Origin: a candidate division KSB1 bacterium
GTDB taxonomy: Bacteria; Zhuqueibacterota; Zhuqueibacteria; Thermofontimicrobiales; Thermofontimicrobiaceae
DNA length: 64,000 bases
Reading direction: 5' to 3'
Assembly: GCA_034506395.1 (NCBI GenBank)
Contig: JAPDPQ010000003.1
Span: 1 to 64,000, forward strand
A model generated the notes under the pieces. The model did not search any database. It was not told the origin of the DNA and saw only the letters and a program-made list of their open reading frames with translations. Each line of letters starts with the position of its first letter. Position 1 is the first letter of the stretch. Shown piece after piece: positions 1 to 64,000 of this stretch. Position numbers and translations under genes: made by a program.

Positions 1-794
1 TCGTAAGCAAATGAACGATCCGGCTGATATCGAAAATAAACCGTATCTCCCGCCACCTTGGTCGTCTCTGGCTTCGCATGACTCACGTTCACCGAATCAC
101 TCACTATATCCAAAAATACTGAATCAACATCCACTCCTGAACTATCCCACACCCAAAAATGAACCGCTGCATCCACTGGCACATTTATCTGGTCAGGATA
201 AGGATCATAGGGATTGATCACCGGACCAGCCGAATCCTCCAACGTATAAAAAACATAGCTTGTTTCGGCTTGATTCTTAAGATAAGAAACATCTTGAGCG
301 AATAAAATCACAGTAACTGTGTCTGACCAATCAAAAGGCATTGGGGAGGAATATTCGCAATCCACCTTGAATATGCTGTCCGCTAGCGTAATTTTATTAG
401 GTCGAACACTGTCAATTCCCCAAAAACGGCTTTTGATGGAAATAAAAATCTTGCTAGTATCAACGCCATATCTATCCCACTCATTCTTCTTTGGACGGAA
501 GTCATCATTCACGCGAAATTTAATGATCGTGTTTCTCGGTACTCCCCTCTGTTCTGCCTTAGGATTCAAGTCAGTAAAATAAGGCGGATATTTGTCGCAC
601 ATGATAGTTGCTATCGAATCATTTTTAGGTTGTGCGGATTTATCGCTGGGGAAATTTTGATCGTCAGATGAGACGCCTATTGGATCGGTGCGAATGGATT
701 TCGTTGCTGACCAACTCAAGTCTGACAAACCAAACATCCAAAATATTAGCACTATTCCTATGCACAGTGTTAATATTTTTGATCTGGTCTTCAT
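1..794 (-). CDS. Secreted Ig-like domain protein (3' end beyond window)
   Basis: An open frame of 264 codons runs from ATG at 794 to the left edge with no stop, so the C-terminus is missing. GAGGT lies 6 nt upstream of the ATG. Residues 1-30 form a signal peptide (basic start, long hydrophobic stretch, small residues near Ser29-Ala30). The rest is beta-rich with a PPYFTDLNP segment near residue 71 and repeated aspartate-rich turns, as in bacterial Ig-like or cadherin-like extracellular domains. It lies downstream of the PorV-OmpA and VWA genes on the same strand and may share their surface role. The exact family is not recognised; a FlgD-like tail could lie beyond the edge. Confidence 0.7.
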   Translation of the reverse strand, partial: MKTRSKILTLCIGIVLIFWMFGLSDLSWSATKSIRTDPIGVSSDDQNFPSDKSAQPKNDSIATIMCDKYPPYFTDLNPKAEQRGVPRNTIIKFRVNDDFRPKKNEWDRYGVDTSKIFISIKSRFWGIDSVRPNKITLADSIFKVDCEYSSPMPFDWSDTVTVILFAQDVSYLKNQAETSYVFYTLEDSAGPVINPYDPYPDQINVPVDAAVHFWVWDSSGVDVDSVFLDIVSDSVNVSHAKPETTKVAGDTVYFRYQPDRSFAY

Positions 795-841
795 AAGTGA
801 CCTCGTTGGGATTCGGGATATTTTGATTGATAAATAACGGT

Positions 842-870
842 ATTAGGAAATTCTATTGGCTAGCTGTCAA
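842..870 (-). promoter_or_regulatory. Possible promoter of the left-edge Ig-like gene
   Basis: On the minus strand TTGACA (870-865) is followed after 17 nt by CCTAAT (847-842), a perfect -35 with a four-of-six -10. Transcription would start near 835, about 40 nt before the ATG at 794. Confidence 0.35.
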
Positions 871-1292
871 TCATGAATGGAGAGGCACTTTACCGTAAGC
901 TTGCGACACACGCGCATACGACACACCGTTATTTATGGGACATTATTTGGGTCTGAATTATTTTTAGTCGATTTTGCCCTAATTGTGTCACAATATCAAT
1001 GTATCTTACTGATCTTTACTGTTTTGGAAAGTAATTGAGTATTGATAATTCTGATAAACTTTTTGTAATTTTAAGTGATAATAATAATTTCTCCTCTAAA
1101 AATCAAGCACTTTCTTCGCTATTTTGTAATTTTTTTAGCTGGAGAAATATCACCATTGCAGTTCGAAAAAATTATGTTACAAAGCTCTTTTTATCAGAAT
1201 GAAACCATATGTTTGAGTAGAATTCTCTTTCTTTTAGCCATCTAACCCCTGATTCTGAATTTAGCATAATGGTTCGCATGCCGAGTTGATCT
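871..1292. other. Intergenic region, no gene seen
   Basis: About 420 nt of AT-rich DNA between the PorV-OmpA stop and the promoter of the left-edge gene. I see no convincing small ORF, RNA or terminator with a U-tract in it. Confidence 0.4.
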
Positions 1293-4202
1293 TTATTTCA
1301 CCTCCGTGGCTTTAGGCTTTTTGAGCAAAATAATATCCACACGCCTACTCAAAATCTTCCCATAAGGATCATCCAACGGAAAAACATATTCTTTCAAACT
1401 GCATGGATTCAGGTATTGGAATGGCTCGGCATAGCTGCCTGGATGTCCCGTATATTTTTTAATCAGCACATCAACGGGATCAATTGGGACTAATTTTTCC
1501 TCGATCGCTACTGAAGGACATTTTGTTTTTAATTTTTTTCTCATCAGTTCAAGATAAGTCTCAGCGCGCTGATGGGCCAAATTTACATTGTAAGAGAAGC
1601 CTCCGATATCGCATGCATAACCATTGAATTTCACCTTGAGCGATTCGGACTGACACAAGCGCTCGACCAGATTATCTATTCTTAATTCATTAAATGCAAA
1701 AAATTCCTTGGGACTGTCGAACTGGTTGAGATGCACCTGCACCTCCTGGTCTTCTATCATATCACATTTCAAATAAAACTCCTTGGTATCAGAGGTAAAT
1801 TCGCGTCCAAAACGATCTTGAACATAAACGAAATAATTGTAGCGTTGATTTAAGGTCACTAATCGGTTTTCGTTATCCCTGCCGATCCAGACGGTGCTGT
1901 CGATCATGTCGATCGGATGAGTCTCTGGATCAATTCGAAATGCTATTCGATATACATTATTTCTGCTAGGGCTCTCCTGAATAATTAACTGCCATGAAGA
2001 AATATCAACAAACGCTTTTAAATGGGAAATGAAAACCAGACCATCGCTGATTTGAGGCGGGTGAGAGATTTCTAAGGGGCCGAATAGTGCAAAATGGTCT
2101 TCAAGCTTGTCAGAGTTAAACAGAATCTCAACACGACGATTCTCCGCATTGACCATTGGCTCAGGGGCTCGTTCCAAGCGCCGTTGAGCAATATCATAGT
2201 TTGAATGTAACCCGATCTGATGCGCCGGCACACCTAACGAGTCCACCAAAATCTCTCTAACTTTTTGCATTCGTTCCGCAGCTAAATGATTTTGACCTTT
2301 TTCGGTAATCGGATCAATATAGCCAGCCAATTGAATTTTGAATTCAGGATGCTGGATCAGACGCTCAGCGATGACTTTAAGCAACGGCATGGGCTTTATT
2401 CTATCTTCTCGGTAGAAATCATCGTCTACAATATTCGATCCTTGGGCGAAAAAAACCAAAGGGACGATCGGAATTTCATAATAGCTAAAAATAACTTTTT
2501 TCGTTTTTAATTCTTCTTGAGCAGCGAATACATTCCCACGGGGGATCGTAATCGCGTAACATAAGTTTCCATTATTGCTATCATTCGATTCGAACACTCG
2601 ATTATCTGGATCGACTTGACCAATGAAATGATGTCGACCGATTTCATTGGTTTTCCAAAGAAATGAGAACTTTTTCGATTGCCTTGGTCTTAAGCTATCA
2701 ACACTGAATTGCGCTACGACTTTCGTAATTGCTTCACAATCGAAAGAATCGCTTAATGCCACATTAAATTTGTAAGCAGTCCAATTGCCGATGTTGGCGA
2801 CTTCGATTATAACATTTCCTTGGGTATCGTCATCCAAATCAGGCAATGTAGCAGATGGCTGAAATGCAATCTGCCTAATTATCAGATCCGGGGCTGCCTG
2901 AATGAACCAGCGGACGCTTTCAGAGCCTTGTTTTCGATGTTTATAACCGGTCGCAGATGCCAACCGCGTATGACCTTTTCGATCAATTGCGATGGTGTTC
3001 CAAAAATAAGTTCCGGGAGGAAGATTTGTCAATCGAACGGATGCGTCATATACGATTTGATCATTCATTAATTGGACTTTTGTAGTTGGATATTTGCAAA
3101 TCTGCTCAGCCATTTCTTTCAGCTTGGTTGAATCAGCATCGATAATATTCCGATACCGGATTTCATCACAAAAATCGGGGTCTTCCACCGGCTCCCAACA
3201 TAATTTGACTGTATCCTGAGGACCAAAAATGTGACCATTTTGGGGCGATATCAGGTAAAATGGCTCGGGACTCACGGAAAATACCCCGATCGCGCCGGAT
3301 CGAGTATAACCTAGCGCATCACCGAAATCAGATTGCGTGTAATCGGATTGCAACCCCGAATTGAAGGCATCCAGCTTAACGCCCACACCGAACGAAAAAT
3401 CACCCAAATCATCTTTGTCAAATGCATACCCGCTCCGAACAGCAATTAAATTTCGGAACCAATATTCTGCTCCGAGCCCCAGCTTCCAATTGCTATACTT
3501 ATATTTGGCCAGGTCTGTGGCAAGCAGTAAATGGTGGTAATCGCAATCGAGGAAACGATAACTAAGTCCAAATCGATACCCCATAGGAATAGGCGATTTT
3601 TCTTTGATGAAAGCGGTTTGAAACCCTATGTTTTGGATCGTTGCCCCAATCATGAATGGATGACTGAATAAATCCCATCTGGATAGAATCCCAAAATCGG
3701 TGGCTAAAGTGTAAGCGTCATATTCAACCAAAGTGCTTCGAGCAAACTTTACATTCAAACCGATCGACACATTTTTCGATAGCCAATCCAGTCGCTGCCC
3801 CAACGCGGCTGAAACCATAATATTGCTGGCGCTGGCCTTTTCATTATTTAGATCATCCTTCCACTCAGGAATTCCATGAAAAAATAGACCCAATCCAACA
3901 CCCGTTTTTCTGCTTCCTAACCATTGAAATTGCTTCAAGCCAGAGATTGCGCCATAATACATATCAGCGAAATACTTATTATACATGGCTGATATTTCCC
4001 AGCGGCGAATTAATCCGATCCCCGCAGGGTTCCAGTAAATGGTATAAACATTATCACCAACACCAGTAAACGCTGAACCTAATCCAATCGGTCGGGGACC
4101 AACTGGAATCTTCAAAAAGTTAGCACCTGTCCCGCTTGATTGAGCAGACAATACAGATATCCCAGATAGAAGGAAGATTATCAAAAAGATTAGCTTTCGC
4201 AT
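1293..4202 (-). CDS. PorV/PorQ-type barrel fused to CARDB and two OmpA-like domains
   Basis: A 969-residue outer-membrane protein. Residues 1-20 are a signal peptide ending near LSAQ. Residues about 21-310 match the PorV/PorQ (UPF0164) barrel, with the family's opening 'GPRPIGLGSAFTGVGDN' and 'WNPAG'. An Ig-like stretch follows (about 310-430), then a CARDB domain (about 437-547, ending ESNDSNN), an OmpA-like peptidoglycan-binding domain (about 600-697, with NRRVEILF) and a second, more divergent OmpA-like domain (about 837-957, with SRRVDIIL). PorV-family proteins help deliver type IX cargo to the surface; an OmpA tail would tie such a barrel to the cell wall. It starts 31 nt after the upstream VWA gene, so the two are probably cotranscribed. 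Confidence 0.8.
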   Translation of the reverse strand: MRKLIFLIIFLLSGISVLSAQSSGTGANFLKIPVGPRPIGLGSAFTGVGDNVYTIYWNPAGIGLIRRWEISAMYNKYFADMYYGAISGLKQFQWLGSRKTGVGLGLFFHGIPEWKDDLNNEKASASNIMVSAALGQRLDWLSKNVSIGLNVKFARSTLVEYDAYTLATDFGILSRWDLFSHPFMIGATIQNIGFQTAFIKEKSPIPMGYRFGLSYRFLDCDYHHLLLATDLAKYKYSNWKLGLGAEYWFRNLIAVRSGYAFDKDDLGDFSFGVGVKLDAFNSGLQSDYTQSDFGDALGYTRSGAIGVFSVSPEPFYLISPQNGHIFGPQDTVKLCWEPVEDPDFCDEIRYRNIIDADSTKLKEMAEQICKYPTTKVQLMNDQIVYDASVRLTNLPPGTYFWNTIAIDRKGHTRLASATGYKHRKQGSESVRWFIQAAPDLIIRQIAFQPSATLPDLDDDTQGNVIIEVANIGNWTAYKFNVALSDSFDCEAITKVVAQFSVDSLRPRQSKKFSFLWKTNEIGRHHFIGQVDPDNRVFESNDSNNGNLCYAITIPRGNVFAAQEELKTKKVIFSYYEIPIVPLVFFAQGSNIVDDDFYREDRIKPMPLLKVIAERLIQHPEFKIQLAGYIDPITEKGQNHLAAERMQKVREILVDSLGVPAHQIGLHSNYDIAQRRLERAPEPMVNAENRRVEILFNSDKLEDHFALFGPLEISHPPQISDGLVFISHLKAFVDISSWQLIIQESPSRNNVYRIAFRIDPETHPIDMIDSTVWIGRDNENRLVTLNQRYNYFVYVQDRFGREFTSDTKEFYLKCDMIEDQEVQVHLNQFDSPKEFFAFNELRIDNLVERLCQSESLKVKFNGYACDIGGFSYNVNLAHQRAETYLELMRKKLKTKCPSVAIEEKLVPIDPVDVLIKKYTGHPGSYAEPFQYLNPCSLKEYVFPLDDPYGKILSRRVDIILLKKPKATEVK

Positions 4203-4233
4203 TCTGAGTCCCTCCGTTTTTATCGAATCGATA

Positions 4234-7200
4234 TTATCGGATCACGATAACTTTTTTCGATGTTTGATTCGAGCCAGCCTTGATGACGATGACATAGACG
4301 TCACTGGCAACCAGATTGCCGTTATCATCCCTTCCATCCCAAGATAAAATTTCATTGTATCTTTCTCCAGCCAGCAAATTTGGAGTTTCTGGTAATTTTC
4401 TCACCAATTCCCCAGCAACATTATAGATGGAGGCAGTCGCTACATGATCTTTGGGCAGCACCAAATCGATAAAAGACCGATCTGATTCGCCAGGTACAGC
4501 AGGCTTAATGACGATGGGATGGACCCTACATTCGAACTCTGCTTCTACCGTGACAGTATCCTCCGCCTCAACTTTCTGTGAATCTCTATTTATGCCGTTG
4601 AATTTGAACCTAATTTTCTCCTGCTGTTTATCGGTGCGCTTCCAGGTATCAGTAAAATCTGGAATGATCCGATACCATTGATCCGCTGAATCCACTGGCA
4701 AAAGTGGTGTATGAGGTGCAATGAATGAATCTGCATAGGTAGTTACAATCGCTCCATCCTCAAAGTAGACGAGAAGATCCCACTCAACAAATATCTCGAA
4801 AACTTGGAGCTCAATTGTGATTGGATCGTGAGGCCGAATTTTTTCAGGCATGGCTCTGATAACTGGCGGAGGAACGTCCTCGCGCTTCTTAAAAACGATG
4901 TTCGTTGAAATATTGTTTTCTGGCTTTTCATCCTGATTATGCAAAATGAGTGCTGAATCAATGATCGCGATCTGCCATTTTGGCATCAACTTTTTGACCT
5001 GAACATCAAAATTAATTGAGCTTCTTTCACCAGGCATTAATGAATCAATTTGCCAGAACAACTGATGCTGATCAGCAGATGTGCTTGCCGGACTGCAACT
5101 AAAAGTACCAGGTACTACATCGACGTATTTTGATAAAATATTTTTCAGCACCGCATTATAACATGGAATTGATCCCTGATTCTCATAGCTGATGTGGTAG
5201 CTATAAATCTCATTTGGCACCACATATTGAATTGGATAGCTTCCTCCTACACTGAAAGAGTCGGTCGTGGCTGTGATCATGACAGATAGATCCACACCAA
5301 TATTGGGAGCCTTGTATTTTCCAATATCCGAATCGACAAGACCTATGGCAGGATAATTGACCGTTATATCGACCAGACGCCAAGTCCCATCCCGTGTAGT
5401 GTCCGTGGTCGTATGGGCCAGCACGTAATGGTTCTTGAACATTTCAGCAAATAGCTTGAAAATGTACCACATATCTCGCGTATCTTTTTCATAAATGAAA
5501 ATGCCTCCAGTTTCCTCCGCCAGTCGTTTGAGATTTGCCTGATCCGCATTGCCAAAACCGAAAACGAAAACAGGTACTCCCAGGGTATCAGCATGATGAA
5601 TGACATCATTCAAACCATGAAAGCTACCAGAATTTGGCGATGAAGTATATACGAATACCGCTTTTCTGCCATGGGTAAGTGCAGTTTGTTCAATGCCAGA
5701 AAAAATTGCGTCATACAATCGATGATCATTCGAAGCTGGTAGAGGTTTTTGGATCACGTTCATCAGCGCTGCTGTATCTGCTGTAAAATCTGTGGCCAAA
5801 TGGACGCTCCCGCTGAATTGGATAATGGCCATCTTATCTTGAGATCTCATTTGCCGAATAAGGGTTCTGGCCGCGGTATTCGTGTTGCTGGTATCAGCAG
5901 GTTCAATATTTGCGTCGATAATCATTGCCACTGAGAAACCATTAGAAAAATTCTCATCAATCCGCGCAATATTCAACGAAGAGATATCTCTTACGGAAGG
6001 AACCTGGTTATTCTCCCCATGATATTCTTGGATAGGTTTCCATATCTCCCGAACTTTCGCTCCAATGGGAGTGACCCAGTCCATCGAGGACCAGCTATTA
6101 ACATCCGCCAATCCCCGAATATAATGATAGTTTTGATCGGTTACCTGGATATATGAAAAAATGGGCTCAGGAAAAGCTGGCGACCTATCCAATATGTTCA
6201 CCCGATCCGACCAAGTTGAATTGTTCACCGTGGTTTTGAGCGATTGAAGCTTAGCAGTCACCAGAATCGAATCGATATTATTCGTTTCAACTATTTCAGA
6301 AACCTGGTTCAAATAATCGATTTCAAAATAAAACTTATAGTGGCCTTCTCCCTCTGGCAAGGCAGGCGTTTCTACGGCAAAATAAAGGCTATCGCCGGCC
6401 TCGATTCTATTTGCGATGAGCTGATCGAAAAATGGCGTTTTCCTCTGATCGTTCATCCAAATTTTGACATAGAATTGCTCATAAGTTGGCGTGGATCCAA
6501 TGTTTTTAATCCAAGTATGGAGCAGCAATGGAAAACCTGGGGACGCATAGTTACCGAAAATTTTCGGCTCTAACTTCGGTACTAAGTCGCGTGCCACGAT
6601 TTGAAAAGAAGCGGTCGTGCTATCCAATCTCTCTGATCCGTATATTATCACTGCTTTGTCTGAGATGACGATTGGCTCACCTCGGAATAATGATTTTAGC
6701 TCTTCATAAGGTTTGGCGCCCACAGTGATCAAAATACGCCTCCATTCGGTCATTTCCTTCGGATAAGATAAGTTTCTCCATTCAAGATTTGGAAGCGTAT
6801 TATCGCTCGCGGGAATATCGATAGATATGATTTCGATACATTGATCAACATTGCCTTTCGAGCTCCAAAAAAGATCTGTGATGATGACATCATCCAGATC
6901 TCTTCTGCTATGGTTCTTAGAACTTAAAAGAATGGTGGTAGTATCACCTGGCAAAACAGTGCTCGGCACCGCATTTTTTTCTATCTCGAGGTCTGGCACG
7001 ATCTCAACACGGATCGTGACCACGTGAAACGCCTCTGGCTGAGATAAATTGGATTTGTAGAACATGCCAATCCAGCATTGCAGATCGAATGAAGCACTGG
7101 TCCTATTTAAAATTTCAACTACATCCAAAATGAGAGTAAAAACAATCTGATTGGCATCAATTTCGGTTTCTGAAGCAGGGGGAATCGAGCTAATTTCCCA

Positions 7201-7659
7201 TTCGATCAATTCGAGAAGCTTGGGATTAAGCGAATTCACCGTAAGTTTCGGATCATTTATTATCCCAGCAGGCGTCGTTGAGATTTGTTGCCCCCATTGA
7301 GTTAAAGGAGCCTTTCCAACTGGTATTGACATATTCGGTGGGAAGCATTGTATTACAACAGACTCCATCGACCGCGTCCCTTTATTGCCGAATATAACCG
7401 TGAATTCAAGTGTATCCGTTGGAGAGACCTTTCCCCCGGGATAAATTTTGATTAAGCTTGGTTCAACCGTTATTTTTATCCAAGGATCTGGTTGCATCGG
7501 TTTAGCGAGGTTTTGTTGAGACGAATTTTGAATAGAGCTTGCAGTACCAGCCACAAGGTTTCTATCAATAAGGGCAGGAAAATAAAACTTAAACAAGAAC
7601 AAAGCTAAGCCAGTAAAGAGCAACACGTATCTACTCATAGGAAAGGAAGTTCGTTTCAC
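4234..7659 (-). CDS. Giant secreted protein: CARDB, VWA-like, FlgD-like C-terminal domain
   Basis: I choose the GTG at 7659 because GGGAGGG sits 7 nt upstream; the frame is open to 7773 without a ribosome site. The 1141-residue product has an N-terminal membrane/signal segment, DUF11/Ig-like repeats (about 60-340), a CARDB domain (about 356-463), a von Willebrand A-like domain (about 576-748) and a FlgD-like C-terminal domain (about 1073-1141, with LSWDGRDDNGN) of the type used as a sorting tail in type IX-like secretion. The VWA metal site is degenerate: the DxSxS motif reads DANIE. It is the first gene after a strong promoter with a leader of about 315 nt, upstream of the PorV-OmpA gene. 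Probably a surface adhesion or scaffold protein; substrate unknown. Confidence 0.75.
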   Translation of the reverse strand: MKRTSFPMSRYVLLFTGLALFLFKFYFPALIDRNLVAGTASSIQNSSQQNLAKPMQPDPWIKITVEPSLIKIYPGGKVSPTDTLEFTVIFGNKGTRSMESVVIQCFPPNMSIPVGKAPLTQWGQQISTTPAGIINDPKLTVNSLNPKLLELIEWEISSIPPASETEIDANQIVFTLILDVVEILNRTSASFDLQCWIGMFYKSNLSQPEAFHVVTIRVEIVPDLEIEKNAVPSTVLPGDTTTILLSSKNHSRRDLDDVIITDLFWSSKGNVDQCIEIISIDIPASDNTLPNLEWRNLSYPKEMTEWRRILITVGAKPYEELKSLFRGEPIVISDKAVIIYGSERLDSTTASFQIVARDLVPKLEPKIFGNYASPGFPLLLHTWIKNIGSTPTYEQFYVKIWMNDQRKTPFFDQLIANRIEAGDSLYFAVETPALPEGEGHYKFYFEIDYLNQVSEIVETNNIDSILVTAKLQSLKTTVNNSTWSDRVNILDRSPAFPEPIFSYIQVTDQNYHYIRGLADVNSWSSMDWVTPIGAKVREIWKPIQEYHGENNQVPSVRDISSLNIARIDENFSNGFSVAMIIDANIEPADTSNTNTAARTLIRQMRSQDKMAIIQFSGSVHLATDFTADTAALMNVIQKPLPASNDHRLYDAIFSGIEQTALTHGRKAVFVYTSSPNSGSFHGLNDVIHHADTLGVPVFVFGFGNADQANLKRLAEETGGIFIYEKDTRDMWYIFKLFAEMFKNHYVLAHTTTDTTRDGTWRLVDITVNYPAIGLVDSDIGKYKAPNIGVDLSVMITATTDSFSVGGSYPIQYVVPNEIYSYHISYENQGSIPCYNAVLKNILSKYVDVVPGTFSCSPASTSADQHQLFWQIDSLMPGERSSINFDVQVKKLMPKWQIAIIDSALILHNQDEKPENNISTNIVFKKREDVPPPVIRAMPEKIRPHDPITIELQVFEIFVEWDLLVYFEDGAIVTTYADSFIAPHTPLLPVDSADQWYRIIPDFTDTWKRTDKQQEKIRFKFNGINRDSQKVEAEDTVTVEAEFECRVHPIVIKPAVPGESDRSFIDLVLPKDHVATASIYNVAGELVRKLPETPNLLAGERYNEILSWDGRDDNGNLVASDVYVIVIKAGSNQTSKKVIVIR

Positions 7660-7974
7660 TGTTGAGCCCTCCCGATTGTGCTTAAGACTTAGATTCGACA
7701 CATAAAGTAATCTTTGAAGAAAAGTCAGGCGATCATATGAGGCCTGAGCAAAAAAACGATGAAAAACCCTCAAAAAACTCTTTAGATCGAATTGAATTCT
7801 AAGCCTAACAAACTCTTAGTCAACGGTTGCAGGTTCATGATGAGTGAAGAAAATCAAAGAAGCAAAATAGATGATAAAGCAACGGTCGGCAAAAATAAAA
7901 GCGTGAGATGCATGCTAATACATAAAGAAACAATCTCACATGACCTAAGTAATGAGATCATAAATTGAAGCTTC
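7660..7974 (-). other. Long 5' leader of the envelope operon
   Basis: About 315 nt separate the predicted transcription start (near 7974) from the GTG at 7659. It holds a 7-bp stem, GTGAGAT (7903-7909) with ATCTCAC (7933-7939). No known riboswitch class is recognised and no small ORF is convincing. Confidence 0.35.
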
Positions 7975-7980
7975 GCAAAG

Positions 7981-8009
7981 AATATAATAGAAATATTAAA
8001 AAATGTCAA
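7981..8009 (-). promoter_or_regulatory. Strong sigma70-type promoter of the envelope operon
   Basis: On the minus strand TTGACA (8009-8004), a 17-nt spacer, then TATATT (7986-7981). It lies just past the terminator of the transport block and drives the VWA and PorV-OmpA genes. Confidence 0.65.
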
Positions 8010-8035
8010 GATTTTTTTTGCTTTTTTTTATCTGA

Positions 8036-8080
8036 TAATAAAAAAGCCATTCCCCCCATTTCGCTTGGAGGCAAATGGCT
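8036..8080 (-). terminator. Rho-independent terminator of the transport block
   Basis: On the minus strand AGCCATT (8080-8074) pairs with AATGGCT (8051-8045), partly extended by a C-rich/G-rich inner stem, and is followed by a run of T. It lies about 50 nt after the stop of the RbsB-like gene. Confidence 0.7.
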
Positions 8081-8131
8081 CGTTCAAAGTAATAAGGTTA
8101 TATCTTCTGCGACTTTCGTTAAGAAACGTTA

Positions 8132-9070
8132 CTAACGGATCAAACGTTGAATCTCTGGCTGATCGAGATTCTCGCGGGTCACAATATAGACGCCGGTATC
8201 AATTCGTCTCGGAACCACCTCTCCAGCTAATACTTTTATGGCGGCCTTTACTCCTTCGTATCCCATTTTAAATGGATCTTGAACGATCAGCGCGTCGACT
8301 TCACCAGCTTGAAGCGCTTTTACTTCATTCGGGGCGGCATCGAAACCCACAACTCTCACCTGGCCAATCTTATTTTTGGACTTCAATGCTTGGATGACTC
8401 CAATCGTACCAGCTTCGTTGGCAGCAAAAATCCCTTTTAGATCTGGGTGGGCCGTAAGTATATCTTCGGTCACTGCCATGCCAACAGCTACCTCACTTTG
8501 AGAATATCGAATTGGGAGCAACGCTATATTGGGGTATTTTTTTATTTCGGAGACGAATCCTTGTTCCCGCCAATTCGAGGTCGCAGCTCCAGGAATAAAT
8601 GGAATACAAGCCACTTTCCCTTGTTCTCCGATCAATTCAGCCAATTTTTGGGCTGCCTTCTGTGCTGCGAGAATATTATCGGTTGCAATAAAGCTGATTG
8701 GCAAATCGGAATCTACTCCCGAGTCAATTGTGATGACTGGGATGCCGCGTTGTTGGGCTTTTTCCAAAACAGGAATCAGCCCTTGAGCATCGCATGCTGC
8801 CAAAACTATCGCATCTACGCCTTTGTTCACATAATCCTCGATAATCGCGATCTGCCCTGCAATATCAGTCTCCTGTGTAGGGCCCTTCCAGATCACATCT
8901 GCATTGAATTCTTTTCCGGCCGAGTCTGCCCCCGCTTTTACCGTTACCCAAAAGGAATGAACCAACCCTTTGGGTGAGACCAATATTTGAGGTTTATTTT
9001 TTTTAGATCTCCCTGCACAATTCCAAACAATTAACATAATAAGTAATGCCCAAAAAATTTTCCTGATCAT
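8132..9070 (-). CDS. RbsB-type sugar-binding lipoprotein of an ABC importer
   Basis: A 312-residue periplasmic binding protein of the type 1 (ribose/galactose, CUT2) class. A short hydrophobic leader ends at Cys18 (VWNC, an atypical lipobox). The mature part shows the expected two-lobe pattern: a lobe-closing segment rich in 'VNKGVDAIVLAACDAQGL', the hinge 'VVGFDAAPNEVKALQAGEV', and a C-terminal 'MGYEGVKAAIKVLAGE'. CTGGAGGAA precedes the ATG. It follows the RbsC-type permease after 168 nt and ends the transport block at a terminator. The ligand is probably a monosaccharide or a related small polar compound; the sequence does not say which. Confidence 0.88.
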   Translation of the reverse strand: MIRKIFWALLIMLIVWNCAGRSKKNKPQILVSPKGLVHSFWVTVKAGADSAGKEFNADVIWKGPTQETDIAGQIAIIEDYVNKGVDAIVLAACDAQGLIPVLEKAQQRGIPVITIDSGVDSDLPISFIATDNILAAQKAAQKLAELIGEQGKVACIPFIPGAATSNWREQGFVSEIKKYPNIALLPIRYSQSEVAVGMAVTEDILTAHPDLKGIFAANEAGTIGVIQALKSKNKIGQVRVVGFDAAPNEVKALQAGEVDALIVQDPFKMGYEGVKAAIKVLAGEVVPRRIDTGVYIVTRENLDQPEIQRLIR

Positions 9071-9238
9071 AAGATATATTCCTCCAGCTTAAAAATTCAT
9101 TGATGAACTCCGGTTCGATGATCATCGATTCATCAATTCGAGCGTTAAAGCAAGCCAAAGACCTTGCCAACAAGACATAAAAAATTAATAGCCTCAAATT
9201 TCGAGTTACTCGTGATCCGAAACCATTCAAGCATGAAA

Positions 9239-10183
9239 TCACCGTCGTTTTTGATATTGGTCGATAAAAACGGCAATAACGATAATTATGCCGATGGCCA
9301 CTTGCTGCCAAAAAGCGGAGATGTCGAGCAGATTGCAGCCGTTGCGTAACACGCCGATCACCAATGCCCCCAGTATGGCACCCCAAATAGTACCGCTCCC
9401 ACCACTCAGGCTTGCGCCGCCTATTACGCAGGCTGCAATGACGTCAAGTTCATAACCAAGGCCTGAAGTCGGCTGTCCAGTACTCAATCGGGAAGCCAAA
9501 ACTACGCCTGAAAGGCCGTACAGAAAACCAGCTAATAAATAGATATAGATCATTGTTCGAGTGGTGCGAATTCCAGAAAGACGGGCAGCTTCGAAATTGC
9601 TGCCGATCGCATAGCTGTAGCGCCCGAACGGCGTATGAGTCAAAACGATATGGCCGAAAAGTCCCAATAGGATCGTGATTACCACTGGGATTGGAATCAA
9701 CCCTGCAATTCGGCCATTGCCGAGAATGGCAAATTGTTCTGGCAATCCGAAAATGGGCACTCCCTTGGTAACAATCAGCGCCATGCCCCTCGCAATTCCC
9801 ATCATTCCTAAGGTTGAAATAAAAGGTGGCAATTTACCAACTGCCGTTAGAAATCCGTTGATGAAACCGCAAAATGCCCCCACAGCAATGCCAACTGCAC
9901 TTGCTAAGATCAAATTTACTCCATTTGCAATCAACAGAGTGGTTGAAACGCCAGACAACGCCAGCACAGAACCAACGGAGAGATCGATTCCGCCAGAGAT
10001 AATAATCCAGACCTGTCCGATCGACATTATGGCAATTACGGACATTTGGAGTCCGATCGAGAGCATATTCTCCACGGTCAAAAAATGCGGGGAAAGTACG
10101 GTCAGAAGAATGACGATGATGAATAGACTTAATAACGATGCCAGTTTTCGAAAATAGATTGCGATCGGTTTCATAGTCATCAT
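9239..10183 (-). CDS. RbsC-type ABC permease
   Basis: Integral membrane permease of a CUT2 sugar importer, 314 residues from the ATG at 10183. That ATG overlaps the stop of the upstream DUF5989 gene as TGATG, which implies coupled translation; the longer frame to 10312 only overlaps that gene. Family signatures include 'IISGGIDLSVGSVLALSG', a 'GFINGFLTA' segment and the C-terminal 'GGASLSGGSGTIWGAILGA'. About eight to ten hydrophobic helices are visible. The RbsB-like binding protein follows. The RbsA-type ATPase that normally accompanies this pair is not in the window, so it must be encoded elsewhere or shared. Confidence 0.9.
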   Translation of the reverse strand: MMTMKPIAIYFRKLASLLSLFIIVILLTVLSPHFLTVENMLSIGLQMSVIAIMSIGQVWIIISGGIDLSVGSVLALSGVSTTLLIANGVNLILASAVGIAVGAFCGFINGFLTAVGKLPPFISTLGMMGIARGMALIVTKGVPIFGLPEQFAILGNGRIAGLIPIPVVITILLGLFGHIVLTHTPFGRYSYAIGSNFEAARLSGIRTTRTMIYIYLLAGFLYGLSGVVLASRLSTGQPTSGLGYELDVIAACVIGGASLSGGSGTIWGAILGALVIGVLRNGCNLLDISAFWQQVAIGIIIVIAVFIDQYQKRR

Positions 10184-10341
10184 CAAAAAATCGCGTAAAT
10201 GAGCGGGGCCAGAGCCGATCCCTCGATAAAAACGATCAAAAATCCAAGTAGGAGCAAAAATAAAATAATGGGCCCTAACCACCACTTCTTTCGGTGCTTC
10301 AAAAATTGCCACAACTCTGAAACGATTGAAAATTTGCTCAT
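10183..10341 (-). CDS. DUF5989 family small membrane protein
   Basis: A 52-residue protein, MSKFSIVSELWQF to IYAIF, preceded by GAAGGGG 6 nt before the ATG. It has a soluble N-terminus with ELWQFLKHRKKWW, then one long hydrophobic helix and the ending EGSALAPLIYAIF. This layout matches the DUF5989 family, usually seen beside SxtJ-type membrane proteins. Here it lies between a MalG-type and an RbsC-type permease and overlaps the latter's start by one base. Function unknown; the coupling suggests it is made in step with the permease. Confidence 0.85.
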   Translation of the reverse strand: MSKFSIVSELWQFLKHRKKWWLGPIILFLLLLGFLIVFIEGSALAPLIYAIF

Positions 10342-10462
10342 TTTTTCCCCTTCGTTGTTATAACGGATTTACCCTTTTATTGCTCAATGGTTACAATTAA
10401 TGTGGCCATTTGGCTTGAATCTAACACTTTCGAGTCAATCATTTTTTTTAATATGACCCTAA

Positions 10463-11305
10463 TTATCCCTTGACACTTCCGAGCGTCAATCCTGAGATGA
10501 GCCAGCGGCTGAGAAACAAAAATAGCACGACGACAGGAAGACTCACCATGATTGCAGCAGCAGAATAAAGGCCCCAAGATGTTTCCATGGCAGATTGGAA
10601 GGTTTTCAATCCTAATGGCAATGTGAATAGATTTTGATCTTGAATCAGAACAGCAGCGACCAGATATTCTGACCAGGCAGCCATGAAGGAAAATAGCGCC
10701 GTAATGACAAGGGCTGGGGCTGCCAATGGCAGAACAATCCGCCAAAACGTTGCAAATTGGCTGCAGCCATCAATATAGGCGGCTTCCTCAAGGCTGAACG
10801 GGATCGTATCGTAATATCCTTTCATCTGCCAGGTTGTAAATGGCAGCGCTGTGGCAGAATATGCGATGATCAAGCCGAGGTATGAATCATAAAGTTTCAG
10901 CTTGATCAACATAATGAATAACGGAAGCAGCAACATGGTAAGTGGAAACATCTGCGTGGTGATTAGACTGAACATCGCAGCTTCTCTGCCGAGAAATTTG
11001 TAACGGGAGAAAGCGTAACCGGCTGTCGCCGCCAATGCCACTCCAACGATCATCACCGCTCCTGAGACGATCAAGCTATTGCCGAGCCAAAGCGGGAATG
11101 GTTCTTTGGTGAATAGCCGAATGTAAGATTCGAGCGTTGCGTCATCTGGGATCAACGCCAATGATTTGCTCAATAGCCGATCTCCAGGCCGTAATGAAAT
11201 TGTAATCACCACCAAAATTGGGTAAATGGCGAATAATGTAAAAACAATCAAAATGAGATAAGCCCCTATTTTGCCGGCTAGGGTCAAATCGCGCGGTTTA
11301 TGCAT
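10463..11305 (-). CDS. MalG-type carbohydrate ABC permease
   Basis: A 280-residue inner-membrane permease of the CUT1 (maltose/oligosaccharide) class. Six hydrophobic helices are visible and the cytoplasmic EAA loop reads EAAYIDGCSQFATFWRIVLP, which docks onto the ATPase. The C-terminus ends in LISGLTLGSVKG, the classic MalG-like tail. It pairs with the MalF-type permease upstream (186-nt gap) and the MalE-type lipoprotein before that. No ATPase gene follows, as is usual for importers sharing a MalK/MsmK-like subunit. The substrate is probably an oligosaccharide. Confidence 0.92.
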   Translation of the reverse strand: MHKPRDLTLAGKIGAYLILIVFTLFAIYPILVVITISLRPGDRLLSKSLALIPDDATLESYIRLFTKEPFPLWLGNSLIVSGAVMIVGVALAATAGYAFSRYKFLGREAAMFSLITTQMFPLTMLLLPLFIMLIKLKLYDSYLGLIIAYSATALPFTTWQMKGYYDTIPFSLEEAAYIDGCSQFATFWRIVLPLAAPALVITALFSFMAAWSEYLVAAVLIQDQNLFTLPLGLKTFQSAMETSWGLYSAAAIMVSLPVVVLFLFLSRWLISGLTLGSVKG

Positions 11306-11491
11306 GGCAATTCTTTTTTTTCTTTAGAGGTGATAGTTTAGAATTTTATGAAAAATAAATTGTAGTATTCTAGCCAACGAATTTTGTACTTTTCATCTAC
11401 CAAGATCTATTTTGGTATTCCAGCATTTCATGATGACCAATCGAATCTCTTTCCACAAGACAAGCAATCTATTTTCCTTTCAAAGAACAAT

Positions 11492-12385
11492 TTAATAGAC
11501 AGCTTCTGCCGCCTTAGTTCTTCTAATGAAGTTAAAACTGAATACCAGGAGAATAACAAAAATGATCATTGAGAAAGCCGCGGCATATCCCATTCGAAAA
11601 TAGCGGAAGCCAGATTTATAAATCCAAGAGACCAGAATGTGAGTTTTGTCGGCAGGTTCTCCACCGTTACTCACCAACCAGACGATATTGAAATTGTTGA
11701 AGGTCCAGATAATCCCTAACGTAATGGCTGGGATCATGACCGGTTTGAGCAACGGAATGGTAATGTTGCGCAATTTATTCCACCAAGAGGCCCCATCGAT
11801 ATCAGCTGCTTCGTAGAGTTCATCTGGAATGCTCTGGAGTCCGCCGAGAGCAACGATCATCATAAATGGAAATCCAAGCCAGATATTGGTAATCACACAG
11901 GCGGCAAAAGCTCCCCATTCAGTGGTCAACCAAGGAATTTGAATACCGAAAAGTCGATCAACAATAAGACTAATGGCACCATATTCTGAATTGAACATGC
12001 CACGCCAGGTTAAGGCAGTGATGTATTGGGGCACAGCCCATGGCAAAATGAGCAGGGTGCGAAAATATGATTTGCCTTTGATGTCTTTATTTAAGATGAG
12101 CGCCAGAAATATACCGATCGTGACATGAAAGAAAACATTGATCACCGTCCATAAAATCGTTTTCCAGAAAAAATACCAAAATGTCCCCTCTTTTAGCACA
12201 TTAATGTAATTGGTCAATCCGATGATGCGCCAATCGTAAAAATGTGTCAGGTTCATATTCGAAAGGGAGAGAACGATATTGTATATGAATGGATAGACCA
12301 CCACCATTCCCATGACGATCAATGCTGGCATGGTATATAAATAGGCAAGACGATTGTTCTTTAATGTTCCGACTCCAGCAGCCAT
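11492..12385 (-). CDS. MalF-type carbohydrate ABC permease
   Basis: A 297-residue CUT1 permease. The N-terminal helix 'LYTMPALIVMGMVVVYPF' and the EAA loop (YEAADIDGASWWNKLRNITI) are typical of MalF/UgpA-like subunits of oligosaccharide importers. The ATG at 12385 comes one base after the stop of the binding-protein gene, so the two are translated together. It would form the heterodimeric channel with the MalG-type protein. Confidence 0.92.
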   Translation of the reverse strand: MAAGVGTLKNNRLAYLYTMPALIVMGMVVVYPFIYNIVLSLSNMNLTHFYDWRIIGLTNYINVLKEGTFWYFFWKTILWTVINVFFHVTIGIFLALILNKDIKGKSYFRTLLILPWAVPQYITALTWRGMFNSEYGAISLIVDRLFGIQIPWLTTEWGAFAACVITNIWLGFPFMMIVALGGLQSIPDELYEAADIDGASWWNKLRNITIPLLKPVMIPAITLGIIWTFNNFNIVWLVSNGGEPADKTHILVSWIYKSGFRYFRMGYAAAFSMIIFVILLVFSFNFIRRTKAAEAVY

Positions 12386-12386
12386 G

Positions 12387-13637
12387 CTATTCTCGATTTT
12401 CTTTAATAAGTCGCTCTGCCAATTGCTGCATAGCCGATGCGGCTTGTGCTGGTTTCATTTGCCCGGTGAAGATCGATTGGTAACTGGGCCGCATGGCGTC
12501 CCAGATCCAGCGCAACTCAGTAACTACGGGCATAAGTGTGCCAACTTCTAATTGATAAATGGAGCTCTGAATCAGCTCATTATCTGTAACAGATGGATCC
12601 AAAAATGCTTGTTTTCGCGATGGGATCGTTCCCAGTGCCCGAGTAAATTCCAGCTCAACCTCCACCGAAGTCAAAAATTTGAGCAATTCGAGGGCAATCC
12701 TCAATTTTTCGCCTTCCAAATTAATATTAACGGAATAGCCGAGCGGCGAAACCATGGGCGATGGCCAGAGATCGGTTTCGTCGATTTTGGGGATTCGAGT
12801 GATACCGATATCGATTCCATTTTCAATATAGGTTCCCCACGACCATGGGCCATTGATGATCATTGCCGCATAGCCATCTATGAATAGAGCATTCGCGACT
12901 TCATAGTCGCACTCCATCGGGATGATGCGATCTTTATTGGCCAAATCGTAGATGAGCTGCGCGGCTTGAATAGTAGCTGGTGTATTCAGCGTGGGACGAT
13001 TATTCTCGTCCAAAATTTTTCCACCATACCCATGGATGAACGGAACGGCAAAGAACGGTTCGGTATAGTTCCAGGCCAGAGCATACCGATCTGGTTTACC
13101 ATCGTTATTGAGGTCTTTGGTGAGGCTCTTGCCAAGCTTTCTGAGCTCCGACATTGTTTTGGGGGGATGCGGCACATATTTTTTATTATAAACCAGACAT
13201 AGATGATTCCCCACCTGATCAGCAATTTGATAGAGATGGTTTTGAAACCAGGTATTAGCCGCGATCGGCTCGATGATGAAGCTATCTAAAAACGCTGGAT
13301 CAAAGTATTCCTCTAATGGTTTGATGACCCTTAGCTCAACCAGCGGCCCAATGTTATCACTGGCTCCCCAGAATAGAGCAGGACCGCTTCCTCCCATTGC
13401 AGAGATAATATAATTGGTGCGGGCGGTCTCTGGTTCATAGAATAGTTGAGCGAACTTCCAGCCAGGATATTTCTTTGAGAATTCGTCCAATTTCTGCTGC
13501 AATATCTTGGTTGCCAGGGGGCGCATTGAGTGCCAGATCATAATTGTACTGTGTCGTTTCGCGCTGCAACCGAAATATCCCCCAATTACACTCAGACAGC
13601 AGAGAACCAATACCTGCTTTAATGCTTTAGCGATCAC
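12387..13637 (-). CDS. MalE-type extracellular sugar-binding lipoprotein
   Basis: A 416-residue solute-binding protein of the family 1 (maltose/oligosaccharide) class. The GTG start at 13637 is preceded by TGAGGAT. The leader ends in a lipobox at Cys24 (YFGC). Mature features include 'NNDGKPDRYALAWNYTEP', 'ALFIDGYAAMIINGPWSW' (the conserved binding-cleft region) and a C-terminal 'MQQLAERLIKE'. It heads the MalEFG-type set. An intrinsic terminator-like hairpin lies just 20 nt upstream, so the gene is either expressed by read-through from the symporter gene or controlled by that hairpin. Confidence 0.9.
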   Translation of the reverse strand: MIAKALKQVLVLCCLSVIGGYFGCSAKRHSTIMIWHSMRPLATKILQQKLDEFSKKYPGWKFAQLFYEPETARTNYIISAMGGSGPALFWGASDNIGPLVELRVIKPLEEYFDPAFLDSFIIEPIAANTWFQNHLYQIADQVGNHLCLVYNKKYVPHPPKTMSELRKLGKSLTKDLNNDGKPDRYALAWNYTEPFFAVPFIHGYGGKILDENNRPTLNTPATIQAAQLIYDLANKDRIIPMECDYEVANALFIDGYAAMIINGPWSWGTYIENGIDIGITRIPKIDETDLWPSPMVSPLGYSVNINLEGEKLRIALELLKFLTSVEVELEFTRALGTIPSRKQAFLDPSVTDNELIQSSIYQLEVGTLMPVVTELRWIWDAMRPSYQSIFTGQMKPAQAASAMQQLAERLIKENRE

Positions 13638-13657
13638 TTATCCTCAGCTTCTTGAAT

Positions 13658-13680
13658 TGAAAAAGGGGCAATTGCCCCTT
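13658..13680 (-). terminator. Intrinsic terminator or attenuator before the MalE-type gene
   Basis: On the minus strand AAGGGGC-AATT-GCCCCTT (13680-13663) is a perfect 7-bp stem followed by TTTTC. It lies between the symporter stop (13748) and the GTG of the MalE-type gene (13637). There is room for it to stop transcription but hardly for a separate promoter downstream, so partial read-through is likely. Confidence 0.65.
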
Positions 13681-13747
13681 GACTTTGTTCTTAAGGTTAA
13701 ATTTAAACAACGCAACAACCAAAAGCAATCATTTTTTGCATTGATGA

Positions 13748-15565
13748 TTATTCTATTCTCACCTCTCTTGAAAGATGCTTGAACCAGAAATGATAAAGTC
13801 CAGTCGAAAGAGCGATTAGGACCAGCAAGAGCCATCCGAGGGTATCCCATCGCTGCATCACAATCATCATCATCGCCAGAAACAGCACGATCTGCCATGG
13901 AACAGCAAAAAATGTCGCGACGATATCACGCCGATTTTCGCGATCAACCTGTTGCAATGTCGCGGCTGGAATAACGTTTTTAATATACGCCCAAAATCCA
14001 AATGGCCGGGTGCGCCTATAAAAGTTTTTCAAGACCGCTTCATCAGTCGGTGGTGTTAGATATGTGCCGATCACCATCAGAACCAGCGAAATCCCGCTGG
14101 CAAAACTGAACGAGACGTATTCTGGGACATTGGGGAACGCTGCCTTTTGAACTATTGCTGCAACCATTCCACCAATCGTCCCAATAGCATATCCGTAACC
14201 GTTCAATCGCCACCAATACCAACGCGTCAATTGGGGGATGATCATGCCAGCACCGATGCTCATGGTGATCCATCCCCAGATCTCATTAATGTTTTTAATG
14301 GCCAGACTGAATATTAATCCCACAACAACGATGAAAATCGAAGCGAGGCGACTATGAAGCATCAATGCTTTCTCGGAAGCTTTCGGATTTAAATATGCCT
14401 GATAAATGTCCTTTACCCAATAAGCCGCGCCAGCATTGACCGTCGAATCAAAAGTGGACATGGCAGCTGCCATGAGACCAGCTACCAGGAGCCCTTTCAT
14501 CCCGGTATGAACCATGTTGTTGATAACGACCGGAATCACTTTTTCGGGATCGTTAATGACACCAACGCTACTGCCATAAGAGACGCCCATAATCGCAATT
14601 GCCGCAATAAAGGGCCAGCGAAACGAGAGCAGGCTGGTCCAAAAAAGAGACAATAGCCCTGCCTCACGATCGCTCTTCGCCGCAAAATATCGCTGGATCA
14701 TGTAGCCGCCAGTGCCCCCAGATCCCTCAATGATAACTTTGATCAAATAAAAAATAATGGCAATGCCAAAGAGGTTATAGATGGAATAGGCACAATTGGG
14801 ATCAAAGTCCAATTTCCATGGCGGAATGACGCTGGTCCAGGTTTCGCGTGTGGTGGAGATTGTCTGAAAAGTATTCTCTGGGACACGCATTGGGACGGAG
14901 ACGGAAAAGCTTTCTGGTAGTGGGAATCGCGTCATTGCCATGACGCAGATGTAGATAATTGTGATGAAAATGAGTAGGCTCTGAAACAGATCGGTCCAGA
15001 CCACACCATAGAGGCCGCTCGCCACGGTATAGATCATGGCCAGAACGATCATCAGAGTGGCAGCCCAGAATTCTGATGATAAGCCTGCAAATGATGGAAT
15101 GCCGAGAAATTCGCCAATGAATTTACCCGAGCCCACAGCGAAATATGTGATCATTGCGATGGTGACCAGGATGCTGGAAATAGCAGCGATCAGTCGAGCA
15201 ATATCTCCCTCTTTGCCTTTGCCGAATCGAAAACTCATCCACTCAGCCAGGGTCATAACCTCAGCGCGGCGATTCCATTTTCCCATAAAGATCATTAAGA
15301 AAGCCATGATCAATGTGACACCGCCGCGAATTTCAATAAAAAAGCCAGCAGCACCCAGCGCAAAGATCCACGCAGTATTGATCATGGTGCCGCTGACGTC
15401 TAAATTGGACGCCATGCCTGATACGCCTAACACCCACCATGGCAATTTCCGGTTGCCCAGAAAATAAGAATCAATTCCAGCAGATGCCCGTCGCTGCAAA
15501 ACTAGGCCAACCACTACCATCGCAACGAGGTATACTGCAACGATCAAATAATCCAGAAGGTGCAT
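13748..15565 (-). CDS. Sodium:solute symporter (SSS family)
   Basis: A 605-residue membrane protein with about 13-15 hydrophobic helices. The N-terminus ('MHLLDYLIVAVYLVAMVVVG'), the 'SYFLGNRKLPWW' segment, 'GVSGMASNLDVSGTM' and 'GLMAAAMSTFDSTVNAGAAY' (Na+-site region) are hallmarks of SSS transporters, nearest in style to SGLT-like and other large family members. GGGAGGGG precedes the ATG. It is upstream of the MalEFG-type set, separated by a terminator-like hairpin. It would import a sugar or organic solute with Na+; the substrate cannot be told from the sequence. Confidence 0.9.
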   Translation of the reverse strand: MHLLDYLIVAVYLVAMVVVGLVLQRRASAGIDSYFLGNRKLPWWVLGVSGMASNLDVSGTMINTAWIFALGAAGFFIEIRGGVTLIMAFLMIFMGKWNRRAEVMTLAEWMSFRFGKGKEGDIARLIAAISSILVTIAMITYFAVGSGKFIGEFLGIPSFAGLSSEFWAATLMIVLAMIYTVASGLYGVVWTDLFQSLLIFITIIYICVMAMTRFPLPESFSVSVPMRVPENTFQTISTTRETWTSVIPPWKLDFDPNCAYSIYNLFGIAIIFYLIKVIIEGSGGTGGYMIQRYFAAKSDREAGLLSLFWTSLLSFRWPFIAAIAIMGVSYGSSVGVINDPEKVIPVVINNMVHTGMKGLLVAGLMAAAMSTFDSTVNAGAAYWVKDIYQAYLNPKASEKALMLHSRLASIFIVVVGLIFSLAIKNINEIWGWITMSIGAGMIIPQLTRWYWWRLNGYGYAIGTIGGMVAAIVQKAAFPNVPEYVSFSFASGISLVLMVIGTYLTPPTDEAVLKNFYRRTRPFGFWAYIKNVIPAATLQQVDRENRRDIVATFFAVPWQIVLFLAMMMIVMQRWDTLGWLLLVLIALSTGLYHFWFKHLSREVRIE

Positions 15566-15646
15566 TACCCCTCCCTGGTTAATGGTATTTTTGCTCTTCT
15601 ATTGCATTGCGCAAGAATTTGGTGTACGAAGATCGATGCTAAAAAA

Positions 15647-15660
15647 TTTGATTAATCAAA
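15647..15660. promoter_or_regulatory. Palindromic possible operator upstream of the symporter
   Basis: TTTGATTAATCAAA is a perfect 14-bp palindrome 82 nt upstream of the symporter ATG. Its position fits a regulator site for the transport block, but no regulator gene is nearby and chance is not excluded in AT-rich DNA. Confidence 0.25.
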
Positions 15661-15810
15661 AAACCTGAAACAGGGGCATGAGCAAAAAATCGCTAGAAAA
15701 AAACTGATCGCTGCTCCTGAGAAGTTTTTGGTTGTCCGTTCTGTAAATCAAAGACGCTCAAGTTAACATCATCTCTGGAAAAGGTTGATGCTTGAATGAG
15801 CTTGTAAATA

Positions 15811-16092
15811 TCAATGTCGCAACTGCTGTCGATACGATTCAAATTCTTTCAGTGAGGCTTTAGCGATATCAACTCGGATGATTTGGTCGTCGATAGACCC
15901 TTGATCCCAATCTCGTATCGCCTCGAAGGCTGCTTTAGCGTCTGGCAATTCTAAGAAGGCATACCCGCGGGAGTTATTCGAAAAACGGTCGCGAATGATT
16001 TTGATGTTTTTGACACTCCCATACTCGCTGAACATTTCAATTAGGTCATCCTCTTCCGTATCCTTGGGCAGGTTTCCAACATAGATCCTCAT
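15811..16092 (-). CDS. RRM-domain RNA-binding protein
   Basis: A 93-residue single-RRM protein. I take the ATG at 16092, with GGAGGGAGAAC just before it, over the longer frame from 16110. RNP2 reads IYVGNL (residues 3-8) and RNP1 reads RGYAFLEL (about 42-49), with the aromatic residues that stack on RNA bases. Such small RRM proteins in cyanobacteria and other bacteria are often cold-induced RNA chaperones. The gene is alone, with a perfect-consensus promoter about 110 nt upstream and a leader of about 100 nt, which suggests high expression. The RNA targets are unknown. Confidence 0.9.
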   Translation of the reverse strand: MRIYVGNLPKDTEEDDLIEMFSEYGSVKNIKIIRDRFSNNSRGYAFLELPDAKAAFEAIRDWDQGSIDDQIIRVDIAKASLKEFESYRQQLRH

Positions 16093-16199
16093 TGTTCTCC
16101 CTCCTCGCATTGAAAATGAACTTGATCCAAGAAAACTGATACTGATTTAAAGTGACAACCTCCTTTGAAATGAACATTGATTTCAAAAATAAAACATAT

Positions 16200-16228
16200 A
16201 TTATAATCATTTTTTTGATAATTGTCAA
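16200..16228 (-). promoter_or_regulatory. Perfect sigma70 consensus promoter of the RRM gene
   Basis: On the minus strand TTGACA (16228-16223), 17 nt, TATAAT (16205-16200): both hexamers and the spacing match the ideal. Transcription would start near 16193, leaving an AT-rich leader of about 100 nt. The rest of the 16093-16428 gap holds no gene that I can see. Confidence 0.75.
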
Positions 16229-16428
16229 TATAAAATTTTAGAAATTTTTTGGTGCTGTTTCCATATTTTCTTTAGTGCCCGATACTAGCAATGCATTCAA
16301 TAGATTTTAATCACTATTACTACTGCTCTCTTATTTATTTTTTATTTTATGTTCAAAAATAAGGTGCTGGTATATTAATTGCGTACAATTATGATCTATA
16401 ATTTTTGATCATCGACGGGAGATTCTTA

Positions 16429-17064
16429 ATGAGGACAAATTTGTTAGCAAAATTCAAAATTCCCAAAATTTGTTTCAACAGCCATTTTAATTGTATTTTT
16501 TTGTTCTTGCTTTTAAATCAATCAGTCATCGTTCAATGGCTTCCGAACAAAGAAAAGGACTTAACGGGATATAAAGTTTATTACGGAAATGCGTCACGCT
16601 CTTATTCTAAAGTCATTGCAGTTGGCCGAACAACAGAATGCAAAATAAACAATTTGCAATCTGGTATGAAATATTTCTTTGCCGTTACCGCCTATGATAC
16701 TGTGGGCAATGAGAGCCCCTTTTCTGAGGAAGTCAGTATTGCTATCGCCAATGACGATAATATTGTTGATCTGGACGATCATAGCGCCTATAACTACCCC
16801 AATCCGTTTCGTCCTGGCGATCAAATTACCAGAATTCGATATTATATGCATCAAGCTGAAGCAGTGACCATCGCCATCTTCGACATAAAAGGAAATAAGA
16901 TCCGATCGCTCCTCTCGTATATGTTAAAATCATCTGGCGAACATACGGAAGATGTATGGGATGGCCGCGATGATCTGGGCAATTTCGTACCTAATGGAAT
17001 TTACATTGCTAAGGTAAGTTCACAAAGCGCCACACATTATATCACAATTGCTGTCTTAAAATAG
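16429..17064 (+). CDS. Secreted fibronectin III protein with FlgD-like C-terminal domain
   Basis: The ATG at 16429 (GGGAG 8 nt upstream) is preferred to the upstream TTG at 16405. The 211-residue product has an N-terminal hydrophobic signal segment, one fibronectin type III domain (about 40-115, with 'YKVYYGNASRSYSKV' and 'YFFAVTAYDTVGNESPFS') and a C-terminal FlgD/type IX-like domain (about 125-211, with NYPNPFRPGDQ and 'DVWDGRDDLGNFVPNGIY'). The tail suggests secretion and surface attachment. A PorV-like barrel gene begins 7 nt downstream, so cargo and a likely secretion partner are cotranscribed. Ligand unknown. Confidence 0.8.
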   Translation: MRTNLLAKFKIPKICFNSHFNCIFLFLLLNQSVIVQWLPNKEKDLTGYKVYYGNASRSYSKVIAVGRTTECKINNLQSGMKYFFAVTAYDTVGNESPFSEEVSIAIANDDNIVDLDDHSAYNYPNPFRPGDQITRIRYYMHQAEAVTIAIFDIKGNKIRSLLSYMLKSSGEHTEDVWDGRDDLGNFVPNGIYIAKVSSQSATHYITIAVLK

Positions 17065-17071
17065 AAAGAAG

Positions 17072-17980
17072 ATGATGAACTGGAATCATAATTTTTTAGT
17101 GCTATTTTTTGAGATATTCGTGTTATTATTTGTTTCGGTGGTGAACAGTGCGGCTGGTTCTCGACAAGATCAGTTATCTTTTTTGGGCATCGGTGCGCGA
17201 GCGATGGCCATGAACGGTGCCTACACAGCCGTTTCTAATGATTATGCTGCCCCTTTTTGGAACCCTGGTGCGATGGATTTCTTTTCGACCACAAAAATTG
17301 GCGCCATGGTTACAAACATGTCGCTGAATCGACAGCTCAGGTTTGTGAGCGCTGCCTTTCCGACAAACCGATGGGGAGCTTTCGCTGTTGCCTGGACTGG
17401 TTTTGCCGTTGATGACATTGAGGCGCGCAACAGCAACACCCCTCAGCCAGATCGGCTATTTGATTATCATGAAAACACATTCTTTTTAAGCTATGCTTAT
17501 CGCATTCTTCCATTCCTCTCGCTCGGAGCAACCGCAAAATTTTTACATTTTCAAGTATTGGAAAGTACTGCGAATGGATTTGGAGGCGATCTGGGGTTAT
17601 TGTTTGCTCTGGGTAAGAAAGCCAGGTTCGGATTGGCAGCTAAAAACCTGGTATCGAACTTGAAATGGTCCACTGGAACTCAAGAAAAATATGTTCCGAA
17701 TTATCGGTTAGGAATAGCAATAGATCCTCTTTCAAATTTTCTAGTCACAGCCGATTATTATCAGGTGAGGAATAGCAAGGGGGAGATCTCATTAGCCACA
17801 GAGTTTATTGCATTGAATGTGTTTAAAATTAGATGCGGAATTGGGCGGGATCGCTTTTCAGCCGGACTTGGATTAACCTTTCAGTCAAAAGGCCTTTTTT
17901 TAAACATAAATTATGCGATTGCCACCGATCAATTCGGCCTGGGAACCAGTGATGGGTTTGACTTGAGCCTGGTATTTTAA
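17072..17980 (+). CDS. PorV/PorQ-like outer-membrane barrel
   Basis: A 302-residue protein with a signal peptide (about 1-29) and the family motif 'FLGIGARAMAMNGAYTAVSNDYAAPFWNPGAM', quoted here only by its key parts GARAMAMNGAY and WNPGAM. The rest is alternating beta strands ending in an aromatic residue (LVF), as outer-membrane barrels do. PorV-family proteins take type IX cargo from the translocon to the surface. It begins 7 nt after the FlgD-tailed gene, consistent with a cargo/shuttle pair; a plain transport role is also possible. Confidence 0.8.
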   Translation: MMNWNHNFLVLFFEIFVLLFVSVVNSAAGSRQDQLSFLGIGARAMAMNGAYTAVSNDYAAPFWNPGAMDFFSTTKIGAMVTNMSLNRQLRFVSAAFPTNRWGAFAVAWTGFAVDDIEARNSNTPQPDRLFDYHENTFFLSYAYRILPFLSLGATAKFLHFQVLESTANGFGGDLGLLFALGKKARFGLAAKNLVSNLKWSTGTQEKYVPNYRLGIAIDPLSNFLVTADYYQVRNSKGEISLATEFIALNVFKIRCGIGRDRFSAGLGLTFQSKGLFLNINYAIATDQFGLGTSDGFDLSLVF

Positions 17981-18241
17981 TCCATCATCTTTGATCGATG
18001 ATCGATTTATCGGGGTATCAATCTCGAACCACGTCCTTTAAAACCAAATGACCAAATGGATGCTAATTGCTCAGAACGAGAGCGATATCTATTAAATGAA
18101 CGAAATCTTTGCCGATTCGGATCAGCTTCAACTGTCTTTTTGATTCAAAGATCCATTATCATCTCGGAAGCATAACTTTTTCTACGCTTAGCTTCCCGCT
18201 AACTGAAAAAAAAAATCGCGCAAGTTAGAAATTCCGATTTT

Positions 18242-21200
18242 CTATTTTACCAAAAATAGATCATACACATTGCAATTACCAGTTTCTTGCTCGCCGCCGC
18301 CTCCCTGCCATTGAGAAGCAGTTTTTCCAACAGCACGGAATTCTCCTAATCCAGCTCCACCATGATCGTCCTGCCCACCCACTGCAATCACAATCCGCCA
18401 TTTTTGATTGTACTTCCCAAGAAAGGACTGAGGAATTGCGAAAGATATGGTTTTATCTTCCACATTGCCCAAAGGATATTTGGGATCATCTGCACGATAG
18501 GCGGCCAGTATATTTCCTTCACCATCCTCAATCTGAAGTCCTCCACCGACATAGATAATCTTTTGACACGTATAATCGCGCGGCAACTGCAAATTTGCAT
18601 TACGACCAATCCATCTTGTTCCTGGCATGTCCGTGCCCTGATCAATGGCGATCGCTACAAAAGTCAATTGGAAACCGTATTCAGGATTCCAGCCCGGTTG
18701 CACCAGGTTACGAAATTTCAATTCAAAATAATAATTATGCTCATCTAATAGCAATTTAAAATGAGTCAGATCGAAAATACCGTCTTTAAAATATGACGCT
18801 GTAGGATAAACATATTTTTTATTCGGGCCTCGATCATCATTTTTTGGAGCCTCCAGATCGAATAATTTTCGAGCTTTGTTATTCCAGCTTTTCACTTGAT
18901 GGCCACTTAAAAGGGGATATGCTGGTGGCTTGAGATAATTTAGATTTTTATCCAATTGAGGAACAGCAAATGTGAAAAAATTGAGCAATTCACTTCGAAT
19001 TGGAATTCGATCCAATCGATAACCGATCTGTTCCCCATCGATTGAAACGGAAAGGGGCTCAAAATTGATCTGAACCATTTTGGTCGTTTCAGGGCGGATG
19101 GCGAATTTAAAGTTGATTTTTCTCGTCGGATCGACCAAATAATCAATCTCAATGTCCCATGGGTGAGCATCTTTTAAGTAGTTGATCACCAGTTCCAGTT
19201 TCAGATCGTCTTGCCGCATTGTTAAATGCATTTCTGAATTGGGTATCGGCACACAGCAAGTAAGCGAGGTGATATTGTCTGGGAGGTGTGGAGAGATTCT
19301 AATTTTTCGATTGGGGACATCGGGATGGATACCAATCAGATCCTGGCTGATATTTCTGATAAATTCAGCCAGGCTCCAGGCTTGAGAAACCGCCCCTGAT
19401 GGCTCTGGCAATTCTTTCCCGGGATCTGGAATCGCATTTAGCAATTCTGACAAAGTACCGACCGCTCCATGGTTTAATATCTGGTTGCATTCCGAAAGAA
19501 GCAACTCAATAGCCAAATTCTGATAGCCATATTTCAGCATGCTGGATACTACAGGTCCAGCCAGCCAGCCCCACACAGTGCCGTTATGATAGGCAGCATC
19601 TTTCGGATAGTATTTGGGATATTGATGATATGGATGGAAGTCGGGATCGTGTTGCCATAAAGATGCGACTCCATAGCTATAAGTCAATTGCGTGACCACC
19701 TCTTTCATCACTGAAAACTCGCGTTCTGCAGGGAGCAACGCGATCTCTTGTGGCACGGTAATCGCCAATATTTGATTCGGCCGAATTTTTCTGTCCGGTT
19801 CATCGTTTTCTTTGAGATGATCGAACAAAGCAGATCGCGAATTATTCCAAAAGCGGTTCTGAAAATTTTCTTTCAATTCATCAGCAAGTTGTTTCCATGT
19901 TTCGGCATCGGCATTTTTGCCCAATTCATGAGCCATATTCGCAGAACAGATAAGTTGCTGGTACCACAGCGCTTGAACTTCCACAGCGCGGTTGCCTCGA
20001 GGTGACCACGGTCCATCTGGACCTTGAGCATCCATCCAGGTCTCAGCAGGGCCATGGGTGAGAAAACGTTGAGCATCGCAATGATACTTCAGGGTCCCCT
20101 CAATCGCTCGTTTCACCACTGGATAAAGCGACTCTAAAGTAACCCGGTCCCCCGAATATCGATAATAGTCCCAGAGCGCCCGGACAAACCAGGGTGTTCC
20201 ATCTGCGGTGTTGTAACTGATCTGTTCGGTTGTAATCTGATTGGGAATCCTGCCATAATTTGGGTCCTTTGAATCTTGATTCTGAAACTGGGCGAACGCT
20301 GTGAGGATCTGGCGGCTAGTTTCAAAATCCCCACGCACCAATACAGCTCCGGGGAACGAAATAAACGTATCCCGGCCCCAGTAATTATTGAACCAGGGCA
20401 GACCCGCAAAGATGCCAACGATATCTTTCCCTGCTCCAGGCTGACGCATGATAAGCTGGTCCATGGAAATCACTGCCCAGCGAAACGCCTTATTCAAAGC
20501 GGGAATGTTGGTTTCAAAATGGCAATCGCCAAGCAGCTGAATCAATCGCTTGCGTTTTTCATCCACCAATCTTACCACATTATTCACTACATAATCTGAT
20601 AATTGAAGCAATTCATTCTCGCTTTCGGCGGCAAGCAAATAAAACCGACCATGATGGGTCGTTAGCCGAAAATGGCCGATCAACTTCGCTGGGATCAGAT
20701 TCTCTGGCAATTCTGGCGTGCCAGTATCGAACTGAGCGGGGACATCGAATTTGAAACCAATAACTGGCACTTGTTGCGACGATCCAGCTTTGGCTTCAGA
20801 TTTTATCACTAACAAGTCGCGATTTCGATTCCATCGGATCTGAGCGTGGTCTAGATCAAGCAACGCAGGCATGATCGGTGTGATCTCCAGCGAACGCACA
20901 TCAGGCGCTGAAAATTCAATTACCAAGCAATTCAGATTATCGAGAAGATAGAGCATCTCCTGAAGCTTTCCAGGGTACAATCGCAGGATATGATCAGGAT
21001 AAGCCCGCACGCTATCGGCACGATGCCGTTCCAGAAAATGCCCATCGAGCGCAGTTAGATAATCATCCAGGATACGCTGCGTCATCACGTAAAAGCCCAT
21101 ATGGCTATCTGACCGAATCCTTCCAGTTTCCCCATAATAAAAAGCCGCAGCTTTATTGGTGAAAACAAAGGGTCGGCTTTGTTGGGGATTGATCTCAATA

Positions 21201-21313
21201 GCCAGGTGCTCCAATTCTGGGATTTCTATGGCTCTTACGGATTCACGTTTTTGTTTACCGCAACCAGTTAAAAGCAGTGTGATAATTATGCCAAAAATCA
21301 GATAAGTTCGCAT
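18242..21313 (-). CDS. Glycogen-debranching/glucodextranase-like lipoprotein
   Basis: A 1023-residue lipoprotein (lipobox LTGC, Cys18). Residues about 290-690 match the C-terminal catalytic (alpha/alpha)6 domain of amylo-alpha-1,6-glucosidases (GDE_C, GH133/GH15-like): 'WFNNYWGRDTFISFPG', 'ETWMDAQGP' with the likely acid Glu near 421, and 'SGAVSQAWSLAEF'. Residues about 785-1023 match the C-terminal domain of glucodextranase (DDRGPNKKYVYPT, FDLTHF, GRNANLQLP). It should hydrolyse alpha-1,6 or other alpha-glucan linkages at the cell envelope, feeding sugar importers. A convergent pair with the PorV-like gene. Confidence 0.85.
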   Translation of the reverse strand: MRTYLIFGIIITLLLTGCGKQKRESVRAIEIPELEHLAIEINPQQSRPFVFTNKAAAFYYGETGRIRSDSHMGFYVMTQRILDDYLTALDGHFLERHRADSVRAYPDHILRLYPGKLQEMLYLLDNLNCLVIEFSAPDVRSLEITPIMPALLDLDHAQIRWNRNRDLLVIKSEAKAGSSQQVPVIGFKFDVPAQFDTGTPELPENLIPAKLIGHFRLTTHHGRFYLLAAESENELLQLSDYVVNNVVRLVDEKRKRLIQLLGDCHFETNIPALNKAFRWAVISMDQLIMRQPGAGKDIVGIFAGLPWFNNYWGRDTFISFPGAVLVRGDFETSRQILTAFAQFQNQDSKDPNYGRIPNQITTEQISYNTADGTPWFVRALWDYYRYSGDRVTLESLYPVVKRAIEGTLKYHCDAQRFLTHGPAETWMDAQGPDGPWSPRGNRAVEVQALWYQQLICSANMAHELGKNADAETWKQLADELKENFQNRFWNNSRSALFDHLKENDEPDRKIRPNQILAITVPQEIALLPAEREFSVMKEVVTQLTYSYGVASLWQHDPDFHPYHQYPKYYPKDAAYHNGTVWGWLAGPVVSSMLKYGYQNLAIELLLSECNQILNHGAVGTLSELLNAIPDPGKELPEPSGAVSQAWSLAEFIRNISQDLIGIHPDVPNRKIRISPHLPDNITSLTCCVPIPNSEMHLTMRQDDLKLELVINYLKDAHPWDIEIDYLVDPTRKINFKFAIRPETTKMVQINFEPLSVSIDGEQIGYRLDRIPIRSELLNFFTFAVPQLDKNLNYLKPPAYPLLSGHQVKSWNNKARKLFDLEAPKNDDRGPNKKYVYPTASYFKDGIFDLTHFKLLLDEHNYYFELKFRNLVQPGWNPEYGFQLTFVAIAIDQGTDMPGTRWIGRNANLQLPRDYTCQKIIYVGGGLQIEDGEGNILAAYRADDPKYPLGNVEDKTISFAIPQSFLGKYNQKWRIVIAVGGQDDHGGAGLGEFRAVGKTASQWQGGGGEQETGNCNVYDLFLVK

Positions 21314-21501
21314 GGTGATTGACCCAGAAATTGATCCGCGGTATCTCAGCGACTCTTTTTACACAGATCGCTATTAAGAATTATCTTATTTATTAAGCTT
21401 TGCCCCTTTCAGGATCAATTGGAAAGCTCCAAGCGTTATTCGCTCGATAGCAAGATTCATTAGACGTTCTGCTCTGATATTTCTGGATCCGAAAAGTCGA
21501 T

Positions 21502-22701
21502 TCAACGTGATTGCTGGCTCGCTTGATTCTGATGTATTTTCTCGAGCAAGTCTGAAACAGCATCTTGGTGAACCATAAAATTGAGCATTTTCAGACGAAC
21601 ATAATCGTCTCGGAACATAAAGTAACCTTTGAGCTTCCCCCGAAAAGCGCTTCCACCCGAGTCTTTGATTAGAAACCAAGTGTCTCGGCCGATCTTTTTA
21701 TAGCCCACCAGATGAACGGCATGATCATCGGTGGAACTATTGTTTTTAAAGCGGAACTCGCGCGCGGATTGATCGATATATTGAGCAGGCAAGTCGAAAC
21801 TGGGGATGATCGCGATATCGTGCTCAGCGCTTTTGCCCGGTTCTGAGGTATCGCCCCCCAGCGCAACAGTAAAGCCGCGTTTTACAGCGTTCACAATCGC
21901 TCCATAGAACTCATCCAAGGGAACGTTGTAATAATCGCTGCTGTGCCACCAATTGTCAGGCACTTTATACTCAGCTTGCTGATAGAAAGGGGCTTCCATC
22001 AATGACATGAAACAGACATAATCATCTGGATTGATCTGCAAAATATCGGTCATATATTGAAGGGGCGTCATAGGATTGCCATCTACTAAGATCCTTTCTG
22101 GAGGTTCCCCCAAATATTTATTCAAGACGAGCTTCGTATAGGCGATGGCTTGATTCTCATCCCAAATCCCATTCTCTTTCAGATAATTGAGATAATTTTT
22201 GAGTTCATGAAACAGTTTGGCGTGATTGTGTCCGATAGCCCCTGGAAGCAGTCCATTATAATCGCTGGCGCGCACCAGGCCATGCGATTTCATCTGCCGC
22301 AATACCGCGTTATGCTGTGAGCCTTCTCCGAAAAAGGAATTACCCTGTTGTTGGACGAACTGTCTTACCTTTTCGAGGTATTCCCAATAAACAATATACA
22401 TCTCCGATAATTTCACCATCGGTTTTCCTTTGCGTGCCAATTCCGACTCGAGCAACGAAATCGTTGCGAAAGCCCAGCAAGTGCCAGTTGTGTCTTGCCG
22501 AATCGGTGACAGATGAGCCAATTGAGTAAATTCGTCGAGCGATTTTGGCGCGCGAACTTTTGAAAAATCCATGGTGAATTTCATCTCTGTTTTGCCGTTT
22601 TTCTGGTCGGTAATGTAAACCGCTCGATCCTGGGAACTTGCAGAACCGAAAATTGCAATGATTAAAAGCAAAATGACTGATAACCTCTTGCTATGCGTCA
22701 T
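21502..22701 (-). CDS. C1 family (papain/bleomycin-hydrolase-like) cysteine peptidase
   Basis: A 399-residue secreted protein with a signal peptide (about 1-23). The active-site helix is 'PIRQDTTGTCWAFAT' with Gln69 (oxyanion) and Cys75 (nucleophile); the His is in DDHAVHLVGY near residue 325. The third catalytic position reads KDSGG near 345, with Asp where papain-like enzymes have Asn. A long insertion between the Cys and His parts resembles bleomycin hydrolase/aminopeptidase C. Probable periplasmic peptidase. Same strand as the upstream HgdB-like gene (104-nt gap), but no functional link is obvious. Confidence 0.85.
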   Translation of the reverse strand: MTHSKRLSVILLLIIAIFGSASSQDRAVYITDQKNGKTEMKFTMDFSKVRAPKSLDEFTQLAHLSPIRQDTTGTCWAFATISLLESELARKGKPMVKLSEMYIVYWEYLEKVRQFVQQQGNSFFGEGSQHNAVLRQMKSHGLVRASDYNGLLPGAIGHNHAKLFHELKNYLNYLKENGIWDENQAIAYTKLVLNKYLGEPPERILVDGNPMTPLQYMTDILQINPDDYVCFMSLMEAPFYQQAEYKVPDNWWHSSDYYNVPLDEFYGAIVNAVKRGFTVALGGDTSEPGKSAEHDIAIIPSFDLPAQYIDQSAREFRFKNNSSTDDHAVHLVGYKKIGRDTWFLIKDSGGSAFRGKLKGYFMFRDDYVRLKMLNFMVHQDAVSDLLEKIHQNQASQQSR

Positions 22702-22805
22702 GCTCGCTCCTAACTTTTTAAGAGGATCTATTTCCCAATTTCGTTTTGAATGAAGCCATTATTATGGTTTTGAATTTGGATAAAATTGCTTGTCACCACT
22801 TTGTT

Positions 22806-24098
22806 TTAGTTTTGGGTTCGTTGATTGAAGTAATAAGGATAGGTTCGTCGAGTTCTTTTATTAGCCCGATAATTCTTGGCAAGCTCTAAGAATATACCTA
22901 CTTCCCGATCCAAATCGATTTTGGTCGCATCGAAATAGAAAATGCGAATCGGGAAATTATCATAATCTTTGCTCACCTGAGGATAAACGGCTTCGCAGAC
23001 AATGCCATTCATACAGGTGAACGGGCTGATGTCAATCACGCCATCAGCGCCTTTATGATATAGAAAAATGGTCTTTCCGACATTGAGCACCATCTCTCCG
23101 AGGGCGCCTTCCTGAGGCAGGTACGGTCGACTGAGCTCGAGGACTTCGTGAATCTGGCTCGGTTCTTCATAACCGACGAAATCGTTACGCAGCGGATAGG
23201 AGAGAAATTTCTCATCACGGTGCTGAATGGCAAATTTGATTTTTGCAGCCAGCATTTCTCGGGAGAAGCGCTTACCAGCTCGAATAAGTCGCCAACGTTG
23301 TTCATCATTGGTATACCACGCCCACTCTGCAATATCAGAAATCCATACTTCAGCCCCGAGTTCTTCGAGCTTATTCACCAAATATTCATTGCTGGCCTCA
23401 TCCAGCCGACAATAAATTTCACCGACCAATCCGATCAAAGGCTTATCGTAAGTGAATTTTGCTGGCAATCGGAGATAGCGATCTCGAGCGGCCAAGAGCG
23501 TTTGTCGTAATCGGAACAATCGCTGTGTGGCCGATTGGTTTGGCTTAGCGAGAATTGCGCTCAGTTCATCCAGCGTTTGATGAAAGATCTCATTGGCCTG
23601 TTCTCGTGCCTGCATATATGGCCGAAATTTCAAGTGCATTTTTCTGAGCAGATCGCTGGCTATCACGGCGTGCCAGAAAGTTCGGATGAGTTCGCGCGCT
23701 GAGTCGCCAATCCCTTCATATCCGTTGTTGCTCGTTGGGGACACAACCAAAGCCGCTTCATACCCTTTTTGCTTCAAAATTTTTCTCAAAATCCCTTGAT
23801 ATTGGCCAAAACGGCATGGCCCGCCTGAAGTGGGCAAAAGGAATGCAGATCGCTCTGGATCAAACGAAGGATCTTCGATAACTTTTAAAAAGTTGCCCAG
23901 CGTAATGCGCTCTGGTAGACATTCATCACCATTGAGATAGCGCGATGCCAGTTCCAAGGTTTTCGCGTCTGAAGCGGGAGACGGCTGGGCAGCCACGCCG
24001 ATCGATTGAAACGCCGCCGCCGCCAGACGAGCACCACCAAAGCTCATCCGCGGTATGTACATGGTCCGGCCAATTAATGATGGTCGATGATCATTCAT
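22806..24098 (-). CDS. HgdB-like Fe-S protein (2-hydroxyacyl-CoA dehydratase superfamily)
   Basis: A 430-residue cytoplasmic protein resembling the C-terminal portion of large acyl-CoA dehydratase activase/HgdB-like proteins. Conserved cysteines lie at Cys60 (NGDECLPE), Cys95 (GGPCRFGQY) and in FTCMNGIVCEA near 360-366; in relatives such cysteines bind a [4Fe-4S] cluster. Usually an ASKHA-type activase ATPase domain is fused to or beside this part. None is present here: the neighbours are an M61-like and a C1 peptidase gene. The substrate is unknown; this class of protein has been proposed to drive ATP-dependent low-potential reductions. Confidence 0.75.
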   Translation of the reverse strand: MNDHRPSLIGRTMYIPRMSFGGARLAAAAFQSIGVAAQPSPASDAKTLELASRYLNGDECLPERITLGNFLKVIEDPSFDPERSAFLLPTSGGPCRFGQYQGILRKILKQKGYEAALVVSPTSNNGYEGIGDSARELIRTFWHAVIASDLLRKMHLKFRPYMQAREQANEIFHQTLDELSAILAKPNQSATQRLFRLRQTLLAARDRYLRLPAKFTYDKPLIGLVGEIYCRLDEASNEYLVNKLEELGAEVWISDIAEWAWYTNDEQRWRLIRAGKRFSREMLAAKIKFAIQHRDEKFLSYPLRNDFVGYEEPSQIHEVLELSRPYLPQEGALGEMVLNVGKTIFLYHKGADGVIDISPFTCMNGIVCEAVYPQVSKDYDNFPIRIFYFDATKIDLDREVGIFLELAKNYRANKRTRRTYPYYFNQRTQN

Positions 24099-24280
24099 AA
24101 AAATACAATAATCGATTTCGCGTACCTTTCAATGCACCAAGCAATTGAACAATGAACGAATTTGTGCCCGATGATTATCACTTTTGCTTATCCAGAAATC
24201 TCACTTTTCATTAAATCGGAGATCAAAAATGTCTTTATTCCTAAGGCATGAGATCAAAAAATTTCCTTTTGCAAGCTCTC

Positions 24281-26086
24281 CTATGGCAGTTGTTTGGCTA
24301 ACCAGGATTTTCGAATCTTTTCTTGCAGTTCATTTTGAGGCGTCAAGCTGACCAGCACACTGGTGAGCACAGGCCGTTTCGTCGCTTTAGCAATCAAAAT
24401 AAGCGGAGCACCGTCACGTTGCACGGCTAAATTTAATTCCTGGCCGATCGTCACCGTTTCCAAAAATCGATTTAATTGAGCCATGGAGCTAATTGTACGA
24501 TTATTGATTGATATCAAGCGATCACCTACTTTCACCCCTGCTTTTGTTAGTGGGCTGGAAGCATCGATCTGGATGAAAAGATTGCTCTCCGACATAAGCT
24601 GAAAATCGCCGAGGTCAGCGACGCTGTCTCTCGCTGTTTTGATGAATATCCCAGCGGATTGCAACGTCTCTACGAGCGGCAGTTCGTGGCTGCTATTGAC
24701 ATAGAGGTCGAAAAAATCGCTGAGATTGGCCCCAGTTACCGCCCGTATCGCCCGTAAAATATCAGTCTCCTGGTACTGAAGCTTTTGAGCTCCGAACCAA
24801 TGGTTCATAAAAAACATTACATCGTCCAAGCTGCGCTCATTATGACTGGCCTCTCGGATTTTCAAGTCTAACAGCAACGCGATTAATTGCCCCGTCGTTT
24901 TCCAGAAATCCACCTCTGTTTCTTCAGCTTCCGCGACCGATCCGGCGGTTAAGCATTTCATTGATCCCATGACCCTCTTTCGAGGGCTGCGCAGATAGCG
25001 ATTCATGGTTTGGATCTGATGATTAATGAAATCCATCTCGCTCCAATACCCAGCTCTCAACAAGCTTAGACCGGCGTAGTACTCGGTAAGGCCATAATAC
25101 AACAGGATACTGCCATCGCTCACCTGAGAAGATGTCAAAATGCTACCTTGCAACCACTGGGGGCGAAGACGATAACCGAACCAATTGCGAAAGAAATTGC
25201 CAGCGATGACCAAGCTAAGGGCATCGAAATTGTTCTTGAGATGATCATAACTAAAATAGGAAATCGAAACATTCTCATATACTGCAGAAGCAATGCCAGG
25301 CTGGGCTGAAAAAACTTTGAAGATAAACAAATAGCGGTCGAATGGGATTTCTTTGAACAATTTGGATTGATAATGGGCCACACGGGTAGCTATGGAGCTG
25401 AGCTTGTTAATCTCAGAGGTTTTGGAACCATCGATAAGAATATAGCAAATTCGATCTTCGATTTTAAAATAAATTTCATCGAACGGCGCTAAATAAAGCG
25501 GATGGCGTAATAGCTGATCGTAATTAATTAAGCGATATTCAAACGCCTGCTCGGTAGCCGATAGGCCAGTAGCTAATTTCCATCGATGCGGCACTCGGAC
25601 GCCTAAAAAAATGGGGCTATCCAAATATTCACGAACGAAAATAAAAACCGAGCTGGGATCAATGCGGGCGAAATTTCGGGATAATCGATCCCCCAAGATG
25701 AGATCCTTTCGGCCATTGACCTGATAGGATATGTTAATAATATCGTTCCCTTGCGTTGCAATCAGCCAAGCGTTGCATGAGACTGATTTGAATGGCAGAG
25801 GTCCACCGTAGCGATCAGTAACTTCAAATTTTGAAATATCGCAGCCCGGGGCTGGATCTATATTTGGCCCAATATACTCATTTGGTAAAGCACAGTACAA
25901 TTGTGGTGCATGATTATTGCTCACTGTGATATTAACATGGAACGCGTTCCAGCTTTCTTCATCGATTTCCACATAATAGCGCAAGTTCGGTTGAGCAGCC
26001 GTTGGGAACGAGCCCAACAAATTTGTGATCAGGCATAAAGCGAAAATTCGTATCCATGAAAAGAATGGAGCGCCACCTTTGATCAT
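24281..26086 (-). CDS. M61-like PDZ protein with lost zinc site
   Basis: The ATG at 26086 has GAGGAGG upstream and is preferred to the in-frame ATG at 26113. The 601-residue product has a signal peptide (about 1-32), an N-terminal beta domain as in M61 glycyl aminopeptidases, a central region aligned to the M61 catalytic domain, and a C-terminal PDZ domain (about 489-545, 'AGVKVGDRLISINNRTI'). Where M61 enzymes have HE[FY]FH followed by W and RP, this protein reads GNFFRNWFGYRLRP (near 295), and the EGFT motif reads YGLTEYY. All zinc ligands thus appear lost. Probably a periplasmic binding or chaperone-like pseudoenzyme. Confidence 0.75.
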   Translation of the reverse strand: MIKGGAPFFSWIRIFALCLITNLLGSFPTAAQPNLRYYVEIDEESWNAFHVNITVSNNHAPQLYCALPNEYIGPNIDPAPGCDISKFEVTDRYGGPLPFKSVSCNAWLIATQGNDIINISYQVNGRKDLILGDRLSRNFARIDPSSVFIFVREYLDSPIFLGVRVPHRWKLATGLSATEQAFEYRLINYDQLLRHPLYLAPFDEIYFKIEDRICYILIDGSKTSEINKLSSIATRVAHYQSKLFKEIPFDRYLFIFKVFSAQPGIASAVYENVSISYFSYDHLKNNFDALSLVIAGNFFRNWFGYRLRPQWLQGSILTSSQVSDGSILLYYGLTEYYAGLSLLRAGYWSEMDFINHQIQTMNRYLRSPRKRVMGSMKCLTAGSVAEAEETEVDFWKTTGQLIALLLDLKIREASHNERSLDDVMFFMNHWFGAQKLQYQETDILRAIRAVTGANLSDFFDLYVNSSHELPLVETLQSAGIFIKTARDSVADLGDFQLMSESNLFIQIDASSPLTKAGVKVGDRLISINNRTISSMAQLNRFLETVTIGQELNLAVQRDGAPLILIAKATKRPVLTSVLVSLTPQNELQEKIRKSWLAKQLP

Positions 26087-26188
26087 TGCCGCCTCCTCGA
26101 TGTCCTTATTCAAAGTGAGCTTCGCATTGTACTGGTTTAATCGGGCATGAGCCCACGAAACGGATTTTTTCCTGCAAAAGCGAGGAGT

Positions 26189-26257
26189 GCCGGAAGCCGT
26201 CAGTCAGGGGCAGGCAGTTGATCCCCCCTTTGTTCAACTCTAAGCCCAGCTTCCGGC
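26189..26257 (-). ncRNA. Long structured RNA element downstream of kbl
   Basis: Three nested stems line up: GCCGGAAGC (26189-26197) with GCTTCCGGC (26249-26257), GGGC (26208-26211) with GCCC (26244-26247), and AGTTGA (26216-26221) with TCAACT (26234-26239). It lies between the kbl stop and the M61-like start on their strand. No T-run follows, so it is not a standard terminator; it could be an mRNA-stabilising or processing element or a regulator of the downstream gene. Confidence 0.45.
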
Positions 26258-26265
26258 AGTTTCTG

Positions 26266-27513
26266 CTATAAGCCGTACATCTCAATAATTTCTTCTTTGG
26301 TTTTACCAAGGATATTATATTTTTTGCCGACTTTAATAAATGCCTCAAGCGCACGATCCAGATGATGCTTTTCATGAGCAGCGGAAAGCTGGGTTCGGAT
26401 CCGCGCCTGACCCTTGGGAACCACGGGGAAGAAAAATCCGATCGCGTAAATGCCCTCATGATACAAGTCACGCGAGAAGTCTTGGGCTAATTTCGCATTG
26501 AACAGCATCACTGGGACGATCGGCGTGTCACCTTCCTTTAGCACGAACCCAGCCTCGGTAAGCCCTTTGCGCCAATAAGCTGCATTCCATTCTAATTTAT
26601 CGCGTCGCTCGGTGGTTTGAGACAACAGCTCAATAACCTTCAAAACCCCAGCAATAATCACCGGAGCCACAGTATTTGAAAACAGATAAGGTCGTGCGCG
26701 TTGGCGACAAAGCTCCACCAGCTCCTTCCTGCCAGACACACAGCCGCCAGAAGCTCCCCCCAGCGCCTTGCCGAACGTAGTAGTAATGATGTCGATTTTG
26801 CCAACTACTCCATATTTCTCGTGAGTGCCCCGCCCCGTCTTGCCGATGAAACCAGTTGCGTGAGAATCATCGACAAATACCATAGCATCATACTTCTCAG
26901 CCAACGCCACGATCTCATCTAATTTAGCGGTGTCTCCGTCCATCGAAAAAACACCATCGGTAATGATCACCTTTAGCCGTTTATCGGAATGCATCTGGAG
27001 CTTTTCCTCAAGGTGCTCCATATTGGAGTGTTTGAATGTGTCATGTTGCGCCTTGCAAAGTCGAATCCCATCGATGATCGAGGCATGGACCAATCGATCC
27101 GAGATCATTACATCTTGTTCAGTCAAAATCGCCTCAAAGACCCCGGCATTCGCGTCCATACACGAAGGGAACAAAATAGTATCTTCGGTGCCCAAAAATT
27201 TGGTCATCTCTTGCTCCAGTCGATGATGAATATCTTGAGTACCGCAGATGAATCGCACCGACGACATGCCGTAACCTCGGTAATCCAATCCCTCATGAGC
27301 TGCTTTGATCACTTCAGGGTGACTGGATAGCCCTAGGTAGTTATTGGAACACATATTAATCACTTTTTTCAGTGGCGACCCGAGCGGAAATTCCACCTCG
27401 ATGTCGGGCGCTTGAGGTGCATGAATATATCGTTCTTCTTTAAATAACCCAGCATCGCGGATTGCTTGAAGTTCCTGTTGATAAATATTTCGAACTTTAT
27501 CACTGTAAGCCAT
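26266..27513 (-). CDS. kbl: Glycine C-acetyltransferase (2-amino-3-ketobutyrate CoA ligase)
   Basis: The ATG at 27513 (TAGGAG upstream) gives 415 residues, against about 398 in E. coli Kbl. It is a PLP-dependent alpha-oxoamine synthase that cleaves 2-amino-3-oxobutyrate with CoA to glycine and acetyl-CoA. Visible motifs: SVRFICGTQD, HASIIDGIRLCKA, 'VDDSHATGFIGKTGRG', the Schiff-base lysine Lys249 in FGKALGGASGG, and 'PVVPKGQARIRTQ', all Kbl-like rather than serine palmitoyltransferase-like. It sits in one direction with tdh, which makes its substrate, but between them lie acpS, an acyl-CoA synthetase and an acyl carrier protein. Confidence 0.92.
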   Translation of the reverse strand: MAYSDKVRNIYQQELQAIRDAGLFKEERYIHAPQAPDIEVEFPLGSPLKKVINMCSNNYLGLSSHPEVIKAAHEGLDYRGYGMSSVRFICGTQDIHHRLEQEMTKFLGTEDTILFPSCMDANAGVFEAILTEQDVMISDRLVHASIIDGIRLCKAQHDTFKHSNMEHLEEKLQMHSDKRLKVIITDGVFSMDGDTAKLDEIVALAEKYDAMVFVDDSHATGFIGKTGRGTHEKYGVVGKIDIITTTFGKALGGASGGCVSGRKELVELCRQRARPYLFSNTVAPVIIAGVLKVIELLSQTTERRDKLEWNAAYWRKGLTEAGFVLKEGDTPIVPVMLFNAKLAQDFSRDLYHEGIYAIGFFFPVVPKGQARIRTQLSAAHEKHHLDRALEAFIKVGKKYNILGKTKEEIIEMYGL

Positions 27514-27632
27514 AATTGCATCTCCTATGCTTGGTTCTCTGTTCGAGACAACCCACTTGCCTTCTCGAACAGTGACAGTTAGCCACTTTTGCCCCTGGAT
27601 GAAGGCGATTCCCAAAGGGGCTTTCCTTTGGC

Positions 27633-27875
27633 TTAAATGAACTCTCGCACCAATTTGCAGATCTTATTCACCGTATCAAATGCTTCTGGCGTTGCTTTTT
27701 CATCAGGAATCGTTATTTTGTATTTGTTTTCCAAAAATCGCTTCAGCGAAACCATAGAGAATGAATCCACAATGCCTCCAGAAATCAATGGAGTATCTGG
27801 AGTGATCTCTTGGTCCTCATCTTCAAGATATTCTCTTTTCACATAATCCAATACGATCTGCACCATTTCGTCCAT
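27633..27875 (-). CDS. Stand-alone acyl carrier protein
   Basis: An 80-residue acidic helical protein with the phosphopantetheine site GGIVDSFSM at Ser38; the usual DSL is DSF here. Two or three helices precede a C-terminal 'AFDTVNKICKLV' helix typical of carrier proteins. It is not next to fatty-acid genes but lies between kbl and an acyl-CoA synthetase, two genes after an acpS that could load it. Its sequence is closer to specialised carrier proteins than to housekeeping AcpP. It may carry an acyl or aminoacyl group for the alpha-oxoamine synthase or a linked enzyme. Confidence 0.85.
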   Translation of the reverse strand: MDEMVQIVLDYVKREYLEDEDQEITPDTPLISGGIVDSFSMVSLKRFLENKYKITIPDEKATPEAFDTVNKICKLVREFI

Positions 27876-28025
27876 GAGTTTGCTCCTTTCAGGTTAGGTG
27901 ATCTTTAAGTCAAAAATTTATCTCCAAAAATGGAAAGCGCTTCTCATCATCACCGATCGAATATTGTAACTGCGGCCAGGTTCTTCACCGTTTGATGGCT
28001 GTGTCAGTGAATGATTCAGAATCGC

Positions 28026-29729
28026 TCAATCGTTTTCGAGGGTCGAAGTATCGCCGATCTCCTCACCCCATTCTTTGGCTTTTAGCAAGCGTCGCATGAT
28101 CTTGCCACTTCGGGTTTTGGGGAGTGAATCGATGAATTCGATCTCCTGTGGCATAGCTAACGGTGAAAGCTTTCTTCGAATAAAATTCATAATGTCCAGT
28201 TCCAAATCGCTACTAGGTTGATACCCTGGCTTTAGCGTGACGAAAGCCTTCACCACTTCCATATTAATCGGGTCAGGCTTACTCACCACCGCGGACTCCG
28301 CCACCGCTGGGTGTTCCAACAAAGCGGATTCAACTTCGAACGGACTGACCAGATGTCCCGCGGTATTGATCACATCATCATCTCGGCCGATAAACCAGAA
28401 ATAACCATCATTATCAATTCTCGCTCGGTCACCAGAAAGATACCATCCATTAATGAATTTTTTTTGATAAGTCGCTTCGTTCTTCCAATAGGTTCGCATC
28501 ATCGCTGGCCAGCCGGGTTTGAATGCGATCAGTCCGACGTGGCCATTGCTGGTCAGGGGCTGATAGGTCTTTGGATCCAGCACTGTAGCAGTGATGCCAG
28601 GGAACGGTCGGCCCATGGAGCCTGGTTTCACCTTCATTCCTGGATAATTGCTGATCATGATTGACCCGGTCTCGGTCTGCCAGTAAGAATCATGGAATGG
28701 CCGACCAAAAACTTTTTCGGACCAGATCACTGCTTCGGCATTGAGCGGTTCGCCCACGCTGACCAGATGGCGCAACGAGCTGAGATCGTATTTCTTGACC
28801 AGTTCATCCCCAGCTTTCATTAACGAGCGAATGGCAGTCGGGGCGGTATACCAGACAGTGATTTTATGCTTCTCGATAAATTGATACCATGCTTCTGCGG
28901 AGAAGCCAGCGTCCAGCACGCACTGTGTGATGCCCAAACTCCAGGGCCCAATGATGCCATAAGAAGTCCCTGTCACCCAACCCGGATCTGCTGTGCACCA
29001 ATAAATATCATTGTCCTGCAAATCTAACACCCATTTCGCAGTCAAATATTGAGAGATAAGCGAATAGTGGACATGTTGTACACCTTTGGGCTGACCGGTG
29101 GTGCCGGAAGTGTAATGCAGCACTGATGGGGTCTCGGCCGTTGAAGGATAGATTTCGAACTGATCCACTGGTTGCGCGGTCGCTAAATTGAAAGCCACTT
29201 CGCGCTCTTGCAACGGCTTCTGGCCATCATAATCCACCACGATGATGTGCTTGAGCGCTGGAAGTTTCTCCCGAATCTTTCTGACTTTTGGAAGATGCTT
29301 TCGTTGGGTGAGGATGGCACAAGTGCCAGCGTTCTCCAGCCGAATATAAAGCGATTCATCCCCGAACGCCGAAAACAGCGGCTGCGCAATTGCCCCGATT
29401 TTCAAAATCCCGAGAAAGCCGAGGTACAGCTCAGGTACCCGATCCAGAAACAAACAGACGCGATCCCCGACCTGAATCCCCAGCTTTCTTAAAAAAGCTC
29501 CGATCGTATTGCTTGCACGACGAATATCATCAAAACTGAACCGCTGCTGCTGACCTTGTGAGTTTTCCCACAGCAATGCTGGCTTGGCGCCTTTTCCTTG
29601 CTCACAGATTCGGTCGGAGCAGTACCAACCGATATTAATCACATCGCCGGGTTTATAATTGAGTTCTTGTTCCGCAATTGACCAATCAAAATGCTTCAGA
29701 CGTTCTTCATAAGAACCAATATTTGACAT
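28026..29729 (-). CDS. AMP-forming acetyl-CoA synthetase-like acyl ligase
   Basis: A 567-residue ANL-superfamily adenylating enzyme. The P-loop-like A3 motif reads YTSGTTGQPKG (about 200-210), with 'YWCTADPGWVTGTSYGI' (acetate-pocket region of AcsA-type enzymes), the A5 'DSYWQTETG', A7 YLSGDRA and A10 SGKIMRRLLK with the catalytic lysine. It resembles Bacillus-type AcsA, so acetate or a short acyl acid is a likely substrate, transferred to CoA or possibly to the carrier protein encoded next. It is 26 nt from acpS and 151 nt from the acp gene, on the same strand. Confidence 0.88.
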   Translation of the reverse strand: MSNIGSYEERLKHFDWSIAEQELNYKPGDVINIGWYCSDRICEQGKGAKPALLWENSQGQQQRFSFDDIRRASNTIGAFLRKLGIQVGDRVCLFLDRVPELYLGFLGILKIGAIAQPLFSAFGDESLYIRLENAGTCAILTQRKHLPKVRKIREKLPALKHIIVVDYDGQKPLQEREVAFNLATAQPVDQFEIYPSTAETPSVLHYTSGTTGQPKGVQHVHYSLISQYLTAKWVLDLQDNDIYWCTADPGWVTGTSYGIIGPWSLGITQCVLDAGFSAEAWYQFIEKHKITVWYTAPTAIRSLMKAGDELVKKYDLSSLRHLVSVGEPLNAEAVIWSEKVFGRPFHDSYWQTETGSIMISNYPGMKVKPGSMGRPFPGITATVLDPKTYQPLTSNGHVGLIAFKPGWPAMMRTYWKNEATYQKKFINGWYLSGDRARIDNDGYFWFIGRDDDVINTAGHLVSPFEVESALLEHPAVAESAVVSKPDPINMEVVKAFVTLKPGYQPSSDLELDIMNFIRRKLSPLAMPQEIEFIDSLPKTRSGKIMRRLLKAKEWGEEIGDTSTLEND

Positions 29730-29754
29730 AATGCCTCCTGAAATTCACTCTCGT

Positions 29755-30162
29755 TCAGCGACCGTCTGACTCATCCATTTGCCCCTTTTCCAAAATCACA
29801 ATAGCCACGGCTAGGGCCTTAAGATGTGACAACGACACATGAACGCTTGTGATCCGCTTCGCTTCGATAATTTCTTTGGCCTTCCCGTATAGCACCAAAT
29901 AGGGTTTTCCCAGTTCATCGCGCCGAACTTCCACATCTTGCCAGCTCAGACCACCCCGCCAGCCTGTCCCAAGCGCTTTGAAAAATGCCTCCTTGGCCGC
30001 GTATCGCACCGCGTAGTTCTGTGCCTGATTTCTTGATTTACCCTCGCAATATTCAATTTCTATTGGAGTAAAAATCTTGTTCACGAGCAAGCGAGATCGA
30101 TCCGCAAGATGCGGCTCAAATCGGGCCACCTCGATCATGTCAATGCCAATACCGTAAATCAA
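29755..30162 (-). CDS. acpS: Holo-[acyl-carrier-protein] synthase
   Basis: A 135-residue phosphopantetheinyl transferase. The Mg2+/CoA site motifs GIGIDMIEV (with Asp8) and YAAKEAFFKALGTG (with Glu of KEAFFKA) are intact, as is the C-terminal HVSLSHLKALAVA. It attaches 4'-phosphopantetheine to carrier proteins. Its place between tdh and the acyl ligase, two genes before a carrier-protein gene, suggests it activates that carrier, though it may also serve general lipid synthesis. Confidence 0.93.
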   Translation of the reverse strand: MIYGIGIDMIEVARFEPHLADRSRLLVNKIFTPIEIEYCEGKSRNQAQNYAVRYAAKEAFFKALGTGWRGGLSWQDVEVRRDELGKPYLVLYGKAKEIIEAKRITSVHVSLSHLKALAVAIVILEKGQMDESDGR

Positions 30163-30326
30163 TTGATCTCCATTTCAATTATCTTCGTTGTCTGAAGTTC
30201 TCTCTATTTGTTAATGTAACCATTTTGAGAAAAACTGTCGACAATTGCTAGATGGCCAAAATCTTTATGGGAAAAATAGCATCGAATCAATCTAGGAATT
30301 CCGCGTCCTTCGGCGGTTGAAACCGA

Positions 30327-31370
30327 TTAGACCTTCAAAACGATCTTGCCGCACTGGCCGGACTTCATTAGCTCAAAACCTTGTTCAAATTCAGCCAATT
30401 GGAGGTGATGGGTGATAACTGGGCTGAGGTCCAATTTTTTTGAGCGCAAAAAATTTCCCGCTTTCTCCCATGTGGAAAACATTTTGCGACCGGTGATTCC
30501 ATACACTCGGATCGCTTTGAAGATGATGAGATTGTTGAACTCCATCGTGACGGGATTGTCGAACACGCCCAATAGAGAAATACGGCCACCTGGGGTGAGC
30601 ATGCGGCAGCCTTGAATGAGGGCATTGGCATTACCAGACATCTCGAGCACCACATCCACCCCATCGCCGCGGGTGGCTTCCATCACCGCCTGATATGCAT
30701 CGACCTTATTAGGGTTCAGCGTGACTGTTGCCCCCATTTTTTTGGCGATATTCAATCGATAATCGTTCAGATCAGTTACGAAAATGTCGGACGCGCCTGA
30801 AATGCGTGCCACCCCCACCGCTAACATGCCGATCGGGCCCGCGCCGATCACCGCTACAGTTTTACCCGCTACGTCCTCGCTCAACACCGTATCAATTGCA
30901 TTTCCCAAAGGTTCTTGAACCGAAGCAAATTCTGCCGGTATTGAAGGGTCATTTTTCCATGCCACAACCTCAGGGATCACCACGTATTCGGCAAATGCTC
31001 CGTTGGTATCTACTCCCAAAATCTTCAAGTTTTTGCATATATGCATGTTGCCAGTACGACATTGCTTGCAATAGCCGCATGGAATATGGGTCTCAGCGGA
31101 AACAAAATCTCCAATCCGCAATGACTTCACGCCTGGTCCCAATTTTACTATTTCACCTGCCACCTCATGTCCCATAATTTGCGGCGGACGGACATGTTGC
31201 TCAGCCCATGAATTCCATTTATAAATATGCAAATCAGAGCCACAAATCGAAGTCACCTTAACTTTGACCAAAACTTCTCCCTCGCCTGGTTCTGGGATTG
31301 CAACGGTTCGCAGCTCTGCTCCAGGTCCAGGCGCGGCCTTCACCACCGCTCTCATCTTCTCATTCGCCAT
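30327..31370 (-). CDS. tdh: L-threonine 3-dehydrogenase
   Basis: A 347-residue zinc-dependent medium-chain dehydrogenase, oxidising L-threonine to 2-amino-3-oxobutyrate with NAD+. Catalytic zinc residues are in SICGSDLHIYKWNSW and MGHEVAGE; the structural zinc set is CGYCKQCRTGNMHIC; the Rossmann motif is GAGPIGM. The ending 'ELMKSGQCGKIVLKV' and the 'GRKMFSTW' segment are specific to Tdh. AAGGAG lies 8 nt before the ATG. It begins 33 nt after the PLD-like gene, and its product feeds kbl at the other end of the cluster. Confidence 0.93.
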   Translation of the reverse strand: MANEKMRAVVKAAPGPGAELRTVAIPEPGEGEVLVKVKVTSICGSDLHIYKWNSWAEQHVRPPQIMGHEVAGEIVKLGPGVKSLRIGDFVSAETHIPCGYCKQCRTGNMHICKNLKILGVDTNGAFAEYVVIPEVVAWKNDPSIPAEFASVQEPLGNAIDTVLSEDVAGKTVAVIGAGPIGMLAVGVARISGASDIFVTDLNDYRLNIAKKMGATVTLNPNKVDAYQAVMEATRGDGVDVVLEMSGNANALIQGCRMLTPGGRISLLGVFDNPVTMEFNNLIIFKAIRVYGITGRKMFSTWEKAGNFLRSKKLDLSPVITHHLQLAEFEQGFELMKSGQCGKIVLKV

Positions 31371-31403
31371 ATTGTCATTCTCCTTAATAATATCGATATC
31401 CGA

Positions 31404-32933
31404 TCAACGCAACACGATTAATTTCTTCATTAAGCGCATCTCATCAAGTTTCAATTGATAATAATAAACTCCAGAGCTCACTGCTTCCCCATGATCATCC
31501 GTGCCATCCCAGAAAATCTGATAGCTCCCGCCAGCCTGGAGTCCACGAACCAACGTCTTTATCTGTTGCCCCATCAGGTTAAAGATCGCCAACTCCACAT
31601 CTCTCAGAGAATGCCCATCAAATTGATAATGGATCGCTGTGGCATCATTGAACGGATTGGGATAATTCTGAAACAGTTGCGGCGATCTCGAATGCAATCT
31701 TTCCCGATCTGAATCTACCGACGTGGCAATCAGCGGTTCTTTCCCCCCAGCCTTGTGATAGCGATCAGCGAATTCCTGCAAATAGAGATTGGCGATCGTC
31801 GAATCCTTGATGATCAAAAAATTCTCGTCATTCAACGTCTCCGCCGCGTTGCTCCAATTATAAGAACCGGTCACTACCATCGGCTGTCCTGGTCCACCAT
31901 CGGCATCGATGATCAAGTATTTGTGATGCAAGGTCCCAAATTCTCCATCCAAATGGACATCGGCGGGCGGATTCCACGGTTTGCTGCCGCTTCCAATCAT
32001 ATTTAAATATTGGCTGGAGCTATTGCCATAATTTTCTTCATAATCAAACACGCCTTTCACCTTGAAATCAGGAATGGTCTGCCATTTGGCACGCATGGCA
32101 TCAGCAATTTTATTGGGGTTGGTACTCTGTTGGAAGATCAACATGCAAAAGTAGAGGGAACTTTTCGAACGTTGAATAGCATCAACGAGGAAATTCACTC
32201 CGCCATCTGTGGGACTCATGTATTGCTGGATTTCGATACCATTGATGATAAATTTATGGGGCGTGTTATTGGTCTTGCGGTAGCTGAAGCGCGATTTTGC
32301 AGGATCGGGCACATCGGTATCGCTGCCCCACATTTCATTGAACTCGGCGGTGTAGCAGCTTGCCAGCGCTCGATCCTGAATCTCAATGGCGTTTTCAGCG
32401 TTTTCGGTAGTGGCCGATTTGGTTAAATTATATGAGCCGGTCCAAACCCAATCATCCAAAGCCGAGCTTGTATCGCGATTGTCCACTACCATAAATTTAT
32501 TATGCATGGCTGCTTGACCATCATTATTGCCGAACCGATCACTAATCATCGGGATCTTTGCCTCTTTGAGCAGCCGAATAGCATTGCTCTCTTCTCTATT
32601 TTTGTCATAATCATAAATGATTCGAATTTTGACCCCTCGCTTATAGGCATTTATTAATACCTGTGCTGGCGAATCAAAATCGCTACTACCAATGAGATAA
32701 AAACAGAGGTCGATGGAATATTTAGCCGAATTGACGCGCTGGGCAAAGCGATTAAAGATATTGGTCCGTTCGGCGATCCGACCGTATCTGGCATAGCTCG
32801 GATCAACTGATTGACTGAAATAAACTCGAATTTCTCCTGAGGATGTTTGGACAGCTTGCGAAAAGAGGCTCGGCAGTTCGACTACCGCTTGAAACAAGAC
32901 ACATATTGCAACCAGAACCACATTGCTTTTCAC
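31404..32933 (-). CDS. Secreted phospholipase D-like protein with type IX-like C-terminal domain
   Basis: A 509-residue protein with a GTG start at 32933 and a signal peptide (about 1-30). It carries two PLD motifs, HNKFMVVD (about residue 143) and HHKYLIID (about 335), each HxKx4D, so the active site of a phosphodiesterase or nuclease is complete. The C-terminal domain (about 425-509) has QNYPNPFNDAT, 'VELAIFNLMGQQIKTLV' and 'WDGTDDHGEAVSSGVYYY', the FlgD/type IX sorting form. Substrate (DNA or phospholipid) is unknown. A strong promoter lies 63 nt upstream; tdh follows 33 nt downstream and may share the transcript. Confidence 0.87.
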   Translation of the reverse strand: MKSNVVLVAICVLFQAVVELPSLFSQAVQTSSGEIRVYFSQSVDPSYARYGRIAERTNIFNRFAQRVNSAKYSIDLCFYLIGSSDFDSPAQVLINAYKRGVKIRIIYDYDKNREESNAIRLLKEAKIPMISDRFGNNDGQAAMHNKFMVVDNRDTSSALDDWVWTGSYNLTKSATTENAENAIEIQDRALASCYTAEFNEMWGSDTDVPDPAKSRFSYRKTNNTPHKFIINGIEIQQYMSPTDGGVNFLVDAIQRSKSSLYFCMLIFQQSTNPNKIADAMRAKWQTIPDFKVKGVFDYEENYGNSSSQYLNMIGSGSKPWNPPADVHLDGEFGTLHHKYLIIDADGGPGQPMVVTGSYNWSNAAETLNDENFLIIKDSTIANLYLQEFADRYHKAGGKEPLIATSVDSDRERLHSRSPQLFQNYPNPFNDATAIHYQFDGHSLRDVELAIFNLMGQQIKTLVRGLQAGGSYQIFWDGTDDHGEAVSSGVYYYQLKLDEMRLMKKLIVLR

Positions 32934-32995
32934 ACACCAGCCCTAGATTAATAACCATTCAATTAGACTCTTTAACATAAAAAATTTTTAGACTA

Positions 32996-33024
32996 AATAT
33001 AAACATAATTCCAGTTCTAGTCAA
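32996..33024 (-). promoter_or_regulatory. Promoter of the PLD-tdh-kbl transcript
   Basis: On the minus strand TTGACT (33024-33019), 17 nt, TATATT (33001-32996). It lies 63 nt before the GTG of the PLD-like gene and back to back with a promoter on the plus strand. Confidence 0.6.
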
Positions 33025-33100
33025 GCAATAATTTTTAAATTCTTGATGCGGCAGATGAGCTGAAGGAATCGTCCCGTTCGGGAAAATACAAAAAAATGAC

Positions 33101-33129
33101 TTGACTCTTTTAATAAAAATTCTTATGTT
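33101..33129 (+). promoter_or_regulatory. Promoter of the Fn3 lipoprotein gene
   Basis: TTGACT (33101-33106), 17 nt, TATGTT (33124-33129) on the plus strand, about 50 nt before the ATG at 33179. It diverges from the PLD promoter, so one regulator could act on both. Confidence 0.45.
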
Positions 33130-33178
33130 TCGGCGCTTTTGAATTGATAGGAGAAGAAGTCGAAATGGTGCATGCGAT

Positions 33179-34168
33179 ATGCATTCCGTAACCTTGATCC
33201 AAAGGATTATTTTGTGCATTGCAGTATTTGGCCTCAATGGGTGTGAAAAAAGGGCAGTGCCCCCAGACGCCAACCATTTGACGTTTCCATCGGGAATTCG
33301 GATTTCCAGCAACGCTTCCGAGCTTAAGCTCTATTGGAAGCCAATGATACAAAACGATATTATCGGATATAAAATTTATTTCGGCACCAGCGAACAAAAC
33401 TATTCTGATACCATCATGGTCGGAAAAGACACAACAAGCTTTACGATCGGAAACCTGGCGCCAGATCAACAATATTTTTGTGCTATCTCCACTGTGGATG
33501 CCAACAATAGAGAGAGCGAGCTATCGGAACGAATTATGGCCCGAACCTACATCGCTTACGAAGATTTTTCACAGGACCAAGGGCAGCTTGATACAATCAA
33601 ATGGCATTATGAGCCAGGATATACTGTACCAGTAATCCAGGGAATGGTTGGTGCTGCAGATATCCAATTTAATGATGTGAAAATGCGTCGCAGCTTTGGC
33701 CAATATCTCGCCTACACCCCATTGAATAATTTTGCTGTCGATTGCCAGTTCATGCTGGGAGTGCCAAATGTGGGTGGCGCTGGGCTGATGATTCGCTCGG
33801 AGCTCGCCCGACCAGATAAATATTACAAAGGTTACAACGCCTTTCTATTCTGGAATCTGACCAATTGGGAACTACGGCTCGAAGAAAGCGCCGCTGACCG
33901 TCATGCCATGAGGTCGCCTCAACCAGCAAAAATTCCAGAGATTCGACCCGATGAATGGGTGAAATTAACTTTAGCCTATAAAAGCGGCGCAATTGAAGCC
34001 ATTGCTTATCGTCTCTCTGATTATTCGGTTTTGGCCTCTCTTGCGGCTGTGGATTCGAGTGGAGGAAAGCGCCCAAATGACGCAGACAAATTCTGCGGTT
34101 TCTTCACCACTCAATACGGAAATAATGTGATTTATGCTGACAATTTCGGCATCCGAAGATTAGATTAG
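33179..34168 (+). CDS. Fibronectin III lipoprotein with LamG/DUF1080-like domain
   Basis: A 329-residue protein. The leader ends in a lipobox at Cys22 (LNGC). Residues about 40-125 form a fibronectin type III domain ('IIGYKIYFGTSEQNYSD', 'YFCAISTVDANNRESELS'). The remaining part, with 'MRRSFGQYLAYTPLNNFAVD', IMARTYIAYEDFS and a terminal 'VIYADNFGIRRLD', looks like a concanavalin-like jelly roll such as DUF1080/LamG, which often bind sugars. The ribosome site is weak, and a shorter start is possible. Likely an envelope-anchored carbohydrate-binding protein. Confidence 0.7.
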   Translation: MHSVTLIQRIILCIAVFGLNGCEKRAVPPDANHLTFPSGIRISSNASELKLYWKPMIQNDIIGYKIYFGTSEQNYSDTIMVGKDTTSFTIGNLAPDQQYFCAISTVDANNRESELSERIMARTYIAYEDFSQDQGQLDTIKWHYEPGYTVPVIQGMVGAADIQFNDVKMRRSFGQYLAYTPLNNFAVDCQFMLGVPNVGGAGLMIRSELARPDKYYKGYNAFLFWNLTNWELRLEESAADRHAMRSPQPAKIPEIRPDEWVKLTLAYKSGAIEAIAYRLSDYSVLASLAAVDSSGGKRPNDADKFCGFFTTQYGNNVIYADNFGIRRLD

Positions 34169-34565
34169 AAGTTCAAGCTCACCACTATTTAATCAATATT
34201 GCAGATGAACGTTTGGGCCTCGCTGCTGATCCATATGAGCACGATAGCTAGCGGGCTCATTTCCATCTTCGGATGGAGGAGCCAAACAAAGTACTGTGAG
34301 TGAACTGTTTCTATAAGCATCTCTCCGCACGCATCGCGAGAATGGACCATTCTCATTGAAGCGAAATCATTCGACTCATCGAGTCCTCAAAGCCCTTTTT
34401 TTCTGAGAAAGATAGATCTGAAAATAGATTTTTTAAGGTAATCCATCTCGAACCTCGCGCTATTTGGCCTTACTCAGTTCATTCGATTCATAATCGCGCC
34501 ATTTTTTTGCTCAATCAGTGATCCAAATTTGAAAGCCCCACTGGCCTTTACAGCAAAAATTCCAC
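34169..34565. other. Intergenic region with one tetraloop hairpin
   Basis: About 400 nt between the Fn3 lipoprotein gene and the promoter of the next operon. Apart from the hairpin listed separately, I see no gene or RNA. Confidence 0.4.
34254..34283 (+). terminator. UUCG-tetraloop hairpin after the Fn3 lipoprotein gene
   Basis: GGCTC (34254-34258) pairs with GAGCC (34279-34283), and CCATC-TTCG-GATGG (34263-34276) forms the inner stem capped by a very stable UUCG loop. It lies 86 nt after the stop. No T-run follows, so it may be a 3'-end processing or stability hairpin rather than a true intrinsic terminator. Confidence 0.4.
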
Positions 34566-34594
34566 TTGACTTCTATCAAATTTTCTGATAAATT
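34566..34594 (+). promoter_or_regulatory. Promoter of the gluzincin-BamA operon
   Basis: TTGACT (34566-34571), 17 nt, TAAATT (34589-34594). Transcription would start near 34601, about 150 nt before the ATG at 34753. Confidence 0.5.
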
Positions 34595-34752
34595 GAACCA
34601 ATAGATAACCCAAAAGTATATAATATGAAAATCTGTTTGACCTCTCCAGGGGTTCTATTCGAAAGCTTAGAAATTTTTTTCAATAGCTCACAGTCCTTTA
34701 AATGATACCTTGGAGCAGGTCGCTGTTTCGAATGGATACGAACCAATAATGG

Positions 34753-37692
34753 ATGAGGATAGAGGTGTCTCGATCGATTCGATGCATGGCAATGGCCATA
34801 GCGATGATTTTTATCGCTTATTCGAGGGGGGAGGCGCAATACTATTTCGGACGCAATAAGGTCCAATATAACAATTTCAAGTGGTACATTTTAAAAACCG
34901 AGCATTTCGATATTTATTTTTATCCAGAGATGCGAGAGCTGACCGACATTGGTGCATCTTGGGCTGAGGAAAGTTATCGGTTCTTAGAGGATAAATTTAA
35001 CCACAATATCACCAATCGAATCCCGCTGATCTTTTATTCAAATCATTCCCATTTCCAGCAAACCAATACTATCCCCTATCTGCTCCCAGAGGGTGTTGGT
35101 GGCTTCTTTGAGTTCATAAAAGGGCGCGTGGTCGTCCCTTCCAATGGATCGATCCGCGATTTCAAAAAGGTGATTCGACATGAGCTGGTTCATGTTTTCA
35201 CTCATAGCAAGCATTATCGCGTGCTGAAAGATCATCGCAAGACCCATTTTCCAGCTCTTCCGCTCTGGTTTGTTGAGGGACTTGCCGAATATTGGTCCGA
35301 GGGGTGGAACGACGAAGCCGAAATGTTCATTAAAGATGCTGTGTTGCATAACTACCTGGTGCCGCTGGAGCAGATGTATAGCATCTATGGCACATTTCTG
35401 ATGTATAAAGAGGGGCAAGCGATCATCAAGTTTATCGCCGATCAATATGGCGAACATAAAATCGTGCAATTGATCGAAAATGCTTGGAAGGAAGATAACT
35501 TCTCCAACGTCTTAAAGCTCACCATAGGGTTGAACTATCAGGAGTTCGATAAACAGTGGCTTTATTATTTGAAGAAGCAACATTACCCAATTATGGCCAA
35601 AAACGATTTTCCCGAGATGATCGCGGAACCGATTACTTACCTAGGCATCAATACCAAGCCGGCTTGCTATCGATCTCATGGTAAAAACATCATGGCATTT
35701 GTTTCCAATCGCACTGGCTATTCGAATATTTATCACATGCCTCTGTCTGAGGAAAAATCCGATAAGGAACGCGGCGTAGAAGTCCTGATCAAAGGCGAAC
35801 GAACCAATGAATTCGAATCATTCCACGTTCTTAATAGCAAAATTGACGTCAATGACCAGGGCACATTGGCATTCGTGTCCAAAAGCGGAGAGAGCGATGT
35901 CATCTATCTGTACGACATTCATCAAAGGAAAATGGTTAATAGCTTTCGATTCGACAACATAGTCACCATGTTTTCACCCTCCTGGTCGACGGATCAGCAA
36001 AAGTTGGCATTCACTGGCATCAGTTTCGATGGCAAAAGCGATCTCTATGTGATTGATGTTGCCACTGGTCACCTGGATCGGCTTACCAATGATTTTTACG
36101 ATGATCGGGATCCGATCTGGGACCGAAGCGACCAGTTCATTTATTTCAGCTCCGATCGATCCGTTATTGATGATTCGAGCTATTACAATCTCTTTGCTTA
36201 TCATTTAATAACCGGAGAGATCAGCTATGTAACGTATGGAAGATCCAACGACTATTCTCCAGCCTTATCTCCCGATAATCGCTATTTGGCTTTTACCTCG
36301 GATCGGGATGGGGCGTTCAACATCTGGCTAATTGAAAATCCGAATGGCTCGTTGCCACAGATCATCGCTGGGTTGGGCGAGGCTCTCACCCCGCTTCCAG
36401 TGGTTCGACCGTGCTTTTCCCTGATGGATCAGCGCCTTGCCGCGAAAAAGATCACCAACTTTACAACTGGTGCCTATGATCCAGAATGGGTGGATGAGAA
36501 CCAGTTATTGTTCACCGCGTTCGAAAAATTTTCGTTTCAAATCCATCGTTTGGATAAGGTGATTGCTCGAAACGAAAACGCGATAGTGGTTCAAAAGGAC
36601 ACCTTATTGCCCAAAACTCAGTTGAACCCACTGCCCAAAATCGCCGCAGAGTCTAAGGTTTCGGCCGTAAAATATAAACCGAAATTCAACCTGGATGTCG
36701 CCCAAAGCTCGGTGATGCAGGACCCGATCTTTGGCGTTTCTGGCGGAGCCCAGCTTGCGATGAGCGATATGTTGGGCAATTATCAATATCATTTTCTCAT
36801 TTATAACAACGCCCAGACGCGGGATGAATTTTTTGAGAGTTTCAACGTCGCAATTTCTCGGCTTGACCTGTCGCATCGAATGAATTACGCTGTGGGGTTG
36901 TATCATTTCGCTGGCCGTTATTTCAACTGGTACGAGGGGTTCTTTTACGAACGGCGGTATGGCGGCTTTGGTTCAATTAGCTACCCGCTCTCGGTGTTCG
37001 AACGGGTCGAGGCCAGCATCAATTTCCGGCACTCATATAAAGATTGGTACGGCTTAAACAACGGCAGAAACGCGCTGCTGCTATCAAATTTCATTGGTTT
37101 TGTTCGGGACAACTCGCTCTGGGGGCCCTCTGGCCCGATGGATGGCGAACGCATCAATATCACACTGGGAAACACGCTGGACGTTCAGCACTCCAATGTC
37201 AATTTCTATACGATCATTTTCGATGCCCGCAAATATTTCCGGCTGTCGCGCCGCGTGACCTTCGCCACTCGCGCCATGACTCGCTACAATCACGGCAAAG
37301 AAGCGCTACCATTCGTAATGGGAGGAAGCTGGGACCTGCGCGGTTATCGCCGCTGGTCACTTTGGGGCAATAAGATCTTTTTGGTGAATGGCGAGCTAAG
37401 GTTTCCGTTTATCGATCGGTTCAACATTAATTTCCCATTCGGTGGTATGGGGTTCAGCGCCATCCGCGGCGCCAGTTTTATCGATCTGGGCAATGCCTGG
37501 GACAATCAACTGAAATCAGTTTTGGGCAGCATGGGCTTGGGTATTCGATGGCAGTTGGGTGGGTTTCTCGTGTTGCGTTTCGACTTTGGCAAGAAATTCC
37601 AATTCAACGACTCCCACGAGCTCCTCAATCCTGCCAAATTCCACATGGAAAAAGGTATATTTAAGCAGTTTTTCTTCGGTTGGGACTTTTAA
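34753..37692 (+). CDS. Gluzincin peptidase - TolB propeller - BamA-like barrel fusion
   Basis: A 979-residue outer-membrane protein. Residues 1-28 form a signal peptide. Residues about 40-280 are a gluzincin metallopeptidase-like domain with HELVH (143-147) and the third ligand Glu175 in 'WFVEGLAEYWSEG'. Residues about 300-640 hold PD40/TolB-type propeller repeats ('FSPSWSTDQQKLAFTG', 'YSPALSPDNRYLAFTSDRDG'). Residues about 660-979 form a BamA/TamA-like 'bacterial surface antigen' barrel with LRGY (the barrel-signature region), 'GSMGLGIRWQLGGFLVLRFD' and a final WDF. The zinc site is intact. Likely a surface or periplasmic protease or assembly factor; a BamB-like gene follows 12 nt later. Confidence 0.85.
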   Translation: MRIEVSRSIRCMAMAIAMIFIAYSRGEAQYYFGRNKVQYNNFKWYILKTEHFDIYFYPEMRELTDIGASWAEESYRFLEDKFNHNITNRIPLIFYSNHSHFQQTNTIPYLLPEGVGGFFEFIKGRVVVPSNGSIRDFKKVIRHELVHVFTHSKHYRVLKDHRKTHFPALPLWFVEGLAEYWSEGWNDEAEMFIKDAVLHNYLVPLEQMYSIYGTFLMYKEGQAIIKFIADQYGEHKIVQLIENAWKEDNFSNVLKLTIGLNYQEFDKQWLYYLKKQHYPIMAKNDFPEMIAEPITYLGINTKPACYRSHGKNIMAFVSNRTGYSNIYHMPLSEEKSDKERGVEVLIKGERTNEFESFHVLNSKIDVNDQGTLAFVSKSGESDVIYLYDIHQRKMVNSFRFDNIVTMFSPSWSTDQQKLAFTGISFDGKSDLYVIDVATGHLDRLTNDFYDDRDPIWDRSDQFIYFSSDRSVIDDSSYYNLFAYHLITGEISYVTYGRSNDYSPALSPDNRYLAFTSDRDGAFNIWLIENPNGSLPQIIAGLGEALTPLPVVRPCFSLMDQRLAAKKITNFTTGAYDPEWVDENQLLFTAFEKFSFQIHRLDKVIARNENAIVVQKDTLLPKTQLNPLPKIAAESKVSAVKYKPKFNLDVAQSSVMQDPIFGVSGGAQLAMSDMLGNYQYHFLIYNNAQTRDEFFESFNVAISRLDLSHRMNYAVGLYHFAGRYFNWYEGFFYERRYGGFGSISYPLSVFERVEASINFRHSYKDWYGLNNGRNALLLSNFIGFVRDNSLWGPSGPMDGERINITLGNTLDVQHSNVNFYTIIFDARKYFRLSRRVTFATRAMTRYNHGKEALPFVMGGSWDLRGYRRWSLWGNKIFLVNGELRFPFIDRFNINFPFGGMGFSAIRGASFIDLGNAWDNQLKSVLGSMGLGIRWQLGGFLVLRFDFGKKFQFNDSHELLNPAKFHMEKGIFKQFFFGWDF

Positions 37693-37704
37693 TACGGGTG
37701 ACAC

Positions 37705-38856
37705 GTGAGGCTACTTGCTCAATTCAAATCATTTCTGCGGCTCAGCTTTATCGCTGTGATCATGTTGCTAAATTGTGCAAGGATTCGGATCGACTTCGCA
37801 ACACTTCCAGATTTTGAAGCGTCTAATTGGGAACGGTTTGCCGGGGATTGGGCAAGGACCAATCAACATTCGGGTCAGTTTCGCTTGCCTCTGCAACTGA
37901 AATGGAAATATAACGCCTCTGGTACAGTGGGAACTGCAATTTTAGCCGTCGATGGCATTGCCTACTTTACCACGATGGATGGCCGACTCATCGCGCTGGA
38001 TATCGTCACAGGGAAAAAAATCGGCCATCGCAAGATCGGTGTCGATGCGACCTGCGTCTATCATGATAGCTGCCTCTTCATCGCGCTTCGTTATGGTGAT
38101 AAAACTTTGTACAAATATCAACTCAACAAGGGCAAATTTCTTTGGAAAATTGATGCTGGCGACATTGCTACTGAACCGTTAGTCGTCGATCAATACATCA
38201 TTGTGACCGCGCTTTACAATCACGTCGATCTTTATCATATCTCCAATGGGGTTCGGCTTTGGCAGACCAAAACCGACGACCAGATCCGCTCATCCCCAGC
38301 CTATCGAAATGGCGTGATTGTATTCGGCTGTGATGACGGGAATGTTTATGCTGTCAATCCTTCGGATGGAAAAATCCGCTGGAAATTTAAAACCAGCGCT
38401 AGCGTAACAGCCACCCCGGCGATCGGCGATAGCGTCGTTTATGTGGGTTCTTCCGATAACCATTTCTACGCTATCCATCTTTGTTCAGGCAAATTAATCT
38501 GGCAATTCGCAACAAATGGGCAGATTCTCCAGGCTTCTGCAGTAAATGATAGCCTGGTAATATTCGGTTCCAGCGACGGTCAGCTCTATTGCTTGAATCG
38601 AGCTACCGGCACTTTGCGCTGGTCGTTCCCAGCGAAAAGCATAATCAGCACCGCGCCTCTGATCGCTGGCTCTTTCGTTTTATTCGGCTCCTTGGATCAG
38701 CATTATTATGCCATCGACCTGGCCACTGGTTCGGAGCGTTGGAAGTATAAAACTAATGGTCGGGTAAGAACGGCCCCAGTGATTTGGAAAAATTATTTGA
38801 TCGCTGGTTCAGAAAATAATGAGCTTTATATCTTTTCTTTTGCTGAGGAGAAGTGA
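37705..38856 (+). CDS. BamB-like PQQ-propeller lipoprotein
   Basis: A 383-residue protein from a GTG start preceded by GGGTGA. The lipobox is LLNC near residue 24. The rest is a beta-propeller of PQQ/pyrrolo-quinoline-like repeats: AVDGIAYFTTMDGRLIALD, 'GVIVFGCDDGNVYAVNP', 'VVYVGSSDNHFYAIHL', 'LVIFGSSDGQLYCLNR', 'FVLFGSLDQHYYAIDL', each ending in a tryptophan-containing 'G...RWK' strand. Like BamB in the BAM complex it may assist the BamA-like barrel encoded just upstream. Its last bases overlap the next gene by 4 nt. Confidence 0.85.
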   Translation: MRLLAQFKSFLRLSFIAVIMLLNCARIRIDFATLPDFEASNWERFAGDWARTNQHSGQFRLPLQLKWKYNASGTVGTAILAVDGIAYFTTMDGRLIALDIVTGKKIGHRKIGVDATCVYHDSCLFIALRYGDKTLYKYQLNKGKFLWKIDAGDIATEPLVVDQYIIVTALYNHVDLYHISNGVRLWQTKTDDQIRSSPAYRNGVIVFGCDDGNVYAVNPSDGKIRWKFKTSASVTATPAIGDSVVYVGSSDNHFYAIHLCSGKLIWQFATNGQILQASAVNDSLVIFGSSDGQLYCLNRATGTLRWSFPAKSIISTAPLIAGSFVLFGSLDQHYYAIDLATGSERWKYKTNGRVRTAPVIWKNYLIAGSENNELYIFSFAEEK

Positions 38857-39680
38857 CTTTGTTCTTTCGTCATTCTTTATCGACATTCATCTCATTGCTC
38901 ATCTGCTGGTGTTTTATCACGCTGGATCAGCCAGTAGCTAAATGCCAACCAGCCGATAGTCTTGGTTTCCTCAACATCCAGACTGATTCGCTGCATGTGG
39001 AGATATTTTTGAACAATAAAACACTGGGCTTTACCCCGTTGCCGATCCTCGCACTCCCAGCCGGTAAATATCAGATCACCGCCAGCCATCCCAATCCATA
39101 TATATGGGGCAATCTCGATTGGCGAGATAGCATTTTGGTCGTAGCTCATGACACTCTAATCGTACGACCCAAATTTAAAACCATTCTAACCATCCGAACA
39201 AACCCATTTGATGCCGCGATCTATCTCGATAATGAGCTCATCGGTCACACCCCGCTTTCCTTCCCAATCGATCTTTCACCCGATAAGCAGCTCGTCATCA
39301 AAAAAGAGGGATTTCACGATCAGTTAGTTCGACTCAGCGATTTGAAAAATAATTCTATTCAGATCGATCTCATTCGCAATCAATACAACTGGGAGCTCAG
39401 TCAAACCAAATATAGACATCAAAAGCTAATAAAAAAATATTATCGTTCTATCAGCTATAGCCTCTGGGGTCTCAGCATCGTTACTGGGCTTTCTACGGTT
39501 TATTTCAAAGATCAGGCTGATGATTATTACCAAAAATATCTCGTTGCTGGATCCATGCAGCAAATGAATCGATACTATAGTGCTACTCGGCGTTATGATC
39601 GTTACACCTATATTTCCCTTGCTGCCTTGCAAGCATGTTTCGGTCTTTCATTTTATTTTTTGATGAAATCGCTCGATTAG
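38853..39680 (+). CDS. PEGA-domain envelope protein
   Basis: A 275-residue protein from a GTG overlapping the previous stop (GTGA), with GAGGAGAA upstream. After a signal peptide (about 1-31) come two PEGA domains: LHVEIFLNNKTLGFTPLPI (about 48-66) and 'PFDAAIYLDNELIGHTPLSF' (about 115-134). The C-terminal third has two hydrophobic segments with a tyrosine-rich loop between them. It is the third gene of the barrel operon and probably sits in the periplasm near the barrel and the propeller lipoprotein. Role unknown. Confidence 0.78.
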   Translation: MTLFFRHSLSTFISLLICWCFITLDQPVAKCQPADSLGFLNIQTDSLHVEIFLNNKTLGFTPLPILALPAGKYQITASHPNPYIWGNLDWRDSILVVAHDTLIVRPKFKTILTIRTNPFDAAIYLDNELIGHTPLSFPIDLSPDKQLVIKKEGFHDQLVRLSDLKNNSIQIDLIRNQYNWELSQTKYRHQKLIKKYYRSISYSLWGLSIVTGLSTVYFKDQADDYYQKYLVAGSMQQMNRYYSATRRYDRYTYISLAALQACFGLSFYFLMKSLD

Positions 39681-39838
39681 CGTCATTCATCTGAAAGCCT
39701 CGTCACCCGCCAAGCGCATCAGTGAAATCCAAAAAAGATCTTCACATCAACCCCACCGGCGACAGGGTTTTCCGCTCTGTTGGATTCATGATTTTTCAGC
39801 CATGCGAATGATAACCATTGCGCAGCTCAAATTTGTTA
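39681..39838. other. Intergenic region, no gene seen
   Basis: About 160 nt between the PEGA gene and the promoter of the deoxyhypusine-synthase-like gene. No terminator with a T-run is evident. Confidence 0.35.
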
Positions 39839-39867
39839 TTGACTTTTTAAGAAAAACGAAATATATT
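39839..39867 (+). promoter_or_regulatory. Promoter of the deoxyhypusine-synthase-like gene
   Basis: TTGACT (39839-39844), 17 nt, TATATT (39862-39867) on the plus strand. The start codon is 225 nt further on. Confidence 0.6.
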
Positions 39868-39873
39868 TGGCAG

Positions 39874-40091
39874 CAAGTGAAAGAGCCGAGAGCGAATTTA
39901 TGTTTCTTCCCAAAGCCGAAAACTTGGGAGGGAAGCGCGAATTTTAATAAATCCGATTGCAATTGAGTGATCGATTTGAGCTGTTCTCCTTCTAGATCGT
40001 GTCATAAAACAGTGCCTTTTTATGACAACTATTCAAAGCTTCCTATGGAAGGACCGAAACTGGACGATTAAAAATCGAGAGGATTGAATCA
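39874..40091 (+). other. Long structured leader of the deoxyhypusine-synthase-like gene
   Basis: About 218 nt of predicted leader. It contains a hairpin of CCCAA with TTGGG around 39911-39934 and a 9-bp stem, GTCATAAAA with TTTTTATGAC, around 40001-40026. A polyamine- or product-responsive control element is possible. No known riboswitch class is recognised. Confidence 0.3.
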
Positions 40092-41156
40092 ATGAAAGCA
40101 CAAACTGCTTCTGATACGCCGCAGGCTGCGGCAAACATTGATCGCACCAAATTTCCGATCTGTGAATTCATTTTCCGAAACTACCATAATTTTAATGCCC
40201 GGGCATTGCGAAATGCGCTGGTGGCCTACTGGCATCATATTGCCAAGGGAGGAAAAATGTTCTGGGCCATGGCTGGAGCGATGTCTACTGCCCAACTAGG
40301 AATCTCTCTCGCCCCAGCGATCCGCGCTGGACTGGTTCACGGCTTATCGGTAACTGGCGCCAACTTAGAAGAATCACTATTCCGATTAGTAGCTCATCAC
40401 AGTTATCGAGATTTTCCCGATTACCGCTATTTTACCAAAGATGACGATACCAAAATCCTCGAGGCGGGGATGCGACGGGTGACTGATACCAGCATTCCCG
40501 AGGATGAAGCGTTTCGCGCTGTCGAGCAGATCATCGTTCCGATGTGGAAAGCTGCCACGCAAAAAGGACAATCTCGATTCTGGCATGAGTATTTTTACGA
40601 GTTGGTACTCGGTTTGGATGAAAATCAATTTGAAGGGCCGGCTGAGGAATGCTGGCTGCTCGCTGCTGCTGAGGCAAATTTGACCCTGGTCGTCCCCGGG
40701 TATGAAGATTCAACCTTCGGAAATATATTTGCCTCGTACGTGAAGACTGGTGAATGTAGCGCCTCCATCGCGAAATCTGGGATCGAATACATGGTGGCTT
40801 TTTATGATCAATATCGGGAACTATCCCAAGGACCTGGGGTGGGATTTTTCCAGATCGGAGGTGGGATTGCAGGAGACTTCCCGATCTGCGTTGTCCCATC
40901 GATCAAATATGATCTGCGCGAGCAGGTCAAACCGTGGGCGTATTTCTGTCAGATCTCTGATTCGACTACTTCGTATGGCTCCTATTCTGGCGCAACACCG
41001 AATGAAAAAATCACCTGGGATAAGCTCACTCGAGATACACCCATGTTTGTCATCGAATCCGATGCCACCATAGTGGTCCCATTGATGCTCAATGCCCTGT
41101 TAGAATGCAAACAAAATCCAGATGAAGCCAATCGATTGTTCGCCAAATATGCCTGA
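40092..41156 (+). CDS. Deoxyhypusine synthase-like protein
   Basis: A 354-residue NAD-dependent enzyme of the deoxyhypusine/homospermidine synthase superfamily. Key segments: 'GKMFWAMAGAMSTAQLGIS', HGLSVTGANLEESLF (NAD region), FFQIGGGIAGDFPICVVP, 'YFCQISDSTTSYGSYSGA', and EKITWDKL with the probable catalytic lysine. The ending SDATIVVPLMLNALL is typical. Bacteria lack eIF5A, so homologues act on other polyamine substrates, most likely making homospermidine or a related polyamine from spermidine or putrescine. It stands alone with its own promoter and a long leader. Confidence 0.9.
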   Translation: MKAQTASDTPQAAANIDRTKFPICEFIFRNYHNFNARALRNALVAYWHHIAKGGKMFWAMAGAMSTAQLGISLAPAIRAGLVHGLSVTGANLEESLFRLVAHHSYRDFPDYRYFTKDDDTKILEAGMRRVTDTSIPEDEAFRAVEQIIVPMWKAATQKGQSRFWHEYFYELVLGLDENQFEGPAEECWLLAAAEANLTLVVPGYEDSTFGNIFASYVKTGECSASIAKSGIEYMVAFYDQYRELSQGPGVGFFQIGGGIAGDFPICVVPSIKYDLREQVKPWAYFCQISDSTTSYGSYSGATPNEKITWDKLTRDTPMFVIESDATIVVPLMLNALLECKQNPDEANRLFAKYA

Positions 41157-41279
41157 TCCATCGGATTATTTTGGCCGCACCATCCTATTCACCTAACGAC
41201 GGCGATTGAGTTAAGTGCAATTTGATGCCCAGTGACCATTTGTTTGGAAGCTGATCATGTGGATGTGCAACTGCTCAAA

Positions 41280-42728
41280 TCAACGATAGTGGATTTTCTC
41301 CAAAAATAATTGCGGATCTGCGCAGTATCGCTTGATCAGTTCCAGACAGTGGTCACTGGTGGTGCATTGTTCCAGATTGATAAAATTAACCCAATTTTGA
41401 TTTAAATCGAACCACCGCCAAAAGATTTCAATTTGTTCGCTCGAATAATCGCTCGTGCGATCATTATCATGACCGAAAATATGGTCCAATTCACACAGTA
41501 ACCCCTGCCAATTCGATTGTTCTCGGTCGAGCGACAACTTGACCAATCTCTCATTACCCACGGCTAAAAACAGCACGATTTCTTTCTCTGAGAGCCCAGG
41601 CAAAAATGCGATTACCCTTCGTTTCTCCCTTGGTGGGGTGGAAATTGAATGCACATTTAACTGCGTGTTCAGTGTCGGGTGATATTCGTTGATATAATGA
41701 TTCTCTAATAACAACGCTTCCAACTCCGAACCAACCACCTCATAGCTCAAATCAGCGATCTGATCCAGAATGGTCCTTCCCTTTTCATCCAAATCAAGCC
41801 GATTGATAAAATAACTTTCTACCCGCGCCCTCAGATTTTTCGCTTTGCCCACGTAAAAGACATTGCCCAAACGATCTTTCATGAAATAAACGCCAGGTCG
41901 ATCAGGTAACTTTCTAATGAAATCTTGATCAAAATAGTAGCGAGAAAAATTCACCCAAGTTTTGGCGCGCTCCACGAAATTCTTCACATCCGACCACGAT
42001 CGCAGAGACAGGCGATCAAGCTGATGAATAAAGTGCCATGTCAATTCTTTCATTAAATCAAGCCTTGCATTCAATTCCAAAGGTTCCGAATAAACCATTG
42101 CTAAGGAAACTGCAATATCAGAGAGCGATTTAATTTTGTTTTTTGGAGATAGTAAACGAGCTAGGCTGATTAAAGAGAGGCGCTCGAGTTCGAGTTCAAC
42201 ACCAAGAATAAGCCGAAACCAAACATTCAATATTGCCAGTTTCTTCCCTGACCAATCGCTCACCAAGATGGTATTTTGCAGCTCCTGATAAAGCGCGTCA
42301 ATATGTTGCTCAATTCGAGGAGCGGTGGCAAACGGGTTGCTGAGTACCGATATCGATCGCCTCAACTGCGAGCCATATTTCTCTTGTGATGGAAGCCTAA
42401 AGATTTCACGTTTGAGCTCAGAACCATCTTTCAACAAAACGACCCCAAGAGCGATGGGGATCACGTGGCCGCGGCTGAGCTGAATTGATTCGACATCAAT
42501 TAACGAAAAAGTCATACCAGACAAATTTGGCTGCTCGGATTGTAACCGAATCCGCCAGTATCCACTGCTATCGAAAATAAAGCGAGGATCATCTTTGAGA
42601 AGTGAGGACAAAATCATTTCGAATTGTGAGGGATATGAATTCGGAACATGAAAGAAATGCCGAATCAACTCGTTGGTGGTGACAGCTTCCGCTTTGTTCT
42701 TGAGATATTGGTAAATTTTTTCTTTCAT
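41280..42728 (-). CDS. wHTH - degenerate DnaQ-like - GIY-YIG nuclease domain protein
   Basis: The ATG at 42728 (482 residues) is preferred to the TTG at 42737. Residues 1-70 look like a winged helix (TTNELIRHFF). Residues about 72-265 resemble a DEDD exonuclease: the Exo I motif DVES is kept (FSLIDVESIQLSRG), but the later acidic and His positions are weak (LNARLDLMKELTW). Residues about 274-365 are a GIY-YIG/UvrC-N domain: GVYFMKD, NVFYVGKAKNLRARV and the catalytic Glu in ALLLENHYINEYHP. DnaQ-UvrC fusions occur in Actinobacteria. Probably a DNA-repair or DNA-cleaving enzyme; the C-terminal 110 residues are unrecognised. Confidence 0.75.
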   Translation of the reverse strand: MKEKIYQYLKNKAEAVTTNELIRHFFHVPNSYPSQFEMILSSLLKDDPRFIFDSSGYWRIRLQSEQPNLSGMTFSLIDVESIQLSRGHVIPIALGVVLLKDGSELKREIFRLPSQEKYGSQLRRSISVLSNPFATAPRIEQHIDALYQELQNTILVSDWSGKKLAILNVWFRLILGVELELERLSLISLARLLSPKNKIKSLSDIAVSLAMVYSEPLELNARLDLMKELTWHFIHQLDRLSLRSWSDVKNFVERAKTWVNFSRYYFDQDFIRKLPDRPGVYFMKDRLGNVFYVGKAKNLRARVESYFINRLDLDEKGRTILDQIADLSYEVVGSELEALLLENHYINEYHPTLNTQLNVHSISTPPREKRRVIAFLPGLSEKEIVLFLAVGNERLVKLSLDREQSNWQGLLCELDHIFGHDNDRTSDYSSEQIEIFWRWFDLNQNWVNFINLEQCTTSDHCLELIKRYCADPQLFLEKIHYR

Positions 42729-42949
42729 AATTTGCAAGGCAAATTAGATCAAAAGAAAAAAGCCTCACTCTAAAAAATCTGTTCGAAACGTTAAAAAAGC
42801 TGATCGCTCGTTTACCTGCTAAAGTAATCCATATCTTTGAAATTTAATCGATACCAAATTGGTAAGCGATCGGTCAGCGCCTATTTTCGGACAGCCTGTA
42901 AATGGCGAGGCTTTTCAGCTTAATGTTTCAAGATAAAAATTGAACCGAG

Positions 42950-44623
42950 TTAGCGGATAGTTCCCAAATAATGGGTGGTCAACTGGCGCTTTCGGACTTC
43001 TGGATTGGAATAATCTGGCAATAGCATTGGTCCAACCCGATCCTTAATACCAAGTCTCTCGACTTCTTTATTATATTTTTTAACATGCTCCAGCGACAAC
43101 TTCCCGTTTCCCTGATAACCCTTAATGTATTCCGCAGCATTCATTCCAGCAATGCGTCCAAAAACAGTTACATCCAGCAGTGAGTTGCCCATCAGTCGAT
43201 TTTCTCCATGAACGCCGCCTAACACTTCACCTGCCACATAAAGCCCAGGAACACAGGTTTCACATTTGTTGTTCGCCTCCAGACCGCCATTTTGATAATG
43301 GAGCGTTGGGTAGATCAACATGGGCTCTTTGGAGATATCGATCCCATATCGCCGAAATAGAATATGCTTGCCAGGAAATTCCCGACGCACCGTCCCTTCG
43401 CCATGAAGTTCATCAATCATCGGCGAGTCGAGCCAGACACCGAATTTGCCAGTGGGCGTTGGCACCCCATTTCCTCGCTCTGGCGAGCATTCTCTGATGA
43501 TGGCTGCTGCTTCCACATCGCGCGGTTCGCGCTCATACACGAATTGCTGACCATGAATGTTGACCAAGTTTGCTCCGGCTCCTCTCACCTTTTCTGTGAT
43601 CAGCAGCCCCTCCGCTTGCTCTGGAAATACTGCTCCCGTGGGATGGTACTGAACTGTATGCAAGAAACATACAGGCACACCAGCGCGATATCCCATTACC
43701 AACCCATCGCCTGTGGCACCGTAATGATTCGTAGTCATAAATTTTTGAATATGCAACCTGCCCGAGCCACCCGTTGCAAGAATCACGGCCTTCGCCTTTA
43801 CCACAAAGTATTCTTCAGTCTCCAGATTATAAAGCACTGCACCAGCCGCTCTGCCTTGATCGTCCAGCACGATTTCAACCGCAGGCGAGAATTCGATGAC
43901 CTTGATGTCATCGGGATGATTGCGCACCTCGTCCCGAAGTGTGCGCATGATTTCGGCACCGGTGATATCTCCAGCATAGTGCATCCGCTTGCGCGATGTG
44001 CCGCCACCGTGCATTGACTTCAATCGGCCATCGGGGAATTTGCTGAAAATCATGCCCAGCTTCTCCAGCCAAGCCAAAACCTTCGGCGCTTCAGTCACCA
44101 GGGTGTAAACCAACTCTGGATCATTCACAAAATGACCGCCACCCATGACATCCAAATAATGATAATAGGGCGAGTCTTTCCACGTTTTGCTGGCGCCCTG
44201 AATCCCGCCTTCGGCCATCATGGTATTGGCATCGCCGTTGCGCAACTTGGTCGCCAAAATCACCTTTGCCCCATGCTCCCGGGCTAATAACGCCGCCGAA
44301 TTCCCAGCGCCGCCGCCGCCGATGATCAGCACATCGGTCTCCATAGCAATTTCGTCAAGATTGATCTTATCCGGGTCAACACGGCTCTTCGTCTCCAGAA
44401 TGTCTACATATTCATTGGCGATGCTATATCCTTTGCTTGGACCAACTCGGATAGGGCGGCGTGTCCCCTCGATAAAATCAGGGTGATATTTCCGCAGGAT
44501 TTCCTGGCGCTGATCCACTGGAATCGCAGGAAACTCTTCCCCGCGTTTTTTTCTCGCCACGCGCTCAGGACGGGTCTTCTCAACGATTTTGATCAGATTT
44601 TTTAGCTCCGGTGTGTATGGCAT
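42950..44623 (-). CDS. Fumarate reductase/succinate dehydrogenase-type flavoprotein subunit
   Basis: A 557-residue FAD protein. An N-terminal extension of about 90 residues precedes the dinucleotide fold (DVLIIGGGGAGNSAALLA, near 97-114). HGGGTSRKR, QYHPTGAVFP, 'LITEKVRGAGANLVN' and GGVHGENRLMGNSLLD match fumarate-reductase active-site segments. The C-terminus is shorter than in FrdA/SdhA. It should reduce a fumarate-like substrate, or oxidise one, in the cytoplasm, using electrons from the Fe-S subunit upstream. It is the last gene of the redox cluster; a membrane anchor subunit C is not seen. Confidence 0.88.
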   Translation of the reverse strand: MPYTPELKNLIKIVEKTRPERVARKKRGEEFPAIPVDQRQEILRKYHPDFIEGTRRPIRVGPSKGYSIANEYVDILETKSRVDPDKINLDEIAMETDVLIIGGGGAGNSAALLAREHGAKVILATKLRNGDANTMMAEGGIQGASKTWKDSPYYHYLDVMGGGHFVNDPELVYTLVTEAPKVLAWLEKLGMIFSKFPDGRLKSMHGGGTSRKRMHYAGDITGAEIMRTLRDEVRNHPDDIKVIEFSPAVEIVLDDQGRAAGAVLYNLETEEYFVVKAKAVILATGGSGRLHIQKFMTTNHYGATGDGLVMGYRAGVPVCFLHTVQYHPTGAVFPEQAEGLLITEKVRGAGANLVNIHGQQFVYEREPRDVEAAAIIRECSPERGNGVPTPTGKFGVWLDSPMIDELHGEGTVRREFPGKHILFRRYGIDISKEPMLIYPTLHYQNGGLEANNKCETCVPGLYVAGEVLGGVHGENRLMGNSLLDVTVFGRIAGMNAAEYIKGYQGNGKLSLEHVKKYNKEVERLGIKDRVGPMLLPDYSNPEVRKRQLTTHYLGTIR

Positions 44624-44671
44624 GTTAATACCTCATATATTAGATTTGTTTATCAAGTTCTATAGTCACCA

Positions 44672-44866
44672 AAATTCCAAATCACAAAATCCAGGTTCCA
44701 AATAGATCTCACACTTGAATATTCAATTTCCGAAACCAATAGAACCAGATCAACTCAAAAGCTATCTGAATAAAAAAAAGAAGCCAATGCTATTCACCGA
44801 CATTTGGAATTTGACATTTTAGAAATTGCAATTTATTTGGAATTTGTAATTTGGTGCTTGGAATTT
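44672..44866. repeat. Palindromic intergenic repeat (CCAAAT type)
   Basis: AATTCCAAATCACAAAATCC (near 44673) and its approximate inverse, ATTTGGAATTTGTAATTTGG (from 44835), form 32-nt arms about 130 nt apart. Similar 'TTGGAATTTGGAATT' strings occur between genes in many uncultured bacterial genomes. They lie between the flavoprotein and Fe-S genes. Confidence 0.55.
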
Positions 44867-44880
44867 TTCCCTGCAACAAA

Positions 44881-45627
44881 TCAAAGAAATGCTTTTTCCG
44901 CAGGCTCCCACATTTCATCCGCATTATCAGGCTCTGTCTCCCGCTCCTTATAGAGTTTCATTAGCGTAGCTTTGTCCGCCTTCATTAGTTCCTGAAGCAT
45001 CGTTTCGTATTTGCCCGATTCTACCTCCTGGACTCGCTGGGCTAAATGCTCTGCCTTGGGCAAAATATATCGACCATACAAGCGCCGCGCTAAAATGGCA
45101 ATATTATATTGCACTTCTTCCGCAGGGCAGCGCGCTGCACAGAGTCCACACATCACACAATCGAACGATAATTCAGCCGCCTTCTTGATATCCCCAGCCA
45201 TGGCCGCCGCAACATAATCCATCACCTTGATGTCCATGGGGCAGCTCTTGGTGCAGTTATTACACCCCATGCATTTGAAAATTTCGGGATACAATCGGGC
45301 CACCGTTTCGCCAGTCGGCTGCAACTGCTCCAGATCATAAACTGCTTTATTGGCAGGGAAAAACGGAATCTGCGTGATGTACATGTACGGCTCGACCACT
45401 GTCTGGCAGGCCAAACCATAGTGCAGTTGGTAATCGTTGGGGAAACGATAGATCGTCGCACAAGCGCCACAGATGCCACCTCGACAGCCGCAGCCACGGA
45501 TCAATTGATAACCCGCATACTCCATCGCTTTCTGAATCGTCAGCGATGGGGGGACGTCATACCGCTTACCCATAATAAAAATCGGAATCAAATTTTTGGT
45601 TTCTGTATTTTGTTCGGTATTGCTCAT
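44881..45627 (-). CDS. Fumarate-reductase-like Fe-S subunit (2Fe-2S plus two 4Fe-4S)
   Basis: A 248-residue electron carrier with the FrdB/SdhB layout. The N-terminal plant-type ferredoxin has Cys46, Cys48, Cys53, Cys56 (GCGCRGGICGAC) and Cys74 (LACQT). Two C-terminal clusters follow: KCMGCNNCTKSCPMD and DCVMCGLCAARCPAEE. In SdhB one site is a 3Fe-4S; here both sets have four cysteines. GGAGG precedes the ATG. It passes electrons to the flavoprotein downstream and receives them from the tail-anchored Fe-S protein or cytochrome upstream. The gene order suits a coupled complex. Confidence 0.9.
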   Translation of the reverse strand: MSNTEQNTETKNLIPIFIMGKRYDVPPSLTIQKAMEYAGYQLIRGCGCRGGICGACATIYRFPNDYQLHYGLACQTVVEPYMYITQIPFFPANKAVYDLEQLQPTGETVARLYPEIFKCMGCNNCTKSCPMDIKVMDYVAAAMAGDIKKAAELSFDCVMCGLCAARCPAEEVQYNIAILARRLYGRYILPKAEHLAQRVQEVESGKYETMLQELMKADKATLMKLYKERETEPDNADEMWEPAEKAFL

Positions 45628-45667
45628 CTAAAAGCCTCCTGGATTTTTTCCAATGGATTGAAACAAC

Positions 45668-45736
45668 CCAACGGCTGATAAGACTGCAATTGATATTTCA
45701 ATTCTTCATATCCGTTGTCGTCATATCAGCCGTTGG
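45668..45736. repeat. Palindromic intergenic repeat (CAACGGCTGATA type)
   Basis: CCAACGGCTGATA (45668-45680) and TATCAGCCGTTGG (45724-45736) are perfect 13-bp inverted copies 43 nt apart, between two redox genes. Confidence 0.6.
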
Positions 45737-45743
45737 ATAAAAA

Positions 45744-46226
45744 TTACCATGTTATAAAAACCCCAATCACAATTCCGATAATCAACGCCACAAAAACCAT
45801 AAAATAGTTGTCCAACCACTTCAACGCTTTCTTCTGCGGAATCACTTCTACCACCCTTTCCTCCACCACAAAATCTTTGATCCCTGTATCCACCTGAGGA
45901 CAGGCCATGACGCAGGCGTAACATTGCTCGCAGTCCTCAGCCACCAGCACTTCCAGTGCAAACGAAGTCCGCTGCACGGTTCTTGCCCGTCGATCGGGCT
46001 CTCGCCTGAGCACGGGACAGGAGTCGATGCAATTGCCACAAGCAATACATGCCCGATCACCATCGATTTGAACATTCGGTGGCAAATAAAGCCGATGATA
46101 CGGCTCGATCCCTCTCGAAAGCAACCGACAACGAGCTACTGGCGGTTCTTTAATATCCAGAACAGTATTGAGCACTCGGATGGTCTCGGGACTTAACTTT
46201 TCTTCTTTTGCGGTTATATAAGCCAC
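45744..46226 (-). CDS. Tail-anchored 2x[4Fe-4S] ferredoxin-like protein
   Basis: A 160-residue protein from a GTG start (AAGGAG upstream). Two cluster motifs with four cysteines each, CIACGNCIDSCP and CEQCYACVMACP, lie in the middle; the C-terminal 25 residues are one transmembrane helix ending FITW, so the ferredoxin is held at the inner membrane. It is unlike HdrC but occupies a similar role. Placed between the heptahaem cytochrome and the FrdB-like gene, it may pass electrons from the quinone/cytochrome part to the cytoplasmic flavoprotein pair. Confidence 0.8.
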   Translation of the reverse strand: MAYITAKEEKLSPETIRVLNTVLDIKEPPVARCRLLSRGIEPYHRLYLPPNVQIDGDRACIACGNCIDSCPVLRREPDRRARTVQRTSFALEVLVAEDCEQCYACVMACPQVDTGIKDFVVEERVVEVIPQKKALKWLDNYFMVFVALIIGIVIGVFITW

Positions 46227-46262
46227 GGCTTGCTCCTTAAAACATTAATTACACAAAACAAA

Positions 46263-46299
46263 ATCATCCAGATGATAAACCGCTAATTCCGCGAATTAG
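46263..46299. repeat. Pair of short palindromes between redox genes
   Basis: ATCATC-CA-GATGAT (46263-46276) and CTAATTC-CGC-GAATTAG (46283-46299) lie in the 178-nt gap before the tail-anchored Fe-S gene. The second kind, 'CTAATTCCGCGAATTAG', has the look of a dispersed repeat. Confidence 0.35.
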
Positions 46300-46404
46300 G
46301 CCAATTCTGCCAATTTGATACCAATAAAATTCGCGCAATTTTGGTTGATTCGTGACATTTGCTGTCAAAAATTTTGATCCTTAGGCAAAGCAATAATTGC
46401 TCGA

Positions 46405-47310
46405 TCATCTAACCACCAAATTCCCAATATACGGATGACACTTCACACAATTCGTCTGATCCGACAAATCCTCACACTCGGCCCGAAAGATCACAAACTT
46501 CCCATGAATTTTGCCATGATGGCACTTCTGGCAGACCTCCTCCGTTGGCATAGGCAGCGGCTTGCCTGGGTGGTTCAGTGGCGTGACGTTCTCATGGCAG
46601 CCCGAGCATGCAATCGGATTTCGGGCAGCGAAATTCACCGTTTTATCTACCAGCTTCTTGCCTGACGCATCGACCTTCTCCCGCAGATGGCATTGCCCGC
46701 AATTGCCCAACTGGATCTTTTCGATCAAGGCCAATTGCTCTTTTTCATCTTCGTTCAACGAAGATTTGGCCTTCAGTTCATGATACAACTTTTGATCTTC
46801 AGGTCGAAAATATTCGAATCGGTAATGCAGCCGCTTGTTCAGCTTCAAGCCGATTTCGGCCAATTTTTCGCTGGCCAAAAGATACGGTGCTCGTTCCATC
46901 ACATTGAGCCGATCGGGATGGCATTTCAGGCATTGATCGCTGGTGTAAAACGATTTGGGGCTGGTCGGCTCGGTGAATTTCAGATTGGCAAACCGCTGGG
47001 ATAACACTGCGGCCTGATTGACCCCACGCCAAGCCCAGTGCTCTACTGATTTATCAGGATGGCAACTCATACAGCCTGTGGCATCCCCTTCGGCAATGCC
47101 TTTATGCGGCTCGGTATTGAGATCGATACTGACGTAGGGTCCTTTTACATAATGGCACGTCAGGCATGTTGATGGAATCTGATTGTAATAAATCATCCCA
47201 ATGAATCCCAACACCGCTAGAATCGGCGCCGCTATCAGTACGATTTTGATGTGATGCTTGATGACGAAATCTTTGATTTTTTCAAATGTTGGTGTCTTGA
47301 AAATTTTCAT
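46405..47310 (-). CDS. Membrane-anchored heptahaem cytochrome c (NapC/NrfH-like)
   Basis: A 301-residue protein with one N-terminal transmembrane helix (about 18-42) and seven CxxCH haem sites: CLTCH, CMSCH, CLKCH, CGQCH, CSGCH, CQKCH, CVKCH. NapC/NrfH have four or five haems and QrcA six, so seven is unusual. The N-terminal 'AAPILAVLGFIGMIYYNQIP' anchor and the first haem close to the membrane fit quinol oxidation or quinone reduction on the periplasmic side. It is next to the molybdopterin oxidoreductase gene, which suggests direct electron exchange. Confidence 0.9.
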   Translation of the reverse strand: MKIFKTPTFEKIKDFVIKHHIKIVLIAAPILAVLGFIGMIYYNQIPSTCLTCHYVKGPYVSIDLNTEPHKGIAEGDATGCMSCHPDKSVEHWAWRGVNQAAVLSQRFANLKFTEPTSPKSFYTSDQCLKCHPDRLNVMERAPYLLASEKLAEIGLKLNKRLHYRFEYFRPEDQKLYHELKAKSSLNEDEKEQLALIEKIQLGNCGQCHLREKVDASGKKLVDKTVNFAARNPIACSGCHENVTPLNHPGKPLPMPTEEVCQKCHHGKIHGKFVIFRAECEDLSDQTNCVKCHPYIGNLVVR

Positions 47311-47336
47311 TTGAAATTTAAAACTCCTGATCTTTC

Positions 47337-47429
47337 TGTCATTCCGAACGAAGCGCAGCGCAGTGAGGAATCTCTATATTTTGCAAAGTTCATTTATCCA
47401 GCAGATTCCTCACTTCGTTCGGGATGACA
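47337..47429. repeat. Palindromic intergenic repeat (CATTCCGAACGAAG type)
   Basis: TGTCATTCCGAACGAAG (47337-47353) and the opposite arm AGATTCCTCACTTCGTTCGG ending GATGACA (47403-47429) form an imperfect long palindrome, 93 nt, between the cytochrome and the molybdoprotein. A second, related copy lies at 51278-51407. Confidence 0.7.
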
Positions 47430-47437
47430 ATTTTACA

Positions 47438-49654
47438 TTATGCCTTTCTCACCTTCACCTTCGTATCCATCCAAGCTTGTCCCTTGCCCATAGGGTCGGT
47501 AGCCGCTGCAATGACCCAATTGGGATGAACTCCAAATTTGCCTTTCTTCGGCCACCAGATAAACTTGGTGTCAGGATCATCGCTATCAAATTTTTCGGCT
47601 CGGGCAATCCTGCCAAATTCCCAATGCCCACAGCCATTTGCGATAGCGATGATTTCAGGATGCACTCCTTCGGTCACATGCGCTTTAACTTTCAACTCCC
47701 CTGCCGACGATTCTAAAATAATATCATCCCCTGGTTTGATCTTTAGCGCTCGAGCCGTCTTCGAATTGATCAACGCCGCATTGGCATGATGGATCTCCGC
47801 CAGCCATTTGGCATTGGCCAGATCAGACCGCATCACATTGACATTGAATGGGATTAAAATCAATTCATCCTTGGCTAGATGGATATGCTCCTGGATCGGC
47901 TGATAGCTCGGCAAGGCAGTCAAACCATTGCGCCGCTGGGCGATCTCGAATTTCTTTGATGGGGTATTGAAGCCCCGAGTTCGATAAATCTGATATTCCG
48001 CTTTCTGATTTTCCTGATACCAGATACCATTTTTCTTCAGCCGATCATAGGCTAATCCTGGAACTTGTGTGACAATTGCTTTGATGTAGTCTTCAACATT
48101 GGAATGGTTCACCATCGCTGCAAAGCCACCGCCCATCCGCTGCGCCAGCGACAAGCATAATTCGTACAGTGGCTTCGATTCTCCCTGCGGCTGGATCACT
48201 GGCTGCCCCAATGTCACAAACGGGATCATTTCGAACGACGGCGCCGAATCCAGGGACCAGCTCTCGAGAAACGTGGTGGCGGGCAAAACCAGATCCGCTA
48301 GCGCCGCCGTCTCGCTCATTACCGTATCCATCACCACGGTGAACGGCAACAGCGATTCATCTTTCAGCACCGATTGGGTAAAATGGCAATCGGGATGCTC
48401 GTAAGCGGGATTGGTTTTATAAGCAAAATAGAGATCGACCTTTTGCTTCTTGCTTTGAATCGATTTGAGAAACTCAATTGGATTTTGCTCGTCAGCCAAT
48501 TTCTGATCTGGATCGAAATCTTTGAGCTGATATTTTCTGGGCAGACAATAGCCTCCCTGCCCATCGATGTTGCCCACGATGGCATTGAGCAGCATGATGC
48601 AGCGCTCGTTTTCGACGCCGTTAACATGATCGACCACACCGCCGCCAGAGAACGCCACACCAGGCTGCGTAGTGGCAAATTCCACAGCAATCCTTTCGAT
48701 GGTCTCGGCAGGAACCTGGGTGATCTCTGCTGCTTTTTCTACTGTAAATTGAGCCAGGTAGCTCTTCAAATCAGCCACCGAAACATTGGTCCATTGGCTG
48801 ATAAATTGGGCGTTGTACAAGTTCTTCTGCATAATCACATTGGCCATGGCCAGGGCGAGCATAGCATCGGTGCCAGGCTTGATGGGGATCCACTCGTCAC
48901 TTCGCCCCGCAGTATTGGACATCCGAGGATCAACAGTCACCAATCGTGCATGACGGTCGATTCGGCCATCGATGAGCCGCTGATTGAAATTGATGAAGAA
49001 CGGATGGGACTCGAACGGATTACTGCCAAAGGCGAGGAAATAGCGGCAATTGGCAGCGTCGATCACTTCGCAGCTCTCACCCCAGGTTTTCTGCTGGGCC
49101 ATGGTCTTATTGGGATGCTCATAACCATCATCGGTTAGAATGGTCACTGGTTTAAAATTATCGAGAAATCTTCGGGTCAAACCTGAAATTTGAAAGCGAT
49201 CGGCATGAAAGACGAACGCCTCTCCCCTATTCTGGTTCTGAACAGCTTTGAGCCTCATCGTTAGTTCATTCAGCGCCTCGTCCCAACTGATCTTTTGCCA
49301 TTTGCCATCACCCCGCTTTCCTGTTCGCTTCATTGGATATAAAATCCGCTCGGGATCATAGACCAGGTTCATGCCTGCAATCCCACGGGCGCAAATGCGA
49401 CCCCGATTATTGAGATGCTTCGGATTCCCCTGAACGGCTGCCAATCGCTCATAATTGAGAAATCCCAGCACTCCGCAGCGGGCAGGACACAGGTCACAAA
49501 TCGTGGCCACACTCTTTCGAAAATCATTGGAAAAAATCGAGACATTTCTGCCTCGGATTCCAAAAATTGGCACCAAACCGCTAAACTGAATCGCCGTTGC
49601 CCCCAATGCACCAAGCTTCAAAAAGTCACGACGATTAATTTTATTCATATTCAA
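47438..49654 (-). CDS. Tat-exported molybdopterin oxidoreductase (CISM catalytic-type subunit)
   Basis: A 738-residue protein with a Tat motif NRRDFLK (about 7-13) and a [4Fe-4S] set Cys53, Cys56, Cys60, Cys88 (ICDLCPARC ... GRICARG). Molybdopterin domain segments follow: YFLAFGSNPFESHPF, VTVDPRMSNTAGRSDEW, 'SGGGVVDHVNGVENERC' and a C-terminal dinucleotide-binding domain with 'VNVMRSDLANAKWLAEIHHA' and 'KPGDDIILESSAGELKVKA'. It resembles the A subunits of polysulfide/thiosulfate reductases and the Mo-like subunit of Qrc and alternative complex III. Its partners (NrfD- and NrfC-like) lie immediately upstream. Whether it binds molybdenum or is a cofactor-poor electron relay is open. Confidence 0.88.
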   Translation of the reverse strand: MNMNKINRRDFLKLGALGATAIQFSGLVPIFGIRGRNVSIFSNDFRKSVATICDLCPARCGVLGFLNYERLAAVQGNPKHLNNRGRICARGIAGMNLVYDPERILYPMKRTGKRGDGKWQKISWDEALNELTMRLKAVQNQNRGEAFVFHADRFQISGLTRRFLDNFKPVTILTDDGYEHPNKTMAQQKTWGESCEVIDAANCRYFLAFGSNPFESHPFFINFNQRLIDGRIDRHARLVTVDPRMSNTAGRSDEWIPIKPGTDAMLALAMANVIMQKNLYNAQFISQWTNVSVADLKSYLAQFTVEKAAEITQVPAETIERIAVEFATTQPGVAFSGGGVVDHVNGVENERCIMLLNAIVGNIDGQGGYCLPRKYQLKDFDPDQKLADEQNPIEFLKSIQSKKQKVDLYFAYKTNPAYEHPDCHFTQSVLKDESLLPFTVVMDTVMSETAALADLVLPATTFLESWSLDSAPSFEMIPFVTLGQPVIQPQGESKPLYELCLSLAQRMGGGFAAMVNHSNVEDYIKAIVTQVPGLAYDRLKKNGIWYQENQKAEYQIYRTRGFNTPSKKFEIAQRRNGLTALPSYQPIQEHIHLAKDELILIPFNVNVMRSDLANAKWLAEIHHANAALINSKTARALKIKPGDDIILESSAGELKVKAHVTEGVHPEIIAIANGCGHWEFGRIARAEKFDSDDPDTKFIWWPKKGKFGVHPNWVIAAATDPMGKGQAWMDTKVKVRKA

Positions 49655-49669
49655 ATTCCTTTGTATTGA

Positions 49670-49706
49670 GGCGTGACCGTCACCTCGCAGGTGACGGTCA
49701 CGCCTT
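49670..49706. repeat. Perfect 17-bp hairpin repeat (GGCGTGACCGTCACC type)
   Basis: AGGCGTGACCGTCACCT (49670-49686), a CGC loop, then the exact reverse complement (49690-49706). It fills most of the 66-nt gap between the NrfD-type and molybdoprotein genes. On the plus strand four T follow, but both neighbouring genes are on the minus strand. Confidence 0.7.
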
Positions 49707-49720
49707 TTGCATTCATTGTA

Positions 49721-50617
49721 TTATATAATAGGCAGTGCCTGACCACCGTAAACGACCACAAACCGCATGAACAAAATTCCAACCACTACAAATGCACAGG
49801 CGATGGCAATGGTCTTGATGTTTCGGAATTTCGGCGTCAGCACAATGATCATCGGGATAATTTTGCCAAATAAATTTTCGATCCCCAAAAATAGCGGGCT
49901 CATTTCGCCAAATAAAATCAGATGAGCGGTCTCCTTGGCCTCGGCATGGGAAATCGACAGCGTCGAAATATCACAAAAAACCAGAAACAGATCGAACACA
50001 ATCATCCAGCCCAACATGCTAGCCAATGTATAAACGATTTCGGTATTAACCTTCTTTTCTTTCGAAAAGAATCGATCTTTGATCATCAAAATCAGGATCA
50101 TCAATGCAAGGCCAGAGACCACAGCAGAGACGAGAAACAGGAACGGCATCAGCGCCGTATTCCAGAAGGCACGAGCTTTGCCGAACGCTAAAATAAATCC
50201 TGTGTAACCATGAACTGTGATTGCCAATGGGATACCGATTAAACCGAAAATTTTGGTATGCTTCATGTCGCCTTTGAACATGAAATAAGCGTAAATTACG
50301 CAGTTGATCGGATAAGCCACGAGCAGGAAGGCGCCGTAAGTCATCGGCGAGTGAAAATTCAAATAAGTGAAATGGTTCCAGATCGAGCGAACAGGCCAAC
50401 CGACCTGAAGCAGCAGCATCACTGGGGCAATAAATAGCAGCACCGTGGCCATCACCACGCCGACTTTGCCAGCGGGCTTGAATTTGGTCATGCCGAAGCC
50501 GTACGCCAGGGTGGAGATGACGAATGACCCAGCGCTCATACCTGTGAAGTAAAAATACAGGGCGATCAACCAGCGAAAAGTAACCTGATGATCAACATCG
50601 TATAGCAGCTCGGTCAT
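49721..50617 (-). CDS. NrfD/PsrC-type quinone-interacting membrane subunit
   Basis: A 298-residue membrane protein with about eight transmembrane helices and the NrfD family pattern ('FRWLIALYFYFTGMSAGSF', 'PVRSIWNHFTYLNFHSPMTY', 'HGYTGFILAFGKARAFWNTA'). It binds quinone/quinol in polysulfide reductase-type, Qrc and ACIII complexes. Its ATG overlaps the ferredoxin-subunit stop by 4 nt (ATGA), so the pair is translationally coupled. It forms the membrane part of the complex with the ferredoxin and molybdopterin subunits. Confidence 0.9.
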   Translation of the reverse strand: MTELLYDVDHQVTFRWLIALYFYFTGMSAGSFVISTLAYGFGMTKFKPAGKVGVVMATVLLFIAPVMLLLQVGWPVRSIWNHFTYLNFHSPMTYGAFLLVAYPINCVIYAYFMFKGDMKHTKIFGLIGIPLAITVHGYTGFILAFGKARAFWNTALMPFLFLVSAVVSGLALMILILMIKDRFFSKEKKVNTEIVYTLASMLGWMIVFDLFLVFCDISTLSISHAEAKETAHLILFGEMSPLFLGIENLFGKIIPMIIVLTPKFRNIKTIAIACAFVVVGILFMRFVVVYGGQALPII

Positions 50618-51204
50618 AAAACTTTTACCTCACGTTTGATTTCATAAGCGTCGACGTCAAGACCGATGTAGAACACATGCGGCTTGGTGCCCATCTCTTG
50701 CTTCAAAACCTGCACAGGCTGGGTGGCCATCAGCTTCGCAATCTCGCTTTCGGGATCGTTCAAATCGCCGAACACCCGTGCGCCTGCGGGGCAGGCCTCC
50801 ACGCAGGCGGGCGGAATTCCCTTGAGCACCCGATGCATACACCAGTTGCACTTCTGCACAATTTTTTTAATCGGATGAACATATCGCACTTCGTACGGGC
50901 AGGCTGCCATGCAATAGCGACACGCTACACAGCGGTGTGGGTCGGTGCTGACAATGCCATTTTCCTCGATGCGATTAGCATTGACAGGACAGACGGTCAC
51001 ACAGATAGGCTCCTCGCAATTGTTGCACAGCAGCGGCAGAAAAGATCTCCTCACATGGGGATATTCGCCTTTCTGAATCTGTTTCACCCACGATTGCCAT
51101 ACGCCGAGGTGCACATCGTTTTCAGCTTTACAGGCTACCGAACACGTGTTGCAACCGATGCATTTGCGCAAATCAATCAGAAATCCGTAACGTACTTTTG
51201 CCAA
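50614..51204 (-). CDS. Four-cluster ferredoxin subunit (NrfC/PsrB/DmsB-like)
   Basis: The TTG at 51204, 6 nt after GGAGG, is chosen over the longer frame to 51237. The 196-residue protein has four [4Fe-4S] sets: CIGCNTCSVAC, CNNCEEPICVTVCP, CVACRYCMAACP and CNWCMHRVLKGIPPACVEACP (given by its key cysteines). This is the electron-wire subunit of CISM complexes between the molybdopterin protein and the NrfD-type protein. The last helix carries VFGDLND, as in family members. It overlaps the NrfD-type gene by 4 nt. Confidence 0.92.
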   Translation of the reverse strand: MAKVRYGFLIDLRKCIGCNTCSVACKAENDVHLGVWQSWVKQIQKGEYPHVRRSFLPLLCNNCEEPICVTVCPVNANRIEENGIVSTDPHRCVACRYCMAACPYEVRYVHPIKKIVQKCNWCMHRVLKGIPPACVEACPAGARVFGDLNDPESEIAKLMATQPVQVLKQEMGTKPHVFYIGLDVDAYEIKREVKVL

Positions 51205-51277
51205 AACAAGCCTCCAGACAAATGGTTGGCAACGCAACCATTGATTCAGAAGTATGTGTTAAACCTGATTAGATTAC

Positions 51278-51407
51278 TGTCATTCCGAATGAAGCGAAGC
51301 GGAATGAGGAATCTCTATTTCAAGAAGATGCATAGCCGAAAAAGATTCCTCACTTCGTTCGGAAGGTGCATAACTTCGAAAGATTCCTCACTTCGTTCGG
51401 AATGACA
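51278..51407. repeat. Palindromic intergenic repeat (CATTCCGAATGAAG type) with a doubled arm
   Basis: Left arm TGTCATTCCGAATGAAG (51278-51294). The right arm, AGATTCCTCACTTCGTTCGG, occurs twice (51343-51364 and 51381-51407, the latter ending AATGACA). It is the same kind of element as at 47337-47429. Confidence 0.7.
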
Positions 51408-51685
51408 AATATTACTCAATGATCTTTATTCTAATTTATTTCTCGAAAGAGACGGTCCTGTATTTTAAAAATCAAAACAGAATAACCAGAGACAATCCTC
51501 CTCCATCTCAAATTCAGAAAACAATCAATCGAGAAGTCTGATCCTCTCTCCACCAGCGTAACGTACAAATGTCGATTTTCGTACCAAGTACTCGGCGCCG
51601 TCTCCTTACCATGTATCTAGTCCAGATTCCAGCTTATTCGCCCAATTGGCGAACATCCATCTGTTCTGGTTATTCTGTTAATGTG

Positions 51686-51706
51686 GGACAAGATGGCATC
51701 TTGTCC
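51686..51706. repeat. Hairpin repeat (GGACAAGATGGCATCTTGTCC)
   Basis: GGACAAGATG (51686-51695), one G, and CATCTTGTCC (51697-51706): a perfect 10-bp stem just beyond the stop of the 115-residue hypothetical gene. It could also act as a 3' hairpin for that gene. Confidence 0.55.
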
Positions 51707-51712
51707 TACAGC

Positions 51713-52060
51713 TTATTCGAACAAACCCGATATCTCTAAAACTTTCTCTGACCAACGCCTCGATTGTTCAGCAACCTGCTGCCGTTGCTCAGTATCGCTC
51801 CAGATATTCTCCCAATTTCGTTGCCACCGAGCTAATTCAACTTGCAACGCAATCAATTCAGCCGCCTTCTCAATCTCGGCTTCAGCAGCAGTCCACTCGA
51901 TAAAAAACTTGCTTTCCTCGATTAATCCCAGAACTGCCTCCCGATTCGCCTCATTGGCAGCAAATGATTTGATGCGACTGAGATTGGCAGCCAGCCCGCC
52001 CAAACGAATCGGTAATTTATCCCGCAAATATCTTTCACGAATCACATTCAGATTTTTCAT
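51713..52060 (-). CDS. Small helical protein paired with DUF5674
   Basis: A 115-residue, highly charged, mostly alpha-helical protein without cysteines or membrane segments (RIKSFAANEANREAVLGLIE, EIEKAAELIALQVELARWQR). It begins 3 nt after the DUF5674 stop, so the two form a pair. I do not recognise a domain; a helical role like that of a toxin or antitoxin partner is possible. Confidence 0.6.
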   Translation of the reverse strand: MKNLNVIRERYLRDKLPIRLGGLAANLSRIKSFAANEANREAVLGLIEESKFFIEWTAAEAEIEKAAELIALQVELARWQRNWENIWSDTEQRQQVAEQSRRWSEKVLEISGLFE

Positions 52061-52063
52061 GGA

Positions 52064-52393
52064 TCAATCCAGCAGTTGTCGAACAATTTGAGTCAGTCGA
52101 TCCCGAATAATAGGATCTAAAATTTCCAGAGAGCGATTATTTTGCTGCGGGCGAATGTTAATCAAGGATTCATAAGTCACCTGCCTCGTCTCTGGGTTCC
52201 AATCGGCACCCCAAATATCCGCTTGGTAACTCCCATCATCCAATAGCGCTGATTCGCAATCCGCATGAAGCACTCCCCCACCCGCTAAAATACCCCGACG
52301 AATATCCACGGCCAGCTTAATATAGCTGCCTAAAGCCTCCAACATCTCATTTAGCTCTTGTGCAGAGGCGTGAGAACGGATTATGTGAATCAT
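52064..52393 (-). CDS. DUF5674 family protein
   Basis: The ATG at 52393 gives the 109-residue family length (the longer frame runs into the neighbour gene). It begins MIHIIRSHASAQELNEML and has VDIRRGILAGGGVLHADCE, DIWGADWNPETRQVTYESLI and NIRPQQNNRS, a strongly conserved pattern of this family. No function is assigned. It forms a pair with the 115-residue protein downstream, and both interrupt the redox cluster. Confidence 0.82.
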   Translation of the reverse strand: MIHIIRSHASAQELNEMLEALGSYIKLAVDIRRGILAGGGVLHADCESALLDDGSYQADIWGADWNPETRQVTYESLINIRPQQNNRSLEILDPIIRDRLTQIVRQLLD

Positions 52394-52409
52394 CAGTACT
52401 CTATAATTA

Positions 52410-53369
52410 TTATGCCAAATGCTTTGCTCTATTCTTTCGAACATACGAAATCGCCGCCGCCGCAATGCTGGGTCCCGAATCTCCCACGGGACATTTGCCC
52501 GCACAGCGGGAGCAGGCCACACAATATTTCGCCAGCCGCTTCACCTTTTCATAGTCCCCTAATCGAGTCGCCAGAATCATGGTCATGGGATACGGCTCGC
52601 CGTCCACAATTTTCACAGGACAGACGCCGACACAGGTCTGACAGTTGTAGCAATTCAACGCCTGGCCTGTGCCGCTCACCAGGGTCGGCTGCAACGTATA
52701 GTCGAATACCAAAATGATACAAAATAAAATCGCCAGGGCATTCCACGTCGTCATGCCGAAACGAAATTGGGAAAATTTGTGAATAATCTGGGTGACTGTA
52801 TTGAAATGCGGACGATCGGGAATTCCGTTTAAAACCGCATTGGTCACCGCTTCTCGAAATCCTTCGGTCGTTTCTATGGAGCCGTGGATCGTGGGTGGAA
52901 CCAATGCGACGTCCAATCTATTCGTAGCAATGATCTGCTCGGGCAGTCCCTTCAGCGCATTGATCATCTCCTGATGCTGAAGAATTTTGATATCCGCTAT
53001 CTTCGCATCCTCGATCTTGACCGCCACTTTGATCGGGCCTCTCAGTCCCTGGCCCACACCCTCGTAAACGCCATTATCCACCAATTCCAGTTTGAATGGA
53101 TAATTATCTCTGATATACCTCGCCACCTTGCCGTATTGCACCAGGTAGTAGATGCCAGTGACTAGCAGCACCAAAATGGCGGGGATGATAATCATGAAAT
53201 AGGATTTTTTATGAACGATATAAGTTTTGATGGCTGAAATGAAAATCAATAACCCTAACAATGCGAACAAGATCATTCGGCCCGAGACAAATGCCAGGGC
53301 TGTGATGATCATCAAAATGGCTAACCGCCAGGGTCGCTCGAATATTTTTTCAACTGCCAGTTTTAGCAA
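52410..53369 (-). CDS. NosR/RnfG-like membrane protein: FMN-binding plus 2x[4Fe-4S]
   Basis: A 319-residue protein. Three N-terminal hydrophobic segments (about 12-80) are followed by an FMN-binding domain (about 85-185, 'GVYEGVGQGLRGPIKVAVKI', GSIETTEGF), another membrane helix (about 208-225) and two C-terminal cluster motifs, CYNCQTCVGVCP and CVACSRCAGKCP. The domain order resembles the membrane redox proteins NosR/RnfG, with flavin on one side of the membrane and Fe-S on the other. The flavin-attachment Thr would be in 'SIETTEGF'. It probably moves electrons between the membrane and the periplasm. Confidence 0.82.
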   Translation of the reverse strand: MLKLAVEKIFERPWRLAILMIITALAFVSGRMILFALLGLLIFISAIKTYIVHKKSYFMIIIPAILVLLVTGIYYLVQYGKVARYIRDNYPFKLELVDNGVYEGVGQGLRGPIKVAVKIEDAKIADIKILQHQEMINALKGLPEQIIATNRLDVALVPPTIHGSIETTEGFREAVTNAVLNGIPDRPHFNTVTQIIHKFSQFRFGMTTWNALAILFCIILVFDYTLQPTLVSGTGQALNCYNCQTCVGVCPVKIVDGEPYPMTMILATRLGDYEKVKRLAKYCVACSRCAGKCPVGDSGPSIAAAAISYVRKNRAKHLA

Positions 53370-53439
53370 CTTCTTCCTCTTATTTGGGTAATTCGATCAA
53401 AAGGAAATTGGGTAATCAGATTGGTTTTTAATTATTTCA

Positions 53440-53841
53440 TCAATTCCAAAGTACTTTAAGTCCAAATTTCTGGTATTCACTCATTTCTTGGTCTTTTGAG
53501 ATAAGAGCCATATTTTTTGAGATAGCCTGCCATATTATCAATCGATCAAATGGATCCTTATGTTTGGCCTTAGGCAGCTTATAAAAACTTGCAGCTTCTT
53601 TTTCAGTAACCTCTAAGGTTTCAATTCCAACCTCTTCAACTCTATCAGGGATTTCATCTGGGGTTATATTTTCAAGTTCGATCTTTCCTAAACTATATTT
53701 CAATGATATCTCAAAATAGCTTATTAGGCTAACAAAAATCCTATTCTCAGGATTACTTATCGTTTCCTTTGCTTTTTCAGATAATTTTTCATCTTCAAAT
53801 AGGACCCAAAGCAAAGTGTGAGTATCAAGTAGATAATTCAT
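53440..53841 (-). CDS. PIN-domain (VapC-type) toxin
   Basis: A 133-residue PIN ribonuclease-like protein: MNYLLDTHTLLW at the N-terminus with the first Asp, the middle Glu in SYFEISLKYSLGK, and DPFDRLIIWQA plus a later SKDQEM holding further acidic residues. Its ATG overlaps the upstream antitoxin gene by 4 nt. This is a classical VapBC-type arrangement. Confidence 0.9.
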   Translation of the reverse strand: MNYLLDTHTLLWVLFEDEKLSEKAKETISNPENRIFVSLISYFEISLKYSLGKIELENITPDEIPDRVEEVGIETLEVTEKEAASFYKLPKAKHKDPFDRLIIWQAISKNMALISKDQEMSEYQKFGLKVLWN

Positions 53842-54074
53842 GCCGTAAGTAATTCCTCATCAGTCATTTTGAAATCATCTTTGATCTTATAGCTTGCTCT
53901 GCCTTTTAAGATGCCTAAAGGTCTTCTTTCTTTTTTATATTTTCTGAAGGGAATGATCACTGCTTCAGTCTCTAGATCTTTGTCACTCTGGATGAAAATT
54001 TCTTCGCCTTTTTTAACCAATTCTAAAAGCTCAAATATATTTTTTTTCACTTCTTTTCTAGTTAATGCCTTCAT
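53838..54074 (-). CDS. Phd/YefM-like or DUF2281-like antitoxin
   Basis: A 78-residue protein with an N-terminal DNA-binding-type segment (LTRKEVKKNIFELLELVKKG) and a charged C-terminus ('KDDFKMTDEELL') that typically wraps the toxin. AAAGGCGG lies before the ATG. It overlaps the toxin gene by 4 nt and follows a 67-residue hypothetical gene after 6 nt. Confidence 0.75.
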   Translation of the reverse strand: MKALTRKEVKKNIFELLELVKKGEEIFIQSDKDLETEAVIIPFRKYKKERRPLGILKGRASYKIKDDFKMTDEELLTA

Positions 54075-54080
54075 TACAGA

Positions 54081-54284
54081 TCACCGCCTTTCAAATTCAC
54101 ATTCCGCACCTTTGTTGATTTTGTTTTCTTCTTGAATAAAATTTTTGAATTTTGCAAGATGCTTCGCTTTTTGAATTGCCATCCCCAGCTTGTACAATTG
54201 TGCCAATTCTCTCAGCCGACGGTCGATAGCTTCGGGGGACATGTCAAATTTATTGCTTATTTTTTCACTCTGGTTCTTTATCAT
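54081..54284 (-). CDS. Small helical hypothetical protein upstream of the antitoxin
   Basis: A 67-residue frame from ATG 54284 with the helix 'SPEAIDRRLRELAQLYKLGM' and a lysine-rich tail. The spacing to the antitoxin (6 nt) and a possible promoter just upstream suggest a real gene. It is not recognised and no clear ribosome site is present. Confidence 0.45.
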   Translation of the reverse strand: MIKNQSEKISNKFDMSPEAIDRRLRELAQLYKLGMAIQKAKHLAKFKNFIQEENKINKGAECEFERR

Positions 54285-54303
54285 GATCAATAATTGAATC
54301 TAT

Positions 54304-54332
54304 ATTATCTCACCATAATATTTTTTCTTCAA
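54304..54332 (-). promoter_or_regulatory. Possible promoter of the small-protein/VapBC-like operon
   Basis: On the minus strand TTGAAG (54332-54327), 17 nt, GATAAT (54309-54304), starting near 54297, just before the ATG at 54284. The -35 box overlaps the end of the nucleotidyltransferase gene. Confidence 0.4.
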
Positions 54333-54637
54333 GCGACCTTGATTCCCGTAGTAATGATTTCTTTAACAAAAGGATCATCCTCGGTAAAATCCTCGCTACG
54401 AAATGGATGCGGCTCAATCATTCGGTTAATATTTTTTGTCAAGCTCAAAATCCTTTCAATATCAACCAGAGTCGAGCCCTTGAAACTATCAGATACAATT
54501 GCCACATCAATATCGCTATATTCTTTATTGGTGCCCTTGACATAAGAACCAAACAAGTACACCGATTTAATACTAATTTCGTTTTTCAATTGGGCAATAA
54601 AATCTTGAATTGCATTTATAATTTTTTCATCAGCCAT
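54329..54637 (-). CDS. MNT-type nucleotidyltransferase antitoxin
   Basis: A 102-residue minimal nucleotidyltransferase. The motif GS-x10-DID (GSYVKGTNKEYSDID) is complete, with AIVSD following, as in MntA antitoxins that AMPylate a HEPN toxin. It overlaps the HEPN gene by 22 nt. The HEPN partner is interrupted by a stop codon, so this antitoxin may now have no functional toxin. Confidence 0.88.
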   Translation of the reverse strand: MADEKIINAIQDFIAQLKNEISIKSVYLFGSYVKGTNKEYSDIDVAIVSDSFKGSTLVDIERILSLTKNINRMIEPHPFRSEDFTEDDPFVKEIITTGIKVA

Positions 54638-55005
54638 TGCTGAAATTCCTCTACCTTCCTAAAATTTTTTTGGGTAAAACTTTCATCGCACATCTGATAG
54701 ATTCTGAATTTGTAATCGGGATAACGAATCCCCAGATTAAAGCTATTGACAAATTGTAGGAATTTTAGTTGTTCATCATTTAAATCAAGATTCGCCTGTT
54801 GAGCCAAATAAACCAGATTATGAGTCATTGGCGGATTATTTTCGATATTGTATCTAATCCAAAGCGCCTTTAATAATTTTTCCAGCGAAAGATGACACAA
54901 ATACAAACAATAATCAAAATGCTTGGCATTAAAAAGTGATCGGGCAACATCCAAATCGTGCTTCGAGCTTTCAACTCAATAATTGATAAAATCCAGCTTA
55001 TTCAT
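54616..55005 (-). pseudogene. HEPN-domain protein with in-frame TGA at codon 10
   Basis: From the ATG at 55005 the frame reads MNKLDFINY, then TGA (54978-54976), then VESSKHDLDVARSLFNAKHF and on to the stop at 54616, with no frame change. HEPN relatives have Trp at this spot (YW.xSSxxDL), so a single TGG to TGA change explains it. The open part from TTG 54954 (112 residues) lacks a ribosome site. Body motifs: CHLSLEKLLKALW, PPMTHNLVYLAQ, and RYPDYKFRIY (no RX4-6H). Either a nonsense mutation or an assembly error. Confidence 0.8.
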
Positions 55006-55034
55006 TTTAACAATTTTGCTTTTTGCTAACTCAA

Positions 55035-55601
55035 TTAGGGCATTTCCAAAAACTCCGCCACTTCATCGATAAACGCCTGATTGATCAGCCCTTTTTCAAA
55101 CGCTTTTTTGACCATGCTTTTGGGAATCTTACCTTCCCGAAGGGCTTCCATCGTTTGCAATTGCATCGTGCCGAAAATCTGGGGCAGATTCAAATATTGC
55201 ACGCAGAAGCTCTGGCAATTGCCGCAGCGGATGCACTTCAATCCGCCGTTGCGGAGAAAGCGATTGTAATCTGCCACTCTCGCTGAAACCACCAGCTCGG
55301 CTTGAAACGCAATGCCCACAGGACATTTATCCTGCGTGCCATAGCAGGCTCGACACTCGTAGCAATAGATCGTCTGCGGATTTTTATTGACCACTGCCTT
55401 GCCCACATCGATCGCCAGCATCGAGGCAATACCCAGCATGGCCGCCCGATTGAGATTTTTCGTCAATGCTCGATCGTTCACATTGGTGAAAAACTGAAAC
55501 CGCCGAATGCCAGGCATCACGTACGGCTGGTCTTCTTCAAAGCGGGCACCAATGGGTTTGTCTTCTTGTTCGTCTTTTTTTGTGTCTTTATCTTCGGTCA
55601 T
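55035..55601 (-). CDS. Dicluster ferredoxin-like protein
   Basis: A 188-residue protein. The charged N-terminus (about 1-22) is followed by a short hydrophobic segment (AAMLGIASMLAIDVGKAVV, about 53-71), then two cysteine sets: CYECRACYGTQDKCP, with an unusual spacing, and CIRCGNCQSFCVQYLN, lacking the typical CP. The second set would have three to four ligands. It lies before the toxin island and after the two-helix micro-protein on the same strand; the FMN-binding Fe-S gene beyond the island was probably its direct neighbour once. Confidence 0.8.
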   Translation of the reverse strand: MTEDKDTKKDEQEDKPIGARFEEDQPYVMPGIRRFQFFTNVNDRALTKNLNRAAMLGIASMLAIDVGKAVVNKNPQTIYCYECRACYGTQDKCPVGIAFQAELVVSARVADYNRFLRNGGLKCIRCGNCQSFCVQYLNLPQIFGTMQLQTMEALREGKIPKSMVKKAFEKGLINQAFIDEVAEFLEMP

Positions 55602-55689
55602 TTTTTTCTTAGTTGAGTGGTTAAGTGAGTTGAGTAGTTGAGTCAGGATCGACCAAATTTGCTTTCACATTTTATCGAAAAAATTCAAA

Positions 55690-55842
55690 CTAACGAGGCA
55701 ACATCAACGCCATGAGCAGCCCAGCGATCAATCCACCGACTGCACCCTGAATTAATTCCTTCGTCGATTTCATGTCCATAGCGTAAGCGATAATCACCCC
55801 AGAGACCGCACCTGCGAAAAGAAATGAGACAAATGTTAACAA
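55690..55842 (-). CDS. Two-helix membrane micro-protein
   Basis: A 50-residue frame from TTG 55842, with GAGG 8 nt upstream, to TAG 55690. It reads as two hydrophobic segments, LTFVSFLFAGAVSGVIIAYA and 'IQGAVGGLIAGLLMALMLP', joined by DMKSTKEL, with glycine-zipper spacing. The C-terminal 45 residues of the neighbouring SCGPSP transporter have the same plan (ISGGIAGAVLALAVYEIK, GFIGGVIAALLIGLMVP), so it looks like a free copy of that element. Function unknown. Confidence 0.65.
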   Translation of the reverse strand: MLTFVSFLFAGAVSGVIIAYAMDMKSTKELIQGAVGGLIAGLLMALMLPR

Positions 55843-55864
55843 TGATGCACCCTCACATTTTATT

Positions 55865-55935
55865 GGAGTATTGGAGTGATGGAGTATTGACTTTGGATTA
55901 CCCAGAGAATCATTACTCCATTACTCCAGAACTCC
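55865..55935. repeat. Palindromic intergenic repeat (GGAGTATTGGAGTGATGG type)
   Basis: GGAGTATTGGAGTGATGGAG (55865-55884) and TACTCCATTACTCCAGAACT (from 55914) form 22-nt imperfect inverted arms in the gap between the micro-protein and the transporter. Confidence 0.6.
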
Positions 55936-55981
55936 ATTTTCATTCAACTCGATGCTATTTGTAGTTCAAAATACCAAAAGA

Positions 55982-57670
55982 CTAAGCTGCTCGCCTCACC
56001 GCCGCCAACGTCTTCGGCACCATCAATCCAATTAGCAGCGCTGCGATCACGCCGCCGATGAAGCCCTGGGCGATCTGCAAGATTTTTATTTCATAAACGG
56101 CCAGCGCCAACACTGCCCCAGCGATCCCACCGCTAATCAGAAAATAGATCAACTGCAGATTCCAATTTTTTGCGACGTCTTTGCCAATGGAACGGCTGAC
56201 GATCCCCATCATCCCGCCCGAAATGCCGATGATGACGAGCGTGAATAGCGCCAATACCAACAGGTTCTGAGAGAATTCGGGATTCTCGGGTGAAAAGACC
56301 GTAAAGTTCATGAACTTCATGTAAATCGCTGCAATGGGCGCCATGATCGCCATGGAAGCGAAGGTATAGGCGCCTTTGATAAAGCCAGTTTCGGCTCGCA
56401 TCTGGCCTTCGCCCATGGTGCCGCCGCCGCCCAATGGCGAGGGCCCGCAGGATGTCGTGGCATTGATCATATAGGCTGCCATGACGATCGCCAATTGCGG
56501 CCAGGTGATGAGATTGAACTTGGCTGGGCCAAACAAATAAAGCACAGGCACTAGCGCTGCCGTCAAAATTCGGGAGCAGGATAGCGGCAGAATCGTCTGC
56601 ATCTGAACGAAGATGGCCAGCATTCCTGCCACACCGAGAATCTGGATCGCTGACAGGCTTTTCAAAATCACGCCCAGCGCATCGAATCCGCCTGTAGCCG
56701 CCAGCACGCCCGCTGCGAGAAATCCCGACGCCATCGCCGTGACGGGCAGCAAGATGATCCCACCCATCAAATCCTGAATAGAAGCTCGGCAAAACAGGAT
56801 AATTAAAATTCCGCCCGCCACCAGCACGGTCTGGACGGGCATTTTGCCGAACGGCTGGAAAATGGCGATGAGCAACGAGGCGACAAAGATGATCAGCGAT
56901 AGGTAGCCTCGAAACGGCGCTTTGATTTTGGTGATTTTCTTTTCTTCCTCAAAACCAATGGTGGTGGGTTTATCTCGGAGCGTGACATCGTTGGGATATA
57001 ATTTCTGGGAAATAATTTTCAAAAACAGGGCGGTGATGGCGGTTCCGATCATCAGCGAAAATGCTTGTGGCGATCTCAAAATGCCGTCGCTGGCCGTCGG
57101 GAAAAAGGCGCCGAGGAACCCCTCCCCTATCTGTCCCACACCGCCAATCGGGGATGGCCCGCAGGAGCCCATGGCATTGCGGGTGAAAGCGCCGATTAGA
57201 ACTACCAATTGGGTTTTGGTCAGCAAGCCCATGCCGCCTTCCCAGCCAAAGGAAAATAGCAACGGCAGCAGTGCAGCAGCGATAATTCTCCCGCAAGGCA
57301 GCGATGCGATGACAGGCAAATTGATGATAATGACCAGCGTTCCCGCCAGCCCTATGGGGCTTTTTTGCAATTTGGCGATGATGACTTTCAGCGCATCAAA
57401 GCCTTTGGTGGCTTCCAATGCACCTGCCAGAAACAACCCGCCCAGCAGCGCCGTGATCGGATGCAGGATGATCCCGCCGATCATTTCATTGGGCAGCAAA
57501 ATAGCGCTGGTAAAACCATCGCTGGCAATTCGGAACAGAAATCCAATCAGCAAATTGACCAGACTGACCAGCACCAGCACCGTCTGCACAGGAAGATTGA
57601 TCTTCCTGAACAGCGTGAGAACCATTGTCACAATAAAGATCGCAAGGGTGATGTAGCCGAGTAGTTCCAA
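55982..57670 (-). CDS. Duplicated 'SCGPSP' membrane transporter of unknown substrate
   Basis: A 562-residue integral membrane protein (TTG start, GAGG upstream) with about 14-16 helices. It is an internal duplication: halves share 'GGIILHPITALLGGLFLAGA'/'GGIILLPVTAMASGFLAAGV', GFDALKVII/GFDALGVIL, LPCGRIIAAALLPLLF/LPLSCSRILTAALVPVLY and the hallmark SCGPSPIGGVGQIGEG/SCGPSPLGGGGTMGEG. The shape recalls the ion transporter (IT) superfamily (dicarboxylate/anion transporters), but I cannot name a family. A last 45-residue glycine-zipper element resembles the adjoining micro-protein. In a fumarate-reductase-like cluster, a dicarboxylate or other anion substrate is plausible. Confidence 0.72.
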   Translation of the reverse strand: MELLGYITLAIFIVTMVLTLFRKINLPVQTVLVLVSLVNLLIGFLFRIASDGFTSAILLPNEMIGGIILHPITALLGGLFLAGALEATKGFDALKVIIAKLQKSPIGLAGTLVIIINLPVIASLPCGRIIAAALLPLLFSFGWEGGMGLLTKTQLVVLIGAFTRNAMGSCGPSPIGGVGQIGEGFLGAFFPTASDGILRSPQAFSLMIGTAITALFLKIISQKLYPNDVTLRDKPTTIGFEEEKKITKIKAPFRGYLSLIIFVASLLIAIFQPFGKMPVQTVLVAGGILIILFCRASIQDLMGGIILLPVTAMASGFLAAGVLAATGGFDALGVILKSLSAIQILGVAGMLAIFVQMQTILPLSCSRILTAALVPVLYLFGPAKFNLITWPQLAIVMAAYMINATTSCGPSPLGGGGTMGEGQMRAETGFIKGAYTFASMAIMAPIAAIYMKFMNFTVFSPENPEFSQNLLVLALFTLVIIGISGGMMGIVSRSIGKDVAKNWNLQLIYFLISGGIAGAVLALAVYEIKILQIAQGFIGGVIAALLIGLMVPKTLAAVRRAA

Positions 57671-57711
57671 CTTTGCCTCTTTTGGACTTTTTGATAAGGA
57701 AATAGATTCTC

Positions 57712-57820
57712 CATCCCCCCTTACCCTCTACCCGCAACTTGTGGCGGGTACTTCCTTCGGTCGCTTCAAAGGGGGGAATGGCGAAGTCCCCCTTTGAAGG
57801 GGGATTTAGGGGGATGTCAA
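57712..57820. repeat. CCCCCTTTGAAGGGGG-type dispersed repeat
   Basis: TTCAAAGGGGG (57765-57775) and CCCCCTTTGAA (57788-57798) form an 11-bp palindrome, with flanking CCCCCCTTA and TTTAGGGGGATGT further out (57712-57820). Such elements are dispersed between genes in many bacterial genomes. Confidence 0.65.
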
Positions 57821-57840
57821 TTTATCTTTTTCCCCAAATT

Positions 57841-58161
57841 TTACCTATGACAATTACTGTTCTTCTTCACTCTGAACGGCAAATTCACAATGAACCGCTC
57901 ATCTTTTTTTGACAGCAATACTTCATCTCCCACCGCCAAATTACCCATACACATCGTACATTGCGGCGCCTCTGCTTCCACAATCTGCCCATTTTTCAAT
58001 TGAACCTTCAGTCGGGATAGGATCAATTCTTCGATCCCCAGCTCTGAAGGACACAACTCCACGATGACGCCTTTGATGAAATATTTGGCCCGATAAATTT
58101 CAGCGAAAGCGAAAAACGCCAGCAGGCTGATAAAGGTGTAAAATGTTAACGAGTCAGTCAT
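57841..58161 (-). CDS. Small membrane protein with CxxC motif
   Basis: A 106-residue protein with one N-terminal transmembrane helix (about 5-22) and a small beta-rich domain containing 'QLKNGQIVEAEAPQCTMCMG' (CxxC near 68-71) and 'GDEVLLSKKDERFIVNLPF'. An additional Cys lies at about 37 and near the C-terminus. It starts 3 nt after the NHL gene stop. Unrecognised; the CxxC pair could bind metal or act in thiol redox. Confidence 0.65.
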   Translation of the reverse strand: MTDSLTFYTFISLLAFFAFAEIYRAKYFIKGVIVELCPSELGIEELILSRLKVQLKNGQIVEAEAPQCTMCMGNLAVGDEVLLSKKDERFIVNLPFRVKKNSNCHR

Positions 58162-58164
58162 GGA

Positions 58165-59136
58165 TCAAGCCGTCCATTCGAATTGAATTACCTGCTTCAG
58201 TTCTGCATCCACAACATAGCATTTATTGTCGCTGGTGATCGCAATCGAAGTAGGTCGCTTCAGCCCTTCCTTGATCATGCCGAGAAATTGGCCCTGAGGA
58301 TCGAATTTTTGAATGCGGCCATTGATCGAGTCGCATACATAAACATTGCCAGTACGATCCAGCGCAATCCCTTCGGGCAAATTCAATTGGCCTGGGCCAC
58401 TGCCGTTTTCGCCGAAGCGAAATAGGAATTGACCGTTAGGGTCAAGTACTTTAATTTCGCCATGCTTGCTATCTACCACATAAATCCTGCCATCGGCGGA
58501 TACGGCCACTCCCGTCGGCAGACGGAAATGATAGGCCAGCGTCCCCTGGGGCAGATCTTTCGGGTCATCGCCCAGATCGCCAAAGCTGCCGATCAATTGA
58601 TGGGAATTTTTATCGAACACGGAGAGCCGATGATTGCGGGTGTTGCAGGCATAGATTTTGTCGCCGACAAAAATACCCTTTGGCGTGTAGAATGCATCGG
58701 GATAGCCACCGACTTCACCAATTGAGCCGATGAATTTTCCCTCTGGCGAAAAGATAACAATGCGGCCGTTGTTGGAATCGACCACGTAGATATCGCCATT
58801 GGCATCCACGGCAATTCCCTGGGGATAATTCAGTCGATCTCCGCTGCTACCTGGCCTGCCGATAGTCTGGACCAATTTTCCTACCGCATCGAACACTTTG
58901 ATGCAATAGCTGCCAGCATCCGTGACATAAATAAGGCCACTCGAATCAATTGCAAGGCCGTAGGGATCAATAAATCCATCTATTCGATGACTCGTCTGAA
59001 GAGAATTCGATGATTGGCCATGAAGCAACCGAGGAAAACTAAAATGAATAGCTGACGCAGCTCCTAAAGCAAGGCTATTTTTCAAAAATGAGCGTCGTGA
59101 GATACTTTTCGAAAGAATCGAATCGTTTCGCTTCAT
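58165..59136 (-). CDS. Tat-exported NHL-repeat beta-propeller
   Basis: A 323-residue protein with a Tat signal (SRRSFLKNSLALGAASA, about 13-29). Six or so NHL repeats follow: IDPYGLAIDSSGLIYVTDAG, LNYPQGIAVDANGDIYVVDS, YTPKGIFVGDKIYACNT, LPTGVAVSADGRIYVVDS, 'NLPEGIALDRTGNVYVCDS' and 'KRPTSIAITSDNKCYVVDA'. It is the first gene after the strong promoter of the redox cluster and should act in the periplasm, perhaps as a scaffold or binding protein for the complex. Confidence 0.88.
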   Translation of the reverse strand: MKRNDSILSKSISRRSFLKNSLALGAASAIHFSFPRLLHGQSSNSLQTSHRIDGFIDPYGLAIDSSGLIYVTDAGSYCIKVFDAVGKLVQTIGRPGSSGDRLNYPQGIAVDANGDIYVVDSNNGRIVIFSPEGKFIGSIGEVGGYPDAFYTPKGIFVGDKIYACNTRNHRLSVFDKNSHQLIGSFGDLGDDPKDLPQGTLAYHFRLPTGVAVSADGRIYVVDSKHGEIKVLDPNGQFLFRFGENGSGPGQLNLPEGIALDRTGNVYVCDSINGRIQKFDPQGQFLGMIKEGLKRPTSIAITSDNKCYVVDAELKQVIQFEWTA

Positions 59137-59307
59137 AAAATCATGTCATGCGAGTTTATTTTTTGGCAGGAAAATAAAAAAGACTATAAATTATCTTCAT
59201 TCAGGAACGATCTATAGCCTTCAGAATTTTGAATTCGGAAAAATTTTCATCATATGATCTATGGCAAAACATGAGATTCGATGTCCACCTTCAAAAATTT
59301 AGGTTTT

Positions 59308-59336
59308 AATATATACCATGATTTCCAAAAAGTCAA
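59308..59336 (-). promoter_or_regulatory. Strong promoter of the redox gene cluster
   Basis: On the minus strand TTGACT (59336-59331), 17 nt, TATATT (59313-59308). Transcription would start near 59301, leaving a leader of about 165 nt before the NHL gene. It is the only good promoter I find upstream of the cluster. Confidence 0.65.
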
Positions 59337-59824
59337 GCGAAAAAATTATTTTCTTAAAATTATTTTTATGGGCCAAGCTTTTGGTGCGTTTGATGTTAAA
59401 GCGCAAAGTATTAGATTCGATTGAATCGCTAAATACTAATGAAAAACCAAAGAGTTCAGAGTTTCCACGCTCGGGATCTTTCGAGATAATCTACAGCAAA
59501 AAATGGCATTTCCTGTCAGATTATCTGATTTGGCAGAGCGGAGCAGCGACTTTCCTTGATCCATAGCAGCCTTCGCTCATTCTTTGTATCATTGGCATTA
59601 TTCTTTATCGGAATAGCTAGCTCATTTATTCTGACGATGATTAGATGTAGCTTTCTAAATTTTTTTGAACGCAGCAGACGTTGCGTGCAAAGCGCCGGTT
59701 TTCACCCAAACGATGATATTCACTCTGGTTTTTAACCACTCAGCCAGGAGTGAATTAATTATCCTGTCACAATCATCCGCATTAAATTAAATTTCATAGG
59801 AAAATGAGTTATCATCAATCTTTC
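59337..59824. other. Intergenic region, no gene seen
   Basis: About 490 AT-rich nt between the cluster promoter and the terminator of the polysaccharide lyase. No supported gene; an open frame on the plus strand at 59318-59566 looks spurious. Confidence 0.4.
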
Positions 59825-59846
59825 GAAAAAAGCGCGTTAAGCGCTT
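59825..59846 (-). terminator. Intrinsic terminator of the polysaccharide lyase gene
   Basis: On the minus strand AAGCGC-TTAAC-GCGCTT (59846-59830) runs directly into a T-tract (complement of the As at 59825-59831). It is 125 nt after the lyase stop. Confidence 0.65.
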
Positions 59847-59970
59847 CAAATCTTTAAGAGCAACAGCAGCTTGGCGTATAGGCACCTATCTTCCCTGGCT
59901 TGGTTTCACTTCTCTTTCGTGTGCTTTATCAAAATCCCAAGTGTTTCTCTATTTACCTCATCAGCAATAA

Positions 59971-62250
59971 TTACTTGCCCAAATCAACTGTTTCCTCCCA
60001 GCATCGCCACTTCGCCCGTCCCCATCGAGTGGGGCCGCCATCCAGTTGTAGATTAAACGATGTGTTCAGGCTTTCGTGGAGGATACGATCGTTATACAGC
60101 ACTTTTGTCATATTAGCCGCTGCCCAATAGAGCTTTTTGCCTTCGATAGCAGCAAATAGAATTTCTCCATCCGTTAGTAATGGCCCATACGTCACTTTGC
60201 CCAGCTCAAAATCATAGCGGGGGCGAATGTTCTGCGGTTTATAGTCCAGCATCAGGTCGCCTTTGACGCCAAAATATTCGGTTCTCCCTTTATTCGTATA
60301 TTTCAGGCCAATAGCCGAGGGAAATTTCTCGGTTTCGATCAATTCAAATTTCTTAACCAACTCGGCTGGCGAAACCGATTGATCATGTGGCACTAAGATC
60401 GTCACGAAAATTTCCATGTTGCCAGGATAATAGTGGTCAGAAAGCGTCTCGTACAGGCAAATCTCATCTTGCCAGTGCCGGCGTAACTCGAACGATCCAA
60501 TCGAGCGGACGTATTCATTGACAGGAAAATAGATAAACAGATAGTTTCCCGATTTGTTTAGATATGAGCCGATTGAATCGTAGGCGGTATCAAACCATCG
60601 CTCCCCTCGATCCAAAATTTTTCTGGTGTGCCACAAATTGGAATAGGTCAAATAATCTTCCCGCAACGCTTTGATGGCATCGACCACAACAAAGAACTGA
60701 TCAATTTTGTGATAAAGAATGATCCGATTCCAGTCATAGCCCATTTCCCGGTCGGTCAGTCGCGTGCGGGAATAATCGATCTTATCGAACGACAAAAAAT
60801 TGATCAGCTTCGTTTCCACAGGTCGGTAAGCGCCAGAATTGCGGATGAATTCCCACAGCGACTGCTCTTTTCGCTCCCCTTCGATTTGAATCCAGCGTTT
60901 GTTCTTTCGGACGACAATTCGATTGTGATAATAGTCTGCCCTAAAACGACCGTATTCGCCACTGGGAAGAGCATCTCGATAGCCGCCATCGTGCAGCAAA
61001 ATCGAGCCGTTGTACCAGAACGCGGCAATGGAGTTTTCATCGGAATTGCCGTGGTGCATTTTTTCTTCCTCGACTGGGATGGTCGTCCGCAAAAACTCTC
61101 GTGCAGCAAAAGCGCCATCGCCCTCATCCCGGTAGTTGAGGAGAAAAAACGTGCTGTTGCGATCAGTTCCATTTCGGAACAAAACCTTCTTGCCTACGAT
61201 TTCTTCCATAACCAATCGGCTCTCTGACTTCGGTGGCTCAGGCTGGATCGATTCATCGGCCCACCTATAGGCATCGAGGAACGCCAGCGCGGTGTAGGCG
61301 CCCCGGGGGTCGAGCTTGTTGTCCTGAATGTATTGCCAATACTGTGCGACAGCCCATTTATAAATTGGTTCTTTGTAAACCGCCGCGCCTTTCTCAAAGA
61401 TCGGGATCCAGCGATACCAATCCGAGGGCCAGCGGGCATCCCCAAAATCAGCGATCAATCCCCCTGGTGTGATCAGATGCGCGAAATAATCGAAATAATA
61501 TCGAGGGATGGCAGAACGATAAAAATCGGGATCGTTGGTAATATCGGCCAAGCGCAACAATGAGAGCATCCACACTGAATGATAGCCTGCTGCATCTTCT
61601 TCCTCCCAGTTCTGATAGCTATCGCGGCTAAGGATCTTCGCCATGCGCTTCCATTTCGGCGCGTCGGGATAATCTGGCAAAGCGAGGGATGAATAATAAA
61701 ACGTCTCTGCCCGCAGGATCGCCCGATTCATTGGTCCCCATTCCGGATAATGCATCAGAAAATTGGCGCAGTCAGCCACACCACGCTCGATTATCGCTCG
61801 ATCTTTTTTGGAGATCGAATTGCTCTTCTTGATATAGAGATATGCTTTGGGATAAGAATACATGCTGAAGAAATCCGAGATCGGCGGCAGTCCTTTGGAA
61901 TATTCAATCCGATCTTCGTAGAATTCTTTTGGGAATAATTTTTTTATTTCCTCATAGCTCACCAAAAGCTCGACAGCTTTGGTCACATACTGTTCATTTC
62001 CAGTTTCCTGGTACATGAATCCCAGCAACTCGGCGAAATTGGCTGGATAACTGGTTGGCGAATAGCCAAAAAGATTGCTTTTTTGAATATTTGCCTTCCA
62101 GTTGTTCATGATCTGGTCATATTCCTGATAATTGTACTCCACCGCATCTTGAAGAATTTTCCAGTAGTCGCTTTTCGTAGGTTGGGCAATGGCAGTTGAA
62201 GCAACAATCCCAACAAAGAGAACGGAAAGCAAATTGGAAAATTTTAGCAT
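59971..62250 (-). CDS. Heparinase II/III-like polysaccharide lyase
   Basis: The ATG at 62250 (AGGAGG 8 nt upstream) replaces the in-frame ATG at 62277. The 759-residue secreted protein has a signal peptide (about 1-22), an N-terminal alpha-helical toroid (about 25-330) and C-terminal beta-sandwich domains with 'FRADYYHNRIVVRKNKRWI' (the conserved YHN) and 'MHHGNSDENSIAAFWYNGSI'. This fold belongs to heparinase/alginate-type lyases (PL8/12/15/21). Substrate unknown. It follows a GH42-like gene on the same strand. Confidence 0.85.
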   Translation of the reverse strand: MLKFSNLLSVLFVGIVASTAIAQPTKSDYWKILQDAVEYNYQEYDQIMNNWKANIQKSNLFGYSPTSYPANFAELLGFMYQETGNEQYVTKAVELLVSYEEIKKLFPKEFYEDRIEYSKGLPPISDFFSMYSYPKAYLYIKKSNSISKKDRAIIERGVADCANFLMHYPEWGPMNRAILRAETFYYSSLALPDYPDAPKWKRMAKILSRDSYQNWEEEDAAGYHSVWMLSLLRLADITNDPDFYRSAIPRYYFDYFAHLITPGGLIADFGDARWPSDWYRWIPIFEKGAAVYKEPIYKWAVAQYWQYIQDNKLDPRGAYTALAFLDAYRWADESIQPEPPKSESRLVMEEIVGKKVLFRNGTDRNSTFFLLNYRDEGDGAFAAREFLRTTIPVEEEKMHHGNSDENSIAAFWYNGSILLHDGGYRDALPSGEYGRFRADYYHNRIVVRKNKRWIQIEGERKEQSLWEFIRNSGAYRPVETKLINFLSFDKIDYSRTRLTDREMGYDWNRIILYHKIDQFFVVVDAIKALREDYLTYSNLWHTRKILDRGERWFDTAYDSIGSYLNKSGNYLFIYFPVNEYVRSIGSFELRRHWQDEICLYETLSDHYYPGNMEIFVTILVPHDQSVSPAELVKKFELIETEKFPSAIGLKYTNKGRTEYFGVKGDLMLDYKPQNIRPRYDFELGKVTYGPLLTDGEILFAAIEGKKLYWAAANMTKVLYNDRILHESLNTSFNLQLDGGPTRWGRAKWRCWEETVDLGK

Positions 62251-62674
62251 GATATAGACCTCCTGATTGTTCATCAAAAATCGCCAGCTTGGGTATTCTT
62301 TTAGCTTCTCCCTGAACGCGCTTCTTTCTTATAACGATAAAAAACGGTTTTCTTCAATAGAGTCCTTTCGTAAATCTCAACCCTCCTATCGCTTCACAGA
62401 AGATGAGACATGAAATAGACGGATAGGATATTATGCCATTAAATTCAGGCATCTTCCCATTTCAAAAAATTTGCCTAAACTTCAATAGTCTCCTGAGCCA
62501 AGCATCCAGCTACTCCCTCCTGACTCGTGCAATCGAGCGCATTGAGATAATTATTTCGGTAATGAGCTGAAATCTCAATTATATGACCCTCCTAAAACAT
62601 AATCCAAAACAGATCGAATAAACAAAAAGCTGCCTTTTTGGCGCAGAATTATTAGCTGATTTTAATTCCAAACC
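62251..62674. other. Gap with only a possible promoter
   Basis: About 420 nt before the lyase gene. Except for the promoter-like motif at 62328-62357 I see no gene, RNA or repeat. Confidence 0.4.
62328..62357 (-). promoter_or_regulatory. Possible promoter of the polysaccharide lyase gene
   Basis: On the minus strand TTGAAG (62357-62352), 18 nt, TATAAG (62333-62328), about 75 nt before the ATG at 62250. Confidence 0.35.
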
Positions 62675-64000
62675 TTATTCTTCTCTTCGACTCATAAAAA
62701 TTTTCACATCGCCCTCTTCCAAATTTAGATGATGCTCTTGTCCGATCTTTCCAGTCTCGATATCCTCCATGGATTTTGGCAATCTAAACATCCGTTCGCC
62801 CTCTTCAGTAGCGACGATCATGGCAGCATCCTCAGTAGCACGCACAATATCATCCTTTGAGCTCCATAATCTCACTTTCGATTGTTGAGCCAGCCATCGC
62901 AAAATTTTTACTGGAAGCGGGGCTGTTCCAACATAAACGGAATTCCAACCATCCATTTTTTTCCAAGCAAGTGCGATTTCGTTACTATCAATCCAGATTC
63001 CAAGTGGCGTGCCATTATCATCAACAACAGCGAATCGCGGGAAACGTTCTTTCTTGGTCCCGAATGACAATTCGATATCTTCTGATTTAAAGCGAATCAT
63101 CATCGGCCCAGGTGCTTCGATGCTTTTGAATTTGAACCCTGTCAGCCTTTCCATTTGATTCAAATCGAGCTTTTCTGGATTGACGAAACCAGGAGCATAA
63201 AACCAAATGATAGTAGCCCCGCTGCCTCTAAAAAGCGCCCTCAAATGATCCACTTCTTTTTCATTTAGAAAAAAGAGGTTAACCATGAAAAACAATCGAT
63301 ATTTTGTAGCATCTTCTGGTTTCAAATCAAATCGATAGAGAAAATCAACAGGCGCACCGATGCGATGCAGTGATCGAGCTTGAGAGTCAAAAAACCAGTA
63401 AGAGAAATAATCCATGCAGTCGCCGCCTTTTGGATATGGCTCCTCAGCCTTCCAATGCCTGGTAATGAATAGGCTTTTGGCATCATAAACCGCCGCAATC
63501 TCCGATACTGAGTTCGTATTGAGCGCTTTTCTTCGATCTCCCCATTGTGAAAACTGGTAGACCAATTGAAGGATTTCAGGATCATCGTACCAACTGCGCT
63601 GAATAGCCAATAACGTGCCGAAGTCAAATAACCAGCCTCCATGGCCACTCACTAGCATCTGCCCCAGGTCCCGTTTTAAAATTTTTTTCGAGCCATAGAG
63701 CGAATCGCTGCCCTTTCCTCCGACCACCGAAAGGATCGTTTCATAGTTTTCGAGTTTCTTCTTCGGATGAGTAACAAATTGGATGTAAGTGGCTGGATCG
63801 ATCTCCGCGAAATACAGTTTGCCATGACGGCGCAGAGATTCTAACAATACCCGATAGCCTCCGTCGCCAGCGATTCCCCTTGCCCGGCCGAGCCAATTTC
63901 CTGCGTCATCGAATACATCATGAGGGGCAACTTTGGGATCATTGCTGTTGGTGGATTGATAGGTATAAGGGCTGGCAAGAAAATCGATATGCGAGCAATT
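62675..64000 (-). CDS. GH42-like beta-galactosidase-type protein (5' end beyond window)
   Basis: The frame is open from the stop at 62675 to the right edge; no ATG is seen, so the start lies outside. About 442 residues are visible. 'ESLRRHGKLYFAEIDPATY' resembles the end of a catalytic GH42-like TIM barrel with an acidic residue at FAEID. Next come 'VDFLYRFDLKPEDATKYRLF' and 'HLRALFRGSGATIIWFYAPG', characteristic of beta-galactosidase trimerisation (class-I glutamine-amidotransferase-like) domains, then a small beta domain ending in 'VKIFMSRREE'. It probably cleaves a polysaccharide or oligosaccharide together with the lyase downstream. The sugar cannot be told. Confidence 0.75.
   Translation of the reverse strand, partial: NCSHIDFLASPYTYQSTNSNDPKVAPHDVFDDAGNWLGRARGIAGDGGYRVLLESLRRHGKLYFAEIDPATYIQFVTHPKKKLENYETILSVVGGKGSDSLYGSKKILKRDLGQMLVSGHGGWLFDFGTLLAIQRSWYDDPEILQLVYQFSQWGDRRKALNTNSVSEIAAVYDAKSLFITRHWKAEEPYPKGGDCMDYFSYWFFDSQARSLHRIGAPVDFLYRFDLKPEDATKYRLFFMVNLFFLNEKEVDHLRALFRGSGATIIWFYAPGFVNPEKLDLNQMERLTGFKFKSIEAPGPMMIRFKSEDIELSFGTKKERFPRFAVVDDNGTPLGIWIDSNEIALAWKKMDGWNSVYVGTAPLPVKILRWLAQQSKVRLWSSKDDIVRATEDAAMIVATEEGERMFRLPKSMEDIETGKIGQEHHLNLEEGDVKIFMSRREE

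Follow-up and report, generated by a model that had tools for sequence, protein, structure and literature searches.

A thirteen-gene cluster of a KSB1 bacterium that likely joins a soluble-type fumarate reductase head to membrane and periplasmic redox proteins

In the 64,000-nucleotide stretch of KSB1 bacterial DNA analysed here (the window), FrdA-like and FrdB-like genes lie in one run with genes for a heptahaem cytochrome, for NrfC-like, NrfD-like and molybdopterin-family (Mop) subunits and for a transporter. Where would such a FrdAB pair take its electrons from, and what would it reduce? Fumarate reductases partnered with heterodisulfide-reductase (Hdr) proteins are regarded as soluble or loosely attached, and their electron source is unsettled. 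The reading that we favour, with even confidence, is that the cluster likely encodes one membrane-spanning chain for inward reduction of fumarate or a close dicarboxylate, with menaquinol or periplasmic cytochromes as predicted donors. If true, electrons from the periplasm or from quinol would pass directly to fumarate in the cytoplasm, and fumarate respiration would be coupled to energy conservation in a new manner.

The run covers positions 42950-59136 of the minus strand. All ten genes named by the initial annotation are found on that strand, but its list was incomplete, and with three more genes the set amounts to 13. The additions encode an NHL-repeat beta-propeller protein with a Tat signal, the first gene of the set (58165..59136; PF01436, 141 bits), a 106-aa membrane protein with a single N-terminal helix and three invariant Cys (57841..58161; C68, C71 and C104 in a 13-row alignment), and a 50-aa two-helix membrane protein with a TTG start (55690..55842), missing from the list because it is below the 90-aa minimum of the ORF list. 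Genes outside the set interrupt the cluster in the window: an ORF (51713-52060), DUF5674 (52064-~52480), PIN (53440-53841) and MNT/HEPN (54329-54954). At the corresponding locus L021 of genome G003 the intergenic gaps are of -4 to 224 nt and leave no space for such genes. The description of the run as promoter-led finds no support: it contains 30 promoter-like sites for 30.2 expected in shuffles, i.e. chance level.

The set is contiguous in three further KSB1-related genomes (G003, G004 and G009; four counting the window) and recurs, with its order rearranged, at six loci of the Desulfomonile phylum. Gene order is conserved far beyond chance. The search in other genomes thus found a combination kept in two distant phyla, and the lack of conserved order that the initial annotation had named as evidence against itself did not occur. 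The transporter and the tail-anchored HdrC-like protein (TAFeS) also occur together: among 395 genomes each is present in 8, both in 7 and either in 9, and among 82 genomes the transporter is present in 6, TAFeS in 5, both in 5 and either in 6 (Fisher p 2e-13 and 2e-7 respectively, uncorrected for kinship). The NHL-repeat gene stands 5' of the 3-Cys membrane protein (O106) and the transporter in 15 compared loci, one of them cut by a contig end. Locus L052 has FrdA and the NrfC-NrfD-Mop trio, but its whole genome gives no transporter match, which counts against the inward reading. Both the contiguous set in two phyla and the co-occurrence support the inward reading.

FrdA (42950..44623; PF00890, 257 bits; TfrA profile aligned 5-424 of 546) is a member of the widespread Tfr or “type E” fumarate-reductase family, with an N-terminal extension of about 93 aa and without the FrdA C-terminal domain. 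Its partner FrdB (44881..45627) carries a 2Fe-2S domain and two [4Fe-4S] motifs (Pfam Fer2, Fer4); both CxxCxxCxxxCP motifs are present in 10/11 rows, L134 matching only one. In the dicarboxylate site of FrdA both substrate His, both Arg and the Glu are kept in 98/98 rows, and the Thr in 95/98, with Ser in the other 3. Asn133 replaces the covalent-FAD His, also in 98/98 rows, a count partly due to selection since two patterns served to find 80 loci and Asn133 is part of one of them. The covalent-FAD His is absent in one-way fumarate reductases, and its absence favours reduction. With the substrate residues intact, this argues for inward fumarate reduction.

It is rather improbable, in our estimate, that the electron route is as proposed while FrdA acts on an unsaturated dicarboxylate or anion other than fumarate. 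In its favour, the HYMMGG of E. coli SdhA is replaced in the family by HYQNGG, with QN in 98/98 rows, and the solved relatives listed include aspartate oxidase and urocanate reductase. The conserved His, Arg, Glu and Thr speak against this substitution of substrate, as does the presence of QN in Hdr-type relatives whose arrangement matches published fumarate reductases.

The 80 named FrdA loci divide into 61 with Hdr genes, 6 with the membrane set (one in part) and 13 with neither; 18 of the 80 have an FrhB-like match. FrdAB is therefore no orphan, the family being known and mostly standing with HdrB/HdrC. One of the closest published arrangements is FrdABEF of Syntrophobacter fumaroxidans, a type E enzyme that reduces fumarate (PMC3570798, PMC8691401). 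According to the cited passages it resembles the present pair by FrdAB without membrane C subunit, by FrdB with [2Fe-2S] and [4Fe-4S] centres and by Hdr-like partners, and its HdrC-HdrB-FrdB-FrdA order is found in Syntrophobacteraceae loci L078 and L081. Compared with the description of Sfum_4092-4095, the cluster lacks the HdrB-like FrdE, has its counterpart of the HdrC-like FrdF tail-anchored, and adds the cytochrome, NrfCD-Mop, the FMN protein and the transporter. SDH2 of Pelotomaculum thermopropionicum, whose FrdAB genes are clustered with an FrhB-like gene, is described as a soluble NADH-linked fumarate reductase; unlike in the cluster, membrane or cytochrome genes are unreported in that description (PMC10308238). 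In sulfur oxidisers, TfrAB stands beside flxABCD-hdrABC within rTCA gene clusters, where the cited passages propose a soluble bifurcating supply, without the membrane module seen here (PMC6315080, PMC11636981). Loci L103, L106 and L108 of Gallionella, Gallionellales and Nitrosomonadales, with TfrA-like FrdAB among Hdr genes, are likened to these by Hdr neighbourhood alone. That the closest published arrangements, FrdABEF and the P. thermopropionicum enzyme, reduce fumarate is a further argument for the inward direction.

The six membrane-type loci among the 80 differ from this majority. They give zero Hdr match, HdrB and HdrA being absent, and in the window cluster the CCG domain of the HdrB-like FrdE was not found by Pfam. 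A single clade of membrane-type FrdA is rejected by the FrdA tree (AU p 0.007, or 0.013 once two doubtful rows are removed), which indicates that the FrdAB head was probably exchanged between Hdr and membrane settings. The cluster also differs from quinol:fumarate reductases of types A-D, having no membrane anchor subunit C or C/D. PF01127 has no match in the cluster or in the whole genome at E up to 0.1, while the same search matches in 11/14 control genomes; this bears out the initial statement that FrdAB comes without subunit C. A conventional SdhAB with the covalent-FAD motif is encoded separately, on contig C20.

TAFeS (45744..46226), a 2x[4Fe-4S] protein, aligns with HdrC proteins encoded at the named loci (hhalign prob 78.9, E 1.6e-5; HdrC model E 9e-7), but has a C-terminal helix in 11/11 rows, versus 0/49 HdrC-like proteins from named FrdA loci. 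The absence of Hdr genes and the tail anchor on the HdrC-like partner both support the inward reading. TAFeS would replace HdrC/HdrB and pass electrons to FrdB and on to the FAD of FrdA; the head would thus be re-wired from soluble donors (NADH, H2 or ferredoxin through Hdr) to the quinone or periplasmic pool.

The c-type cytochrome (46405..47310) has an N-terminal anchor, one helix in 11/11 rows, and seven CxxCH in 11/11 despite identities down to 23%, a constancy that we also count for the inward chain. Mop (47438..49654; PF00384) has a Tat signal, and its [4Fe-4S] Cys 53, 56, 60 and 88 are invariant in 10/10 rows, L133 being excluded because its Mop gene is in two pieces. The position of the Mo-ligating Cys, which we take to be that of Cys173 of PsrA, is an unconserved loop in the same 10/10 rows. 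Mop is a molybdopterin-family subunit, as annotated, but the alignment suggests that it is probably without Mo catalysis. The NrfD-like membrane subunit (49721..50617; PF03916, 149 bits; 11-row alignment) has a predicted quinone site. The NrfC-like protein (50614..51237; PF13247) has 17 Cys, with 16-17 in 11/11 rows, and since KSB1-type relatives start about 11 residues downstream its true start is probably near 51207.

These subunits resemble the QrcABCD menaquinone reductase, described as a multihaem cytochrome with a non-catalytic Mop-family subunit, NrfC and NrfD; the cluster differs from that description by seven haems instead of six, four Fe-S Cys in Mop, a 298-aa NrfD and the cytoplasmic FrdAB head (PMC13059093, PMC8076601). 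The window proteins fall below the cut-offs of QrcB (236 of 440 bits), QrcC (129 of 400 bits) and, for Mop, PhsA (335.6 of 694 bits). A Mop-family subunit free of redox cofactors, as expected of Qrc, would agree with the unconserved Mo-ligand position but not with the four invariant Fe-S Cys. Periplasmic electrons would reach menaquinone at NrfD via the cytochrome, the Mop [4Fe-4S] centre and NrfC.

Against the inward chain, no carrier, haem b or otherwise, is assigned between NrfD and TAFeS. Two proteins of the set may bridge this interval: the FMN/Fe-S membrane protein (52410..53369), with an FMN-binding-domain fold (about 98-186) and a C-terminal 2x[4Fe-4S], and a dicluster [4Fe-4S] ferredoxin (dFd, 55035..55601) whose Cys motifs are conserved in four rows and whose single hydrophobic segment is present in 11/12. 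The NosR/RnfG-like assignment of the former holds for the fold but not for covalent attachment. The attachment motif is presumably [S/T]GAT; its Thr is missing in the window (HGSIETTEG) and in 9/11 rows, present only at L048 and L134, which also tells against the chain.

A division into two modules that share an operon and keep their electrons apart, a Qrc-like cytochrome-NrfCD-Mop unit for periplasm and menaquinone and a TAFeS-held FrdAB fed by soluble ferredoxin or NADH, strikes us as unlikely. In its favour, Qrc is described as acting on donors in the periplasm and on menaquinone with no FrdAB involved (PMC13059093), and FrdAB relatives adjoin Hdr/FrhB genes of soluble supply. At the six Desulfomonile-phylum loci the NrfC-NrfD-Mop trio is less similar (49-53, 36-39 and 25-27% to that of the window); it is positioned elsewhere, apart from the cytochrome, and an extra dihaem cytochrome is present. 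The trio may thus be a separate, replaceable module. The lack of HdrB and HdrA at the membrane-type loci, the tail anchor in all rows and the co-inheritance of transporter and TAFeS nevertheless weigh against two independent supplies. On the favoured reading of a single inward chain, the cluster likely supports fumarate respiration with predicted membrane-derived rather than soluble-carrier electrons.

The transporter (55982..57670), predicted to import the dicarboxylate, consists of two repeats 38% identical (E 1e-41) with SCGPSP in each, repeat and motif being found in 15/15 rows. Its description as unclassified is correct for Pfam, where the window protein matches 0 families (the best hit among members is CitMHS at E 4.4, in 2/27), and it has no PDB sequence match. 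The low-confidence structural model (mean pLDDT 61.8) qualifies that description, as it matches an INDY-like fold of divalent-anion symporters. The two-repeat layout is also that of VcINDY and the divalent anion-Na+ symporters (DASS, IT superfamily), which the transporter does not resemble by its SCGPSP motifs. The INDY-type structures matched by this model include succinate- and fumarate-bound ones. The fold would fit a C4-dicarboxylate substrate, with low confidence, and to that extent supports the inward reading; the same model matches sulfate, citrate and arsenite carriers, as expected if the substrate is not fumarate.

The succinate- and fumarate-bound matches would suit an outward chain, in which imported succinate is oxidised by FrdAB and the membrane proteins pass the electrons on to menaquinone or, by way of the heptahaem cytochrome, to acceptors in the periplasm or outside the cell; the heptahaem cytochrome and FMN domain suit outward transfer. 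We hold this direction to be improbable given the missing FAD His, the separate SdhAB and the published relatives, which the cited passages describe as fumarate-induced or fumarate-active.

The novelty of the cluster lies in an FrdAB head of soluble type that lacks HdrB and is paired with TAFeS, a heptahaem cytochrome and NrfCD-Mop without the Mo-ligand Cys. It is possible, though we put it forward tentatively, that this is a new class of membrane-spanning respiratory complex, in which a non-Mo-catalytic CISM and heptahaem cytochrome would drive a cytoplasmic FrdAB head taken over from soluble, Hdr-linked fumarate reductases, while a dedicated two-repeat dicarboxylate carrier with a hairpin subunit would feed it. 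The head would be exchanged between a soluble, bifurcating context and a membrane one; such swapping, if true, would mean that either kind of electron supply can serve a fumarate reductase. Four families of no assigned function, the two-repeat transporter, its 50-aa hairpin partner, the 3-Cys membrane protein and TAFeS, would also gain testable roles.

The NHL-repeat protein has an RR-F N-terminus in the 14 full-length members, and the 3-Cys membrane protein, for which Pfam gives nothing above cut-off, has one helix in 15/15. The 50-aa protein is present in 12/12 examined gaps between transporter and dFd genes; its alignment with the transporter tail (hhalign prob 98.7, E 3.9e-16) suggests a stand-alone relative of the transporter C-terminal hairpin.

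In the 5.56-Mb draft genome from which the window derives (G000), the cluster lies on the minus strand from 59136 to 42950. In transcription order it encodes an NHL-repeat protein, a 106-aa membrane protein (O106), the transporter, a 50-aa hairpin protein related to the transporter tail, a dicluster ferredoxin (dFd), an FMN/Fe-S membrane protein, NrfC, NrfD, a molybdopterin-family subunit (Mop), a heptahaem cytochrome (cyt7), a tail-anchored HdrC-like 2x[4Fe-4S] protein (TAFeS), FrdB and FrdA. It is interrupted at 53440-54954 and 51713-52480 (minus strand) by PIN, MNT/HEPN (toxin-antitoxin-type) and DUF5674 genes. The run had been described in the initial annotation as promoter-led, which is not supported: promoter-like sites in the window occur at chance level, and terminator-like sites there show no excess over chance. 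A 17-bp motif (GATTCCTCACTTCGTTC) recurs at 47404, 51344 and 51382, inside hairpin-like intergenic repeats.

A lack of conserved order, which that annotation gave as a refuting result, was not seen: the 12 larger genes occur in the same order and on a single contig in each of three KSB1-related genomes (G003, G004 and G009). The absence of a membrane subunit C, noted there, is supported by a search of the whole of G000 for the PF01127 anchor, which found none. The intergenic gaps are operon-like in G003 (-4 to 224 nt) and G009 (0 to 166 nt), and these tight runs leave no space for the genes inserted in G000; in G004 some gaps reach 1.5 kb. In the G004 locus the stretch of the FMN gene that encodes the Fe-S end recurs as an additional, incomplete copy between the FMN and NrfC genes (L020 10482-10811).

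Six loci of the Desulfomonile phylum (L048, L049 and L089, all three Desulfomonile, together with L133, L137 and L138) hold these genes in a single run, in which NrfC-NrfD-Mop follows FrdA. There a dihaem membrane cytochrome of 177-180 aa precedes NrfC (e.g. L048 11694-12233). Together with a 174-aa form in L052, a locus with FrdA and this trio only, it is present in 7/7 Desulfomonile-type loci examined and is specific to that version. For the six loci, identity to the window is high for FrdA (70-77%), the transporter (67-72%) and TAFeS (58-66%), and declines through NrfC (49-53%) and NrfD (36-39%) to Mop (25-27%) and cyt7 (23-26%). A long branch of the NrfD tree separates the trios of the two phyla. 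The 50-aa gene was found in all 12 transporter-dFd gaps examined, window included. In L133 the Mop match is in two pieces (3922-6639), so this gene may be broken or misassembled.

The transporter and TAFeS are inherited together. Among 395 genomes of the Desulfomonile (G083) phylum, scoring the best 3 transporter and best 9 TAFeS candidates per genome, the transporter was found in 8, TAFeS in 8 (E up to 1e-25) and both in 7. The discordant genomes are G273, with a transporter on a contig of only 4 kb, and G324, with a weak TAFeS match in a 306-aa frame. Among the 82 genomes searched in the window's phylum the counts are 6, 5 and 5; the transporter without TAFeS is that of G011, whose 7-kb contig stops within the FMN gene. 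Nine transporter-bearing genomes of the Desulfomonile phylum were examined: six hold the whole set (Mop being split in L133) and three are cut by contig ends. In the window's phylum, four of six are whole and two are fragments (G005 and G011). No transporter match was obtained in the genome of L052, which is classed as membrane-type, i.e. FrdAB with the membrane set; its contig begins just before FrdA. The system may be present in a third phylum, Lernaellota, since a tail-anchored TAFeS is listed there too, for Ca. Alcyoniella.

The possibility that FrdAB is an orphan pair of unknown kind is rejected in view of at least 577 related stretches in a scan with the FrdA alignment. We read the neighbourhoods of the best 80 named loci among these relatives, and they are of two kinds: the flanks contain HdrA, HdrB or MvhD matches in 61 (Hdr-type, FrdAB with heterodisulfide-reductase genes), 6 are membrane-type (G003 and G004 again included, and L052 only partial) and 13 are neither. 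A locus was labelled from any Hdr or membrane-set match within flanks of up to 10 kb, the membrane-type label taking precedence, so that the lack of a transporter in Hdr-type loci is partly a matter of definition. The converse does not follow from the labels: an Hdr match is present in the fetched flanks of 0/6 membrane-type loci. The sole overlap is an Anaerolinea Hdr locus (L096) in which a soluble TAFeS-like protein adjoins FrdB, and which thus links the two types.

Within the window's class, G008, G010, G012 and G017 carry FrdAB with HdrA/B/C-type, MvhD and partly FrhB-type genes, and their FrdA is 79-82% identical to that of the window; G022 has the FrdAB pair on a 5.9-kb contig. The Hdr names rest on query proteins verified by NCBIfam and Pfam, eight proteins in loci of this class. 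Judged from these relatives, FrdAB is a member of a known, Hdr-linked family. The Hdr-type pairs of the class correspond to the putative TfrAB described for rTCA clusters (PMC6315080). In gene arrangement they also resemble S. fumaroxidans FrdABEF and the FrhB-linked FRD of Pelotomaculum.

The FrdA tree tested comprises 43 of 96 rows; L029 (G004 contig), L030 (G003 contig) and L027 (552 of 556 residues as in L024) were left out. The 11 membrane-type rows are not monophyletic. Forcing them into one clade lowers the log-likelihood by 70 units (AU p 0.0067). They group in 0/200 bootstrap trees, although the starred branches alone need no more than one change. Without L052 and L133 a single clade is still rejected (33 units, p 0.0127), and the four KSB1-type rows then cluster without support (57/77). 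In the FrdA tree the window-type KSB1 rows lie among Hdr-type KSB1 rows, away from the Desulfomonile rows. In the transporter, dFd, TAFeS and FrdB trees, built from membrane-type loci only, the KSB1 rows form one clade (bootstrap 100, SH-aLRT 98-100). On these phylogenies the simplest account is that the FrdAB head was probably exchanged, in either direction, between Hdr-type and membrane-type settings.

The nearest model to FrdA is TfrA (352 of 718 bits). Model positions 5-424 of 546 align to residues 93-521; FrdA is therefore extended at its N-terminus by about 93 residues and lacks the FrdA C-terminal domain. Aligned with E. coli SdhA, it has Asn133 in place of the covalent-FAD His, and retains all of the dicarboxylate-site residues (Thr, Glu and a pair each of His and Arg). 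Across the 98 rows fetched, which include duplicates and 80 loci found by two patterns, one containing Asn133, these residues do not vary except for Ser in place of Thr in 3. On contig C20, G000 also encodes an SdhAB of conventional type that carries the covalent-FAD motif, and on contig C14 an HdrC-HdrB-HdrA cluster without FrdAB.

The analysis establishes the parts, their motifs, their co-inheritance and the two kinds of neighbourhood, while the assembly, direction, substrate and electron step across the membrane are inferred. Among candidates for this step, only the FMN/Fe-S protein is predicted to have domains on each side of the membrane. Its covalent flavinylation in the window is rejected or weakened by its sequence, which has no Thr at the FMN-attachment position. 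A catalytic role of Mop as a molybdoenzyme is likewise rejected or weakened, its ligand loop being unconserved. The transporter profile matched no PDB sequence up to E 10, and a Pfam scan of 27 transporter rows yielded nothing usable. No description of the gene combination was met in a full-text search whose reach excluded most subscription journals. By term search of the text covered, the word "fumarate" is absent from a review of NrfD complexes (PMC8076601), and neither fumarate nor succinate is mentioned in a paper on the phylum (PMC11683472).

Upstream of the cluster are two large ORFs on the minus strand, at 59971-62277, with no match in a Pfam scan, and at 62675-63847. Shortly past the other end, in this bacterial genome, is a gene of the deoxyhypusine-synthase family (40092-41156, plus strand; PF01916, 112.8 bits).
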